A stretch of 64,000 nucleotides of DNA, taken from NCBI GenBank assembly GCA_029448655.1, contig JACCLO010000010.1, positions 496,001 through 560,000 of the forward strand. The letters are read 5' to 3'. The translations under genes and the position numbers were made by a program. Under the pieces are notes generated by a model, which made no database searches, was not told where the DNA came from, and worked only from the letters and a program-made list of their open reading frames with translations. Below, piece by piece: positions 1-64,000 of this stretch (its first letter is position 1; each line of letters begins with the position of its first letter). The stretch is from Wolfiporia cocos. Its lineage: Eukaryota; Basidiomycota; Agaricomycetes; Polyporales; Phaeolaceae.

Positions 1-93
1 TGACACGGGAATCCGTGCATACCGCTATGTGGGGATCTCCCCCCTATCTCCTATCCCAGAGGGAGAACAGGAGTCGTCGAAGACTTGATGATG

Positions 94-1366
94 TGTCACA
101 GAATTCCCAGTGGGGGGTTCCGACTTCCCTCGCTATAGGTATTCACAGGCGCCGCTAGGTGCGCGCGCGTCTTCTTGAACCTCAGCCACCTCCAGCGTCT
201 CCTCTTTGCCATTTAGATCATCTGACTCAGTAGTTTAGCACTGTAGGGTAGCGCGCACTGTTACGGGTCGAATACCCGTTCGTATATTCGAGTTGTGAAT
301 ATAGATCGTTCTTCTGCACGTAGGCACGTTGCCGTATGCAAGGCAAATGTTCGTTAGATGCCTTCAAGTCCTAGATATAATTTCTAGGAGATCGGTTAAT
401 ATCCAATGCGCGTTAGAGGATATAATCTGTTCAGGTGTGAGTCTGATAGAATATAAGACTCGCCTAAGTCCGAGAAGTCAATGTGCACTTCGAGGACTTA
501 GTCGTTCGATGCTCGAGTGAGAAATACTGAGCGTAGTTTCCTACGTTTGAGAACGAGTATAAGACTTCTTGTTTGTACAACAAGGTAGAGCTGAAGAGCC
601 TCGACAAATAAGTACATGAGCTTTTATACTACGCGAGGTTTTAGGGGTCAAGTTCGTCCCAGATGCCACCGCTACTATCTACGCTATAGTACCAGACGTT
701 TGATGAGTATGTAGTGATACATCCGAAACGATAGATAGGAATGATGATGGCGGTTGAACGCCATCTGTCAGCTAATAAATGATAAACACGAAACGAGGAC
801 AGAGTTGGATCTGTCAGAGTCGAAACACGCCCTATCTGCTAGTACATCCGGGGTTAACCCGGTAGAGTCACGAATAGCCAGGGGGTTGGTTGTGCAACAA
901 GTCCCTGTATCGTATTCACCCTATGGTGAGTTCTGCCAGCGTTCAAAGAATTCAAAATAACTGTAACACACACCTCAGGTACGGACACGTTACGGTCACA
1001 GTAGTTACATGTATGTTACTTGTCATGTGCCTCTTAGATAATGCGCACGGGCCATTACTTTAGGGCACGACTCGTAGTTACAAACATCATGTATATATTA
1101 CGTCGAGATGTGGGCTTACACCCCATCTCTCAGATTCTCGTCAATGGGTTAAATCTCCTTACACTCCTTTTGTCTGCGTTACTACTGGCCCGGGGCCCAT
1201 TTCTTGTCTGCTAGTCTGTGTGTTCCGCCTTCGACGTTTGGGTCACCTCGCGACCTAGTCGCTTGGATGTGCCTGCGTACGCCGTTGCGCGTTGAGGCAT
1301 AGCCTATGCAGGCATGCGTGGAGTCCCCATGTCACCATGGTCGCACAGACAGGTGTGTCTGTGACA
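94..1366 (+). repeat. Solo LTR (hairpin family), split by a nested LTR
   Basis: Begins TGTCACAGA and ends CTGTGACA. It is flanked by the 5-bp duplication tgatg (89-93 and 1367-1371). The insertion at 259-968 lies inside it, so its own length is about 558 bp. It reads on the plus strand: TATA-like gtatatatt near 1091, then a hairpin at 1105-1129 (arms gagatg-ggg and cccc-atctc). No internal coding region remains, so it is read as a solo LTR left by recombination. The flanking gatgatg is low complexity, so the duplication is slightly less certain than for other copies. Confidence 0.7.
259..968 (-). repeat. Solo LTR, second family (copy 1)
   Basis: Starts TGTTACGGG and ends ACTGTAACA on the plus strand; flanked by cgcac / cacac, a 4-of-5 match whose difference is a CpG transition. 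The same roughly 700-bp sequence recurs at 3725-4887 (same strand), and at 3055-3648 and 20053-20380 (opposite strand). Read on the minus strand it has a TATA-like tataaaagc near 635 followed by a short palindrome (gagctgaagagcctc) and a cttgt..acaag hairpin near 575. It is nested in the LTR at 94-1366. Confidence 0.65.
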
Positions 1367-1371
1367 TGATG

Positions 1372-2861
1372 ACTCTGCCAGTCCTAAGTGGGGGCGGCCA
1401 TCCATTGACAAGGACACTAGTCGCTGGATCCCAGACTAGCAGCGGTGAGAGGAGTGACACAGACATACTGTCTGTGCGGCTGGCCCATAGCCAGGATAAC
1501 CTCATAGCCTCAACGTCGATGTCCCAGCCCATGGTGCAAGGGAATGACAAGGCAACGATCCATCTTCAGTGGCATAGGGTCTTCTGTAGGGAGTGCCCAA
1601 GTCCCAGAAGAGAGCCTACCCAGACTAGCAAGTCAAGAAACTAATAGCGAGGCAACACAGCACACAGAATGAGACTGAAAGAGGGCCTAAGCCCCATTGC
1701 TGAAAATTCTAAGAATGAGGTATAAAAGCTCATTCACCATACTTATATACATTCTGTAGTACCTAAGTGGCTTTCCCTAAAGTCCTGGCCTGTGCGCAGT
1801 AAACTAAAGGTCCACATGACAAGTGACTACCATAATGTAACATGTAACAAGTGTGACCGTGTGTGAGTAAGGGAGACGCGCGCTACCCTACAGCGCTAAT
1901 CTAATGGGTCAGGTGCCTGTAATGGGGTCTAGAGAGCGAGCATCGAGGAAACCTGAGGTGAAGACTTAGCCCCGCGCTCAGGGGTGCTTCTGCAGAAAGG
2001 GACGTCGTAGAACCCCCTATGGACAGTTCTGTGACAAGGAGCAGTTGTTGCCAGCATGCAAGCACACAGTAGAGAAGGAGTTCCCAGGGGACACACCCCC
2101 TAGGCCTACAATAGTAGTTCTGAGGAGTACCTCAGAATGCTACCTAGTATATATACATGAAGACACTGTCTAGCTGACACAAACTTACTCACTTATACTT
2201 CTTGAGGTTTAGATGAGAGGGGATAAGGTGGCAGCGAGTTAGTTGAGTGCTTAGGTCGATGTACGATTCAGCAGGAGTCAAGAGGTGATTAGTTCTGAGT
2301 GGTACGCTCAGAGGATTACGGGTTATATACATGTATCGGCAACAGTGTAGATAAGTCTACCCTAAAGCCGAGGGGTCTGTGCACCGGCGGTAATGCCAGG
2401 CACGTGATACGGGGTGTGGCGGGGAGCCGCGTAGCCATGCCAATATGGGCGGCTACAGGGGACGCGTCAGCGTGTGCCTACTAGAGGGCCGCGTCAGCGT
2501 GCATCAAGGGGAGGTGCTTGCTATAGGCACCAGTCGAGGCCGCGTCAGCGTGGGTCTAAGGACGGTAGCTGCCGGGCGAGGTTCCACGGTCATGTGTTGG
2601 TGTTGAGGCAACGGCCGAGGAGGATTCGGGATGTGCCGTAGTCATGTGTCTAGACATAGGCGTGGGTTCTGGGTCACGTGTCTGTACGAGGACAGGTGCG
2701 CGAGGTAAGTACGTAGGTTAGGGTTACTAACTACGCATGGAGTATTCAATGTAGATAACGTGGTAGTTAACTACGAGTAAGTGCCTAATAACTACGTGTA
2801 GCTCTGTAGGAAGGCGGTAAATTCAGGTAAAAATAGGGTATGCCCTAGGAAATCTGTGACA
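1372..2861 (-). repeat. Fragmented hairpin-family LTRs, unresolved
   Basis: Surrounds the insertion at 1455-2036. Two separate hairpins followed by TATA-like sequence are present: 2118-2137 (TTCTGAGG, 4-nt loop, CCTCAGAA) with tatatacatg at 2150, and 2294-2312 (TCTGAG / CTCAGA) with tatatacatg near 2325 and ccctaaag near 2361. A possible LTR start tgacacaaac lies at 2175 and an end ctgtgaca at 2861, but their flanks (ctagc, gacag) do not match. The window itself opens with tgacacggg, which may be the outer end of the older of these two LTRs. Confidence 0.45.
1455..2036 (-). repeat. Solo LTR (hairpin family)
   Basis: Starts TGACACAGAC, ends TTCTGTGACA, with perfect 5-bp duplication aggag at 1450-1454 and 2037-2041. 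Hairpin at 1713-1735 (GAATGAG, loop gtataaaag, CTCATTC), then cttatatacat and ccctaaag in the usual order. The order hairpin-then-TATA on the plus strand means the LTR lies on the minus strand. 582 bp. Confidence 0.8.
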
Positions 2862-3054
2862 GACAGGTGAGAAGGAGAGAGGTGTGTAACTAGGGTTTAG
2901 TAAAGACTAAGTGGTGGCGCTAAGATGGGGGTGCAGCAAGGTTAGAGAGAAGGCAGGCTTCAACTTCCATGCCTTGGATGATGAGAGGGGAAGGTGTGTG
3001 AGTGAAGTGGATGTAGTGATTGCTATCATGGCAGTCAAGGGAGGAGAAGGTGAG
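2862..3054. other. Intergenic, nothing recognised
   Basis: Short gap between LTR remnants. I see no gene, hairpin or repeat that I can assign. Confidence 0.4.
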
Positions 3055-3648
3055 TGTTATGATGTTTTGTCTAGTGTGCACAGAACTCACTATTGATCAA
3101 GTACAACACAGGGACTTGTCATGCAACTTACCCCCCTGAAGTCTCATGATCCTATTGAACATAACCCCAGATGTACTGGTATGCTGGGGCTCATTTCAAG
3201 TTTGACAGGTGAAACCCTGTTCCCATTTCATATTTATCATTCTGTCAAACAGACAGCATTCAGCCACCACATATTCTATCATTCTAATCTATCATTACAG
3301 ATTCAACACTGCATACCTATCATACATTTCAGACTAGATTGTACTTAGTAGCAGTGACATCTGGGATGACCAGGACCATAGATACTCAGAGTAGTATATA
3401 AACCCATGTAACTAAGGTCAGAGCCCCTCAGCTTGATCTTGTTGTAATAACAAGAGTCTTATACCCACTCTCAAACTTGGGAAACAAAGCTCAGTATAAT
3501 CTATGATCTCCAAAGGTGAATAAGTGCCCACTGACTTATTGGACCAATGGCAAGTTAGCAAAACTCATCTATAGAACTTATATCCTTAGTGACATAAAAC
3601 TGTGTCTATGTACTATGTACTGCTGTAGCCATTAGGCCAAAAGTGACA
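3055..3648 (+). repeat. Solo LTR, second family (copy 3, decayed)
   Basis: Plus-strand copy of the family seen at 259-968. Starts tgttatgatg, contains tatataaacc near 3396 and the cttgttgtaataacaag hairpin near 3440. The proposed end is tgaca at 3648, with gtgag / gtgtg (4 of 5) as flanks. The left end and the body are clear; the right end is less certain. Confidence 0.5.
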
Positions 3649-3724
3649 GTGTGTCCTTTGTCAATGGTAATGTCAAGGTTCCCAGACTAGCATGGAGAGA
3701 GAGGACAATTAAGAGGGACAGGCC

Positions 3725-4887
3725 TGTTATGGGTCATATACTCATTCATTATAAAATCTGAGTTGTGAATATAAATCTTCTGCACTTGAGTCCCATGGAC
3801 GTGTGCAAGGCTCTTATAATACCCTATTCGTATTAAGCCTTCAAGCCCTAAGTCAAAGGACTCTAGGGGTTTGTGACACAGACTCACTCTGGGTCTGCGG
3901 CCTATTGAGGGGCTACCAGCACCGCTGGCTAGCATGGGGTATGGTGTCCTGGGTGTCGCGTACGATACTGCCCCAGAGACGGAACCACAGTCTAGCGCGG
4001 GGATATAGGGCAGAGCCCAGTAGACGTTGTCGTCGACGGAGGCACACAGAGGAGAGGTGTTGTATGAGGGACACGCCCCAACATTACAATAACTGTTCTG
4101 AGGAGTAAGCCTCAGAACGCTACAGACTATATACATGGTTGGCAACACTGGTGCTATGCCTACCCTAAAGGTGGCCCTAACGCTAGTTAGATAAGATAGC
4201 CGCTGTCTACATGTACAATCTATAAGTCAGGTGACCATGGGGGAGATCATGTGACAGGGGGACGTAGATATGTGAGTTCGACCCCGGCGTATGGCAATAT
4301 AAGGGTCACGTGAATAAACCATGACAGTTTGTTCAATTTTCAATACATGTTAGAGAATATATCTGTTCAAGGGTGCAAGTTGAAATAGAGGACTTGCCTA
4401 AGTCCAAGAAGTCTGTGTGCACTTTGAGGACTTAGTCATTCAATAGCTTGGCAAATACTAATTGTGGTTTCCTGTGTTTGAGAACAAGTATAAGACTTCT
4501 TGTTTATGCAACAAGGCTGAGCTGAAGAGCCTCAACACTAGTTACAAAGGCTTATATACTATGTCAGGTTTTAATAGTCCTACCAGTCCCAGATGTCACC
4601 AATACTATCTACATCATAGGCTGAAACATATGATAGGTATGTAGTGATATATCCAAAATGATAGATAGCAACAATATGGCAGTTGAAATCCATCTGTCAA
4701 TTGTAAAATGGTAAATATGGAATGGGGGCAGAGTTGGATCTGCCAGTCTGAAACAAGCTAGTACAACTGGGGTTGTGCATAGTAGAGTCATGAGTAGCCA
4801 GGGGGGTTGGTTGTACAACAAGTCCCTGTATTGTATTCACCCAATGGTGAGTTCTGCAAGCATTCAAAAAATAAAACAACTGTAAAA
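3725..4887 (-). repeat. Solo LTR, second family (copy 2), carrying a nested LTR
   Basis: Starts TGTTATGGG and ends ACTGTAAAA (terminal CA mutated to AA), with perfect duplication aggcc at 3720-3724 and 4888-4892. Removing the insertion at 3874-4326 leaves about 705 bp, matching copy 1 (710 bp). It sits inside another hairpin-family LTR whose remainder follows at 4888-5175. Confidence 0.75.
3874..4326 (-). repeat. Solo LTR (hairpin family), nested
   Basis: Starts TGACACAGAC, ends CCATGACA; perfect duplication gtttg at 3869-3873 and 4327-4331. Hairpin 4095-4118 (GTTCTGAGG / CCTCAGAAC, loop agtaag), TATA-like tatatacatg near 4128, ccctaaag near 4163. A tRNA T-arm-like gagttcgaccccg lies near 4275. 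453 bp. Confidence 0.82.
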
Positions 4888-5175
4888 AGGCCCCTATGTC
4901 AACATTACCAAGTTTGAGCTGTAAGGTTCAGACGATGTAGTGTATATACATGTGAAGCATTAGCACCTAGGGAGCTGCTCTCAAGATGGCTTGTGCACTG
5001 TGAAGCCCATTCCATGGTATACTTATGTAAGTACTCTATGCTACATGTGACTTAATGTGTAAGTATGTCTTTAGGTAACACCACATGGTATCTGTAAGTC
5101 AGGTTATGGGCTCATGGAGATGTTGGTTCAAGACCAGGGAGTGGCAATTAGTTTATGTCCCAGAAATCTGTGGCA
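4888..5175 (-). repeat. Remnant of an outer hairpin-family LTR
   Basis: Has a weak hairpin around ctgtaaggttcag near 4920, tatatacatg near 4943, a T-arm-like ggttcaagacc near 5125 and a degraded end ctgtggca at 5175. The other part should lie just left of 3725, but its start and target duplication could not be fixed. Confidence 0.4.
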
Positions 5176-5463
5176 CTTGAACTAGAATATTGAATGAGCA
5201 TGGGTATTTGACCTGTAACACACATGGTCTCAGCACATGAGGTCACACACTGATTTGTCTACTTTGTTTCTCACGCACTTTTTTTGAGATATTTGACACT
5301 CATGTCCAGAACAAGCTCAAGTGTTGATCACTCACCACCATCATTGCTGCCTGGCAGTGCTGGTACATACATTTAGTACTTGAGCTCAAGTTCTAATTGG
5401 CCATGCACTAGTGGCACTTTATGGTTGTTCTGCTCTGCAGCATCTCAGTCAACAGCTCCTTCA

Positions 5464-5898
5464 TGACACAAAACTTATCTAGTGTTGGTCCACCTAATGT
5501 TGGTCTAAGGTATTACTCCAAAGCTACGTCGCGTTGACTATGTTGGTGCGCAGCAGACCTCAGACAAGGCAGACGAGATGAGTAGAGTTGGGAACGCCCC
5601 AAGAGTACAATAACAAGTCTGAGGTTGTAAGACCTCAGACGTCTAGCTTATATACATGAGGAGCCAGTATGCTACCGAGTTGGGCCCACCCTAAAGGCAA
5701 GGGCCATGCGCACTAATGATGGGCAAGTCACATGTATGTATGTTATGTAAGCTAAACTGTTAGGTGACCAAGAGGGGGGCTACGTGTAACTACTAGTCCA
5801 CTATGTGATTGGCGTACCAGGTCATGTGACTAACCGACGTAAGTACCTGAGTTCGACCCCCGGTGGAGGCATACCTACATGCCACAGAATCTGTGACA
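5464..5898 (-). repeat. Solo LTR (hairpin family)
   Basis: Starts TGACACAAAA, ends ATCTGTGACA; perfect duplication cttca at 5459-5463 and 5899-5903. Perfect 9-bp hairpin at 5617-5640 (GTCTGAGGT / ACCTCAGAC, loop tgtaag), tatatacatg near 5649, ccctaaag near 5688. T-arm-like gagttcgaccccc near 5850. 435 bp. Confidence 0.85.
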
Positions 5899-5964
5899 CT
5901 TCATCAACTCACTCATATTGTTCCTGCTCAGCTGCCTGCTCATCATCATCCAGGTGTTTGTCAT

Positions 5965-6343
5965 TGTCACAAGCCAATTTTCTCCAACTAGCTAACAACT
6001 AGTGACAGACTCTAAACCCTTATCTTATCTTAGCACCCACCTATTGATCACATGCAAGGACCCCAAACACTCCACATGTGAGACCATGACCCCAGACACC
6101 CTGTGCCATATAGTTACACCCATTATAGGGTTACATACAATATAACGAACTATCAGCTTATGTAATAGCTGTACAGTAGCCAAACTTGTACAAACAGTAG
6201 AATAGCATATATACTGGGCAACAAGCTGGGTAGCACCCCAGACTCATCTTGGCCTTATAGGCCTTGAGTAGCCTCAGACTAGGGATACACCTTTGTGCGA
6301 GTTCTATCCCCCTGAATAGTTGCTTGAGATCATGCTTGTGTCA
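5965..6343 (+). repeat. Old solo LTR of the copy A/B retrotransposon family
   Basis: Matches the 371-bp LTR of the complete elements over its whole length: start TGTCACAAGCCAATTTT, the Tatcttatc stretch, catatatactgggc, the segment ccagactcatcttggcc and end GCTTGTGTCA. Flanks gtcat / ttcat match at 4 of 5. Diverged at many sites, so it is an older insertion than copies A and B. 379 bp. Confidence 0.78.
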
Positions 6344-7072
6344 TTCATGTGCAATGAGCTGTACTCAAGTAGGTGTCTGTGCTTTTTTCCCTGCCTTGTC
6401 ACAGAATGGCCCAATGGTGTTCTGACATCCCTTGCTGGTATGCAAAGGTGCCCCTAGGTGTGGGGCTAACTCCTTACTTTCAGCATTTCCTCTTTGTTGT
6501 GCCCTAGTCTCATCTTTGAACACCTGACCTTGTAGATTTAGTGCTGTAGGGTAGCACGTGCCTCTCTCACTCATGCTACGGTCACATGTAGGTAAGGTAG
6601 AGGACGCCAGGAACGGGCACCCCTTACATAATCAAGGTGCTACCAATACCAACTACCCTAATAACATTGACCACGGGCAATGTTTTGTGGATTTTCTCAA
6701 TAGGAAAGGACGTCCTCTTTCAATCCTATTGAGTGAGATCTTGAGATGTTGAGAATTGACCAAGCAATTTCCAAAAAAGTGAAAATTTTAGTTCTGACTT
6801 TTTTTGCACATTTTGAGGCTCCTGGTGCATTTTTGATTCCACAAGCACTGGGATTTGGCCACACCTAGCTTAGGGTTATATCACGTGATGGTACAAATCA
6901 GGCAAGTATAAACATCCTGGATCCCAGACCGGGATGGGTGCTTACATGTAAACTTCAGTGACATACGCAGACAGCAATAGCACCTTTCGATTAGCTTTAA
7001 ACTGCATTATTGCAGTACAGAAACTGTATTTGAATCATGCTACACCTATCCTATGTCTTCCGGAAATACATC

Positions 7073-7593
7073 TGACACAGACTTAGCTCTCTGTGTCCAA
7101 TCCCAACCGCTGGTCTTGTCTCTAAGGGACCTAGCGTCGTCTATAGGGGAGGCTACAATGCTAAGGAGGGTAGCCACCAGACTAGCAGGTGTAAGACGGA
7201 GGAGACGTCGCGCGGGCAGACAAGAAGAGACTATGAAAGAGGGCACACGCGCCCAACTGACATTAATAGGTCTGAGGTTGTAAGACCTCAGACGCTACTC
7301 TATATACTACATGACGGGACCGCTACGCTATGACTGAGGGGCATACCCTAAAGTGGGCTGGTCTGTGCGCAAGGTAGGTACAGTGTCATGTGAGGGGATG
7401 ACTAAGTAAGGGGGCGGTGCCAGGGCGCCACTACTATCAGTCAATGATCTAATCTAATCTATCTACCAGTCACGTGCCGTCAGGCAGGGGAGGGCGTAGT
7501 GACGAAGGGGTTAACGAACGTACAAGGGGAGGCGTAGTGACGTGGGATCGAGCCGGGACCCCTACAATATGTCAGAGGGTTAAAACCGTGACA
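7073..7593 (-). repeat. Solo LTR (hairpin family), nested
   Basis: Starts TGACACAGAC, ends CCGTGACA; perfect duplication acatc at 7068-7072 and 7594-7598. Perfect hairpin at 7270-7293 (GTCTGAGGT / ACCTCAGAC), tatatactacatg near 7302, ccctaaag near 7347. 521 bp. Confidence 0.82.
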
Positions 7594-7861
7594 ACATCAC
7601 CATATGGTGACGGAGAATCCTCAGGATTTGACTGTGGGAATCATCACGTGATCGGGATTATGTAAAGGTGCCCATTCCTAGTGTTCCCTACCTTACATAG
7701 CATCTATAGTCACATGTCCCCTTAGATACAGCACACAGGCCAGTACTTTAGGGCTAGGCTAGTAGTTACTATGCTCATGTATATATGTACAACAAGATGG
7801 GGCTTACTCCCCATCTTTGGGATTCTCGACAATGGGCTGAGGCCCCTTTTGTCTCACCTCT

Positions 7862-8504
7862 TGTCACAGTTTTGGGACATATTGACATTTTTTCCATATT
7901 TTTACCAATTTTCCTGGCATTTCTATGAGCATATCTATGGTTATGCTGTTAAGCGCCTGTATACACATAAACCTGCACAAGCAACATGTACATAATGCGC
8001 TAGTCACAGCATTTTACTCATCAGGCTACTCTCCGAAGTCATGCATCTTACTAATTCCCGGTATCGGGATATGTCACAACACTTATGTCCTTTGGCCCGT
8101 AGTTTATCACATGCCAAACGCACAACATGACTCGTATCCCAACTGGGCTATGTCATTAGTGCTGACCACACTTAGTCATTGTATGCAGCCACAATAGCAA
8201 CACGTCCAAACCTCGTTTCTTACTGGTGCGGTCATTACCGGCACACATGGTCTACTAGGTAGTTAGGACTTAGCTGTATTTCACCTCACGGTGCACAGAC
8301 CCATTACTGTAGGGCAGGGTAATAGTAACCACTGCTGCCACATGTATATAAGGGGTACTTAGCTGTCGCTAAATCCCAGACTTGTTCTCTGATATCGCAT
8401 CAAGTCACACACGCTTCCCTTGCACTCAGCTAGCCCCTCCCCTTTCACCTATAAACCCCTCAAGTTTATCGCTTATTGGTGAGTCCCACAGCTAGTCTGT
8501 GTCA
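7862..8504 (+). repeat. Solo LTR (hairpin family), nested
   Basis: Starts TGTCACAGTTTTGG, ends TAGTCTGTGTCA; perfect duplication cctct at 7857-7861 and 8505-8509. TATA-like catgtatataagg at 8341, hairpin 8359-8372 (TTAGC / GCTAA, loop tgtc). 643 bp. Confidence 0.82.
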
Positions 8505-8810
8505 CCTCTCTGTGTGTGCTTGCCTTGTCGCTCTGACCCTCTCATCTTTCTGGTGCACGCTGCCTGATCACATCGACTTAGGAGTCCTGAGCCATGTTTG
8601 CTCCGGTATGTTGATGTTCACTGCTGGCTAGGTATGCTGTTGCTTGCCAGGTGTTATGGAGTCCCTGGTAGGGCCAGTCCCACAGACGTGGTACATCTGT
8701 GTCATGCCTCTTCTGCCTCTCCCCACTAGTCTCTGCTGCTCCTGACATGTGCTGACAACTGTACCCTGACATGATCATGGTCATGCTCCTGTTCAGCCCC
8801 ATTGCTGCTT

Positions 8811-9435
8811 TGTCACAGATTTTCTACTAACTATGATTTTCCTAGCATGTATCATATTTTTCTACAATGTTCGCATTTATCTGCACATTCTACAAGTTAT
8901 CTATCAGTTACCTATCACTGCCACTCAAGCCAATCACTTATCTCATATTATGTAATAGTCCCTATCATATCTTAGGTCTCATTATCTATGTTGCATACTT
9001 GTAGCATCTTGAACCTTCTACAAGGTTCCACAGGGTTCCACCAGTTTCCATAACATTCTATGCCCAGACCTTAGACACAGTCTGGTCTCACTACATCACT
9101 TGTCACATTCCCTTACCAATCCCTGGTATTGGGATATGTCAAGACATATGAGTCACCCTGTGCACCCTCAGTCAACATGCTCAGAGATTAACACATGCTT
9201 CAGGCAATGCCATCACCGGTCATTGACCCTACACCCCAACAGTAGCATTAGTCCTACCTACAGTATCAGGGGTCTTACCCATCATGTATATAAGCTTGCC
9301 TCTAAGTCATTGTAGACTTGGATTTGATCTCTTCAATATCCAGTACACATTTCCTCTGCTGCTTGCCTTAACTCACTTTACTTGCTTTTATCACCTTTCA
9401 AGCCATTGCAACATAACAAGTGAGTTTCTGTGTCA
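8811..9435 (+). repeat. Solo LTR (hairpin family)
   Basis: Starts TGTCACAGATTTTC, ends TTCTGTGTCA; flanks tgctt / tgctg (4 of 5). catgtatataagc near 9284, short hairpin 9304-9319 (AAGTC / GACTT). 625 bp. The bases 9436-9669 that follow hold no gene I recognise. Confidence 0.7.
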
Positions 9436-9669
9436 TGCTGCACTTGCAGACTCACACAAGTTCTGCTGCGCCACCATCTGCCCCACCTCAATCATGCTCA
9501 TCCTGCCCTTATATTCCCATGTACTGCCATACTTGCACATGACTGATGAATGCATCTGGTACAGGGCTTCATCATCCTCTGTGGGGCCTCAAGCTTGCAT
9601 CACACAACACTGTGTTGGGCATGATATGTGTGTGCTTCTCAATCATCTACTTGCTCTTCCTTGAGGCTA

Positions 9670-10140
9670 TGACACAAACTCCTATGGACGTACTTCAGCC
9701 CCTATCCCCTAAGTCCTAACTACCATGCTGTAAGACGAGACGAGGTTGTGTCTCTATTGTCTAACGTCGATGGTAGCTGGAGGGTACTCAGAGCGCACGC
9801 CTAGTGGTAGTGAGAGAGGAGGGCTATCGCCCATACATCAGAATAACAAGTCTGGGGAGTAAGCCCCAGACGACGCAGTATATATACATGTAGAGGCAAC
9901 GTAACTAAGACGGAGCAGCCCACCCTAAAGGGGGCCATGCACTCCTATAGTCATACAGTCACGCTATGGCGCCATCTACATACCACGTGTACTGGACCGG
10001 CGGGGCGGGCGTACTGTAGCGTACCACTATCTACGACGCGCTTTATCTAATCTACTGATCACATGACCTCGCTCGCATCCGTTCGTGCGTTCGACCCACG
10101 GCGAGGGCAAACAAGCATGCCACAGATAAAATCTGTGACA
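9670..10140 (-). repeat. Solo LTR (hairpin family)
   Basis: Starts TGACACAAAC, ends AATCTGTGACA. Hairpin 9850-9871 (GTCTGGGG, loop agtaag, CCCCAGAC), tatatacatg near 9882, ccctaaag near 9924, T-arm-like gcgttcgaccc near 10089. The 8-bp gaggctat occurs on both sides (9663-9670 and 10141-10148), longer than the 5 bp of sibling copies. 471 bp. Confidence 0.75.
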
Positions 10141-10737
10141 GAGGCTATTTGTTGGTCCCATGGTGCACTAGAAGATCATACAGGGCCCTGGTCAGTAGTG
10201 GACTCTACTGATATGATTGTGTGCATGTGTGTTACCAATAAATCGAGGTTTATTGGCACTGCATTGTATGACTACAAAATTGTCTCAGGGCTGCATGGCT
10301 GGAATCAATATCCTAGAGCAGTGCTCCTGCACTGCTGGCTGTCCAGGCAACTGCTAATGTATAGTCCTCACAATAGCAGGGGCCCCAGGTAAGGTCCTTG
10401 CAATAGCATAGGCCTCAGGTGAGGTCCTTGCAAGAATGTATTCCTTGGGCACTTGCTATTGTGTGGACCTGCTACTATAAGGGGGTTATACATGAGTTTC
10501 CCAGTCCAGCTACAGTTACAGGACCTGTTAGGTATATCTACATAGAATTGAGTAGATCTACAGTCTCACACTTTGCTGATGACTTCCTCTCTTCAGCTGC
10601 CCTCAATGCCTCCTTGCTCTCATGCTCAATGTTCCTAATGGTTGAATCATTAATTGTGGTAGTCAGATTGCTGTGATTAAGTCCTTCCACAAAATATTCA
10701 TCTTGCAGGCATAGATGCAACATCACTGTGCACACTC
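10141..10737. other. Non-coding stretch with a short tandem repeat
   Basis: No gene recognised. At 10364-10440 a unit of about 30 bp (beginning gtccttgcaatagc) is repeated nearly three times. A related fragment (ttgcaaggacacag) occurs near 21119, so this may be the edge of a dispersed repeat. Confidence 0.4.
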
Positions 10738-11001
10738 ATGTGCATTCTGCAGCTGCTCATGGCACACAGAGTCACAGATATGCAGGCAAAGCTTCACATG
10801 GAGATTTTCACAGTGTGTGTGGACATGGGCAGTGACATCCTGTCTGGCCAACTTAACAATCTGTCTTCCCTGAGACTATATAATAGGCAGATTTACTATG
10901 AGGTCTTCAGATCCCTTACACCCTTAGACAACTTTAGAGAAAACAACTTGAGCAAACTAAAGCTGACAGTTGAGGGCAACAGCACATCATGCTCAAATAT
11001 C
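10738..11001 (+). pseudogene. Leucine-rich fragment, possible F-box/LRR relic
   Basis: An open stretch of 88 codons with leucine-rich wording such as GQLNNLSSLRLYNRQI followed by LSKLKLTVEG, similar in style to the C-terminal repeats of fungal F-box/LRR proteins. It lies just upstream of a clearer F-box-like start at 11239 and may be the tail of a second, tandem copy. No start, intron signals or full repeat register can be supported, and the assignment rests only on the leucine pattern. Confidence 0.3.
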
Positions 11002-11238
11002 TGAACCCAATCTGGATCAATATGTGAGATGAACCCAGTCAGCCCACTGCCAATATACATCAACTCAATCATACTCATTCTTCTCTTTGTCAGTGGACTG
11101 GCTCGTAGTGATGACTTGAGTTGATCATACCATTTTCCTTCATTGCGGTACAGTGTTCTCCACATGCCTCCTAATCATATAAATCATCCTATCACCTCTG
11201 TGTTCACTAGCAATGTCTGCTTACACCATCATCATGTC

Positions 11239-12802
11239 ATGTCACTGGTTCATCAGAATCCAATTCCATTGGTTCTGCCAGAACTATGGCTCAAGATTGC
11301 TGAATGGCTCCCCCTTCCTGATCTCATTGCTCTCCAGCTCGTCTTGCACTGCCTCTTCCATTACATCGATGGGCTCTTGTTTAGGAAGATTAATATATAT
11401 TGTGAGTGCAGATGCTACTTATTCACCCTGCATTGCTCATCAGGACCTATTCTGGAAAGAGGAATGGGAAGAGCACAGCAAGTAGATTCTCATTCACATC
11501 ATTACCAATCCTGAATTTGCAAAGCATGTCAAAGTACATCTTTTATTTTTCTGCCCAGCCATTGGAAAGGAATGGGCTTAGGTGCCCATGTACAGGGACT
11601 GGTACATTGCTGACTTGCAGAGACTGATGACAGGGTGCTTATCTCATCTGCGATAATTGTAGCAGATCTGGCTGAAGTATTGCCACAACTCAGCAATCTG
11701 CACAACATGCACTGCTCCATGGATGGCTCTGTAATGATTGAGTTCCTAGAAATGCTTACAGAGGTAGTGACAATATGCAGCCTGAGACTATATGGATAGT
11801 CCCTCATGTAAGGTCAGACATTGCATTGTGGTCTAACTTGCACCCCCCCTAATATCACACCAAGGCTTCAAAGCATTCACACCAACTTGTGCATCCACGA
11901 GTTCAGCCAGACTACTCATATCTCCTGCATCTTATTTGGTGGTAATGCTATGCACATTCTCCACTTTCTGGACAAGCACAAGCCATCAGTCCACTCGATC
12001 TTATTGTGGAACTGGCACTAGACTTTCCCAACTGAGCCAATCTTGTTGCAGAACCTGACACATCTTGATTTCCTCAGGATCATTCCATGAAATCCATGTG
12101 CCATCATGTATCTTGGGGAACAGACTCTCTTGTATTGCTGAGGTTACACTGTGATCTCCAACATGGCATTTCCTCCCAGTTTAGCGAAGCCTCATGTGAT
12201 CTATTGCCTTTGCACCACTTCTTGTTTGCAGTCATTGCCTCTTGCTCAGTGCATGACTTTGGCCTTTTCCCTGCTATCTCCTGCTTCCTGGTGAGTCATA
12301 TAAGCCTTTAATCCATCAGTTTGCATGTGACCAATGCACTGTGGGCAAAGGACAAATTTGGCTATACTGCAGAGGCATGGCACTTGGTGCTGGCCACCTG
12401 CAGGCACTTGAAGACATTCACTGCAACAGTTTCCACCAACTTTTTCACACGTAATAAGGGATATTGTCATTCCTACCAATATGACAGTAGTGCTGCTAAA
12501 CATGGACAACTCCATGGACACTATGGTTCTTGTTGAGGTGTGTTTCTGTAACCTCTAACATATTGTCCTGACCTCATCTATAATTCCTCCAGGAGCTATG
12601 TGACATATTGCCAGACTCTCTATGCTTCATGGGGCTGTCAGGAACTGAAGCGGAATATTCAGGTGCAGTGATCAAGCATGGATTCCCAATGGTATGCATT
12701 GCATGTATCAATGGTGAATATTACATGCTGTTGCACATGCATGGCATATTGCTGGTTGAGGTGAGGCCAGAATTCACATTACACTTCCACAGAAGAGAGT
12801 AG
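11239..12802 (+). pseudogene. Degenerate F-box protein gene
   Basis: The first segment, from the ATG at 11239, reads NPIPLVLPELWLKIAEWLPL then PDLIALQLV, which is the pattern of a fungal F-box (LPxELWLxIxExL..DLxxL). F-box proteins link substrates to SCF ubiquitin ligases through Skp1. Further leucine-rich pieces follow in shifting frames: LAEVLPQLSNLHNMHCSMDG near 11660, an LQNLTHLDFL-like piece near 12050 and a longer open stretch at 12608-12802. Stops and frame changes separate them, more than short introns would easily explain, so I read it as a pseudogene. Base composition is AT-rich compared with the transporter relic at 50 kb. Confidence 0.45.
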
Positions 12803-14303
12803 CTTGTGCAGAGCGGGTGTGAAGATCCCAATTGGGTTCCTGCAGACAAATGTTTATGAATGAGATATATTGGATGAGAGCATGCCTGCAATACTGTAGT
12901 AAATCACTGTATATTCCAGCTCAGCCACCATCATACTGGTTAATTTATATTAGATGGGTGTATATCCTCAAGTGAGGACCAAATGCCAGTAGCAATGTTC
13001 AGGGAGATGCCACATGCCCATTTCCATTCACCATCCCTGGTCCACTTCCTTTCTCCCTCTCCACAAATGCCAGATATAATTGTTAAAACCACTCAAGCAC
13101 CAGTGCCCCTTCATCTGAATGCTCATCCCATGCAGCCACAGAGTCAATTCCCACCCCCTTGTAGCCCAAACAATCACTGAACACTGTGAGCTTTGGGAAC
13201 CATGTTTCCTCCTCCTTGCTCATCCCTTCACCTGCAGCAGAGGTAGGGATGCACTGCACAGGTGTGAGTGTGGTGTGTGGCATGGCCACTGCCGGTCATG
13301 AAGTTGACATACAGCAAGCCGAGCATGTGCACAAAATAGAACACAAGCATGTAGAACTCAAGGATGTACAGCCAGAGCAACTCCACTATCTTCTTCATCA
13401 CTGTGATCCTCAGCAAGACAAGGTAGTGGCTGATTGCTGGCAACCAAATATTGACTTGAGGTGATGGGGAACGTTGCACAGTTAGATTGAGAGGGTAAGT
13501 GCAGTAATAATAGGGCTTGTTAGGCTGTATAACTCAAAAGAATAGAGCTGAGGAGCAATCCTCAGCAAGTGCCATCTTATATACATAAAGACACACTATG
13601 GTGCCTAACCCTGCCCTAAACTAAGTGGTCCATACATTGTCCAGTAAGGGAGCACTATAATCACATGAATCAGGTCATTAATGATCCTGGTCCTGACAAG
13701 CCAATGAGATCCTCTGTATATGTAACCACTAAAGCTTTGTAAGGCCAAGCCATGCTCAAGGCTTGATCCAAACATGTACTGCAGCTGACTGATGTCTAAT
13801 CCTAACCTAATACTGATCATGTAACTGGATCTAGAGTTGATCCATGATACTCACTAAATCTGTGTATCACAATATGTGCCACAGACCCATGCAACAGTGC
13901 TCATGAGGCACATTAACCATTCCACCAAAAGGGCTACAATGACAGTTCAGCTGTCATTGTGGACCCAGTGACTTATGCAGGTGAATTTCCCACACTCATA
14001 TGCACAAGGTACCAGACTAACATCTCTTTTTGTGACATAGACTTAGATCTTTCTGCTCTGATGGTCTATGAGGGCTATTCCTTTCGAGCATGTCTAAATC
14101 TGTGACATCATGTGGCTGAAACTGTACAGCAATATAGTCCAGCACAGTGGCATCTAATATAAGTCCTAATATACGCTTATCCCTAGTAACATGACATGCT
14201 GTCCACAGCATGCTTACATAATAACTTTCCACAGTGGTGTGCAAGTGGTGACTATCCTTGGGCATCTAAATGCATCATGTGCATAGAAGTCCAAAGGCAT
14301 GTG
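12803..14303. other. Intergenic with one hairpin-family LTR remnant
   Basis: A hairpin GCTGAGG / CCTCAGC (loop agcaat) at 13547-13566 is followed by cttatatacat near 13575 and a degraded ccctaaac near 13614, the signature of a minus-strand solo LTR. Its ends could not be found (a possible end near 13870). The rest holds only short, unconvincing reading frames. Confidence 0.4.
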
Positions 14304-15395
14304 TGACACAGTACGCCTGTGGGACTCACCAAGTGCCTATATTGTTGAGATAAGGCGACTTAGAGAGGAGGCAATACCAGCGCAGCAGGATGTGAGAGAT
14401 TATTCTACGGCGCAAGCCGAGAGAATAATAGAACTAAAGTTATAGGGCGTCAAGCCCCTAGTTATATACATGTTTATGGGAAGGTCACGTGCTACTAGCT
14501 AGTCGTTACCTTTCCGGGTTATGTGGCTTTGCCAAGGGGCGAAGCTTATCTTATCTACTGTTTATGGACTCTTCATAGAATGGCCGTGGCAAGGCCCTAA
14601 TGGCCGAACCAATCGTATGAGAGGGATTTGTGTGTATTATCATATGAACGCGGGCACAGCCCGGGTATATGGGAAGCCGGTTGCCGGATACCGTGAGGTA
14701 TAATGGCGATTGGCCGGTCTTCGTGTGATGACCAAGGCGGGACGCCGAGGTCGTTATGCTATTGGACCAGCAGGCACCGTAGCATGTGATATGTCCGGTC
14801 CGGATGGTTACCGGAACATATGGTGGTCTTAGCCGTGAGGCGAGGACCGGTGTTTGGGCAACGCCGTGATGGCAGAAGCCCGGGACTTGGAGATCGCCGA
14901 GTCCGTGGGATGGCCGAGAAGGCCGAGCCTATAGCGATATTGCCTTGGTGCTAATATAGTGCTATTTGGCCGTGTTGCCATTATTATGCGAAGGCGTGGC
15001 GCGCCTGAGATGCCATTGTGATCAAGGATCTTATGGCGGTGGGAAGCCGGGAAGGCCGACCCAATAGTACAAGGCCGCGAGGCACTGTTTGTACTTGTGG
15101 ACATTATTATGCGAACGTGCCGCGCTCGGCCTATCATTATGATCTATGATCTATGACGTGGCTTGGTCTTGCTCTGACGGGCGAGACCTATGACGTATGC
15201 TGTAGTGTTGCTATTGGACGTGGTTGTACCGTAGCGTTACGTAAGCTTGTCATGTGGTTGATAAGCCCAGTTAAGAGCTTGTCGTTGTGGCAATGAGAGT
15301 TAACCCGTAGATAACTTGTAGTTGGACGTATAAATCCCAGGTAAATTGCTATAATCGTAGGAAAAATGCTGTAAGCCCCAGATAAATCTGTGACA
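14304..15395 (-). repeat. Long solo LTR (hairpin family) with GC-rich insert
   Basis: Starts TGACACAGTACG, ends AAATCTGTGACA; perfect duplication atgtg at 14299-14303 and 15396-15400. Hairpin TAGGGC / GCCCCTA at 14443-14460, tatatacatg near 14463. At 1,092 bp it is twice the usual length; the extra part (about 14700-15200) is richer in GC and contains degenerate internal repeats, for example cattattatgcgaa near 14990 and again near 15103, each followed by a gcgcgc/cgcgc stretch. Confidence 0.8.
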
Positions 15396-15400
15396 ATGTG

Positions 15401-16068
15401 TGGACACTTATTTCAGAAAATCAAGTATGTTTTGGGGAAAACCATGACAGTAAGACAGAAGTCTTAGAGGCAGTAGAGAAGAAGGGTAACCCCCAAATAT
15501 AGGGATTGAACAAGGTGAATAGAACTGAGGCTTATAGTGCCTCAGAGCACTGGCTTACATGTATATACACAAAGGGTAGTACTCTAGAGGCCAGTAAGGG
15601 CCCCTGACCACCTACAGCCACAACAATGTGATTGGTTGTCAGTAGATGGTACCACTTTGTAAATCAGCCAATAGTAAGTAATCACATGTTACAAGCTAAA
15701 TCATATGCTACTGCAAGTCTGGGCATGCCTATGGATAGACCACAGAGCCAGACCAATGACATCACTACCTAGCTTAACCCTACCTATGATATTATAGTCT
15801 AGATGTGGTATAAACAGACAGAGAACCAGTCTAGAGGACTGGATGGCTTAATATTCAATATGCTGCTTATCTAAATAACCCCAAATAAGACCCCTTTTAG
15901 AAAGTAGTCACCTGCCACTATCCATGAACATGTGACCATGAGAACCTAGGACATATGGTACTCATCTGGAAGCATTTTTCAAGGGCATTCTGGTACAGGT
16001 CCCATGAGCTAAAAACTTAATGGATAAGGCACAGTGAGAAAAACAATGTCCACCACAAAACTGTGACA
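15401..16068 (-). repeat. Hairpin-family LTR remnant
   Basis: Hairpin CTGAGG / CCTCAG at 15525-15545, a TATA-like gtatatacac near 15560 and an end AACTGTGACA at 16068. Start and target duplication not found. No coding sequence seen. Confidence 0.45.
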
Positions 16069-16283
16069 CAGGGTTCATCATGGCCTGCAAGATTCATTAG
16101 CACACTGTGCTCTGTTGCTCAGCATGCACATGATGACCTTCTTGACGACATCTGCAAGGGGCTTCATGAGCTCAAAGTCCAATCATGACCTCCAACATTA
16201 TGACCATGACCCATTTGGTTCATAACCACAGTTCCAGAGGCTTATGGATACCCTCACAACACCATTTCATGAGGAGTTTTGTG

Positions 16284-16437
16284 TAGTGATGTGTAGGCCC
16301 AGCCCAGCCCAACAGCCCAGGCTTTGGCTTGGCTTTGGATGGCCCATGGCCTGTCAAAACCTCAAGCTGGACCCTCACTGATGGCTCACAGCTTGGCCTT
16401 GCCTGGGCCTGGGCTAAGCTAGGGCCTACCACTGCTA
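16284..16437. mobile_element. Short hAT-like MITE remnant
   Basis: A roughly 150-bp segment with imperfect inverted ends (tagtgatgtgtaggccc and gggcctaccactgcta) and subterminal repeats of the gcccag / ctgggc and ttggct type. This resembles the two clearer hAT-type elements in the window (34117-38032, 48615-49575). No matching 8-bp duplication was found. Confidence 0.4.
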
Positions 16438-16563
16438 GGATAGTTGTCACTATAACTCTTAGAGTTTGAAGTATACCTTTGCCAACTGTGTCACACACCA
16501 ATTTCAAGTCTCTAAGCACAGTACCTTTTCCGATCATCAAGAGCACCCCCAAGGCTGGAAACC

Positions 16564-18081
16564 TGTCACAGTTTTACAAGACAATCCCCACATTCTCTAT
16601 TTTCATAATTCAAGTCGTGCAACCCCCTTACTAGTACAGGTCTTCTCATCTACATCGTTATAATCACATGACCAAGGGCTTTCCAACGCACTAGAATTTA
16701 CTAAGTCACGTGACTTTCCAGGTCACATGACCTACTCTCTTATCACAGATTAGATAGGTGTCACTAAGTGCTATCATAGGCACCTAAACAGGTGACCTTA
16801 TCTCTTATCTTATCTGCACAAGTTACGACATCAGGATCCATTACTGGACCAGGCCATGACCTCATCATGACAACATCATGACCTCATAGATAAGCTTATC
16901 AGAAGACGTTCTGATGGGTTACATCTCAAATACCTGAAACATGATGATCAACAACATTAGAAGCCATCACTGACAACCCTCATCATTTAGAAGCCCTTAG
17001 GGCACCCCTTGAAGCTAGAAGCATAGCAATTCCATATATCAGTGTAGCTAGAAGCCACTTCAGCACTGCCTCTAAACTAGAAGCCTAGTTACATATGAAA
17101 TACTTACTCATCAAGTTGTCACAAGAAAGTACGTTTCTCTCTCCTCTAGCTAAATACTTGGTAGTTCCCTACTATACGGGCTAAGGGTGCCCTACTAAAC
17201 CCTTAAAGGCTGTAGCCACCAGCGCGCCCCTTACCGGACGCGTAGGAATATAGATATCCGGTCAAAGACGTAGACACGTGACCAGAACGCGTAGACACGT
17301 GACCGCGTAGCGGCACCTGATCTACAATGACTAGCGCCCAGCACCTGACAAGGTGTCTGGGGGCATATGAGTTCACAGGGTCTCATTACTGGGGCCCTGG
17401 TTACCATTACTACAGCCCAGGCTTGATGCCAGGCTCTTTCCCAGTCTTGTGCCCCAGCCTCCGGGCAATGATGGGCGCACAGACCATTCCTTGAGGGCAG
17501 GTAGTTACTAAGTAGTTAACCTGGAAACCCTCATGTATATATATCAGTGTCTGAGGTCACTAGGACCTCAGACTATGATTGTCATTTAGGACCCTGAAGG
17601 TCCCTTGAACCTCTCCGCTTGTGAGCCCCACTACTGCTTCTTGGATTGAACCTAGGAGTAGGGCCTCTGCTACAAACAGCGTAGCATGCCTTGTAGGTCT
17701 ACCCTTTGAGTCGACAGGGTAGTTTAGGGATCCCTCCCTGCGTGAGTCGTCTTGTGATACAAGTGTTATTAATAGATAGTACACCATTATCGCGCCATTA
17801 TTGGCAATTCTCACATTTATGCGCACAGACCACTATTTACAAACAAGTAGATACAAAGGCCAAGTATGAATGTATATAACTGAACGTCTAAGCGCCCTGT
17901 GATGCCTAGACTTAACAATTGCTGCTAGGGCATCATATTCTCTATGGGGGTGTTTCCCCTACTTTTCCTCTGAACCCTTGCTGGATGATTTGCGCTAGCT
18001 AGACTGCTACTTAGCCTCTCTAGTTTGAACTATGCGCTTGCAGCTTGAGACGTCAACTAAGACCAGTGGATTAGTGTGACA
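16564..18081 (+). repeat. Solo LTR (hairpin family), middle of the nest
   Basis: Starts TGTCACAGTTTTAC, ends TTAGTGTGACA; perfect duplication aaacc at 16559-16563 and 18082-18086. It contains 17117-17759, leaving about 870 bp of its own. TATA-like gtatataact near 17872 and hairpin 17886-17911 (GTCTAaGC / GCcTAGAC). Confidence 0.8.
17117..17759 (+). repeat. Solo LTR (hairpin family), innermost of the nest
   Basis: Starts TGTCACAAG, ends TCTTGTGATA (the usual TGTGTCA end altered); perfect duplication caagt at 17112-17116 and 17760-17764. catgtatatatatc near 17533 followed by a hairpin at 17549-17573 (GTCTGAGGT / ACCTCAGAC). 643 bp. Confidence 0.8.
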
Positions 18082-18726
18082 AAACCCGATGCCTCAGCTA
18101 GATCTAAGCCTCACGTACAAAACATCACAGGCACTAGCTAACAGCATCACCAGCCATGCCTAACAACCCTAGTCCCCAACCACATGTCCAGTCCAGTATA
18201 AAGCCAATAGGCAGTCACATGACCCCAACCAACTATGATGAGCCCAGTAGCACCTAACCAGACCAACCCCTTGCTACCTGGATCATAACTCATCAGGTCA
18301 CAACTACAGACTCACGGCTAGGACCATGTCCACCCAACCAACTGAACCCTAAGCCTCCCACCTCCACAAACTACAGCCACCTACTGGCTATATGGTCATT
18401 ACCGACCATGGACTCACGCCATTACTGGCACGGACTATGTACTATACAGACAAAGGCCCAAGGAAGGCCCTAAACCCCACAGCACCCTAGTCTACGGGGA
18501 ACACAGACCACGGGAAGCCCTTGTACAACTGAGGACCCTACCAGTCACAAGGCGCTATGCACCGATCACAGCCGATCATGCTCGATCACCCAAGGCCATG
18601 ACCGGCCAGTCCACGATCACTAGCTACGTCACCAATCACGGACTTAGAACCCCGCCATTACTGGCAAAGCCCCAATCAACGAGAACCACCGACTTGGGTC
18701 TAACTTGCTACGTTGCCATGGACATC

Positions 18727-18781
18727 CAGCGCCCTACGATCCCAGCACCCTACGATCCCAGCGCCCTACGATCCCAGCGCC
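18727..18781 (+). repeat. Threefold 17-bp tandem repeat in an LTR
   Basis: The unit cagcgccctacgatccc occurs three times in a row with one change, inside the long LTR at 16489-19014. The sister LTR at 55005-55935 has a single related segment here, so this is a local expansion. Confidence 0.75.
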
Positions 18782-19019
18782 CCAATGCCATTACTGGCCA
18801 CCACATAGCACGTAGTTTACCTCAGCACTGGCGCCTTATGGGCCACACACCATAATATGTACAAACAGTAGTAGAGCTATTTAATAGCCAGACAGTCTTG
18901 AGTGAACTTCAGACTTGTCTTGGCCTCTTCAGCCTTAGATGCCCCAGACCAGGAAGGCACCTTTGAGCGAGCCCCCTTCCCCCGGGTGTATGTCTTAGGT
19001 AGTAGTGTGTGTCAAACTG

Positions 19020-20052
19020 CTACCTGATGAAAAGAAGCCTTGAGACCTTCAATTTATAGTGGGATTAAGTATGATAATACATCAGTGTGGCATTAAATAC
19101 CACACCTGCCATATGAGTTATGGACTAGGTGCCCAATGGTGCATGGCAGGCTTCAACATTGAGGACTTGACTTACTGGCCTTTCTGTAGTCCATGATAAA
19201 CAACATAGATGCACTACATTTAAGTTAAGCACACTAATAGCCTATGTAAGCTAATATTGTGCCTGTGAAACAGAACTTACAGTGTCATTCCATCTAAGCT
19301 GTCTCCTAAGTTGCAATGTCCTGAGGCATCACAATGGGCTGTCCCCTAGTCTAGCAGTCAAAGAAGTAGAGCAGAGCAGTGTCATGCATGGTGAGAACAC
19401 CTGAAGCCTGAGGGCATAGCCCCACATTTGGATTACAAGATCTGAGTAGTAAGGCTCAGAGTGCAGTAGGTTAAGTACATGATAGTGAGCACATCCTATG
19501 TAGCTATTTAAAGGTGAGGGGGTCCATGCATAAATAGTCACACTACTATAGCTACACTCAGGTGACCATGTTATGATTCCTGAGATACAAAGGAAGCATT
19601 TGTACAGTACAGATCTGCCAGGTCTGCATCATGACAATTTGTGTTATACATGGGAATATAAAGTGAATGGTCATAAAATCGGTTTGTTCTCATGGTTATC
19701 CTACTGTAATGACAGCCTGCATGATGTGACTTGTACAAAGCCATACAAACATTGGAGATTGATGCCTGGCCCTTATCTCTCCCCAGCCTAATCTATCTAA
19801 TCTAGTCATCCATAGACACTATGGTCATGCCTCAAACAAATAGTTGCCAACAAACAGCCATACTTCATGCATCTCAATGCCCATGAATTTGGCCATTATA
19901 TATCAGTATAACTACATGTCTATTGATAAACATAGATTTTGAGCATGAAGAAACACATATCTTCCATTAGAATCAACATGGATTGTCCATCAACAATTGA
20001 TTTATACAGTCAGGTCCTGAAGGAAAGCAAGTTACAATCCCCAAGGTACAAA
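19020..20052. other. Intergenic with an LTR hairpin remnant
   Basis: Hairpin TCTGAG / CTCAGA at 19441-19460 followed by taagtacatg marks a minus-strand hairpin-family LTR whose ends I could not locate. Otherwise only short reading frames without recognisable content. Confidence 0.35.
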
Positions 20053-20380
20053 TGTTATGGATATTTTGTTTTCTCAAAGAATGCTGGCAGAACTCACCAC
20101 TGGGTGAATACAATACAGGGACTTGTTGCACAACCAACCCCCCTGGCTATTTGTGATCACACTGGGCCTAACCCCAGTTGTACTAGTGTATAGGGCACGT
20201 TCGGACCCTGGCAGATCCAACTCTGCCCTCATTTCATATTTATCATTCTGTGATTGACAGATGGTGTTCAACCACCGTATCATTCCTATCTATCGTTTCA
20301 GATGTATCACTACATACTTATCAAACATTTCATACTATAGTGTAGATAGTATCGGTGACATCTGGAATGGACTTTTAAGA
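20053..20380 (+). repeat. LTR fragment, second family (copy 4)
   Basis: Plus-strand copy of the family at 259-968, matching from its start (tgttatggat) through the segment ggacttgttgcacaaccaac to the region near gacatctggaatgg. The match appears to stop near 20380, before the TATA and hairpin part, so the element is truncated. Confidence 0.6.
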
Positions 20381-22160
20381 CCCCCTAGAGTGATCTGAGA
20401 TGGTCTGAATCATGTATGTACCACTAGATATTAGGGTGAACATGTCAGACAGAAGTTGATATGAATGGTAACAACCAAAAACTTTCTGATTTTAATGATA
20501 CAACGAAGCACTACTATTGTCTTGGACAATGCTTGACACATACAGTCTGTCCTCATATTATCACTAGTTTTGTTGACTGACATGCAGTTGTTCTTCCATC
20601 CAGTAGTGTTAACACTCACATATTATGATACACATGCATGCTGCATTCAATATCACCCAGTTATTGGCAGAGTGCTGCTTAGTGGTAGTTATATGCTGCT
20701 CATTGTGGCACATGCAAAATCACAATAAATATATCTCATCAGATACAACTTGAGGTGTGCAGTTACTGCAGTGGTATTTCTGTGTGTTGACTTCAGTCTA
20801 CAATTTTACTTTCAGAAATCAAAAATCAGTGCACCATAGCCAATTTTTGGGCAGTACCTAGTATGTTCTGATATATATTGAGTAGTAGGTACATGTTTGT
20901 TGCAGTTTATGACATATGAGATTGTGGTTAAGTCAATAACCACTTGATCGGTCCAGGACCAGCTCAGACTGGTCCTGGGACCACTATCACGGTCCTACCT
21001 GGGACCAGTCTTCAGTCCGGTCCTTCATTGCCCATGGCAGTCCAGTCCTGGTCCTGGTCCTCGGTCCTGCCCAAAACATGTAAAAGACCGGACTGGACCA
21101 GACCTCACAACACTAGTTCTTGCAAGGACACAGCACTCAGGCACTTGGTATTGTGAGGACTATACATGAGGTGCTTGATATTGCCAGGACCATACCTAAT
21201 GTCCTCAACAGCAGTGCAGAGATACAGATTGGAGATGCCAGTTCCATAACATATATTGTAGTGACACAGTGCAATACCAAAGAAAAATTGATTTCATGTG
21301 TAATATGCATATGTACAATCATGTCATTAGGGCCAGCTACTGATGGAAGGGGCTACATAATAACCACAGAAAAGCACTCAGTCACTGCCACTCCCATCCA
21401 TATCATGCATGGCAATGCACTCTTAGTATCAGCATGAACATATGCCATGGGCATGGTGTGAACATTATACACTGCCACTGCCATGAGCATGTCGGACATA
21501 TGTCAGTTGTGAGTCACTACAAGCAGGAAGGAGGCAAAAGGGATGCACAGGAGCTGTGAATGTGACAGGCATGGCAAGTGCCAAGCTGAGCTACATGCTC
21601 GGTGGTAAGTAGGGTGAGATGGGGTATAGCTGTGAGGGGGTTGAGCAGGGCTGTAGTAGATGGGCTGGAGTGCTGGAAGTCAATGTGCTCAGTGTGCAAT
21701 GGTGCAATCACAGTCACACATTTATGAAACCTATCCAACATACCATTTCGGTGACCCCCACCATTAGTATATTGCATTGGCTTCATGGGACCAATCTCTC
21801 AAAATGAATTTCATTTCTGAGGGACAGTCAACAGTGTTTGGTTTGTCAGAGAAGCAATACTCACAATATCTGCTTCAAACTCTAGAAGTAGCTTCTTATA
21901 GTTCATACAATTTGATGCGGGAGAAGTCTGAGGCAAACATGTGGAAGTGTCACAGATCTGGGACATACAGCAATTTTCCGTGCATTTATAGCAATTTATC
22001 CGGAATTACCACGTCTAACTACAAGCTATCTGGGAGTTATCCCACCATGCCTCACTCACACTAGGCTCATGCTTGGCTCATGCCAAAGCCAGTCTAGCCG
22101 CAAGGCCAGACCTCTACACATCATCTGCCTAGATCTGCAGAGTCTAGGTTATGACATCAC
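20381..22160. other. Intergenic, no gene recognised
   Basis: Contains the end of a hAT-like element (see 20941-21108) and, near 21948, a possible LTR start (tgtcacagatctggg) with no partner end found. Short reading frames here show no recognisable domains. Confidence 0.35.
20941..21108. mobile_element. One end of a hAT-like element
   Basis: The segment is packed with ggtcc / ggacc subterminal motifs (for example ctggtcctggtcctcggtcc) and ends cctcacaacacta, the same CAACACTA terminus seen in the two bounded hAT-type elements of this window. The opposite end and target duplication are missing, so this is a truncated copy. Confidence 0.5.
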
Positions 22161-22729
22161 TGACACAGGTTCACATGTCTGTGGGACCCGCCCAGTGATA
22201 GTGATGGATGCCCTATGGCCTAATGGGTGACAGCGACCCACCAGAGGACATCTGCAGCCAACGGGGATCTTTACCTACCCCAGTGTCGAGGCATCATGGT
22301 CTGAAGTTCCATGCATCTGAAAAGCCAGCAGAGTCCCAGAGCAAACCACACACAGAGAGGATATGAGAAAGAAGGGCCTCACCCTAGATTGTTGAGAATC
22401 CTAAAGATGGGGAGTAAACCCCATCATCTGCCTACTTATATACATGTGAAGAGAACAGTACAGGCGTGCCCTAAAGTAATGGTCTGTGTGCACTGCAAGA
22501 CATAACTATGGGTGACCTAGAGGTAATGCTACATGTAACAAGAGGGTGACCAATCATGTGAGTACCTGGCAATGTGTGCTACCAGGAGCGCTAATCTAAT
22601 GGATCAGGTGGTATCTATGGTGTCTTAGGTGCGATGAGAGGAAACCTGTAAGTAAGGAGTTAGCCGTGCATGCAGTGGCGCCTTTGCAATGCAAATAAGT
22701 CAATAGAACCAATGGACCATTCTGTGACA
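22161..22729 (-). repeat. Solo LTR (hairpin family)
   Basis: Starts TGACACAGGT, ends ATTCTGTGACA; perfect duplication atcac at 22156-22160 and 22730-22734. Hairpin 22406-22425 (GATGGGG, loop agtaaa, CCCCATC), tatatacatg near 22437, ccctaaag near 22469. 569 bp. Confidence 0.83.
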
Positions 22730-22859
22730 ATCACAATGCACACCATCTTGCGTAATAATGGCACCATAGTATAATAATAGCTGCAAGGCATTATTGCTAT
22801 TGGTCCAACACTTGTGGACCACCTCTGGACTCTGGCAAAAGCCAAGTCCCGGACTCTAG

Positions 22860-23268
22860 TGTCACGGTGCTACTTACCGTGGCCCCCTATCCAAGAGCGT
22901 GCACGCGTAACGACATTATGTCAAGTGCTGCGCAGAGGCAGCCCTGGTCCTAGGTTGATGAGGCGGGCAGGTGCACACACGGAGGGTAGCAGAGAGGCCT
23001 TAGCCTAACGACTAGAATCTAGAGGATGAGGTGCTAACCTCAATCCTCGCTTAGCTAAGTACATGATGCATCACTTGTAGACTACTTGCCCTAAAGGGGC
23101 CCATGCGCCGCAGCCCAACGCATGTGCTACTTGTAACTACTGTAACACATCATGTGCTACTTGTGACCTTGTGATGATGTGACACCTGTAAGGGCGCCCC
23201 CATCTAATCTAACGATCTAATCTACATGGTCACCGGACACACAAGGCGGCGTGCCACACTCTGTGACA
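22860..23268 (-). repeat. Solo LTR (hairpin family)
   Basis: Starts TGTCACGGTG, ends CTCTGTGACA; perfect duplication tctag at 22855-22859 and 23269-23273. Hairpin 23023-23047 (AGGATGAGG / CCTCAATCCT with one bulge), taagtacatg near 23055, ccctaaag near 23090. 409 bp. Confidence 0.8.
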
Positions 23269-23437
23269 TCTAGCCTTATGGCCCATCCACCCCTGGCCCC
23301 TCTAGGCCACCTTGTCATAGCTACAGCCTCACGCCCCCAGCCAATGGCACAACTGACTCAGCACCTAGCCTTAGTCAGCCCTGGACCTGACAAATAGCCA
23401 TAGTCCCTCACTTTACCGGATCACCAGTTATACCTTT

Positions 23438-23707
23438 TGTCACAGACTTATTTTTCCTATGTCTGACGTTCCCCAGGTCATGTGATATACGGTAGATCAG
23501 TGGTAGATTAGATTAGGGGTGCATATCCTGATGGTCACAGTAGTCACAGGTGACGTTATGTTGTTACATCATGATCCTTAGTTATGCTCAGACCAGGAGC
23601 TTTAGGGCAGCCATAGCACATTCGTTGACAACACCTGCATATTACACCACAAGAATGAGGCTTACTCCTCATTCTTGTTATTCTCATCTATAGGGGCTGT
23701 GTCGTCT
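23438..23707 (+). repeat. Short solo LTR (hairpin family)
   Basis: Starts TGTCACAGACTT and carries hairpin 23652-23675 (AGAATGAGG, loop cttact, CCTCATTCT). A degraded end ctgtgtcg lies near 23698-23704; the flank ccttt on both sides (23433-23437, 23708-23712) suggests the true boundary, with a small change at the end. Confidence 0.5.
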
Positions 23708-23764
23708 CCTTTCAACGATACTCCCTGCTTCTGCGCGTGCCTCCTTGACACAAAACGCCATGGG

Positions 23765-24155
23765 TGTACTGTCATACTAGAAGCCTTGTCACATATAGCA
23801 GAAGGGCCCCCCGGACTACCACGCATAACACATAGAGTAGAGAGGGGACTTTCCCCAACGTCTACAACAACAGTTCTGGGGAGTAAGCCCCAGAACGTCG
23901 CAGCTTAAGTACATGAGGAGACGTTGCCTATACTACTGGAGACCCGCCCTAAAGGCAGGGTCTGTGCACAGTACTAGCGCTCCTAAGTCATGTGCTACTT
24001 AGCTAAGCTACTGACCATGTGACCTGTCATAGGGTTGGCGACTCTAACCATTATACTACGCTACACTAAGTCCATACACAGGCACGTGACTGTCACTACA
24101 CAAGACCTTCGGTTCGAGACAGGGGGGGTGGGACCTTCCTGCAGAATCTGTGACA
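23765..24155 (-). repeat. Solo LTR (hairpin family)
   Basis: Hairpin 23873-23896 (GTTCTGGGG, loop agtaag, CCCCAGAAC), then taagtacatg and ccctaaag; ends GAATCTGTGACA. A T-arm-like ggttcgagac lies near 24111. Start placed at tgtactg with flanks atggg / atggt (4 of 5); an alternative start tgacacaaaa at 23746 has no matching flank. Confidence 0.55.
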
Positions 24156-24400
24156 ATGGTACCAATCATTTTTCAGCCACAGTTGCACTCAACTGCAACA
24201 TTCCTTCTGTTTATCTAGCATACTAGCCTTACAGACTTAATGGTAGCAGTAACAAGGACACTATGACTGTGACTGATAGCTAACGGTATATAACTTGATG
24301 TATATACTGGCTGAGCTTGTCAGCTCAATCTTGTTGTGCAACAAGGATCTTATACTCATTCTCAAACTTGGGAAACCAAGCTCAGCAGTATATTGAAGCT
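24156..24400 (+). repeat. LTR fragment, second family (copy 5)
   Basis: Matches, in reverse orientation, the fragment at 36679-37117 (shared ttcagccac.gttgcactcaac and gtagcagta.caaggacacta), then tatatactgg, a hairpin TGAGCT / AGCTCA and a CTTGTT / AACAAG hairpin near 24333-24352. Fragmentary, no duplication found. Confidence 0.55.
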
Positions 24401-25188
24401 CTAACTCTGTGGCCACAACCCAGAGTTGACAAGTAGTGTGCTACTTGATACGCTAAGTGACTCATCCAAGTTGACTTAGCTGAACAGATACTCAACCCAT
24501 AACACAAGTGCCCTGATGCACCACTGTCAGATGCCATCAATGGCATCACTTTAGCATGCAGGATGTTACAATGCACAATGGTATATTACTGATGTCTCAT
24601 TGTGTGAAAATACTGAAGGCATGCTATGGTGGAGAAGGTTTCTCAGAACAAGAAAATGGACATTTTATTAGGAGCAGATTTTTGATAGATAACTTCACTT
24701 TTGCAATCCTATCTGCAAGGATGCTATCTAGAGAGAGCAATGCAGTTTTATGAAAATCTGTTCCCAACAATTTGTCAGGAGTACTTTGAATAAATTTTTG
24801 AGATTGTCAACAGATGCTGCAGAAGCATGTACACAGTGGGATCAGAATCAGAGGCCAGGATTCAGACTGGGTTAAAATGTTGATAGCTGGCATTGTAGCA
24901 AATTTCATGTTGGAATCAGTGCTGGAACATTGGGTGACTGATCAGGACATTCTGATGGTAAGGGCAAGCATTGCCATCACGGTGAAACCTGTTTCAGTGC
25001 ATGAGAACACTTTTAGTTAAATAGTGTAGTTGTTTCCTGTACATACCTGGTCAGTTTGTAACCTGCATATCATCTCAGATCACTGCTATAACCAGGCTTT
25101 GGTGCAAAGTGTCTTCACTTGTGGTTAACACGAACTCACCTCCTGATATTGCCCCTTAACACATGACTCCTGAAATCACCCCTAAGGT
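24401..25188. other. Intergenic, no gene recognised
   Basis: Short open stretches at 24556-24753 and 24814-25020 do not resemble any family I know. The sequence right of retrotransposon A (from 33435) is the continuation of this stretch. Confidence 0.35.
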
Positions 25189-25193
25189 ATCTA

Positions 25194-25564
25194 TGACACA
25201 AGCGCTATCTCAAGCAACTACTCAGGGGAATATTACTCGCGTGAAAGCGTATTCCTAGTCTGAGGCTACTCAAGGCAACAAAGGCCAAGACGAGTCTGGG
25301 GTGCTCCCTGCTCGTCTGGCTGGTATATATGCTCGTAGACTGTTTGTACATGTTTGGCTACTACACAGTATTATGTAAGCTGATAGACCGTTTAGAGTAT
25401 GGTAAACCCTATCGTAGGTGTAGAGCCACAACAAGGGTATCCGGGGTCTGTGTAAGCACGTGCGGGGTGTTCGGGGTCCTTGCACGTGATGCATAGGCGG
25501 GCGCTTAGATAAGATAAGGGTTGTCCCTAGTCGCAAGCTAGTTGGAGAAAATTGGCTTGTGACA
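25194..25564 (-). repeat. Copy A 3' LTR
   Basis: 371 bp. On the minus strand it starts TGTCACAAGCC and ends GCTTGTGTCA, contains catatatacc as TATA box and, about 32 nt further, agactcgtctt at the expected transcript start. The polyprotein reading frame ends inside its first 40 bases. Confidence 0.95.
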
Positions 25565-26129
25565 GTACCCCCTCTTCTAGCTGCGTGTCCCCACGCCCAG
25601 CAATCACTTTGTACATGGTTTGGTCAACATGGCACGGGTGGTCTACGGTTTTGGTGCAAATGTGTGGGTGCGCCAGTTGGAGTGTGTTCAAGACCGGATA
25701 GATCCAATATCCTATTGATTCAGGTATAGTGGATTCTATCGGTGTTCCAACGCGTATTCCGTATTGCATGACCCGTGTTCGTGGATCGCAGAACCAGAAG
25801 TTACGAGCGACAAGCTTCTTTTCGTAGGCGTAGAATGGTATGCTGCCTTTGACAAGAAGCGTAGTGTCTATGTCGTCGTATATGATAAACTCCTTCGGGT
25901 TCTCCCTAAGTCCCATTTCCTGAGCTTTTCGTTCGAATTCCTCCCACTCTGGGTCCCATTTGGTGTTAGAGTGGTCCCAGCCAGTGTTTCTGTTTTTCCA
26001 CTGGTTACCTGGGGCGGATGGTCTTGCTTCGAAGAATTTTGTAACAAGCTCTTGGTAATGGTTCAATCCACGTTTTCGTTCCCATGTTCTAGTCCCGTCG
26101 GACCACTCGACTTCTAGCTCGATTCGCCC
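25527..26129 (-). CDS. Copy A polyprotein C-terminal region (after TGA)
   Basis: About 200 codons that stay open downstream of the TGA at 26130-26132. In copy B the same region is joined in frame to integrase. The first part corresponds to the end of a chromodomain-like segment; the remainder (with NQWKNRNTGWDHS, an ENPKEFIIYD stretch, IPFYAYEKKLVARNFWFCD and a HICTKTVDHPCHVDQ Cys/His stretch) resembles nothing I recognise. It crosses the polypurine tract and stops inside the 3' LTR (LSQANFLQLACD). Strong conservation between copies A and B over this part suggests it was under selection, but the function is unknown. Confidence 0.7.
   Translation of the reverse strand, partial: GRIELEVEWSDGTRTWERKRGLNHYQELVTKFFEARPSAPGNQWKNRNTGWDHSNTKWDPEWEEFERKAQEMGLRENPKEFIIYDDIDTTLLVKGSIPFYAYEKKLVARNFWFCDPRTRVMQYGIRVGTPIESTIPESIGYWIYPVLNTLQLAHPHICTKTVDHPCHVDQTMYKVIAGRGDTQLEEGVLSQANFLQLACD
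25565..25578 (-). other. Copy A polypurine tract
   Basis: agaagagggggtac on the minus strand, directly before the 3' LTR; the purine run is the usual primer for plus-strand DNA synthesis. It is also inside the coding frame (residues LEEGV). Confidence 0.75.
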
Positions 26130-29100
26130 TCAGTCTTCCCTGGATTCGAGGATCCTGAGAGGCCTGCGAACGTCATTGCTTTCCGTCACTTTGCTATGGT
26201 CCTGGTTGGGGAAGGCGGGCGGTGTGTATGGTAGGAGTAAGACCTCGTTGAATACTGGGTATATCCCGCGCATGTCTGCGGGGAGGTCTAGTTCGTATGC
26301 TCCATGCCCGACCTTCTTCGTGACCTTGTACGGTCCAAACCGCTTGGAGTCAAGCTTCTTGGTTGGGTGGCCCATGTTTATGTTGCGGCCGTCGACCCAA
26401 ACCAAGTCGCCTTCAGAGTACGATAGTGGCGATGTCCGTTTCCTATCGTAGTACTCTTTCATGCGTAGTTTAGCTTTCTCCAGGTTCTGTGAAGCGAGTT
26501 TGGATATTGCGTGCATGTGTTCGACCCAATCCCGTGCTACCCCCTCTTCTTGTTCCGGCGCCTCTACACCTGTGAAGGGGTGGTATCCGTGCGTAAGGTA
26601 AAAGGGACTATATCCCGTGCTACTGTGTACGTGTGTCTTGTACGCAAAGCTTGCCAGCGGGAGTAAGTCCGGCCAGTTCGTATGAGTATCGTTAATAAAT
26701 AACCTAAGGTAGACCTCGAGTTCTTGGTTCATACGTTCCGTTTGCCCATCTGTCTGTGGGTGGAACGCGGTACTCGGGTTTCCCTGTATGCCTAGTCTAC
26801 GATATACGTCTTTTATGAATTCTGATACAAATTGTGGTCCTCTGTCGCTAAATATTTTCTTTGGTAGTCCGTGTTGTGCATATACTTTATCTACGAATAT
26901 GTTGGCCCATCCTTCGGCCGATGGTTTAGTCGTTGTTGGTACAGCTATATAGTCCTTTGACTTCATGTCTACTACTACAATTATCGCGTCGCAACCCTTG
27001 GAAGTTGGGAGTCCCGTGATCATGTCTACGGAAATGTTCTCCCAGTTGTGTGCTGGAGTTGGGTTCGGGTTGAGTGGGGCCGCGCGTTTGGATCGGTCCG
27101 GCTTAGCGGCCTGGCACTTGATACAAGCCTTAACGTACTGGCGGATGTCTGAGCGCATCTTTGGCCACCAGTAGTGTCGGTGTATGGCAGTATATGTGTT
27201 TTCGGTGCCAGGGTGTCCCGCTGAGACGGTGTCGTGGAACGAAGAAATGATTTTTCCGATCAATTCTTCGTCCCGAGGGATGATTAACCTCCCCCTCCTA
27301 TATCGCAGACCGTCCTCGGTCGTTTCCCCTACTTCTACTCCTTCCTTTCCATCGTAGAGAGCGGCTTCCGCTTTGACCCTCTCTTTTACTTCGTCGTGGG
27401 TGATACCCTTGACTACAGTATAGAATGAAGATCGCAGCCTTTCTGCGCTATCTTGGACAAAGAGGTGTGGCTTCAGGACGACTTGCCCTTCGAGGTGATC
27501 CTTGTCGTTGCTGTGATCACTTCTTCGGGAAAGCCCATCGGCCCTTCCATTGGTCTTCCCGGGGATGTGCACGAGTTGTAGGTCATACTCGGCGAGTTCC
27601 GTCATCCACCGGGCTTGTCGCGGATTAATCTTCTGCAGGGTCTTAAAGTATTCTAAGTTCTTATGGTCCGTTAGTACTTCTACAGGGTGTTTGCCACCCA
27701 TTACGAAATGCCACCATTCATCGAGTGCGCGCATGATGGCGAGGAGTTCTCTGTCGTAAATTTCGTAGTTCCGTTCTGCCGGTAGCATCGTCTTACTTTG
27801 GTATGCGATGGGTTTCCAGACGCCGTCCTGTTTCTGCATGAGGCAGGCTCCAGTTGCGAAGTCTGAAGAGTCTGCCTCGATGCGGAAAGGGTCGTCGTCG
27901 TTTGGTATCCCTAACACGGGTGCTTCGATAAATATTTTCTTTAACTTATCGAAACACTCTTGTTCCGCCGTACCCCACTGCCAAGGCGTGTCCTTGGTTA
28001 GGTTTATCAGTGGGCGTGCTACCGTGGAGAACTTAGGAATGAATCTCTGGTAGAAATTTGCAAATCCTATGAAGGATTGCACTTCTTTCTTGTTCCGAGG
28101 TGCGGGCCATTCAGCCACTGCCGCCACCTTCGCGGGATCCATACGGATTTCCCCGTGAGAGATTATATGTCCTAAGTATTCTACTTCCGACTTCATGAAC
28201 TCGCATTTCTCTGGTTTACAGGTTAGCTTATTTTGACGGAGAACGAGCAGAACCTTGTGCAGGATCTCTTTGTGTTCTGCCTCGGTCTCCGTGAAAACAA
28301 GTATGTCGTCTAAATATACAATGACCTTTCCAGTCATTATCAGGTCTCGGAAGATGTCGTTCATCAAAGTCTGGAACGTGCCCGGTGCGTTGCACATTCC
28401 GAAGAACATCACTAGTGGCTCGTATAGCCCTCTATTAGTGATGAAGGCGGCTTTCTCTTCGTCGCCTTCTTTGATTCTGACGTTCGTGTATCCCCAACGA
28501 ATGTCCAATTTAGAAAAGTACTTAGCTCGTTTTAACTTGTTGAGCAGCTCCGTGATCAGAGGGAGCGGGTACCGGTTCTTCTTGGTCATCTGGTTCAGCT
28601 TCCGATAGTCCTGAATGGGTCTCAGTTTCCCATCCTTCTTCTTGACGAAGAAGAATGGTGCCCCCCATGGTGACTTGGATGGTCGTATGCGTCCAGTCCG
28701 TAGTTGTTCTTCTAGAAAATCGTCTAACGCCTCTTGTTCTCGTGGCGATAGGGCATAGATCTTGCCGGCGTAGGGTTTGGAGTTCGGTAGGAGTTCTATG
28801 GCATGATCCCACGGTCGTCTTTCGGGAAGTTGGTCGAATTCCGTTTCCTTAAACACGTCTTCGAATTCGTGTAAGTACTCGGGGACCACTTCTTCGAAAG
28901 TCTTGGCTTCCGTGGTTTTGCCGGTGGCGATGGCGATCTCGGTTGCCTTCGTCGCGCGGACTCGCTCAGCGATGTCGGCCCGGCACTCTTCCCTATTCCG
29001 TATCCAAGCGTCAGCGAAGATGTAATAAATATGGTCACCGTCCTTGATCTGCTCGTGTTCGCAGTCGCAGGTGAAGGTGATTCGGCGTTTCTTCCAGTCG

Positions 29101-30491
29101 ATGGTGGGATTGTGGTCCTCCAACCAATCGAAGCCGAGGAATATGTCTGCCGAGCTCAGCTCGGTGACGTGGAACTTGCGCGTTTCCAAATGCGTGTCGA
29201 TCTGCATCTGGAGTTCGACATAGTGCGTCATCTTGCCCGCAGCGTTGGTACTACCGTCAGCGTTGTACAGTTTGATGGGTCGGTCTAGTGGGAGTTGCTC
29301 GAGTTTGTGTTCCTCCACGTAGGCACGACTGATGACCGATCCCGTTGAACCGGAGTCTATCAGTGCCTTTGTGAAGAGGGCGCGTCCGTCAGGACGGTGG
29401 AGGGTGATCGGTACTTCGATCTGCCTTCCCCGTTTTCCCGTCTGGATTACCACTACATTCCCTCTGAGTTTCTCACCAGTAGAGCCGAACCCCTGTGTTC
29501 CGCGTCTGGTTTCCCTGATGCTTTTTACTATGCGCGTGTCTGGTGTCATGTTGCATTCGAGTATGAACTGGGCGATTCTGTCCCCATACTCGACCTGATA
29601 ATCTGTTCCGGTTTGATTATTCAGTATGACTTTAAACCGACCGGTGTAGTCTTCATCAACTACACCGGCCTCCACGTCGACTCCCTTCAAGGCGAGTCCG
29701 GATTGTGGAGCTATGCGGCCGTATACACCGGGTGGCATTCGGATCATTATGCCGGTATCCACGGTGATACGTTTCCCGTTGGGTATGACGACTTCCTCCG
29801 CAGAGTGAAGATCGTAACCCGCGGCTCCTTCGCTTTTGCGCTCAGGGGGGATTGCCCGCGGGTGGTCTAGGTATATGTCGAGCGTGACAGCCTTCTTCTT
29901 GGCTCGTCGACGCCGCATTTTCCTTTCCGTCTTTTTCTGGACTGTAGGCTTAGATGCGTCTGCCATCTGCACATCTGAGTCTACAACCGGGTCTACGTCC
30001 ATTGGCACATAGTTTACATTAATAGAGGAATTAAGCACGGTTTTATCCTCCCACCAAGCTCCGGTGGGAGGCTCCTCTGAGGCTGTTACAAACGAATCGT
30101 CGGAGCATGTTGAAGCTCCGTCGTCGTCACCAGGCGCCAAATCTACTGAACGTGGTACAGATACATAGTCAAATATCGGGGCCCCGGTTCCTAGCCCATA
30201 TAGTCCATCCACCGGTTCATTACCCTCCGAGGCAGATTCAGAGATAGAGACATTTACTGGTGCCTCGATCTCCAGAACTGAAAATTTATTATTAGAGAGG
30301 GGACGTACCTGAGTGAATCCGGCTTCCTTCGCAGCCTCCGGATTTTCCTTGGCCCAGGCGGCCACCATTCGCACGAAGTCCTCCTGGGATACTTCCCCAA
30401 GGACTTTTTCTGCGGGTGGGCCTTCGACGGCCTGGCGGGTGCGCGCCGGTTGTGAGGGTCCGGCACCGGTGTTCCCTCCACTGGTAGCTGC
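26130..30491 (-). CDS. Copy A pol: dUTPase, protease, RT, RNase H, integrase
   Basis: A single open frame of more than 1,400 codons on the minus strand. In order: an acidic linker; a trimeric-type dUTPase with all five motifs (AAGYDLHSAE, GRIAPQSGLA, GVVDEDYTG, GDRIAQFI, RGTQGFGSTG); a retropepsin-like protease (LIDSGSTGS); reverse transcriptase with YLDD; RNase H (EADSSDFATG, YDRELLA, TDHKNLEYF); integrase with an HHCC finger, D-D-35-E residues, a GPY-type module (KRFGPYKV) and the start of a chromodomain-like segment. Motif 2 of the dUTPase has Gln where copy B keeps the usual Arg. The frame ends at TGA 26130-26132 where copy B has CGA. gag upstream is separated by TGA 30492-30494, again CGA in copy B. 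Whether any product is made is doubtful; the pol enzymes themselves look intact except for the dUTPase change. Confidence 0.9.
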   Translation of the reverse strand, partial: AATSGGNTGAGPSQPARTRQAVEGPPAEKVLGEVSQEDFVRMVAAWAKENPEAAKEAGFTQVRPLSNNKFSVLEIEAPVNVSISESASEGNEPVDGLYGLGTGAPIFDYVSVPRSVDLAPGDDDGASTCSDDSFVTASEEPPTGAWWEDKTVLNSSINVNYVPMDVDPVVDSDVQMADASKPTVQKKTERKMRRRRAKKKAVTLDIYLDHPRAIPPERKSEGAAGYDLHSAEEVVIPNGKRITVDTGIMIRMPPGVYGRIAPQSGLALKGVDVEAGVVDEDYTGRFKVILNNQTGTDYQVEYGDRIAQFILECNMTPDTRIVKSIRETRRGTQGFGSTGEKLRGNVVVIQTGKRGRQIEVPITLHRPDGRALFTKALIDSGSTGSVISRAYVEEHKLEQLPLDRPIKLYNADGSTNAAGKMTHYVELQMQIDTHLETRKFHVTELSSADIFLGFDWLEDHNPTIDWKKRRITFTCDCEHEQIKDGDHIYYIFADAWIRNREECRADIAERVRATKATEIAIATGKTTEAKTFEEVVPEYLHEFEDVFKETEFDQLPERRPWDHAIELLPNSKPYAGKIYALSPREQEALDDFLEEQLRTGRIRPSKSPWGAPFFFVKKKDGKLRPIQDYRKLNQMTKKNRYPLPLITELLNKLKRAKYFSKLDIRWGYTNVRIKEGDEEKAAFITNRGLYEPLVMFFGMCNAPGTFQTLMNDIFRDLIMTGKVIVYLDDILVFTETEAEHKEILHKVLLVLRQNKLTCKPEKCEFMKSEVEYLGHIISHGEIRMDPAKVAAVAEWPAPRNKKEVQSFIGFANFYQRFIPKFSTVARPLINLTKDTPWQWGTAEQECFDKLKKIFIEAPVLGIPNDDDPFRIEADSSDFATGACLMQKQDGVWKPIAYQSKTMLPAERNYEIYDRELLAIMRALDEWWHFVMGGKHPVEVLTDHKNLEYFKTLQKINPRQARWMTELAEYDLQLVHIPGKTNGRADGLSRRSDHSNDKDHLEGQVVLKPHLFVQDSAERLRSSFYTVVKGITHDEVKERVKAEAALYDGKEGVEVGETTEDGLRYRRGRLIIPRDEELIGKIISSFHDTVSAGHPGTENTYTAIHRHYWWPKMRSDIRQYVKACIKCQAAKPDRSKRAAPLNPNPTPAHNWENISVDMITGLPTSKGCDAIIVVVDMKSKDYIAVPTTTKPSAEGWANIFVDKVYAQHGLPKKIFSDRGPQFVSEFIKDVYRRLGIQGNPSTAFHPQTDGQTERMNQELEVYLRLFINDTHTNWPDLLPLASFAYKTHVHSSTGYSPFYLTHGYHPFTGVEAPEQEEGVARDWVEHMHAISKLASQNLEKAKLRMKEYYDRKRTSPLSYSEGDLVWVDGRNINMGHPTKKLDSKRFGPYKVTKKVGHGAYELDLPADMRGIYPVFNEVLLLPYTPPAFPNQDHSKVTESNDVRRPLRILESRED
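29476..29878 (-). other. dUTPase domain of copy A
   Basis: About 130 codons inside pol between the acidic linker and the protease. dUTPase hydrolyses dUTP to dUMP and pyrophosphate, keeping uracil out of new DNA. All five motifs of the trimeric family are visible; the Arg of motif 2 (GRIAPRSGLA) is Gln here through a CG to CA change, likely harmful because this segment contacts the nucleotide phosphates. Confidence 0.9.
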
Positions 30492-32289
30492 TCAGGGCTT
30501 CCAGTTGGGTTGGTGCCAGACGGGCTTGTTGCAGCCCTTCCCTGGTGCCTCTGCTTGTGTCTTGCTGCAAGAGTGGCACTTCCTCTTGAGCAAGTTGGCC
30601 CGTTCTTCCACGGTGGGCTCGGACCGCGTGGTTCCCGATGTCGATGTTGTCGCCCGTCCTTTTCCTTTGTCGGCGACTCCCTTACCCGTGTCACGACCGT
30701 GGCGCAGCTTTTCTTCATCGTGGAGACGACGCATCGCATTGTCCGTACGGAGGATAGCCTGTTTCCAAGATTCGTAGTCTTCCGGAATCTGGACGTTGTA
30801 TCCCCACTGCGATTTGTCGTTTACTGTGGCGGAGACGAAGGCGGAGTGTACTGCCGTATAGATCTCTTTCGGGATGGCAGAGGTGACCCAGCAATGGACT
30901 ATCTGGTTCTCCTTGTCGTACTTTGCCTCCAAAAGAAGTCTTTCCAGCTCCTGGAAGTACTCCTCGCCCTTGCCGATGGTCATGCTGAGTTTTTCTGCGG
31001 CAACCGCCGACTTCTTTTCCAAGTCGGGGTCGTCGAATTTCTGGTGTAGCTCCCAAATGAAGCGTAGCCAGCTCAGGTGCCATTGTCCGTCACGGTAGTG
31101 TTCCCGCGTGAAAGCCGTTACCCACAAATCTACCTTTGGTCCCCGTATCAACGAGATGGCCGTGCCGATCTTCTTGCTGTCTGTGAAGAGCAGCGGCCGG
31201 TTGTCGTCGATATACAGTTTTAGGCGCATTACCCAGGCGATAAAGTTCTCGCCAGTGAAGGGTTCGGGTTCGCGCACCTTAGACTTGTACCGGGGGTCAG
31301 GTTGTGGCTCCGGGAGCATGGAGTACGCGTCCCACTGCGAACTTGCCGGTTTCTCTGGCCGCCACATAGACGCATGCATTCCCGGGAGAGGCACGGCTCT
31401 CCAGGTGTTCACCTGCGCGTTCTGTGTTGGTAGAGGATTGCCGAACATGTCGTGGTTCGGTGCGGGACGTGCCGGTGCCGGGGGTTGTGCTGCTATGACC
31501 GAAAAGGGGACCTGTGGGGTGATAACCGGGGGGGTGTAACCAGGTAGGAACGGGTTGGTCTGCCTGGAGCCAACGTTCGAGGCCGGACGTGTTGCCGAGT
31601 TCACCAGTGGGGGAGATCCCATATGGACGGATCTCACCCAGTTTTCGACCGGCCGGAAGCGTTCTTCCGGGACCGAGGGTACTGACCTTACAGGGGGGGG
31701 GACGCTGCGAATGTACTGATGCTGCGTCGCCGGCTGCCAGCGCATCTGCTTGAAGCCGTTGAGCTTCTCGCAGGAAGCGGGCCCCCATGTCGGCGTTCCA
31801 TACCCCGGTTTGAACCATGGTGGCTGCCACGTTTTGGCACCGGAGGCCAAAGTCGTGGGTAGTCGGGTTGGGCGGGAAAGCCCATTGCATTGCGAGGGGT
31901 GAGTCGATGTGATCCAGTTGACTGCCCCCACGGATGGTATTGGACTGTTCCCTTGCCAGGTGGAACGCCTGCCCTATCCTTTCCAGACCGGGACCTTGGT
32001 CTTCCTGTGATCTGCCGTACGGGAGTGATCGGGCGGGACGATGTCCGTCGAAGGTTCCGGTGTGAACCGAGGCGGCTTCTACTTGTTGGCGCGGGGCGTG
32101 GATGCTGTCCGCTACCGAGAGTAGAGCGAAGTCGTCGGGCAGGCCATGTACCTGGTAATTCACCCACTGCCCTGGGTGGAACGGGTTGTTCGTGACGGTC
32201 GGGGTGCCGATGACAGTGTCACCGGGGAGCGGTACGCGTTCCGGTCGTGGGCCACGGATGTATTCGAGATCGTGGTGAGGAGAGGCCAT
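30492..32289 (-). pseudogene. Copy A gag, frame-shifted
   Basis: Starts ATG at 32289 (MASPHHDLEYIRG) and matches copy B gag. A run of nine G at 31694-31702 shifts the frame after the HSQ segment; the rest continues in the next frame to a TGA at 30492-30494. The C-terminus has a Cys-rich stretch, CHSCSKTQAEAPGKGC then NKPVWH, which is not a standard CCHC knuckle. gag builds the virus-like particle in which reverse transcription occurs. Copy B reads across both break points. Confidence 0.85.
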
Positions 32290-33046
32290 TGTACGTATGG
32301 GTGTTTACGGAAGTTAAAAAAGCAGTGGCCGCGACGTTCGAAGCGCTACCCGCCCACTGTGGATCAGCCTATAGCTGCGATCGGGGTGGTAACTACAAAC
32401 TTCGGTTGTCCGCCTCTGTCAGAGTCCACTCCTTTTTCGGGAGTGCGCCAAGAAACGCTAAGGGGTTTTCAGCCCAAAGCCGGCAAGAAAACTCTGCCTC
32501 TGAACCCTCGTCCAGCCCCGAAGCTAATTCGGGATACCGGGGGGACAGGAACTATCCGCCTGGGATGGGGCGTGTAAAACCTAAACGTATTTTGGCCAAG
32601 TGGCCGTATGGACAGGCTGTGTCGTGCCTCTTCAGCCGCCTGGTGGGGCGCTGGGTTGTATAGTAACGGGGGGGCGGTAATGCCCGTATAGTGGCTCGGT
32701 AATGAGCGTAAATAGGTGCCCAGTGCCTCTGTAGTCTGCCGTAGGGCCCCTTAACGCCTTTGATTATTACGCGTCGGGTGCACAATTACTACGGTGGGGA
32801 TGAAACCCAAAGCCTTTACGCCGCGTTGCACGACGGTGGCCCAGTAGCTTAGAAGCAACGGTAGGAGTGGTCCCCTACACGCTGTTCACAGGTGTATTCC
32901 CCCAGAACCCTGTCCCTTGTCCCTGGGATACGGGAGGATAAGAGTTTAACACCCGAATCGACCGAAGTCAACTCGAGGGCGAAGAAACAATGCACTTTAC
33001 CCCTAGTGCGCCGGGGTTGATCTGGAATGAACTCAGATCGGGGTGG

Positions 33047-33057
33047 AGACTCGTCTT
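33047..33057 (-). other. Copy A putative self-primer binding site
   Basis: On the minus strand aagacgagtct lies one base after the 5' LTR and is the exact reverse complement of agactcgtctt inside the LTR (33152-33162), about 32 nt downstream of the TATA box. No TGG-starting tRNA primer site is present at this place. Confidence 0.7.
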
Positions 33058-33058
33058 A

Positions 33059-33429
33059 TGACACAAGCGCTATCTCAAGCAACTACTCAGGGGAATATTA
33101 CTCGCGTGAAAGCGTATTCCTAGTCTGAGGCTACTCAAGGCAACAAAGGCCAAGACGAGTCTGGGGTGCTCCCTGCTCGTCTGGCTGGTATATATGCTCG
33201 TAGACTGTTTGTACATGTTTGGCTACTACACAGTATTATGTAAGCTGATAGACCGTTTAGAGTATGGTAAACCCTATCGTAGGTGTAGAGCCACAACAAG
33301 GGTATCCGGGGTCTGTGTAAGCACGTGCGGGGTGTTCGGGGTCCTTGCACGTGATGCATAGGCGGGCGCTTAGATAAGATAAGGGTTGTCCCTAGTCGCA
33401 AGCTAGTTGGAGAAAATCGGCTTGTGACA
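33059..33429 (-). repeat. Copy A 5' LTR
   Basis: 371 bp, by eye identical to the 3' LTR of copy A except one CpG transition. It contains the TATA box, the hairpin agacgag / ctcgtct and the putative transcript start. Confidence 0.95.
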
Positions 33430-33434
33430 ATCTA

Positions 33435-34108
33435 ATGCAAGCCTTGAGGTCTACCATGTCTCAGACAAGCATGTCAAAGGAGTGAAGCACATGCAGAGGT
33501 AGAGTAGAGCCTGGGGCAAAGCTCAACATTGACATTAACAGATCTAAGGATAAGCCTCAGAGTGCAGTAGATGATATATACAGTGGTTAGCACTGTAATA
33601 TGTACTACCCTAACAATTCTAGGCCATGCACGACCATGACTATGCTAAGGGACTAGACCATAACTATCGTGCATGTGACTACCTACTGCAAGCGCTGTAT
33701 GTACCTATTGATATTGTGGCTAGCAGAATGGTGCACCAGACGTCAGGTCGTGAGTTCGAATCCCAAGCTGGGTAGAACATATGAAATAGACAACTACAAT
33801 CCGAATGTAGAGGCATCTTCTCCATGGGTACAATATTCTGTGGCAAAATTCCACATGATTCAGCAATGTAAGAATTATTTTGTGTGCAGTGCACTGATCT
33901 GGCCTGCCTGCCTCATTGGGACATGCAATCTACAAAACCAAGCCCTCAAATTGTGACACACTGCAGGGTTTGCACCCTGGATGTTTCATGTTAGACAGCA
34001 CATTAACAGCGCATATAGGCTGTCCCACATACCAAGATAGTACTACTACAGCATATGTACTGTAAGAATTACTAGTTTGCATCCATTGACAAGGCGATAC
34101 CGATGGCG
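33435..34108. other. Disrupted LTR remnant with tRNA-like boxes
   Basis: Just right of copy A a hairpin-family signature (TCTAAGG / CCTCAGA at 33542-33562, gatatatacag near 33572, ccctaac near 33606) shows that copy A landed in an older minus-strand LTR; an end ttgtgaca is seen at 33958. Its left part should be in 24401-25188. The tRNA-like piece at 33718-33765 lies inside. No gene seen. Confidence 0.45.
33718..33765 (+). other. tRNA-like segment (A-box and B-box matches)
   Basis: ctagcagaatggt matches the A-box consensus TRGCNNARYGG and, 22 nt on, gagttcgaatccc matches the B-box / T-arm consensus. The spacing is about 10 nt shorter than in a real tRNA, there is no anticodon arm and no closing acceptor stem, so it is not a tRNA gene; it may be a tRNA-derived segment or a SINE relic. 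Confidence 0.45.
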
Positions 34109-35699
34109 TTGGCAGTAGTGTTGCCCTAGTTTGGCTTGGCTCCTGATGGCTTGAGTGGCTCGGCTTAGACTGCACACAGCTTGGCTTGGCTCGAGGCAGC
34201 TTCAGCTCAAGCTGTGGCTCACAGCGTCTAGCAGCTAGCTCGGCGACAGATATGAATGGTGTATTGTCATGGCTATCTAATATGTATGAATATAGCTATT
34301 TGAATATATCAGTACAAATGTCTACGGTTCTGGATAAATTTGAGTACATGTATTGGCCGAGTTAGCAAGAATCCTCGTAAAAGATGGTGTGTCCTCTGCA
34401 ATCTGCATTTGCTGCTCGTTCTCCGTCATATCTAACTTCCACGGTCTAACACTCAACAAATGATGTGTAGAATATGACTTACAATGACCACATATGCTGC
34501 TGTATATTAAGTGCTCTGGTCTAAAGATGTACCACTGGAGGTTAGCTCTTGTTGTCAAATGAGAACACTCAGCAGTACTCACCACATAGATGTTCGCGTG
34601 CTTAAGTAGACCATGGGACCAAAGGCATTGTGCGATTCGAGAGCTAGTCAACAGCATAGTGGTCCATCAGTTGGGTGCTCACTTTCATAGTGTGATTGAT
34701 TTTATTGAATCTTAAATCATCACTCACATAGGTACTGATGGCAACAGCTCCTTGACAGAAATATTGATGAGTGTATCCCATCGTATAGATCGCAGGCAAT
34801 TGCAAGGACACACTAGGGAATACCCGATTTAGAATTGAGCGCTCGAGCCACAGCTTAGCCTGAAGCCAAGCCAAGCCAAGCTACTGGTAGCCGAGCCATC
34901 GCTGTCAGCTCTGTTAGCTGCAGATATGGCTTGGCTCAGCTTCAGTGAGTGTGGCTTGGCTCAAGCTGTGGCTCACGCCCAGTGAAAGTCCCGCATATCC
35001 TTGGGATACCTGTAAATACCAGAAAATATATAAATATACCATTGAGATACCGGTTTCGACCCCAATGATATCAAAAGCTAAATGCCAAGAGTACGAGCGG
35101 TCCGATGACCGATGCCAAGACTTTCGTCATACCCGTCCATACTAATTCATGTCTTCAACATATCTTCATCAAGACGTTGAACTTGAGCTTGTTTCGGGCG
35201 CCTGTGAAGTTGAAGAGCCGTGTTTCAATTCGGTCGAACACGTAGTGGACTTGGTTCAATGCAAGTCCAAGCATCCACGTGAGCTAATATTGCGTCATAG
35301 GGCAAGCACTTGTCCTGTCTCGAGTCGTCCATCTTTTTCTCTTACCTCTACCGCATACCTCCAATAATTCCCCGTCTTTGTTGTTCTGGTAAGGTGGCCA
35401 TAGAGGTAATTGGTCGCTTCATCACAGATCACAGCAAATGAAGGCTTTTGAACAAGATTGAGTGAGTATATGCATGCACAGCAACTGTATTCAATAACTT
35501 CCATCTGTAGGTGCAACTACAGCAACAGCAGCGCCGCCGCCATCTCAGTGGTTCAGCTAGTCGAAGTGGACAACGTGCAGTGTGTCCTGGTCACGCACTG
35601 TGAAGATAGTGTAGCTATGTGCAAAAATCCCACTGTGCCTGCAGATTGCTCACTGACGCTGCTTGCGATGTTTCTATCTTGTTTAGTCAGTTGGGACGT

Positions 35700-37630
35700 G
35701 CATACACGACAACAGCATACCCACTGGGACATCGTCTGATCGCACAGGACCAAGTGGTGAAGCTGGTTCTGGCGGCAACACAATTTCCCAGACCGTTACC
35801 GCCAATTCTGCAGATCGCCCTGCTCCGGCTGAGGACAGCTTTGAGCACTTCCTACTGAACCTACGGAACGACCTCAGGATTGCTTTGTCAGAGGATGGTG
35901 CTGCAGAATGCCCACAGCGGGATAGTGTTCACTCGTCTCACTCGTCTAGTTCAACTACTCCAGCTCAGCAGGATCTAGTGCCTGTGGCTGGTCCCTCAAG
36001 CATGCGCTCGGGGACACCGGTCAATCAGTCTGAATACCCTGTACCAGAAAGTGAGGGCCCTGATGAGAACAATCCCCCTCCATTAGAAGACGGCTCCGAC
36101 TCAGAAGATGAGTATGATGCGGATGACGATGAGGACATGGACGATGAGCACGATGTACTTGAACGGCACCGATACGCCGCACTCTCCCCACTCACCCACA
36201 CCGATCCCTGGGTCCTTTTTTGACCACTGATACGTCCCAGATAGCGGTTGCAGGGCTCCTGGAGTCAACCTCTGGCGATTGTATCGCTTCCAGCCTATCC
36301 CCACTTTGCAGATGCAGGGCCATGCGGCTACCACGAGTGCTACTGCCTCTCATCGCACTTCTGTAGACGCTACTTCCCCTGCCTCACCTGAGGCTGCCGG
36401 AAGTGCCACTTCTGACTCGCACCCCCCTTCCTCCACTACCACCACCCCACTCGACACACCCGCTGAAGCTGCGGAGCCCAGCGAGCCTCAAGCGCCGTCG
36501 CCCGCTGCAACACACCCAAACACAAACGTCGTGGTGCCTGTGATTGTTGTCGGTCTGCAGTCTGTCGATATGGGGCCGCATGCACAATCATGCTCACGGC
36601 GCCGCAGATCATATGCAGCCGTTGGATGACGTGCGCTCTACAGAAAGTAGCTTGGGTTCTGCTGGAAATTGGCGGAACTGTTACAGATCAAATATCCGTT
36701 CAGCGGAGAATAGCTAAGTCGAGTTACTCAGCGTGCCGAGTAGTGCACTACTCGTCGGACTCAGCAGAGTCGAGCGTTGATATACTAGCTGAGGGCTTAA
36801 TTGCTCAAGCCTTTGAGAACGAGTATAAGACCCTTGTAATTCAACAAGGTCGAGCTGAGGAACTCGACTGGTATTTACAGCAGGTTTTTATACTACGATT
36901 CTGCAATTGGGGTCATAGTGTCCTTGGTACTGCTACCACTAAGTCCATAAGGCTAGTACACTAAGATAGCTAAGCTGAAATGTTGCGGTTGAGTGCAACA
37001 GTGGCTGAAATGCAGAAGACCTGTGGTTAGACACAAGATATCAACTAGAACCTGATACGCTGCGAGACCATGGGCACAGGGCTGTTGTACATGAAACGAG
37101 GGTCACTGGTTGAACAGGGAACCCTAGAAATAATCGTACGATACTGCGGTTGAACGCTAAGTCCTCTTCTCCAGTGAGGTGTCAAAGATATTCAGATACT
37201 GACAGATGGACCGTAACAGGAACCAGAGCAGCACTGCCCCCATGGACATCCCCTCGCGTGGTTGCCCATGGTGTTCACGCGCTGCAGATACTCTGAGGCC
37301 GCTGCTTCCTGGACGGAGAAGCGGCTCGCACAATAGACAATCGACTGATGCAAATGGAGAAATGGAGCCAGGATGTTCCTCATTTACGTCATTGGAGGTA
37401 TGCGAAATCTCAGCATCTTGAGATATCAGTATTAACTTTCTACAGGCTATTACCCACCTAATCACCACATGGTGACGGGCTTGGACAGCTTAGATTCGTA
37501 TGGAGCTCTTTGGTATGTTCACAGATTGTCTGACAGTGCAACATGTCTGATTTCGGATATTCAGGGAGCTCACCGAGTTGCTGCGCTGCAGGAGGATTTG
37601 AGTAGTATGACGCAAAACCTACATCAAAAG
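35700..37630 (+). pseudogene. Captured fragment of a basidiomycete RING-type protein gene
   Basis: Pieces in order on the plus strand: a Ser/Pro-rich stretch, a leucine segment FEHFLLNLRNDLRIALSEDG (35840-35900), a very acidic run (DEYDADDDEDMDDEHD, 36110-36160), VNLWRLYRFQPIP (near 36270), a Thr/Ser/Pro-rich linker, VVVPVIVVGLQSVD (36530-36570), MFLIYVIGG (37372-37398), an intron with GT and CTACAG ends (37399-37443), then YYPPNHHMVTGLDSLDSYGALW. From memory this order resembles the region upstream of the RING finger in a family of basidiomycete RING-H2 proteins; the RING itself is absent. Stops, frame shifts and an LTR fragment break it. The retained intron shows capture at DNA level. The function assignment is by recollection and needs a search. 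Confidence 0.5.
36679..37117 (-). repeat. LTR fragment, second family (copy 6)
   Basis: Minus-strand copy with gagaacgagtataag, a hairpin GTCGAG / CTCGAC around 36849-36868 and tttttatactac as the TATA region. Possible flanks ggaac on both sides, one base off the expected end. It interrupts the captured RING-type gene. Confidence 0.5.
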
Positions 37631-38292
37631 GCCGAGGATATGTTCTAGTAGCTTTCTGTAGTTTGCGGCAGCTTATGAACTGGACAATGATATGAATTTG
37701 TACGTTCTGATTGATTTGGGAGTAAAGGCCACTGGCAATGAGTATATTCTGGTAGCTTTTGGCACTCAACCCAGGGCCCCGAGTATTTTTCTCTAGCTTC
37801 CAGTAGACGGGGATATAATTTTTAAATTATTGGGTATCCGTCCTACATGCCTAATACTACCTTCATAGCTTTCGGCATCTTACAGTAGCTACTACTATGT
37901 TACCGGGCGCCTAAAAGATAGCGCATGCTATTCTACCGTCCAATTTTAACCCCTATCATACCCGTTATTTATTGATAGATTCTGGTATGAGGTACTTTCA
38001 CTGGGGCTCACGCCCGAGCCGCGGCAACACTAGTTGGCAGAGCAAGTGGCCAGTTTGGGTAAAAAAAATCAAAGTCCGATGACATTGAGATCCCTCCCCA
38101 GAGAATAAGCTGCGTGACATTGGTACATAGATACCTGAATCTTCGTTGATATCATCCTCTGTGTTCAGGGATCACGGATCCCTCGAGCACAGCATATGAT
38201 TGATCCCTTGATTTGGTTGACTTGCCTACAACCTGATTTGACTGCTACTAGTAGATTGTCGCCTTGATGGGGAATGCACGCCTGCGATCTGG

Positions 38293-38318
38293 CCAATCAT
38301 TCTTTCCGGGACTATATA
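38293..38318 (+). promoter_or_regulatory. CCAAT and TATA boxes of DUF6533 copy 1
   Basis: ccaat at 38293-38297 and tatata at 38313-38318, about 30 bp before the ATG at 38348. The same ggccaatca ... ctatatagcccgaagc arrangement stands before copy 4 (63323-63348), and copy 2 has tatacagcccgaagc, so the element is conserved in the family. Confidence 0.55.
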
Positions 38319-38347
38319 GCCCGAAGCATATCTTTAGGAAGCTGGCA

Positions 38348-38850
38348 ATGTCTGCCATCCCACTTAATGTCACCGTCCAGGCCAACAACAAGTGAGTGAA
38401 TCTCATGTGATTTGTCAATAGCTTCTGATCATCACGCAGCCTACCCATCATATACTTTCAATATGCAATCAGCGGTCAGTGTGCAGTGATTAACACCTTC
38501 CTAGTGTCCTGAAGTTTAGCTGGAAAGCACTCGTCATATATGACTACGCAATCACTGTGAACCAGGAGATACGGTATACTTGGCGCTATAAGATGTCGGC
38601 AACGACCATTATCCTACTGGTAAATCGGTACCTCCTGCTAGGTCTTGCCATTGTCATGGTTTTTGATGCATTTATACCGGTGAGATACAGATCAATCTGC
38701 TACTTTGGGCATACTTACAACATAATGCAGAGGTCTGATAATTACTCCCAATTTAACTGACGACACTGATAGTCACAAATAGCATAATTTGTCCCAAAGT
38801 ATCTGCAATGACCGAGGTCATGCAAGCCCTCCTTCTGACAATTGGATCAG
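38348..38850 (+). CDS. DUF6533-type membrane protein, copy 1, 5' half
   Basis: Start MSAIPLNVTVQ at 38348, first intron from 38392 (GTGAGTG ... CGCAG at 38439). The conserved core reads ALVIYDYAITVNQEI, RYTWRYKM, then SATTIILLVNRYLLLG, the pattern of the fungal DUF6533 family (an acidic/aromatic helix followed by a membrane helix with RY). Further exons give ICPKVSAMTEVMQALLLTIGSG, followed by an intron starting at 38851. These proteins are predicted multi-pass membrane proteins of unknown function. Exact exon borders near 38475-38520 are uncertain. The gene continues at 47149, on the other side of retrotransposon B. Paralogues at 51832, 56497 and 63378. Confidence 0.7.
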
Positions 38851-38890
38851 GTAAGCTGCATACAATCCCGTGGAAACCTTCCAGCAAGAT

Positions 38891-39261
38891 TGTCACAAGC
38901 CGATTTTCTCCAACTAGCTTGCGACTAGAGACAGCCCTTATCTTATCTAAGCGCCCGCCTACGATCATGTGCAAGGACCCCGAACACCCCACACGTGCCT
39001 AGACAGACCCCGGACACCCTTGTTGTGGCTCTACACCTACGATAGGGTTTACCATACTCTAAACGGTCTACCAGCTTACGTAATACTGTATAGTAGCCAA
39101 GACATGTACAAACAGCCTACAAGCATATATACCAGCCAGACGAGCAGGGAGCACCCCAGACTCGTCTTGGCCTTTGTTGCCTTGAGTAGCCTCAGACTAG
39201 GAATACGCTTTCACGCGAGTAATATTCCCCTGAGTAGTTGCTTGAGATAGCGCTTGTGTCA
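38891..39261 (+). repeat. Copy B 5' LTR
   Basis: 371 bp, TGTCACAAGCC to GCTTGTGTCA. TATA box tatata at 39126-39131; hairpin arms agacgag (39138-39144) and ctcgtct (39161-39167); the expected transcript start near 39158 lies at the beginning of the second arm. Confidence 0.95.
39126..39168 (+). promoter_or_regulatory. Copy B core promoter and self-primer sequence
   Basis: tatata at 39126-39131, then agactcgtctt at 39158-39168, 32 nt from the TATA box, where RNA polymerase II start sites are expected. These 11 nt are complementary to 39263-39273. The start site itself is inferred from spacing only. Confidence 0.6.
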
Positions 39262-39262
39262 T

Positions 39263-39273
39263 AAGACGAGTCT
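39263..39273 (+). other. Copy B putative self-primer binding site
   Basis: aagacgagtct, one base after the 5' LTR, exact reverse complement of 39158-39168. Known Tf1/sushi-type elements prime minus-strand synthesis with the 5' end of their own RNA at such a site. No tRNA 3'-end complement (TGG...) is present here. Confidence 0.7.
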
Positions 39274-40031
39274 CCACCCCGATCTGAGTTCATTCCAGAT
39301 CAACCCCGGCGCACTAGGGGTAAAGTGCATTGTTTCTTCGCCCTCGAGTTGACTTCGGTCGATTCGGGTGTTAAACTCTTATCCTCCCGTATCCCAGGGA
39401 CAAGGGAACAGGGTTCTGGGGGAATACACTTGTGAACAGCGTGTAGGGGACCACTCCTACCGTTGCTTCTAAGCTACTGGGCCACCGTCGTGCAACGCGG
39501 CGTAAAGGCTTTGGGTTTCATCCCCACCGTAGTAATTGTGCACCCGACACGTAATAATCAAAGGCGTTAAGGGGCCCTACGGCAGACTACAGAGGCACTG
39601 GGCACCTATTTACGCGCATTACCGCGCCACTGTACGGGCATTACCGCCCCCCCGTTACTATACCAACCCAGCGCCCCACAAGGCGGCTGAAGGAGCGCGA
39701 CACAGCTCACACTACACGGCCACTTGGCCCCATTACGATAGTTTTAGACCCTCCATCCCAAGGGTTTAGATCCCGTGCCCCCGGTATCCCGAATTAGCTT
39801 CGGGGCTGGACGAGGTTTCGGAGGCAGGAATTTCTCGCCGGCTGAGGGAAGAAAACCCCTCGGCGTTTCTTGGCACATCTCCAAAAAGAGGTGGTTCCTG
39901 ATAGAAGTGGACACCGACTGTTTTTAGTTACCACCCCGATCGCAGCTATAGGCTGATCCACAGTGGGCGGGTAGCGCAGTCAAACGTCGCGACTTCTCTT
40001 TCCATTACATAAAAAACCTTCTTTACGTACA

Positions 40032-43000
40032 ATGGCCGCCCCTCATGACATCGACTACATCCGCGCCCCACGGCCCGCGCGCAACCCGTTCGAAGCTCCG
40101 ACCCCGGCCGCAGTAGAAGTCGACCCGTATCGCCCAGGGCAGTGGGTAAACTACCAGGTACACGGCTTGCCCGACGACTTCGCCCTTCTTTCGGTAGCGG
40201 ACAGCATCCATGCCCCGCGACCACAGGTAGAAGTCGCCCCGGTACATACCGAGACCATCGGACAGGCAACCCCCGGCCGCTCACTAGCACATGGAGCGTC
40301 GGAAGAGGACCAAGGTCCCGGTATGGAACGGCTAGACCAGGCTTTCCACTTGGCAAGGGAGCAATCCAACACCATTCGCGGAGGGAGTCAACTGGGTCGC
40401 ATCGACTCACCCCTCGCAATGCAATGGGCGTTCCCACCCAACCCCACCTCGGCGGATTTTGGCTTTCGGTGTCAGACGGTAGCGGCGACTATGGTTCAAA
40501 CCGGTGTGTGGAACGCCGACATGGGAGCAAGGTTCCTGCGGGAGGCACAACGTCTCCAGGCAGATGCCCTTGCAGCAGGAGACGCAGCTTCGTTACACAG
40601 CCAGCACTCCGCTCCCCGTCGGTCAGTACCATTGGTCCCGGAAGGATGTTTCCGGCCGGTTGAAAATTGGGTAAGGTCCGTACACATGGGATCTCCCCCG
40701 CCGGTGAACCCGAACACTCGTCCGGCATCGAACGGCTCTCGGCAGACGAACCCATTTCTGCCCAGATACACACCCCCGGTCATTACACCTCAGGTCCCCT
40801 ACTCAGTCATGGCAGCACAATCCCCGGGCAGAAACATCGACATGTTTGGTAACCCCCTGAACGCGCCCCCGGTCCCTCCGTCAGAAGCACCACGGACGGC
40901 GCATGTGAACACCTGGAGAGCCGCACCTCTCCAGGGAACGCGTGCGTCCATGTGGCGGCCCGAGAAACCGGCGAGCTCGCAATGGGACGCCTATTCAATG
41001 CTCCCGGAGCCACGACCCGACCCCCGGTACAAGTCCAAAGTGCGCGAACCCGAACCCTTCACCGGCGAGAACTTCATCGCCTGGGTTATGCGCTTGAAAC
41101 TATACATCGACGACAACCGGCCGCTGCTCTTCACCGACAGCAAAAAGATCGGGACGGCCATCTCGTTGATACGGGGACCAAAGGTGGATTTGTGGGTAAC
41201 GGCCTTCACGCGGGAACATTACCGTGACGGACAATGGCATCTGAGCTGGCTACGATTCGTCTGGGAACTCCACCAGAAGTTCGACGACCCCGACTTGGAA
41301 AAGAAGTCGGCGGTCGCAGCCGAAAAACTCAGCATGACCATCGGTAAGGGCGAAGAGTACTTCCAGGAGCTGGAAAGACTTCTTGCGGAGGCGAAATACG
41401 ACAAGAAGAACCAGATCGTTCATCGCTGGGTCACCTCCGCCATCCCAAAGGAGATCTATATGGCAGTACACTCCGCCTTCGTCGCCGCCACCGTCAACGA
41501 CAAAACGCAACGCGGATATAACGTCCAGATCCCAGAGGACTACGAATCCTGGAAACAGGCAATCCTCCGGACGGACAACGCAATGCGACGTCTCCGCGAC
41601 GAAGAAAGGTTATGTCGTGGTCGAGACACGGGTAAGGGCGTCGCCGACAAAGGGAAAGGTCGGGCGACAACATCGTCATCGGGAACCACGCGGTCCGAGC
41701 CCACCGCAGAAGAACAGGCCAACTTGCTCAAGAGGAAGTGCCACTCTTGCAGCAAGACACAAGCAGAGGCACCAGGGAAGGGCTGCAACAAGCCCGTCTG
41801 GCACCAACCCAACTGGAAGCCCCGAGCAGCTACCAGTGGAGGGAACACCGGTGCCAGACCCTCACAACCGGCGCGCACCCGCCAGGCCGTCGAAGGCCCA
41901 CCAGCAGAAAAAGTCCTTGGGGAAGTATCCCAGGAAGACTTCGTGCGAATGGTGGCCGCCTGGGCCAAGGAAAATCCGGAGGCTGCGAAGGAAGCCGGAT
42001 TCACTCAGGTACGTCCCCTCTCTAATAATAAATTTTCAGTTCTGGAGATCGAGGCACCAGTAAATGTCTCTATCTCCGAATCTGCCTCGGAGGGTAACGA
42101 ACCGGTGGATGGACTATATGGGCTAGGAACTGGGGCCCCGATATTTAATTATGTATCTGTACCACGTTCAGTAGATATGGCGCCTGGTGACGACGACGGA
42201 GCTTCAACATGCTCCGACGATTCGTTTGTAACAGCCTCAGAGGAGCCTCCCACCGGAGCTTGGTGGGAGGATAAAACCGTGCTTAATTCCTCTAGTATCA
42301 ATGTAAACTATGTGCCAATGGACGTAGACCTGGTTGTAGACTCAGATGTGCAAATGGCAGACGCATCTAAGCCTACAGTCCAGAAAAAGACGGAAAAGAA
42401 AATGCGGCGTCGACGAGCCAAGAAGAAGGCTGTCACGCTCAACATATACTTAGACCACCCGAGGGCAATCCCCCCTGAGCGCAAAAGTGAAGGAGCCGCG
42501 GGTTACAATCTTCACTCTGCGGAGGAAGTCGTTATACCAAACGGGAAGCGTATCACCGTGGACACCGGCATAATGATCCGAATGCCACCCGGTGTATACG
42601 GTCGCATAGCTCCACGATCCGGACTCGCCCTGAAGGGAGTCGACGTGGAGGCCGGGGTAGTCGATGAAGACTACACCGGTCGACTAAAAGTCATACTGAA
42701 TAATCAGACCGGAACAGATTATCAGGTCGAGTATGGGGACAGAATCGCCCAGTTCATACTCGAATGCAACATGACACCAGACACGCGCATAGTAAAAAGC
42801 ATCAGGGAAACCAGACGCGGAACACAGGGGTTCGGCTCTACTGGTGAGAAACTCAGAGGGAATGTAGTGGTAATCCAGACGGGAAAACGGGGAAGGCAGA
42901 TCGAAGTACCGATCACCCTCCACCGTCCTGACGGACGCGCCCTCTTCACAAAGGCACTGATAGACTCCGGTTCAACGGGATCGGTCATCAGTCGTGCCTA

Positions 43001-45035
43001 CGTGGAGGAACACAAACTCGAGCAACTCCCACTAGACCGACCCATCAAACTGTACAACGCTGACGGTAGTACCAACGCTGCGGGCAAGATGACGCACTAT
43101 GTCGAACTCCAGATGCAGATCGACACGCATTTGGAAACGCGCAAGTTCCACGTCACCGAGCTGAGCTCGGCAGACATATTCCTCGGCTTCGATTGGTTGG
43201 AAGACCACAATCCCACCATCGACTGGAAGAAACGCCGAATCACCTTCACCTGCGACTGCGAACACGAGCAGATCGAGGATGGTGACCATATATATTACAT
43301 CTTTGCTGACGCCTGGATACGAAATAGGGACGAGTGCCGGGCCGACATCGCTGAGCAAGTCCGCGCAACGAAGGCAACCGAGATCGCCATCGCCACCGGC
43401 AAAACCACGGAAGCCAAGACCTTCGAGGAGGTGGTCCCCGAGTACTTACGCGAATTCGAAGACGTGTTTAAGGAAACGGAATTCGACCATCTCCCCAAAA
43501 GGCGACCGTGGGACCACGCCATAGAACTCTTACCGAACTCCGAACCCTACGCCGGCAAGATTTACGCCCTATCACCTCGAGAACAAGAGGTGCTAGATGA
43601 TTTCCTGGAGGAACAGCTACGGACTGGACGAATCCGACCATCCAAGTCACCATGGGGGGCACCATTCTTCTTCGTCAAGAAGAAGGATGGGAAACTGAGA
43701 CCCATTCAGGACTATCGGAAGTTGAACCAAATGACCAAGAAGAACCGGTACCCGCTCCCTCTGATCACGGAGCTGCTCAACAAGCTGAAACGAGCTAAGT
43801 ACTTGTCTAAATTGGACATTCGTTGGGGATACACGAACGTCAGAATCAAGGAAGGTGACGAAGAAAAAGCCGCCTTCATCACTAACAGGGGATTGTACGA
43901 ACCCTTAGTGATGTTCTTCGGAATGTGCAACGCACCGGGCACGTTCCAGACCTTGATGAACGACATCTTCCGAGACCTGATAATGACTGGAAAGGTCATT
44001 GTATATTTAGACGATATACTTGTTTTCACGGAGACCGAGGCAGAACATAAAGAGATCCTGCGCAAGGTTCTGCTCGTTCTCCGTCAAAACAAACTAACCT
44101 GTAAACCAGAGAAATGCGAGTTCATGAAGTCGGAAGTAGAATACTTGGGACACATAATCTCTCACGGGGAAATCCGTATGGATCCCGCGAAGGTGGCGGC
44201 AGTGGCTGAATGGCCCGCACCTCGGAACAAGAAAGAAGTACAATCCTTCATAGGATTCGCAAACTTCTACCGGGGATTCATTCCTAAGTTCTCCACGGTA
44301 GCACGCCCACTGATAAACCTAACCAAGGATACGCCTTGGCAGTGGGGTACGGCGGAACAGGAGTGTTTCGATAAGTTAAAGAAAATATTTATCGAAGCAC
44401 CCATGTTAGGGATACCAAACAACGACGACCCTTTTCGCATCGAGGCAGACTCATCGGACTTCGCAACCGGAGCCTGCCTCATGCAGAAACAGGACGGCGT
44501 CTGGAAACCCATCGCCTACCAGAGTAAGACGATGCTACCGGCAGAACGGAACTACGAGATCTATGACAGAGAACTCCTCGCCATCATGCGCGCGCTCGAT
44601 GAATGGCGGCATTTCGTAATGGGTGGCAAACACCCTGTAGAAGTACTAATGGACCATAAGAACCTAGAGTATTTTAAGACCCCGCAGAAGATTAATCCGC
44701 GACAAGCCCGGTGGATGACGGAACTCGCCGAGTATGACCTACAACTCGTGCACATCCCCGGGAAGACCAATGGAAGGGCCGATGGGCTTTCCCGAAGAAG
44801 TGATCACGGCAACGACAAGGATCACCTCGAAGGGCAAGTCGTCCTGAAGCCACACCTCTTCGTCCAAGACAGCGCAGAAAGGCTGCGATCTTCATTCTAT
44901 ACTGTAGTCAAGGGTATCACCCACGACGAAGTAAAAGAGAGGGTCAAAGCGGAAGCCGCTCTCTACGATGGAAAGGAAGGAGTAGAAGTAGGGGAAACGA
45001 CCGCCGCGGTCTGCGATATAGGAGGGGGAGGTTAA
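40032..45035 (+). CDS. Copy B Gag-dUTPase-PR-RT-RNase H polyprotein
   Basis: 1,667 codons from ATG 40032 (MAAPHDIDYIRAPRP). Gag is about residues 1-600, with a Cys/His stretch near residue 570 (CHSCSKTQ ... GCNKPVWH). An acidic and Lys/Arg-rich linker follows. The dUTPase spans about residues 805-937 with motifs AAGYNLHSAE, GRIAPRSGLA, GVVDEDYTG, GDRIAQFI and RGTQGFGSTG; motif 1 has Asn where copy A keeps Asp (CG to CA change). The protease active site is D978 in LIDSGSTGS. RT has YLDD at residues 1325-1328. RNase H has EADSSDFATG and YDRELLA, but LMDHKNLEYF with Met for the Thr of copy A. The frame ends with 10 foreign residues after a one-base loss near 45002-45008, cutting off integrase. 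gag and pol share one frame with no stop or slip between them, as in Tf1-like elements where protease does all the cutting. Confidence 0.92.
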   Translation: MAAPHDIDYIRAPRPARNPFEAPTPAAVEVDPYRPGQWVNYQVHGLPDDFALLSVADSIHAPRPQVEVAPVHTETIGQATPGRSLAHGASEEDQGPGMERLDQAFHLAREQSNTIRGGSQLGRIDSPLAMQWAFPPNPTSADFGFRCQTVAATMVQTGVWNADMGARFLREAQRLQADALAAGDAASLHSQHSAPRRSVPLVPEGCFRPVENWVRSVHMGSPPPVNPNTRPASNGSRQTNPFLPRYTPPVITPQVPYSVMAAQSPGRNIDMFGNPLNAPPVPPSEAPRTAHVNTWRAAPLQGTRASMWRPEKPASSQWDAYSMLPEPRPDPRYKSKVREPEPFTGENFIAWVMRLKLYIDDNRPLLFTDSKKIGTAISLIRGPKVDLWVTAFTREHYRDGQWHLSWLRFVWELHQKFDDPDLEKKSAVAAEKLSMTIGKGEEYFQELERLLAEAKYDKKNQIVHRWVTSAIPKEIYMAVHSAFVAATVNDKTQRGYNVQIPEDYESWKQAILRTDNAMRRLRDEERLCRGRDTGKGVADKGKGRATTSSSGTTRSEPTAEEQANLLKRKCHSCSKTQAEAPGKGCNKPVWHQPNWKPRAATSGGNTGARPSQPARTRQAVEGPPAEKVLGEVSQEDFVRMVAAWAKENPEAAKEAGFTQVRPLSNNKFSVLEIEAPVNVSISESASEGNEPVDGLYGLGTGAPIFNYVSVPRSVDMAPGDDDGASTCSDDSFVTASEEPPTGAWWEDKTVLNSSSINVNYVPMDVDLVVDSDVQMADASKPTVQKKTEKKMRRRRAKKKAVTLNIYLDHPRAIPPERKSEGAAGYNLHSAEEVVIPNGKRITVDTGIMIRMPPGVYGRIAPRSGLALKGVDVEAGVVDEDYTGRLKVILNNQTGTDYQVEYGDRIAQFILECNMTPDTRIVKSIRETRRGTQGFGSTGEKLRGNVVVIQTGKRGRQIEVPITLHRPDGRALFTKALIDSGSTGSVISRAYVEEHKLEQLPLDRPIKLYNADGSTNAAGKMTHYVELQMQIDTHLETRKFHVTELSSADIFLGFDWLEDHNPTIDWKKRRITFTCDCEHEQIEDGDHIYYIFADAWIRNRDECRADIAEQVRATKATEIAIATGKTTEAKTFEEVVPEYLREFEDVFKETEFDHLPKRRPWDHAIELLPNSEPYAGKIYALSPREQEVLDDFLEEQLRTGRIRPSKSPWGAPFFFVKKKDGKLRPIQDYRKLNQMTKKNRYPLPLITELLNKLKRAKYLSKLDIRWGYTNVRIKEGDEEKAAFITNRGLYEPLVMFFGMCNAPGTFQTLMNDIFRDLIMTGKVIVYLDDILVFTETEAEHKEILRKVLLVLRQNKLTCKPEKCEFMKSEVEYLGHIISHGEIRMDPAKVAAVAEWPAPRNKKEVQSFIGFANFYRGFIPKFSTVARPLINLTKDTPWQWGTAEQECFDKLKKIFIEAPMLGIPNNDDPFRIEADSSDFATGACLMQKQDGVWKPIAYQSKTMLPAERNYEIYDRELLAIMRALDEWRHFVMGGKHPVEVLMDHKNLEYFKTPQKINPRQARWMTELAEYDLQLVHIPGKTNGRADGLSRRSDHGNDKDHLEGQVVLKPHLFVQDSAERLRSSFYTVVKGITHDEVKERVKAEAALYDGKEGVEVGETTAAVCDIGGGG
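42440..42845 (+). other. dUTPase domain of copy B
   Basis: Same domain as in copy A, between Gag and protease. Motifs 2 to 5 are standard; in motif 1 the conserved Asp of AGYDL is Asn. Thus each of the two elements has a different single motif change, and the shared ancestor presumably had a complete set. Confidence 0.9.
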
Positions 45036-45055
45036 TTATCCCTCGGGACGAAGAA

Positions 45056-46792
45056 TTGATCGGAAAAATCATTTCTTCATTCCACGACACCGTCTCAGCG
45101 GGACACCTCGGCACCGAAAACACATACACTGCCATACACCGACACTACTGGTGGCCAAAGATGCGATCAGACATCCGCCAGTACGTCAAGGCTTGTATCA
45201 AGTGCCAGGCCGCTAAGCCGGACCGATCCAAACGCGCGGCTCCACTCAACCCGAACCCGACTCCAGCACACAACTGGGAGAACATTTCCGTAGACATGAT
45301 CACGGGACTCCCCACTTCCAAGGGTCGCGACGCAATCATTGTAGTAGTAGACATGAAGTCAAAGGACTATATAGCTGTACCAACAACGACTAAACCATCG
45401 GCCGAAGGATGGGCCAACATATTTATAGACAAAGTATATACACAACACGGACTACCAAAGAAAGTATTTAGCGACAGAGGACCACAATTTGTAGCAGAAT
45501 TCATAAAGGACGTATACCGTAGACTAGGCATACAGGGAAACCCGAGTACCGCGTTCCACCCACAGACAGACGGGCAAACGGAACGTATGAACCAGGAACT
45601 CGAGGTTTACCTTAGGTTATTTATTAATGATACTCATACGAACTGGCCGGACTTACTCCCGCTGGCAAGCTTTGCGTACAAGACACACGTACACAGTAGC
45701 ACGGGATATAGTCCCTTTTACCTTACGCACGGATACCACCCCTTCACAGGTGTAGAGGCGCCGGAACAAGAAGAGGGGGTAGCACGGGATTGGGTCGAAC
45801 ACATGCACACTATATCCAAACTCGCTTCACAGAACCTGGAGAAAGCTAAGCTACGCATGAAAGAGTACTACGATAGGAAACGGGCATCGCCACTATCGTA
45901 CTCTGAAGGCGACTTGGTTTGGGTCGACGGCCGCAACATAAACATGGGCCACCCAACCAAGAAGCTTGACTCCAAGCGGTTTGGACCGTACAAGGTCACG
46001 AAGAAGGTCGGACACGGAGCATACGAACTAGACCTCCCCGCAGACATGCGCGGGATATATCCAGTATTCAACGAGGTCTTACTCCTACCATACACACCGC
46101 CCGCCTTCCCCAATCAAGACCACAGTAAACTGACGGAAAGCAATGACGCTCGCAGGCCTCTCAGGATCCTCGAATCCAGGGAAGACCGAGGGCGAGTCGA
46201 GCTAGAAGTCGAGTGGTCTGACGGGACTAAAACATTGGAATGGAAACGAGGATTGGACCATTACCAAGAGCTAGTCACAAAGTTCTTCGAAGCTAGACCA
46301 TCCGCCCCAGGCAACCAGTGGAAAAACAGAAACACTGGCTGGGACCACTCTGAAACCAAATGGGACCCAGAGTGGGAGGACTTCGAACGAAAAGCTCAGG
46401 AAATGGGACTTAGGGAGAACCCAAAGGAGTTCATCATATACGACAACATAGACATTACGCTTCTTATCAAAGGCAGCATACCATTCTACGCCTACGAAAA
46501 GAAGCTCGTTGCTCGAAACTTCTGGTTCTGCGATCCACGAACACGGGTCATGCAATACGGAATAAGAGTTGGACAGCCGATAGAATCCACTATACCTGAA
46601 TCGAAAGGATACTGGATCTACCCGGTCTTGAACACGCTCCAACTGGCGCACCCACACATCTGCACCAAAACCGTAGACCACCCGTGCCATGTCGACCAAA
46701 CAATGTACAAAGTGATTGCTGGGCGTGGGGACACGCAGCTAGAAGAGGGGGTACTGTCACAAGCCGATTTTCTCCAACTAGCTTGCGACTAG
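45056..46792 (+). CDS. Copy B integrase and C-terminal extension
   Basis: 578 codons, open from just after the frame break; the ATG at 45056 is simply the first Met. Integrase inserts the cDNA copy into the genome. HHCC finger: H10, H17, C47, C50. Catalytic triad D80, D140, E176 (VDMITG, FSDRGPQF, TDGQTERMNQE), the DD35E spacing. KRFGPYKV is a GPY-type module. RILESREDRGR, then VELEVEWSDGTKTLEWKRGL, resembles a chromodomain without a clear aromatic cage. The following 150 or so residues have no counterpart I know. The last residues (EEGVLSQADFLQLACD) are encoded by the polypurine tract and the first 38 bases of the 3' LTR. Confidence 0.9.
   Translation: MIGKIISSFHDTVSAGHLGTENTYTAIHRHYWWPKMRSDIRQYVKACIKCQAAKPDRSKRAAPLNPNPTPAHNWENISVDMITGLPTSKGRDAIIVVVDMKSKDYIAVPTTTKPSAEGWANIFIDKVYTQHGLPKKVFSDRGPQFVAEFIKDVYRRLGIQGNPSTAFHPQTDGQTERMNQELEVYLRLFINDTHTNWPDLLPLASFAYKTHVHSSTGYSPFYLTHGYHPFTGVEAPEQEEGVARDWVEHMHTISKLASQNLEKAKLRMKEYYDRKRASPLSYSEGDLVWVDGRNINMGHPTKKLDSKRFGPYKVTKKVGHGAYELDLPADMRGIYPVFNEVLLLPYTPPAFPNQDHSKLTESNDARRPLRILESREDRGRVELEVEWSDGTKTLEWKRGLDHYQELVTKFFEARPSAPGNQWKNRNTGWDHSETKWDPEWEDFERKAQEMGLRENPKEFIIYDNIDITLLIKGSIPFYAYEKKLVARNFWFCDPRTRVMQYGIRVGQPIESTIPESKGYWIYPVLNTLQLAHPHICTKTVDHPCHVDQTMYKVIAGRGDTQLEEGVLSQADFLQLACD
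46742..46754 (+). other. Copy B polypurine tract
   Basis: gaagagggggtac directly before the 3' LTR, identical in copy A and inside the coding frame. Confidence 0.75.
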
Positions 46793-47125
46793 AGACAGCC
46801 CTTATCTTATCTAAGCGCCCACCTACGATCACGTGCAAGGACCCCGAACACCCCACACGTGCCTAGACAGACCCCGGACACCCTTGTTGTGGCTCTACAC
46901 CTACGATAGGGTTTACCATACTCTAAACGGTCTACCAGCTTACGTAATACTGTATAGTAGCCAAGACATGTACAAACAGCCTACAAGCATATATACCAGC
47001 CAGATGAGCAGGGAGCACCCCAGACTCGTCTTGGCCTTTGTTGCCTTGAGTAGCCTCAGACTAGGAATACGCTTTCACGCGAGTAATATTCCCCTGAGTA
47101 GTTGCTTGAGAACACGCTTGTGTCA
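46755..47125 (+). repeat. Copy B 3' LTR
   Basis: 371 bp. Compared with the 5' LTR by eye: ccgcc/ccacc, catg/cacg, gacgag/gatgag and a small cluster near the end (gatagcg/gaacacg). The changed hairpin arm (agatgag) shows the stem is decaying here. Confidence 0.95.
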
Positions 47126-47148
47126 AAGATACTATGACGAAGTCACAG

Positions 47149-48270
47149 GATTCTCTGCTATGCGGATCCTAGCACTTAGTGCATGGAAGGCATGGATAGT
47201 GGCATATATTGCATTTATATGTGGCATGGTGCCTGCAGCAATCACGATGGTACGGGTCTCGGTGAGGATACCCTTCCAAGGTTAATTCGATCTTCCCGAA
47301 AGTATTTTGCAGTCTTGCAAGCGCTTGGAATGACTCAAAAAAACACATTAGAATCGGAGTATCGATTATACTTCATCCCTGAGGTCTGCATAGTTATCGG
47401 TGCCATGTCAGGCAATAGTTATGAAATGTCAGTGTCGTAGTGTGATGACAATCAAGCCCAGACTTACCTCAAACAGGAGTAAGCCTTGACCGTCATGCTC
47501 GTGACTTAAGTTATCATATATCGTGTATGCAGCTTTTTATGCACGCATTGGTGCAATCATATCAGATGTTCTTGTAATTATCACAACATGGGTTCAGGCA
47601 GTCCGGGACAACGGCATCAATGGCATAATTGTTCGACATTCCTTGCTTACTTTATTTCTCAGAGACGGTGAGCTCCTCAGGTATTATCCATGCCAATATT
47701 GATCCAAAAACAAAGGGACCGCATATTTCTTGTGTGTCACAATCATGCTCCCGTTACCATTGCTCACATTAACTAGGGTGCTTGTGACCGCCAACTTGAT
47801 GCAACTACTGGACAAAGGTATCATTGGGGTAAATGTAAGTTCTCGTTATTCTAGCAAGGCGAAACTCTCACTGTTTTTCTATAGACCAGTGGAGGGGACG
47901 TATTTTACCTGTGTTGGCTGTGAGTATCTCTGTAACCGAATTCCATCTGCGCCATGCACTAACTGGCCTCCCTAGCTTCGCCACTGGTGTTCTTACTTCA
48001 AGATTCATCTTCAATCTCCGCCAATTCGCCGCAGATTGTTCACATACAGGCACCAATCCGGGATATAGTTCGACTATGAGAGCTGGGATCAGCACACAGT
48101 TTAGGCTTCCATCTAACGCAGGCTCTGCTGCGGGAAGTATCATGGGCAATATCGGAGCTTCACTTGACCACGGCTTTCCAGATCTAGACGAGAGTGGGTT
48201 TGACGATGAACACGGAGATGACGATGAGAATCATCAGACATTGACAATCCTTTACGAACTGCCTCGGTAG
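47149..48270 (+). CDS. DUF6533-type membrane protein, copy 1, 3' half
   Basis: Resumes after the intron end cacag at 47148: FSAMRILALSAWKAWIVAYIAFICGMVPAAI, the next transmembrane segments, with later exons encoding IRADVLVI-like and LTLTRVLVTANLMQLLDKG segments and the tail SRFIFNLRQFA ... GSIMGNIGASLDHGFPDL followed by a very acidic end (DEHGDDDENHQ). The stop is near 48268. In the first block the frame runs into a stop after ITMVRVSVRIPFQG, while copy 3 stays open at this place, so an indel or an unrecognised intron is present. Several GT-AG introns are needed; the gene may be a pseudogene. Confidence 0.6.
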
Positions 48271-48614
48271 TCTGCGAGACACTGCTGTCAATGTTACCTC
48301 AGACCTGTTTCAATATTCCAATTACGATCTGATAATATCTAGAAGACTGATTGCCTCTAAGAATGATTAACATCCCCACTCTCTCGTGTATGCGATGGGA
48401 CATGGCATCGCGACGTTCAGATTCATTAATAGGCCTATTCAATAAATGCGAGGTGCGAACTGTAACAGCTTGATGACTAGTATGCCAGTAGCAGCGGGAT
48501 CATCTAATCACATCAAATGAAATGCAATGCAGATGCGTATGAGGGCATGAGCACTAAACATGATCGATGTACGGAAGCAGCGAGACGGGAGCAGGAGAGG
48601 CCGAGGGGTATCAC

Positions 48615-49575
48615 TAGTGTTGCCGAAGTTCAGTTCAGAACCAAGGTTCAGAACCTGAACCACCTGAACCGAACCTAGGTTCAGGTTCAGTCCAGGTCCG
48701 GTTCAGGGTAGGACATCAAGGTTCGGTTCTTGGTTCAGGGGGGTCATGGGTACCCTTGAACCAGGTACGAACCGGACTGAACCTTGAACCACATAGCATT
48801 AACATATTCTGTGTAGCCACTGGTGGATAAGCATCAATTACATTTATGTTCTTGCCATCTTTGCTATAGTGTTGTTGCAGTAAGTTATGGATAGCTGGCT
48901 TCACCATAGCAAGCACCAGCACTCATATACTCTAGTCTCCCAATATGGCAAGGGCTCAACCCCATGCTGGGATCACCATGCTTTCTGTGGCACTGGGCTG
49001 CATTTGTTGCTGTCAGATGAAGTAAGAAATGTAGAAGATTATGTTCCACTTCATATCCATGTTCCTAGGTTATATACAGTGTTGTCTAAGAATGGTTTGT
49101 TATTGAGGTTTGCCTCAGGCTAATTCACAATCATAAACTCTGATTACTGAACTGCTCAAGATGGCTGCCTTGAGTGATTATTGTGCATCTAAAATTTATG
49201 TTTACCACTCTAATCAAGATTAAGAGCCACTTTGGAATTCGGCCCAATAGACACCAAATGGAGGCACTGCAGAACTTGAAGTGTGATTACTTTAGTGGGT
49301 TCAATAGTGCCGGGAATGAGGTAGGCAATAGAGAGCAATTGGTATACATAGAAAGGTGCATGAAGTTGGTGTCTAAATTATTATTTTTACACTCTATAGA
49401 AGCAAGTAACTTAGCGGTTCGAACCTAGTTCGAACCATGAACCGAACCTGATGAACCAGTTCACCAGGTTCAGTCCAGGTTCAGGTTCAGGTTCAGGCTC
49501 CCTGCAGTCGGTTCGGTTCTGGGTTCAGCCCTAGACCCCCCTGAACCTGAACCGAACTGAACTTCGGCAACACTA
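48615..49575. mobile_element. hAT-type MITE, 961 bp
   Basis: Terminal inverted repeats TAGTGTTGCCGAAGTTCAGT and the matching ACTGAACTTCGGCAACACTA, and a perfect 8-bp duplication ggtatcac (48607-48614 and 49576-49583). Both flanks are densely filled with ggttcag / ctgaacc motifs, the subterminal repeats that hAT transposase binds. The centre has short frames without transposase motifs, so it is non-autonomous. It is inserted near the 3' end of the MFS transporter relic. Confidence 0.92.
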
Positions 49576-49583
49576 GGTATCAC

Positions 49584-50645
49584 GCCTTCCACGTGCCCTT
49601 CCTCCTCGAGTGCATCGTGCGCGCGGTTGCGAGGCACGCCGTGCCTGCGAGGATGACGACCTGCGTGCGCTACGGTGTCAGCAAACATGTTCGACGGAAA
49701 CGGAAGAGCGGCGCGTATCCCGCTAAACACGATCGCGCCCGCCCACCGGTTGGAGGGCTCGAGCAGCGCGCCATCGATCGGCGTGCCCGTGAGCATCGCG
49801 AGGGATGAGAAGCAGTAGCCGAAACCAATGCGCAGTCTGCGAGGGGAGCAAAAGCTGTGTGAGCGGCGGCAAGGGAGAGAGGGGACGCGGTACGCACCCC
49901 ATCTCGGCGGGACTGCGCGACATCGACGCGAGCATCTGCGGGAGGGAGACGACTGCGAGGGCGTGAGTCGCACGCGGGACAGACGACGAACGGAGGCGAC
50001 TCGCGTGCGCCGCTGAACGCGCCGTAGAAGATGGCAAAGACGATGACCGCGCCGTTGCTATTCGCCGCGGCGAACATGACGAAGACGAGCCCGCCGATGA
50101 CCGCGGCCGTGGGCGTGAGCGTGTTGAACGCGCCGATGCGGTCCGCCATCCCGTTCGGGATCGTGCGCCCGAGGATCGACGCCGCGTTGAGGATCGCGAT
50201 CTGCACTCAAAGGCGGTCGGCGCGGCGCTCGCGGACGAGAGGAAAGAGCACGTACGGTGTAGAACGCGAGCGTGCTCGAGAGCCCGTGCACGTTGACGAA
50301 CAACTGGAAGTAGAAGTCTGGCGGGGCGCGCCCCAGCACGTGCGCACACGCATGCAGGAGGCTAGGGCGCGTACACGGGAGGTAGACGCCCCAGAGGCCG
50401 AGGAACGCGCCGACGTTGGCGATAATGCACGGCGCGTCGGTGAGGATTGCGGCTATGCTCGGCTTCTCCGCGGACTCGAGGATGCCGAGCGCGAGGCTCC
50501 GCCGCCGCCAGTGGTGGGACTGCACGGAGAGCGCGGGGACGAGGAGGAAGCCCGAGCCGAGGCCCACGCCGACACCCTGCGCGAGGATGAGCTAGGAGTA
50601 CTGCGAGGGGTCTGCGAGCGAGAGCATCATCAGGCCGGGTGCGGT
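49584..50645 (-). pseudogene. MFS transporter relic (monocarboxylate-transporter-like)
   Basis: Minus-strand pieces: GLMMLSLADPSQYS, stop, then LILAQGVGVGLGSGFLLVPA with LSVQSHHWRRRSLALGI (the conserved loop of fungal MCT-type major facilitator proteins), a second piece with DFYFQLFVNVHGLSSTLAFY, QIAILNAASILGRTIPNGMA with DRIGAFNTLTP, and a last one with SLAMLTGTPIDGALLEPSNR WAGAIVFSGI in a further frame. Introns separate them. The stop is TAG at 50592-50594 where relatives have a Gln codon. The 5' half of the gene (first six helices) is missing beyond 50645. The hAT MITE interrupts the C-terminal tail, and a continuation of the frame is visible left of 48607. GC content is well above that of the surrounding repeats. 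Such proteins carry organic acids or other small solutes across the plasma membrane. Confidence 0.65.
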
Positions 50646-50674
50646 TGTCAGCGGTCCGACTCGATATATTACCG

Positions 50675-50929
50675 TCATTTAAGCCGCTTCGGCGGCTCGT
50701 CCGCTTTTTCTCTCTCCTCAGCTGCAGCGCGCGCATCGTGCACCTTCTCCTCAACGGCCTCCCTCACGGCCTCCACTTTCTCCGCGACCGCCGGCGCCGG
50801 CGCCGCCTCCCCGCTCTGCCTGACCACACTTGCCGCCTCCCGCACTCGCGTGTCCACCGCCGCGCTCCTGCCGAGCGCGTCCTTGAGCTTAAGCCCCGTC
50901 GCATCCTCGAGCCTCTCCACCGCGCTCAT
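50675..50929 (-). CDS. Small Ala/Glu-rich helical protein, hypothetical
   Basis: 84 codons from MSAVERLEDATGLKLKDALG to EREKADEPPKRLK. The sequence is strongly charged and alanine-rich and would form a long amphipathic or coiled-coil helix. GC-rich codon use like the neighbouring transporter relic. No family is recognised. It abuts the point where the transporter sequence breaks off, so it may be a rearranged piece of another gene. The 5' end overlaps the duplicated block at 50930-51345. Confidence 0.4.
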   Translation of the reverse strand: MSAVERLEDATGLKLKDALGRSAAVDTRVREAASVVRQSGEAAPAPAVAEKVEAVREAVEEKVHDARAAAEEREKADEPPKRLK

Positions 50930-51345
50930 AGCGCGACGGCGCGGCGTTGCTGGCAGCAAGCATCAGCTTAGATGTTCTGTCACGATACGGAGTGTAGCAC
51001 GCACGGAAAGCAGGCTTCAGTCTCCTCCGGCGTCGGTACGCGGAGCGAGCGGGACTGTGGGTCCGGAGTGTGGCTGCACGACCCGCACAGGCGCTGGTCC
51101 CGGCAATGTCCGCAGCAAAGTGCTGAGCTTCTCCGAAGCGTGCGTACACTGCACCCACTGGCACCCATTCCGCTTACTCACCGGTTCATGCTGGATAGAC
51201 GTGTACTGTGAACGATGGGCTGACTGAAGTCTCGGCTGTATAGTATGAATAAATGTCGTGCGTATGATGCACAACTTGGGGCTGAAGGTCGCCACAGCCA
51301 TTCTCGTGGCATCTGAGAGCGTAGCCAACCTGATTCCAAGTCATT
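50930..51345 (+). repeat. Duplicated block, copy 1
   Basis: Shares with 53815-54270 the segments gcggcgttgctggcagca, ttctgtcacgatacggagtg, cccggcaatgtccgcag, ccgcttactc and ggctgactgaagcctcgg (minor changes). One copy lies before and one after DUF6533 copy 2, so the block belongs to a segmental duplication. No convincing protein is encoded. Confidence 0.65.
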
Positions 51346-51382
51346 GGCCACATAACCCGAGCTCCGCCCACATCAGATCAAT

Positions 51383-51800
51383 GGGCGCCATCCACAGAGC
51401 TTCGTGCGACTTGTCGTTGCATATTCTGCACTGGAATTTTGACAGATGCTATGTAAGAGTCGAGATGTAACAGATTTCCGCGCCTTCATCTTATACCAGT
51501 GGGCTACGGTGACTCGCATCTGAGTATATGCCGCGTCACATATCTTCCTCTGTGTCCACGAGCAACAAACCCCCATAAGTACAACAAGTATCCCTCGATT
51601 GATTTGAGTTCGCCTACAACAGATCGAGTGTCAAATTCGTTGGCAGTGCGATTAATACATCGACTTCCAGGGGCGACCGCAGCTGTACGTGCGCCTGGAG
51701 ATGTCATGCAGACAGATGGGCACAGCCATCTAACTATAAATTACCGCCTTAGTAGGAAGCGAACGTTTACGATCTATCAAGCATCTCTTCCATGACTATA
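51383..51800 (+). repeat. Duplicated upstream region of DUF6533 copy 2
   Basis: Similar along its length to 62853-63300, which stands at the same distance before copy 4 (shared tttgacagatg, gtaagagtcgagatg, cgcatctgagt, cttcctc.gtgtcca). Includes the promoter region; the TATA box is tatacag near 51798. Confidence 0.6.
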
Positions 51801-51831
51801 CAGCCCGAAGCATATCTTCAGGAAGCTAGCG

Positions 51832-53394
51832 ATGTCTGCCATTCCCCCCAACGCCACTATCCATCAGGGCAACTACAAGTGAGTGGACCTCGTGTGGTTT
51901 TCTAATAGCTTCTGATGATATGGTGCAGTCCACCCCGCTTATACTTTCAATATACAGTTAGCGGTCAGTATGCAAAGTTAAATACCTTCCTAGTTTCCTG
52001 ACATTCATTTACTCGTCATATATGAGCATATAATCACTGTGGATCAGGAGATACTGTATACCTGGCGCTATAGGAGGTCGGCGGCGACTATCATCCTACT
52101 AGTAAATCGATATCTTCTGCTAAGTCTCGCCATCGTCATGGTTTTGGGTTCGTTTATACCGGTAAGATACAGATCATTTTGCTAGGATGGACGCTAAAGA
52201 GCATGACGCAGAGGTCTGGCAATTACTCCTAAATTTGATTGACGTCACTGATAGTTCCAAATAGCACAATCTGTCCCAAGGTATCTGCAGCGACTGAGGT
52301 CATTCAAGCCCTCCTTCTGACAATTGGATCAGGTAAGCTGCATACAATCCCGTGTAGATCTTCCAGCAAGATACTATGACGAGCCATAGGATTCTCTGCT
52401 ATACGGATCCTGGCAATTAGTGCACGGAAGGCACGGATAGTGGCATTTATATGTGGCATGGTGCCTGTAGCATTCACAGTGGTACGGGACTCGGTGCATA
52501 TATTCTTCCACGGCTAATTCGATCTTTGTGGGAGTATTATGCAGTCTCGCAAGCACAGGAACAGACCCAGGAATATATTTTAGACTGGCCGGAGCAACTG
52601 TACTTTGCCAGCTTTACTCCCAAGGTCTGCGCGGTCCTCGGTACTGTGTCAAGTGACTCACAGTCAGTGTCATATTGTGGCGACAGCCATATCCAAACTG
52701 ACCTCCAACAGGGGTAAGCCTTGATCATCATGCTTGTGAGACAAGATATGATGTATCTTGCATGCAGGCTATATTTTACGCATCGGTGCAATCATATCAG
52801 ATCTTCTTGTTATTATCGCAACATGGGTTCAGGCAATCCGGGTCAACAGCATCAGTGGTATAAACTTTCGACGTTCCTTATTTGCTTTATTCCTCCGAGA
52901 TGGTGAGTTTCAACTCTCAAGATATCACCCATGACGATATTGATCGAGAAACAAAGGGACTGCATATTTCTTGTGTGTTAGCATCTTGCTCTAATTATCA
53001 TCGCTCATATAGAATAGGGTGCTCGTTACGGCCAATTTGATCCAACTACTATTCGGATTTCCCATTATGGAGAATGCAAGTTCTCGTTATTCCAACAAGG
53101 CGAAATTCTTACTGTTGTTCTGTAGATCTCTGGAGCGGAAATGTCATATCTCTGTTGGCTGTTAGTATTTCTGTAGCCGAGTTCCATCTGAGCCATGTAC
53201 TAACTGACCTCCCTAGCTTCGCAACTGGTATCTTGACTTCAAGATTCATCTTTAACTTGCGTCAATTTGCAAATGGCTCAGACGCAGGCACCAATCCCGG
53301 GTGTAGCTCGGCTATGAGCATTGATATTGGCACACAGCCTAGGCTTCCATCCAACGCAGATTATGTAGAGGGAAGCATTATGGGCAATATCTGA
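51832..53394 (+). CDS. DUF6533-type membrane protein, copy 2
   Basis: Starts MSAIPPNATIHQGN at 51832; core LLVIYEHIITVDQEI, LYTWRYRRSAATIILL, VNRYLLLSLAIVMV; then ICPKVSAATEVIQALLLTIGSG, an intron gtaagctgc ... ccatag near 52332-52394, and further membrane segments; tail FATGILTSRFIFNLRQFA ... GSIMGNI. A TGA at 53392-53394, where copies 1 and 3 read on (GASLDHGF), removes the last 30 or so residues. The same stop-after-HG problem as in copy 1 is seen near 52515. The intron near 52373 is the empty counterpart of the site where retrotransposon B landed in copy 1. Confidence 0.6.
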
Positions 53395-53814
53395 GCTTCA
53401 CTTGATCATGGCTTTCCGGATGAGAGCAGTGCTGACAATGAATATGGAGACTGCGATGAAAATCATCAGACATTAGCAATCCATTACTAGATGCCTCGGT
53501 AATGTGCAATACGCTGCTGTTTAGATAACCTCAGACTTATGTTGCCACGACGGCGGCGCGCATATGGCTCGTGTGACACGTACCTATAGAAGCCCTCTGA
53601 GCGCGGGGTGAACTTCTAGTGTAGGATAGACGAACGTATGTAGAGTACAAACTGCCGGCGAGCCTCAATGCTCGTGTCGGCTTAAATATCACTACGGATA
53701 AATACCTCAGTCCACTAGCTTGCCTCGTCGCCATGCGTGCGCCGGCCGCGAATCCCGAAGTGTAACAGTAACTTGTCGCGGGACTCGTGCGTGAGCACGG
53801 CCGCGGAGGCACGC
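53395..53814. other. 3' flank of DUF6533 copy 2
   Basis: Continuation of the former C-terminal coding sequence up to about 53490, then GC-rich sequence without a recognised gene. Confidence 0.4.
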
Positions 53815-54270
53815 ACGGCGGCGCGGCGTTGCTGGCAGCAGGCATCAGCTCAGCGCCGCCGTTCTGTCACGATACGGAGTGTAGCACTCACGAAAAGCAG
53901 GCGAAGCAATTCTCAGTCTTCTGCGGCGTCGATACGGAGCGACAATGGGTTGGCGGGAACTGAGACTGAGTGGGACTGGATTGTGGCTGCACGACCAGGA
54001 CAGACGCCGGCGTTCAGGCGTCCCGGCAATGTCCGCAGTGAAGGCTTGAAGCTTCAAAGCTTGAAGTGCTGAGCGTGCGTACGAGCACTGGCACCCACTC
54101 CGCTTACTCGCCGATTCATCTTGATATGTTTGTACTGTAGACTGTGGGCTGACTGAAGCCTCGGTTGCATAGCTTAGAAAAGCATCGTGCAAACGATGCA
54201 CAACTTGAAGGAGGCGCCGCTCGCCGCCGGCCACGGCGGTTCTTGTGCGCTGCGGGTGGCGTCTGAGAGC
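53815..54270 (+). repeat. Duplicated block, copy 2
   Basis: Second copy of the block at 50930-51345, with small insertions (for example ggcgaagcaattctcag). No gene recognised inside. Confidence 0.65.
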
Positions 54271-55004
54271 ATTCGTTTTTCTATATCGACATCTATTCCG
54301 AGATTTCACTGTATGTCCAACATCTTTAGAGGTATAACATCGCACTGGCACACTGAGCTACATGATATATTGCAACGTGCGATACCCCGACGAGATTTCG
54401 ACAGGACGTTCTAGATACACCCGTCAATAGCCCAACGACATTGACCATGAGAGCGGCATACTGTCAGTACATCCTCGGGGCACTCTCATTAAACACATCA
54501 TTTGGCCATGATCATCCCTAGTTGGTTCCAGCGCGACTTAGACATAGACTTGTTCATTGATATTGTTGGCCAACCTGTGCTTGCCGCAGCCGCCCGCTCT
54601 ATTTTACAAATACGTGCTTTTCCACCTCTGCTATGAGGCTGTGCTTCACTGAACTTGACACTCACTAATCAGGCCACGTTACAGACTCCGGGGCGAGGGT
54701 TTATATGCACTAGAATCCGTGATGTCGTGGACGATAGTCTGCAGGATCTCGTAGAAAGAGTGATAATAACAAGTAGGCACGCTATCGTGATGTTGGATGT
54801 TGATACTCGTCCTCACCGGACAGTCATTACGGTGCGCATCTCTCCACATGGTACCTCACCTCTGAATATATGCTCCCATATTGGATGCTTGTCGCCATTG
54901 TCGGTGAGGTTGGTTGATCGACTATTTAGCTATCGCCATTCACTCTGGGATTGACACAGCTAAGACACTACACAGCCTCGATCAACAACAGCTGCGGATC
55001 CTAT
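54271..55004. other. Intergenic, no gene recognised
   Basis: A 99-codon open stretch at 54655-54954 (with DVVDDSLQDLVERVIITSRH) has no recognised similarity and weak support. Confidence 0.3.
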
Positions 55005-55935
55005 TGTCACAAGCCAATTTCAAAGCCTAGTAGAACACCCTAGGTTGACACCCCATTCACGCCATAAGCACGCTACAGCACTCTATCCGAGCCCAGCTGG
55101 AATCCCACGGCAACGCTAGTAGAAGCCCTCCGCTATACAGGACACTACGGGCACTAGCAGGCCACCAGCAGTCTAACCCTAAACTCAGTCCAAGCCCTGG
55201 CAGCAAGAACCATACGCTGCCTAGTCCCTAAACCCCGGAGTCACGAACCAATCCCTAGAGTCCAACAGGCTACGATAGCACGACGGTATGCCTTGTACAA
55301 CCTCAGGCTAAACCGCCACCGCACACTACGCTATACGCCAACTAGGGGCACGGTCTACACTCGCACGTGACCCAGAACACTAAACCTAACACCTCGCGTC
55401 CCTACCGCACGGACACTCGCCATTACTGGCACAGACACTATACTATACCCCGTACGCACCCTGACCTACGAGTACATCAGGCAGGGATAATAACCCCAGG
55501 CTCTGCACGACTGAGAACCCTACCAGTCACAGAGCACTATACCCCGATGGCGGCAGACCACGCCCGATCACGGACTTAGAACCCCGCCATTACCGGCGCA
55601 CCTACGATCGACGAGAACCACTGATCGAACCCGACCGATTGGCTACTCATTAGATCCGCCCCTTATACGCTACGTCGCCATGGACATCCTCGCATACCAG
55701 CGCTCCGATGCCATTACCGGCCCGTAGCTCATAGCCAGTTAGATACCAGTACGTAGAGGCCTCTGAGCCACCGTACACAAACATGTACAAATAGTTTAGG
55801 AGTATATATGCCAGACAGTCTGAGCGTAAACCTCAGACTTATCTTGGCCTTTGACGGCTAGTGTTCCCGGGACTAGGAAGGCGCCTTTGAGCGAGCCCCC
55901 TTCCCCCGGTTGAGTGCTAGTTGTTGCTTGTGTCA
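55005..55935 (+). repeat. Long solo LTR, sister of 16489-19014
   Basis: Starts TGTCACAAGCCAATTTC and ends TGCTTGTGTCA. Shares with 16489-19014 the repeated ccattactggc motif, the region gacttagaaccccgccatta and the end region. TATA-like gtatatatgcc near 55802, then hairpin 55817-55839 (AGTCTGAG / CTCAGACT). Flanks cctat and gaaag do not match, so the copy may have been formed by recombination between elements. About 930 bp. Confidence 0.65.
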
Positions 55936-56496
55936 GAAAGGCATATAATACATCATGTAGCACAAGCGCCTAGCGTCGCTCCAAAGCCCGACTCGGCACG
56001 ATACTGATATAGTCAACGGTACATCTACACATGTAGTTCATTGTGTATATGTAACAAATCTGTATCTTGGCTGACAATTGGTCCTAAGCTTATAGATATG
56101 ATGCTCTTCTATGACTATAGACAGCTGCGTCGCACTATGTATGGCCACACATTGCCGTGTGCGGCCCATGACCTTCTCGCTATAGTATCAGAGTTCCATA
56201 ATAAAGGGTATACGTGATAAAGTGTTTGCTTGTAGAGTGCAGTGCCTCCCTTGTATTTTGACCACGTTATACCGATTTTTCCCACTGCCGCGATCACTGA
56301 TAGCGCTTATAATAAGTGGCTCGTTGGATTACGATTGATTATAACATGATTATTTTCTCGAGCCTGGATAAAAAACGACATTTACGCTGTTTTCACTTCA
56401 GCCACCAGATTATAATCACCTCCTACGATTCGCCCAACATCAAAAGTCTCTGTAACTGCGGGTGACGCTTTAAATCTCAAAGCAAATTTCTTGATA
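55936..56496. other. Intergenic, no gene recognised
   Basis: AT-rich sequence between the LTR and the truncated DUF6533 copy 3. No domain or repeat assigned. Confidence 0.35.
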
Positions 56497-57524
56497 CGGT
56501 GCATGGAAGACATGGATAGTGGCATCTATTGCGTTTATATGTGGCATGGTGCCTGCAGCACTCCCAATAGTATGGAACTTATGCAAATATTCTTCCAAGG
56601 CTAATTCTATCTTCTTGGAAGTTGGTTGCAGCCTTTCAAGCACAGGGAATGATTCAGATAGTAAACACATTAGAATTGGAGCAATCATACTTCACCCCCA
56701 AGGTTTGCACGGCCATCGGTGCTGTATCAAGCTATAGGTTCAGAATGTCAGTGTCATATTGTGGTGACAACCATGTCCAAACTGACCTCCAACAGGGGTA
56801 AGCCTTGATCATCATGCTTGTGACAAGATATAATGTTCTGTGCATGCAGCCTCGTATTCATGCATCGGTGCAATCACATCAGATGTTCTTGTGATTATCG
56901 CAACATGGGTTCAGGCAATCCGGGTCAACAGCATCCGTGGCATAACCTTCCGACGTTCCTTGCTTACTTCATTCCTCAGAGACGGTGAGCATTTCAACTC
57001 TCAAGATCTCACCCGTAGCGATGTTGATCGAAAATGAAAGGGGCTGCATATTTCTTGTGTGTTAGCATCCTGCTCCAATTACCATTGCTCACATCAAATA
57101 GGGTGATCGTTACGGCCAACTTGGGCCAGCTACTGGACATAGGTATCATTGGGGAGGATGTAAGTTCTGATGGTTCCAACAAAGTGAAATCCTCACTGTT
57201 GTTCTGTAGACCGTTGGGGGGAAACATCATACCTCTGTTGGCTGCGAGTATTTCGGATGTCATCTGACAGGTGCACTAACGAGCCTCCCTAGCTTCGCGA
57301 CTGGTATGTTGACTTCAAGATTCATCTTCAATCTGCGTTAAGTCGCAGATGGTTCAGATGCAGGCACCAATCTCGGGTATAGCTCGACTATGAGCATCAA
57401 TCTCAGCACACAGACTAGACTCCAATCCAATGCAGACTCTGTAGCGGGAAGCATTATGGGCAATATCGGAGCTTCACTTGACCACGGCTTTCCAGATCTG
57501 GACGATATTAACAGCTCTATTTGA
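56497..57524 (+). pseudogene. DUF6533-type membrane protein, copy 3, 5'-truncated
   Basis: Begins abruptly in the segment corresponding to AWKAWIVASIAFICGMVPAAL and lacks the start and the DUF6533 core. The next stretch is open here (LPIVWNLCKYSSKANSIFLE), unlike copies 1 and 2. Later segments AITSDVLVIIATWVQAIRVN, LTSNRVIVTANLGQLLDIG and the tail (NLR, GSIMGNIGASLDHGFPDLDD) follow in order. Truncation at the left end suggests a rearrangement during duplication. Confidence 0.6.
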
Positions 57525-60170
57525 CGGAGAGTACAGCTCCAAAGCGACAGGCTCGAACATGCTATTATACTACCGTGTGGTGAACTCGTCGTGCCAATTC
57601 TAGTCCGTATGACCTGCTAGCTGCCGACGAGATACTTATAGAGGGGATTGGTGCAGGAGGGCCGCCTGATACTACGAATTGATCGTATACTGAGACTAAA
57701 CTGACATGCTGAAAGTCTTGCATTTACTCAACTTACTGTATAGAGTAAGGGAGGGTGATTACTGGCCCGGGTGTGCTGACCGGGACCGAGCGCCGTCTGC
57801 AGCATGGTGGTGAGGCGGGCTATGGAGCTATAGGGCAGCTATTGATCGTAACTCTCATGCTAATTTGCATCGGACCGTGCTGCCGTAGTTTGCTGCTGCA
57901 ACCTTCTCTGTGTCAAGTTTCAGCTGTAACCGAAAAACATCAGGAGGAAAGTTGTCAGGCTGGTCACCCATGTCGGGATATACCCCTGAATCTTGAGCTG
58001 GATGCTAGATATGAATAATCGGAGTGCTAACATGACACGCCACCTACGGTCATGATGGATCACCCTGCAGGTACTAATTAGTCATTTTAGCAAAGTGCCA
58101 GCAAGACGCTGTCAGAACTTTTTCTACCAGCATTTTTGGGACGATGAACTTGACGAAATGAGCTTCTCCTTGCATATTAGATGGAGTCTCAACAATCTAT
58201 GGCCTGCACGATTCATTGAGATTGGCGGGATCATATTCATCTTCGTTGCTGACTAACACAGGGTCCTTCTTAGAAAGTCAGCGTCTCCGTATTCACGTAG
58301 ATCTCCGATCGGATCAGTAAGGACCCAGGCCTCTATTTAGGCCTGAGGCTTAAAGCCTAAGGCCTGACCAGCCTCAATCCAGAAAAATTACAGGCGACAC
58401 GGAGCAGCATAAGCTGAAGCAATCACACTCAGGCCTCGACCTAGAGATTCGAGTGCTCTACCATCATTTTGATTGTGACATGTCAGCCACGAACAACGAG
58501 AATGACGAGATTCTCGGCGGCCACGGGTACCTTGGGTGCTCAAATATCCGGTGGAGCGGATGCGGGCTTTTTCATTCGTTGTCAACAGCAGTGCGCAAAC
58601 AATCATGGAGCTGCAGCACTTGCCTCACGCACCAGATGGGTTTGGCGCGCCGCACGGCGTATTAGGTTAGGCAAATCAATAGATAGTTGTGACTGGTTTC
58701 ATCAATATAATTATTATTGATGCATTGTATAGGTGTTGGAACCTCCCGTGCTGGGAGATTCCACGCCTATCACGCCATGTGATCGAGTTCATTGAATGGG
58801 CCTACTGAGCTGGTATCAATGACGGCAAAGCCATCGATCTTATTGACAGATTACAGTAACAAAATACTGGCATAGTGCTTCTCATGTTATCGACGCTTAT
58901 GTAGAGTAGCGATAATACGTATCGCATATCAACATACCAAAGAGATCTGATGCACGGATCCAACTGCCACGATCAGGATTCATGTCCCTAAGAACATTGG
59001 AGCACGCTTCTCTTTGAATACCTCCAACACTTCCGTGCGGTCCCTAGTTGTCGATAAGTCGGGCTACGGTGCCTGTGACTGATGTCCAGGCTGCCCCAAG
59101 CTAACGATACACTGGCGACCGCGTCTTTTCTCATCGGACAAATATCGTTTTGAGTGGTGTCCAATAGCTTCGAGGACACATGCCAGATGCGAGAACTTCG
59201 CTAGTAGACGTGCAGTGTCCCGGGTGAGAAGTCAATCACTAATCTTGTGTTCCTACATGTACCACCCCGAGCTACCATTCCTAGCAGGGACTTGGCTGTT
59301 TTCATTGTTCGTCGCATCAGATTTATTTCCATTGCGTTAGCTTGTGGTGACATTTACAGAGACACAGGGAATGTCAGTGCTAGATTGATGGGAGGTTGCA
59401 GCGAAACCTGGCAGTTCCAGTTCGTGAAGGGGTAACATTGCGAGGGCAAGTACGGCATCAAGAGATTGGGAACATTGAACGTATCCGTAGATTCGGCTCG
59501 ATGGTACGCGATGTTGCAATCTGAGGTTTGCGGCCGTCGCGGCCGCACGGAGGTCCGAGCGGGCAAGCTAGCAGGGTAGTGAGCAGGGCGCGAGCAGAGT
59601 GGCTCGTCGCCAGTTTGACCCACCTACCCTACACAGGAGATTCGGCCCTGCGGCCAAATTTCCACACGCGAGGCAGTGAACGGACCATCTCGCATGAATG
59701 AGACATTCGGATAGAGAGATGAACTGATTCGGCGTTTGCCTCGGCGCCTCGGCGGTTGGCGTTTCGGAGATCAAACCGGATCAGACTTGAAATTTGAAGC
59801 CAATCCATCTTGCCACAGCTGCCACAGGTGCCACAGGTTTCACGGCAGCCACCGGGCTCCTTGCAGCGAGAGATCAATCCCAACTCGGATGCGTTACTGT
59901 TTTCCTGTGTTTCTCCCCCGCACAGCAGACGAAAGGCACCAGCCGGCAGTCGCAGCCAGCGCTGCGGTCGGCGGGGATGCCCCGACAAGCAGGTGTTCCG
60001 AAGATATCAAATCTGACATATCTTCCGCAAGATGTGGGATATGAGTGGTCAGATAATTTGCAATCAGGACTCCCTCATAAAGTGTCCCCGAATACTGTGT
60101 TGGCCTCTGTCGAAGCACACTTCCCTCGAGCAATTCCATACTACTCACAGCGATTCGCACACATTGACTC
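57525..60170. other. Gene-poor stretch, nothing firmly recognised
   Basis: Several open stretches of 60-100 codons (57755-58018, 58388-58720, 59629-59988) without recognisable domains. A palindromic cluster of aggcct / aggctt motifs lies at 58329-58372 and a small hairpin ctccc / gggag near 58748. No transposon ends identified. Confidence 0.35.
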
Positions 60171-61700
60171 ATGCTGTCTCAGAGTGTTCTACCATACTCC
60201 GATCTTACAATCAGCCGTCCGCTCGGGATCATGGAATACCTCTGGCTCTCATCGCGCGGTATACGCGGTTTCGTGGATATGTTCACTGTCGTCGCTCTCG
60301 AATGCACTGATCATCATATCACTCACCAAGACATCGAGGCTGCTTTCTCCATCATCCGGCTCCGACACCCATTGCTGGGGTCCAAATTATCACGGACATC
60401 GTCGTCTTCACTCCCAGAGCTCACGTATGCAGCCCCGATGACCGATGCGCATGCTATCAGGGAAGCCAGAGCAAACCTAGAGTTTGGTACCTTTCACGAT
60501 CGCGACGAGGCGATGTCAACGCTGCGCGAGCGTGGAATCAAGTCTCCGATTGATACTGCAATCGACGTTCGCTCCTCACTATCCTTCACTGTCTGGTTAG
60601 AAGGGGTTGGCAGCGCTTCTGGACAATACGTGATTGCATTGCTCATCCCCCACTTCATCACCGATGCCCGGCGCAAGTTGGCAGTGCTTCATGAAATGAT
60701 GGAGCTTCTTACAACTCCCGAGAGGTTGCAGTCGGAGCTAGTCCAGCTTTGCGCTACTGCAGCCATCTCAGTCCAGTTGCCCGCACCCTTGGATAGCAAA
60801 GTGCCGAATCTTAGCATGTGTAGTGATGACGAGCTCAGGAAGGCTAGAGAGGTATTTGATGAGCTGACAAAATTTGCACTGATGGTGTGTCGACGAAACA
60901 CTACTACACAAAGTCCTCGCACTGACACAGACCACCAGCCCAGGTCAAGATTGGTTCCTGACGGGACGTCTGATGAGGACAAATATACGGGCCGCGCTTT
61001 GCATCACACTTTCTCCCCCGATCAGACGACGAGCATCTTGCGTGCCTGTAAGGCACAAGGTGTGACGATCACCTCACTAGTCCTATCGGCTATGGCCTTT
61101 GCCACTTTACCCCGCAAGGATGCGCAACGAGTCGACAACCAAACCACATCCAACCCTGATGACGATGCTCATTACTTCCATGCGACAGTTGTTGTGGACT
61201 TGTCCACTCATTTGCCGAAGTCGCCTAGTGGGGGAGACAATGTCTGTCTATGGGTAGGCGCTTCCCCCGTGTTCATGCAAACACCCGGATCCTCCACCGC
61301 GGAGATTGATGCCATTTGGGGTGTCGCGAAGCAGTGCAGAGAGCGCCATGCTGCATACTTGCAGTCCCCGTACTTCTGGCATTTCCATGAGCTGTACGCA
61401 CCTATGACTATGGCGCCATGGAACCCCATACCTGAGGGCAGAGCGCTCCTACCTGCCCTTAGTAGCCTTGGGGATTGCAGCAACCTGTTACCCTCTAGCA
61501 GCGGCATCAATATTGTCGACATCGCTTTCTCCGGCACGGTTAGCCCCGAGCTCATCGTAGCCGTCGTTTGGACATACAAGGGTAGGCTAAACTACCAGCT
61601 AAGACACAACGCGTCGCGTACCACGCCCACCCTCGTAGATCCATTCTTCGAACGAGTCGTGGAAATTCTGACGCAAGCGAGCCTCGAGGACATCGCGTGA
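60171..61700 (+). CDS. CoA-dependent acyltransferase / condensation-like protein
   Basis: 509 codons, no intron, start at 60171 (MLSQSVLPYSDLTISRPLG). The fold signs are those of the chloramphenicol-acetyltransferase/condensation superfamily: the N-terminal SRPLGIMEYLW motif (compare RxLGxxE in fungal acetyltransferases), the DIEAAFSIIRLRHPLLGSKL helix, and the active-site HxxxD as H161-FIT-D165 in LLIPHFITDARRKL. A C-terminal segment NIVDIAFSGTVSPELIVAVVW and a final helix FFERVVEILTQA match the usual end of such proteins. Length fits fungal alcohol or trichothecene-type O-acetyltransferases (450-520 residues). Substrate is not deducible. There is no neighbouring synthase or oxygenase to suggest a biosynthetic cluster. 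It is the only uninterrupted, host-like ORF of good length in the window. Confidence 0.65.
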   Translation: MLSQSVLPYSDLTISRPLGIMEYLWLSSRGIRGFVDMFTVVALECTDHHITHQDIEAAFSIIRLRHPLLGSKLSRTSSSSLPELTYAAPMTDAHAIREARANLEFGTFHDRDEAMSTLRERGIKSPIDTAIDVRSSLSFTVWLEGVGSASGQYVIALLIPHFITDARRKLAVLHEMMELLTTPERLQSELVQLCATAAISVQLPAPLDSKVPNLSMCSDDELRKAREVFDELTKFALMVCRRNTTTQSPRTDTDHQPRSRLVPDGTSDEDKYTGRALHHTFSPDQTTSILRACKAQGVTITSLVLSAMAFATLPRKDAQRVDNQTTSNPDDDAHYFHATVVVDLSTHLPKSPSGGDNVCLWVGASPVFMQTPGSSTAEIDAIWGVAKQCRERHAAYLQSPYFWHFHELYAPMTMAPWNPIPEGRALLPALSSLGDCSNLLPSSSGINIVDIAFSGTVSPELIVAVVWTYKGRLNYQLRHNASRTTPTLVDPFFERVVEILTQASLEDIA

Positions 61701-62852
61701 GCTTGCATGGCGTTGGCTTTGATTACTTGGTGGCATTTGGTCGTTATATCGATAAAGTAAATCGGATATCGAGTATGGCACTTATTTTTGTTCGTATCCT
61801 GACCCCTATTACGTGTGTAGGTCTTGCTGGGCTTTGTAATACGTTATGTTCTCGACTGCCAAGAGACTTTAACGGCTACCTGTGTGAAGTTTTTAAGATG
61901 AATGTGGGTGCGCACATGATTGAACTCGAACTACCCATACTGAAGGTTACGTAGTATGGCATGAATGGTCTCCGCAGAACGTGTAGTAGTTACATCAGGC
62001 CGATGGCACTCGGACAGTTAAAATATGGGCAACGATTCTCTCTGATTTACAAAGTAGTCTCGCAGATCATTTTCTCACCGATCCTCACAATATCCATCGG
62101 CAAAGCTCATATCGAAGTTCTGCACCATATACGCCCGACGATCTGTGCGGCCCTTCGTATTACAATGGGCTCATAAAGCTTCACTGATGCGGAAGTAATT
62201 TCATCATGGATGCGCAGGCTGAAGAGGCGGCTGGCGATTGGTAATACGAGAAGGAAAGGGCTGCTATATTTGGGATGCAGATGCGTTGCTCGCTCTACCG
62301 GGAAGAAAAGCTTTCATGCCAATACGCCAAGAGAAAACTCTGCTTGAAGAGATGGAGTCTGCGGCGGAGCCCCGATCAGTCGCACCTGAAAAGAAATGCA
62401 AGCATGTGACCGCTTGGGCCGACGGCGCAAGTCGTTCGATGCGTCGCATTCTACGTTTCATAGATGCGGAGCGGCCTGGAAGACGGCAACGCCACACGTT
62501 CATGTCGATTGAATCTAGAGTGAAAATGTATATGTAGCACAACAATTGCTCACAATTGCATCGGTTCTGTACATTGTATCATTACTGAGGTCTAAGATCA
62601 GTGCTGAAACACTACGGAGTGAACAAGGCGATAGCGCAGGAAACATCTGGTTCAAGATATTTCAGATGCATCGAGCCACTCAGCATCCTCGCATTCGTAT
62701 TGCCCCAGCCACTTTCTGATATTAAATCGCGTCTTTTTAAAACGTGCCGATAGCGATTAATCATGTCAGTGCTCACGCACATGGGTATCAATAGATCATG
62801 GAGCACCTGTATCATAATGGCCCGGGCCCCATATTACACATCGGATAAATGA
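61701..62852. other. Intergenic, no gene recognised
   Basis: A 99-codon stretch at 62238-62537 is open but has no recognised similarity. No repeat ends seen. Confidence 0.3.
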
Positions 62853-63300
62853 GCGTCATTTACAGAGCATCGCGTAACTTGTATTGCGCATTCTGCACCG
62901 GAGTTTTGACAGATGGTATCTAAGAGTCGAGATGGAACTATATCCGAAAGGTATTTGCATTCGCATTCTCGTCTTGTTTTGAGTCTCAGCATAGCTGAGT
63001 GACCCGCATCTGAGTGTATCATGCGTGACATTCGTACGTAAATGCACATCTTCCTCCGTATCCAGTAATAACAAACTCTCAAAGGTACAACACGTTCTCA
63101 GGAGCATTTGATTCTCGATATGATCCGAGTTCGTCTACGACAGTGCGATTGCCATATTTGTTGTAAGCGCGATGCGTGCAGTGGTATGAAGATAACAGGT
63201 ACGCTATAAACCTTCAAAAACAGCTATACGTGTGTAGTATCTCACCTGAAGATGTCATGTAGACAGATGCGTACAGCCATCTAAATGTAGATTGCCGCCT
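62853..63300 (+). repeat. Duplicated upstream region of DUF6533 copy 4
   Basis: Counterpart of 51383-51800, diverged but alignable by eye over most of its length. Confidence 0.55.
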
Positions 63301-63322
63301 GGAGTGAACGTCTGCGATCAGG

Positions 63323-63348
63323 CCAATCACCCTTTCCGTGGCTATATA
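63323..63348 (+). promoter_or_regulatory. CCAAT and TATA boxes of DUF6533 copy 4
   Basis: ccaat at 63323-63327 and tatata at 63343-63348, followed 30 bp on by the ATG at 63378; the same layout as before copy 1. Confidence 0.55.
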
Positions 63349-63377
63349 GCCCGAAGCATATCTTCAGGAAGCTAGCA

Positions 63378-64000
63378 ATGTCTCCCTTCCCGCATAATGT
63401 CACTTTCCAGGCCAACAACAAGTGAGTGAATCTCATGCGATTTCTCAATAGCTTCTCATCATCATGCAGTCTACCCAACGTATACTTTCAATATGCAATT
63501 AGCGGTCGGTGTGCAGAGTTAAACACCTTCCTAGTGCCCTGACATTCAACTGCGAAGCACTCACCATATATGAGCACATTATCACTGTGAATCAGGAGAT
63601 ACTGTATACCTGGCGTTATAGGATGACGGCGACGACTATCATCTTACTTGTAAATCGGTATCTTCTGCTAGGTATCGCCATTGTCATGGTTTTTGATGCA
63701 CGTATACCGGTAAGATACAGATCAATCTGCCAATGTGAACGTGCTAAAAAGCATAGTGTAGAGGTCTAATGATTGCTCCTATATTTAATTGATGTCACTG
63801 ATGGTTCCAAATAGCGCAATCTGTCCCGAGGTATCTGCAATGTCCGAGGTCATGCAAGCCCTCCTTCTGACAATTGGAGCAGGTGAGCTGCATACATTCC
63901 TGTGAGAAATCTTCCAGCAAGATATGACGAGCTCACAGGATTCTCTGCTACACGGATTCTGGCAATTAGTGCATGGAAGGCATGGATAGTGGCATCTATT
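63378..64000 (+). CDS. DUF6533-type membrane protein, copy 4 (cut by window end)
   Basis: Starts MSPFPHNVTFQANN at 63378, first intron GTGAGTG ... CATGCAG near 63422-63470, core ALTIYEHIITVNQEI, LYTWRYRMTATTIILL, VNRYLLLGIAIVMV, then ICPEVSAMSEVMQALLLTIGAG and the intron site that in copy 1 carries retrotransposon B. The last codons in the window belong to the AWKAWIVAS segment. No disabling change is seen in the visible part, so this is the best preserved copy. Confidence 0.65.

Follow-up and report, generated by a model that had tools for sequence, protein, structure and literature searches.

The TATA-proximal hairpins of the 64-kb stretch analysed here (the window), which is probably from a polypore fungus, almost certainly lie in LTRs that belong to a large clan of retroelements, self-primed and of Tf1/sushi type in their priming. 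The clan comprises solo LTRs, short elements without a recognised gene and two or more autonomous Ty3/gypsy families. The hairpin arms change together at the inferred RNA start and the first letters of the RNA match the element's own primer-binding site (PBS), so private priming codes seem to be carried by the lineages. What is known of self-priming comes mainly from a single yeast element, Tf1 (extracts of PMC7175516). The one genome studied here holds eleven or more primer codes that have a matching PBS (two of them one base apart) and more than 1000 LTR motifs with a varying start-site hairpin, a natural mutational series. This makes testable how a self-primed element distinguishes the primer copy at its 5′ end from the one at its 3′ end, and how joint changes of primer and PBS leave function intact.

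Hairpins in the window and the elements carrying them

A preliminary description had claimed about 20 copies in the range 1105..23896. We counted 19 in positions 1–24000: the ten that it named, all with the arms it gave (10/10), and nine more, at 1105, 2118, 2294, 7794, 9301, 13547, 15525, 19441 and 23873. The constant position right after the TATA box, also claimed there, was confirmed, arm 1 starting mostly 12–18 nt past the start of TATATA (22 nt at 15525). TATATA is replaced by TACTTA at 19441, 23023 and 23873; 23652 has no more than a weak ATATTA.

On the forward strand, the hairpin GAGATGtGGG/CCCCATCTC (1105..1129) lies in the LTR of a short element with the predicted primer ATCTCTCAGATT; both are identical to those of two complete elements with matching PBS (L039 and L047). 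The other forward hairpins are AAGATGGGG/CCCCATCTT (7794..7817), TTAGC/GCTAA (8359..8372), a stem of 5 bp that is weak if taken alone, TCTAAGTC/GACTTGGA with one G-U (9301..9322), GTCTGAGGTC/GACCTCAGAC (17549..17573) and AGAATGAGG/CCTCATTCT (23652..23675). The reverse strand carries GAATGAG/CTCATTC (1713..1735), TTCTGAGG/CCTCAGAA (2118..2137), TCTGAG/CTCAGA (2294..2312), GTTCTGAGG/CCTCAGAAC with the predicted primer AGAACAGTTATT (4095..4118), GTCTGAGGT/ACCTCAGAC (5617..5640 and 7270..7293), GTCTGGGG/CCCCAGAC (9850..9871), GCTGAGG/CCTCAGC (13547..13566), CTGAGGC/GCCTCAG (15525..15545), a weak hairpin (19441..19461), GATGGGG/CCCCATC (22406..22425), AGGATTGAGG/CCTCATCCT with one bulged base (23023..23047) and GTTCTGGGG/CCCCAGAAC (23873..23896). 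Rfam at the gathering threshold gave no match in window positions 1–48000.

Two complete Ty3/gypsy elements lie further downstream. Element 1 (25194..33429, reverse strand; LTRs 25194–25564 and 33059–33429; target-site duplication (TSD) TAGAT) has the start-site hairpin AGACGAG...CTCGTCT in its 5′ LTR (33153..33182, reverse), the primer AGACTCGTCTT at 33152–33162 and, complementary to it over 11 nt, the PBS AAGACGAGTCT (33047..33057, reverse). Element 2 (38891..47125, forward; LTRs about 38891–39261 and 46755–47125; AAGAT on both flanks) carries the hairpin at 39138..39167, the primer at 39158–39168 and the PBS AAGACGAGTCT at 39263..39273, all forward, and encodes dUTPase, RT, RNase H, IN and a Tf2-1-like SH3 domain. 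A chromodomain was found in autonomous family 2 (PF00385, 7.8e-11), with no Pfam match to it in the window elements, including the element tail. Autonomous family 1 has the hairpin as well, with arm 2 over +4..+10. One homologue is labelled Tf2-12 polyprotein by its source.

The short elements have LTR pairs of 0.49–0.56 kb, an interior of 0.77–0.80 kb (771–796 nt), a PBS and a purine-rich stretch ahead of the 3′ LTR. Matching 5-bp TSDs were seen in 8/9, and L039 also has TATAG after a one-base boundary correction. They resemble TRIMs in being short LTR elements whose longest stop-free interior stretch reaches, by length only, 95–188 aa in nine elements and 73 aa in L050. Classic TRIMs are smaller, however, and tRNA-primed, whereas the short elements here appear self-primed.

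Covariation of the two arms

Motifs combining the TATA box and the loop numbered 1355 genome-wide versus 2 in a reversed control. Most sites were gathered by such loop-motif searches and form a non-random LTR sample; an LTR search with a piece of L042 was set aside, 39 of its 40 listed matches being confined to the hairpin-distal part. The claim that pairing, not sequence, is kept was borne out by two tests. In the first, 81 representatives less than 85% identical to each other, including all sites later dropped from the smaller sets, had a stem score of 7.33 with their own arms versus 5.08 in arm-swapped chimeras (permutation z=17.1), and 57/81 scored at least 7 versus 15.5% of the chimeras. 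The effect persisted among representatives less than 75% identical (n=41, z=10.8). Stems scored below 5.5 in 12/81; judged by eye, about five of these are plain TATATA words outside LTRs and the others weaker-stemmed LTRs.

The second test was an anchored one. RNAalifold on a plain, unanchored alignment of 70 LTR starts, from which 7 sites judged non-LTR had been removed by hand beforehand, predicted zero pairs, which we put down to stems of differing loop type standing one column out of register; an anchored set was therefore used. Removal of 21 sequences without TTAC at the loop and of 2 duplicates left 47 anchored 26-mers. Here paired cells reached 79.1% (56.1±1.6 shuffled), cells changed on both sides 129 (48.6±6.6) and the covariation score 0.642 (0.246±0.020), each matched in 0/500 shuffles, and slid controls scored 0.087–0.219; these shuffles leave ancestry in place. 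Double-change pairs (10 vs 8.9 shuffled, 63/500 shuffles equally high) and further pair types (153/500 as high) were unremarkable in the same set. All four Watson-Crick types occur in its outer stem pairs. By eye, the tested pair was Watson-Crick in 196/200 hairpins (the first 100 of 520 and the first 100 of 318), a count that overstates the number of events since many are relatives. A constraint on sense RNA should allow G-U, yet G-U was as rare as A-C (2 each among these 200, 3 each in a separate tally); with so few cells this is weak either way, and the comparison was discarded as an uninformative test of sense-RNA pairing.

Primer and primer-binding site

Twelve elements were selected by their LTR pairs, blind to the PBS, out of 29 repeat pairs; the LTR-like-ended pairs in L056 and L058, among these 29, were left out. 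As the preliminary description had proposed, complete elements hold a self-primer at the place of the second arm: in 12/12 the start of the interior has a complement of 10–12 nt in the LTR, beginning 32–34 nt past TATATA in 11/12, the remaining one (L050) being without TATATA. Its claim that the second arm falls where transcripts should start is likewise supported by position, the probable start lying about 33 nt past the start of the TATA box. Seven later LTR-pair leads gave a 12-nt PBS in 4/7; in the other three (L102–L104) a PBS was absent within the sequence piece examined. When 11-nt complements were sought 110–520 nt downstream of 583 distinct TATAWA sites in the DNA examined, they peaked at offsets 32–34 (13 elements), with 14 scattered rows across the remaining offsets 6 to 99.

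Each of the ten distinct primers that we tabulated opens with an A that follows C or T, and this is where complementarity ends. The start dinucleotide would be CA in 59/68 and TA in 9/68 cases, from a script that demanded C or T ahead of A. Among 19 copies chosen for possessing a PBS, the match was 12/12 in 15 and 11/12 in 4, and none of their tabulated PBSs starts with TGG. Judged from sequence, the PBS appears complementary to the 5′ end of the RNA rather than to a tRNA. In folds of the leader, at least 10 of the 11–12 primer nt paired with the PBS in 10/10 elements.

The second arm is not itself the primer: the primer comprises 11–12 nt that begin at an A inside arm 2, and arm 2 usually spans -4/-5 to +2..+5, straddling the inferred start. 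It contains 3–6 primer nt in 52/68 cases, none in 2/68, and no more than primer position +1 in the 10-kb autonomous family (L107/L106). Of the proposed co-evolution of primer, PBS and upstream arm, the agreement of primer and PBS thus stood, while arm 1 tracks only the initial primer bases. The same holds for the private priming code: ten primers matched their own PBSs at 11–12/12 positions and the others at a mean of 6.0, and only 2/90 cross pairs, both from two primers one base apart, reached 11; arm 1 follows few of these bases.

The primer, and hence the PBS, may be readable from a solo LTR, as one of four trials suggests. The PBS predicted from the window LTR at 4095 is present at two genome places, each behind a matching LTR; the other three predicted PBSs, that of 5617 included, were not found in the genome, which fits lineages persisting only as solo LTRs.

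This arrangement is like that of the Tf1/sushi group (Tf1, Tf2, Tj1, Tosmo1-3, Tcn1), as far as extracts of the sources describe it: the PBS adjoins the 5′ LTR and is complementary to the inferred RNA 5′ end, as for the first 11 bases in Tf1 (PMC7175516) and for Tj1 (PMC4600332). The Tf2-1-like SH3 domain and the chromodomain of family 2 are further likenesses. A second, Tf1-like duplex probably covaries as well: GACA or GTCA near +16 agreed with the LTR end TGTGTCA or TGTGACA in 28/31 sites (Fisher p 7.6e-6, uncorrected for relatedness; sites that lacked either the motif or an in-range LTR end are not counted). This PBS-adjacent/LTR duplex was visible by eye in 8/10 leader folds and resembles part of the Tf1-type 'pretzel' with its extra LTR/PBS-adjacent duplexes (extracts of PMC10085805). 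Unlike the Tf1/sushi elements, those studied here show many primer codes in one genome, a dUTPase in the polyprotein and a covarying hairpin at the U3/R boundary; no report of such a hairpin was found in the partial texts searched on self-primed elements, Tf1/sushi included. The self-primed plant lineages Tcn1 and TAR share a PBS complementary to a stretch of their own LTR, but extracts of their description do not mention a start-site hairpin (PMC6317226).

Possible roles of the hairpin

The RNA would start at a C-A or T-A lying about 33 nt past the TATA-box start; its first 11–12 nt, paired with the PBS 1–2 nt past the 5′ LTR, would serve to prime reverse transcription. Arm 1 lies in U3; a correctly started 5′ end would therefore have no hairpin, whose formation would be confined to the 3′ LTR copy, read-through RNA or DNA. 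In the 3′ LTR copy or read-through RNA it would occupy the start of the primer copy, thereby leaving PBS pairing to the true 5′ end alone. Arm 1 would be forced to follow changes of the primer and the PBS would be rewritten from it every cycle, hence a three-way co-change.

A self-primed clan with the hairpin as a start-site check is our best explanation as a whole, although a tentative one, and masking of the wrong primer copy as the function of the hairpin is a somewhat more doubtful proposal. In favour of the explanation, the hairpin recurs in autonomous family 1 and in L050, whose arm 1 (GATAACAGC) has 8 nt in common with the PBS (ATAACAGCTT). Against masking stands the small number of primer positions paired, one in autonomous family 2; against the self-priming explanation stand the three missing PBSs and the three leads without one in the piece examined.

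Alternatively, and rather unlikely in our view, the inverted repeat works in DNA as a promoter part, a near-perfect palindrome between TATA and initiator (a pyrimidine run plus A) that aids opening or start choice or binds a shape-reading factor. This agrees with the repeat's distance from TATA and inferred start, which varies rather little, with stems that have few mismatches and in which G-U does not outnumber A-C, as a double-stranded DNA constraint predicts, and with the starts at CA or TA, given what the script required. A sequence-reading dimer, however, would fix the sequence, whereas the outer pairs vary through all four Watson-Crick types, and the partial texts searched held no such case. 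We regard as unlikely the most extended form of the masking proposal, in which each LTR lineage has one short code written thrice (U3 arm 1, RNA-start primer and PBS), the hairpin checkpoint passes only correctly started RNA, and concerted change makes lineages mutually deaf, with no cross-priming.

A second, weaker hairpin at about +20..+35 covaries weakly (z 3.8–4.1 in 69 sequences, against -1.1 and -2.0 in two control windows). Both hairpins might shape the 3′ R as a landing site for the first strand transfer, keeping about +6 to +15 open for minus strong-stop DNA, which we consider improbable: by eye, this stretch was mostly open in U3/R-context folds of 4/10 elements (L043, L055, L099 and L105) but not open in the rest. 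Still less probable is that one arm was copied from the other by quasi-palindrome template switching, with no selection for pairing. One-sided intermediates are indeed few, as the 196/200 Watson-Crick pairs indicate, but that figure is inflated by related copies, and copying alone leaves the constant position across very different LTRs unexplained. Shared ancestry of a few lineages with fixed arms, mimicking covariation, is scarcely credible: close relatives abound among the copies, the shuffles keep ancestry and two of five measures stay at shuffle level, but the effect is kept below 75% identity and slid controls fail.

Arm covariation and position of the putative start-site hairpin

The LTR hairpins are real: on re-reading the window, the arms reported in the preliminary description were present at all 10 positions named there, and 19 hairpins were counted within 1-24000. 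Over 64.4 Mb (76 contigs), CATGTATATA with the loop CTTACW 8-28 nt further on gave 1355 matches, compared with 2 for the reversed pattern. Similarly, CTGRGGCTTACWCCYCAG and ATGRGGCTTACWCCYCAT gave 520 and 318 matches respectively, and their reversed controls 0.

The proposed covariation of the two arms was borne out. In a sample of 138 distinct CATGTATATA sites, mostly gathered by loop-based searches and then thinned by identity, own-arm pairing exceeded swapped-arm pairing at every identity cut-off (n=112, z=19.2; n=81, z=17.1; n=41, z=10.8). For 47 ungapped 26-mers, a set from which 7 sites judged non-LTR had been removed by hand before anchoring lost 23 of 70 rows, 129 doubly changed cells were observed versus 48.6±6.6 after shuffling (0/500 shuffles as high), and the covariation score of 0.642 fell to 0.087-0.219 when one arm was slid. 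Little information came from how many pairs showed a double change (10, reached by 63/500 shuffles) or how many pair types occurred (30, reached by 153/500) in the same set, and RNAalifold returned no pairs on a plain alignment of 70 sequences. By eye, the open A-U/G-C pair was Watson-Crick in 100/100 and 96/100 of the first 100 matches listed for CTGRGGCTTACWCCYCAG (of 520) and ATGRGGCTTACWCCYCAT (of 318), many of them relatives of one another; the exceptions were 2 G-U and 2 A-C.

A stem of at least 5.5 was found in 69 of 81 representatives. The putative start A (+1), whose assignment demanded a preceding C or T, could be placed in 68 (59 after C, 9 after T). Among these, arm 2 started at -4 or -5 in 55 and ended at +2 to +5 in 51, and 3-6 of its pairs lay from +1 onward in 52. 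Pyrimidines make up the first half of arm 2 as an initiator-like run, and its second half consists of the opening primer bases. A weaker second hairpin was also seen downstream of the primer, in LTR R regions at about +20 to +35 (e.g. window 1145-1165; variants GGGG..CCCC, GAGC..GCTC, GGAC..GTCC and GCAC..GTGC), and seems to covary (z 3.8-4.1).

Probable self-priming and the PBS

Twelve elements were chosen by LTR pairs, blind to the PBS: nine short ones (L039-L047), the very short L050 and the two Ty3/gypsy elements of the window (family 1; 25194..33429, minus strand, and 38891..47125, plus strand). All 12 carried, at the interior start, a 10-12 nt complement to the LTR, consistent with the self-primer suggested previously. 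Around 583 TATAWA sites, 11-nt complements clustered at offset 32-34 in 13 elements, with 14 scattered rows at other offsets. Seven further LTR-pair leads yielded a 12-nt PBS in 4 and none within the stretch covered in 3.

The suggestion that each lineage has a private priming code appears to hold in part. In 19 tabulated copies, picked for possessing a PBS and representing 10 primers, the primer-PBS match was 12/12 in 15 and 11/12 in 4, versus a cross-lineage mean of 6.0, with 11 reached in 2/90. The PBS predicted from the window LTR hairpin at 4095..4118 (minus strand), AATAACTGTTCT after TGWCAT, has 2 genome occurrences, both behind an LTR carrying GTTCTGAGG/CCTC followed directly by AGAACAGTTATT; those predicted for three other LTR lineages were not found in the genome. 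Each cycle of LTR reverse transcription should rewrite the PBS from the primer, so primer-PBS identity would need no further assumption.

In L039-L047, L055, L099-L101, L105, L108 and L109, the sequence after the PBS (ATCTTACC, ACTTTACC, ATTTACTC and similar) is reminiscent of the loop CTTAC of the hairpin together with the C-run preceding the start; PBS and downstream sequence together look like a partial copy of arm 1 and loop.

Putative priming complex and possible role of the hairpin

Leaders that ran from the inferred start to a point 60 nt beyond the PBS folded with 10 or more of the 11-12 primer nt paired to the PBS in 10/10 cases. On visual inspection, 8/10 of the folds also paired the LTR end with a stretch near +16 that reads GACA or is similar to GTCA. 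Among the 31 sites having this motif plus an LTR end in range, GACA occurred with TGTGTCA in 16 and GTCA with TGTGACA in 12, 3 being discordant; the motif near +16 was absent from L108 and L109. The LTR-end duplex resembles one duplex of the 'pretzel' structure reported for Tf1/sushi elements (PMC10085805).

The earlier observation on LTR hairpins is confirmed and sharpened; the role set out here for them is a proposal. Since arm 1 lies upstream of the start, the hairpin could not form at a correct RNA 5′ end; it would have room to form in DNA, in read-through transcripts and, within genomic RNA, in the 3′ LTR. In either RNA it would mask a wrong primer copy, and arm 1 would track the primer for this reason. 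We consider such masking possible, and tentatively favour it. Its case is strongest in L050 and gypsy family 1 and weakest in the autonomous family 2 (L107/L106), and it gains no help from G-U pairs, of which no excess was seen. Action of the hairpin in DNA, as part of the promoter, is a serious rival, if a somewhat less probable one.

Autonomous and very short elements

The window elements code for dUTPase, RT, RNase H, integrase and a Tf2-1-like SH3 domain; the nearest protein to their integrase frame belongs to Wolfiporia cocos (85% identity, covering 59% of the query), which makes a polypore fungus the probable host. Family 2 (about 10.0 kb, identical 699-bp LTRs) has the same domains plus a chromodomain. 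The dUTPase domain lies inside the polyprotein (window 26130-30491, minus strand, and 39975-45035, plus strand; L106:3493-8076), and its placement differs, ahead of protease and RT in family 1 and C-terminal in family 2. The family 2 primer, AGATTTGTTCT, has an 11-nt PBS match, and its hairpin extends just to +1. Similar LTR ends and priming suggest that families 1 and 2 may mobilise the short elements. In L050 (L050:6235-7147; LTR 233, interior 447), the LTR palindrome GATAACAGC-caa-GCTGTTATC covers nearly the whole primer.

Other arrangements observed were two 10-kb-family LTRs head to head with about 136 bases between them (L106:8120-9501), three same-family LTR matches spaced exactly 1300 bases, as LTR-interior-LTR-interior-LTR (G000:C45:954807-957812), and a unit of about 1 kb in three diverged copies, 77-80% identical (window 47126-48304, 52368-53536 and 56499-57505).
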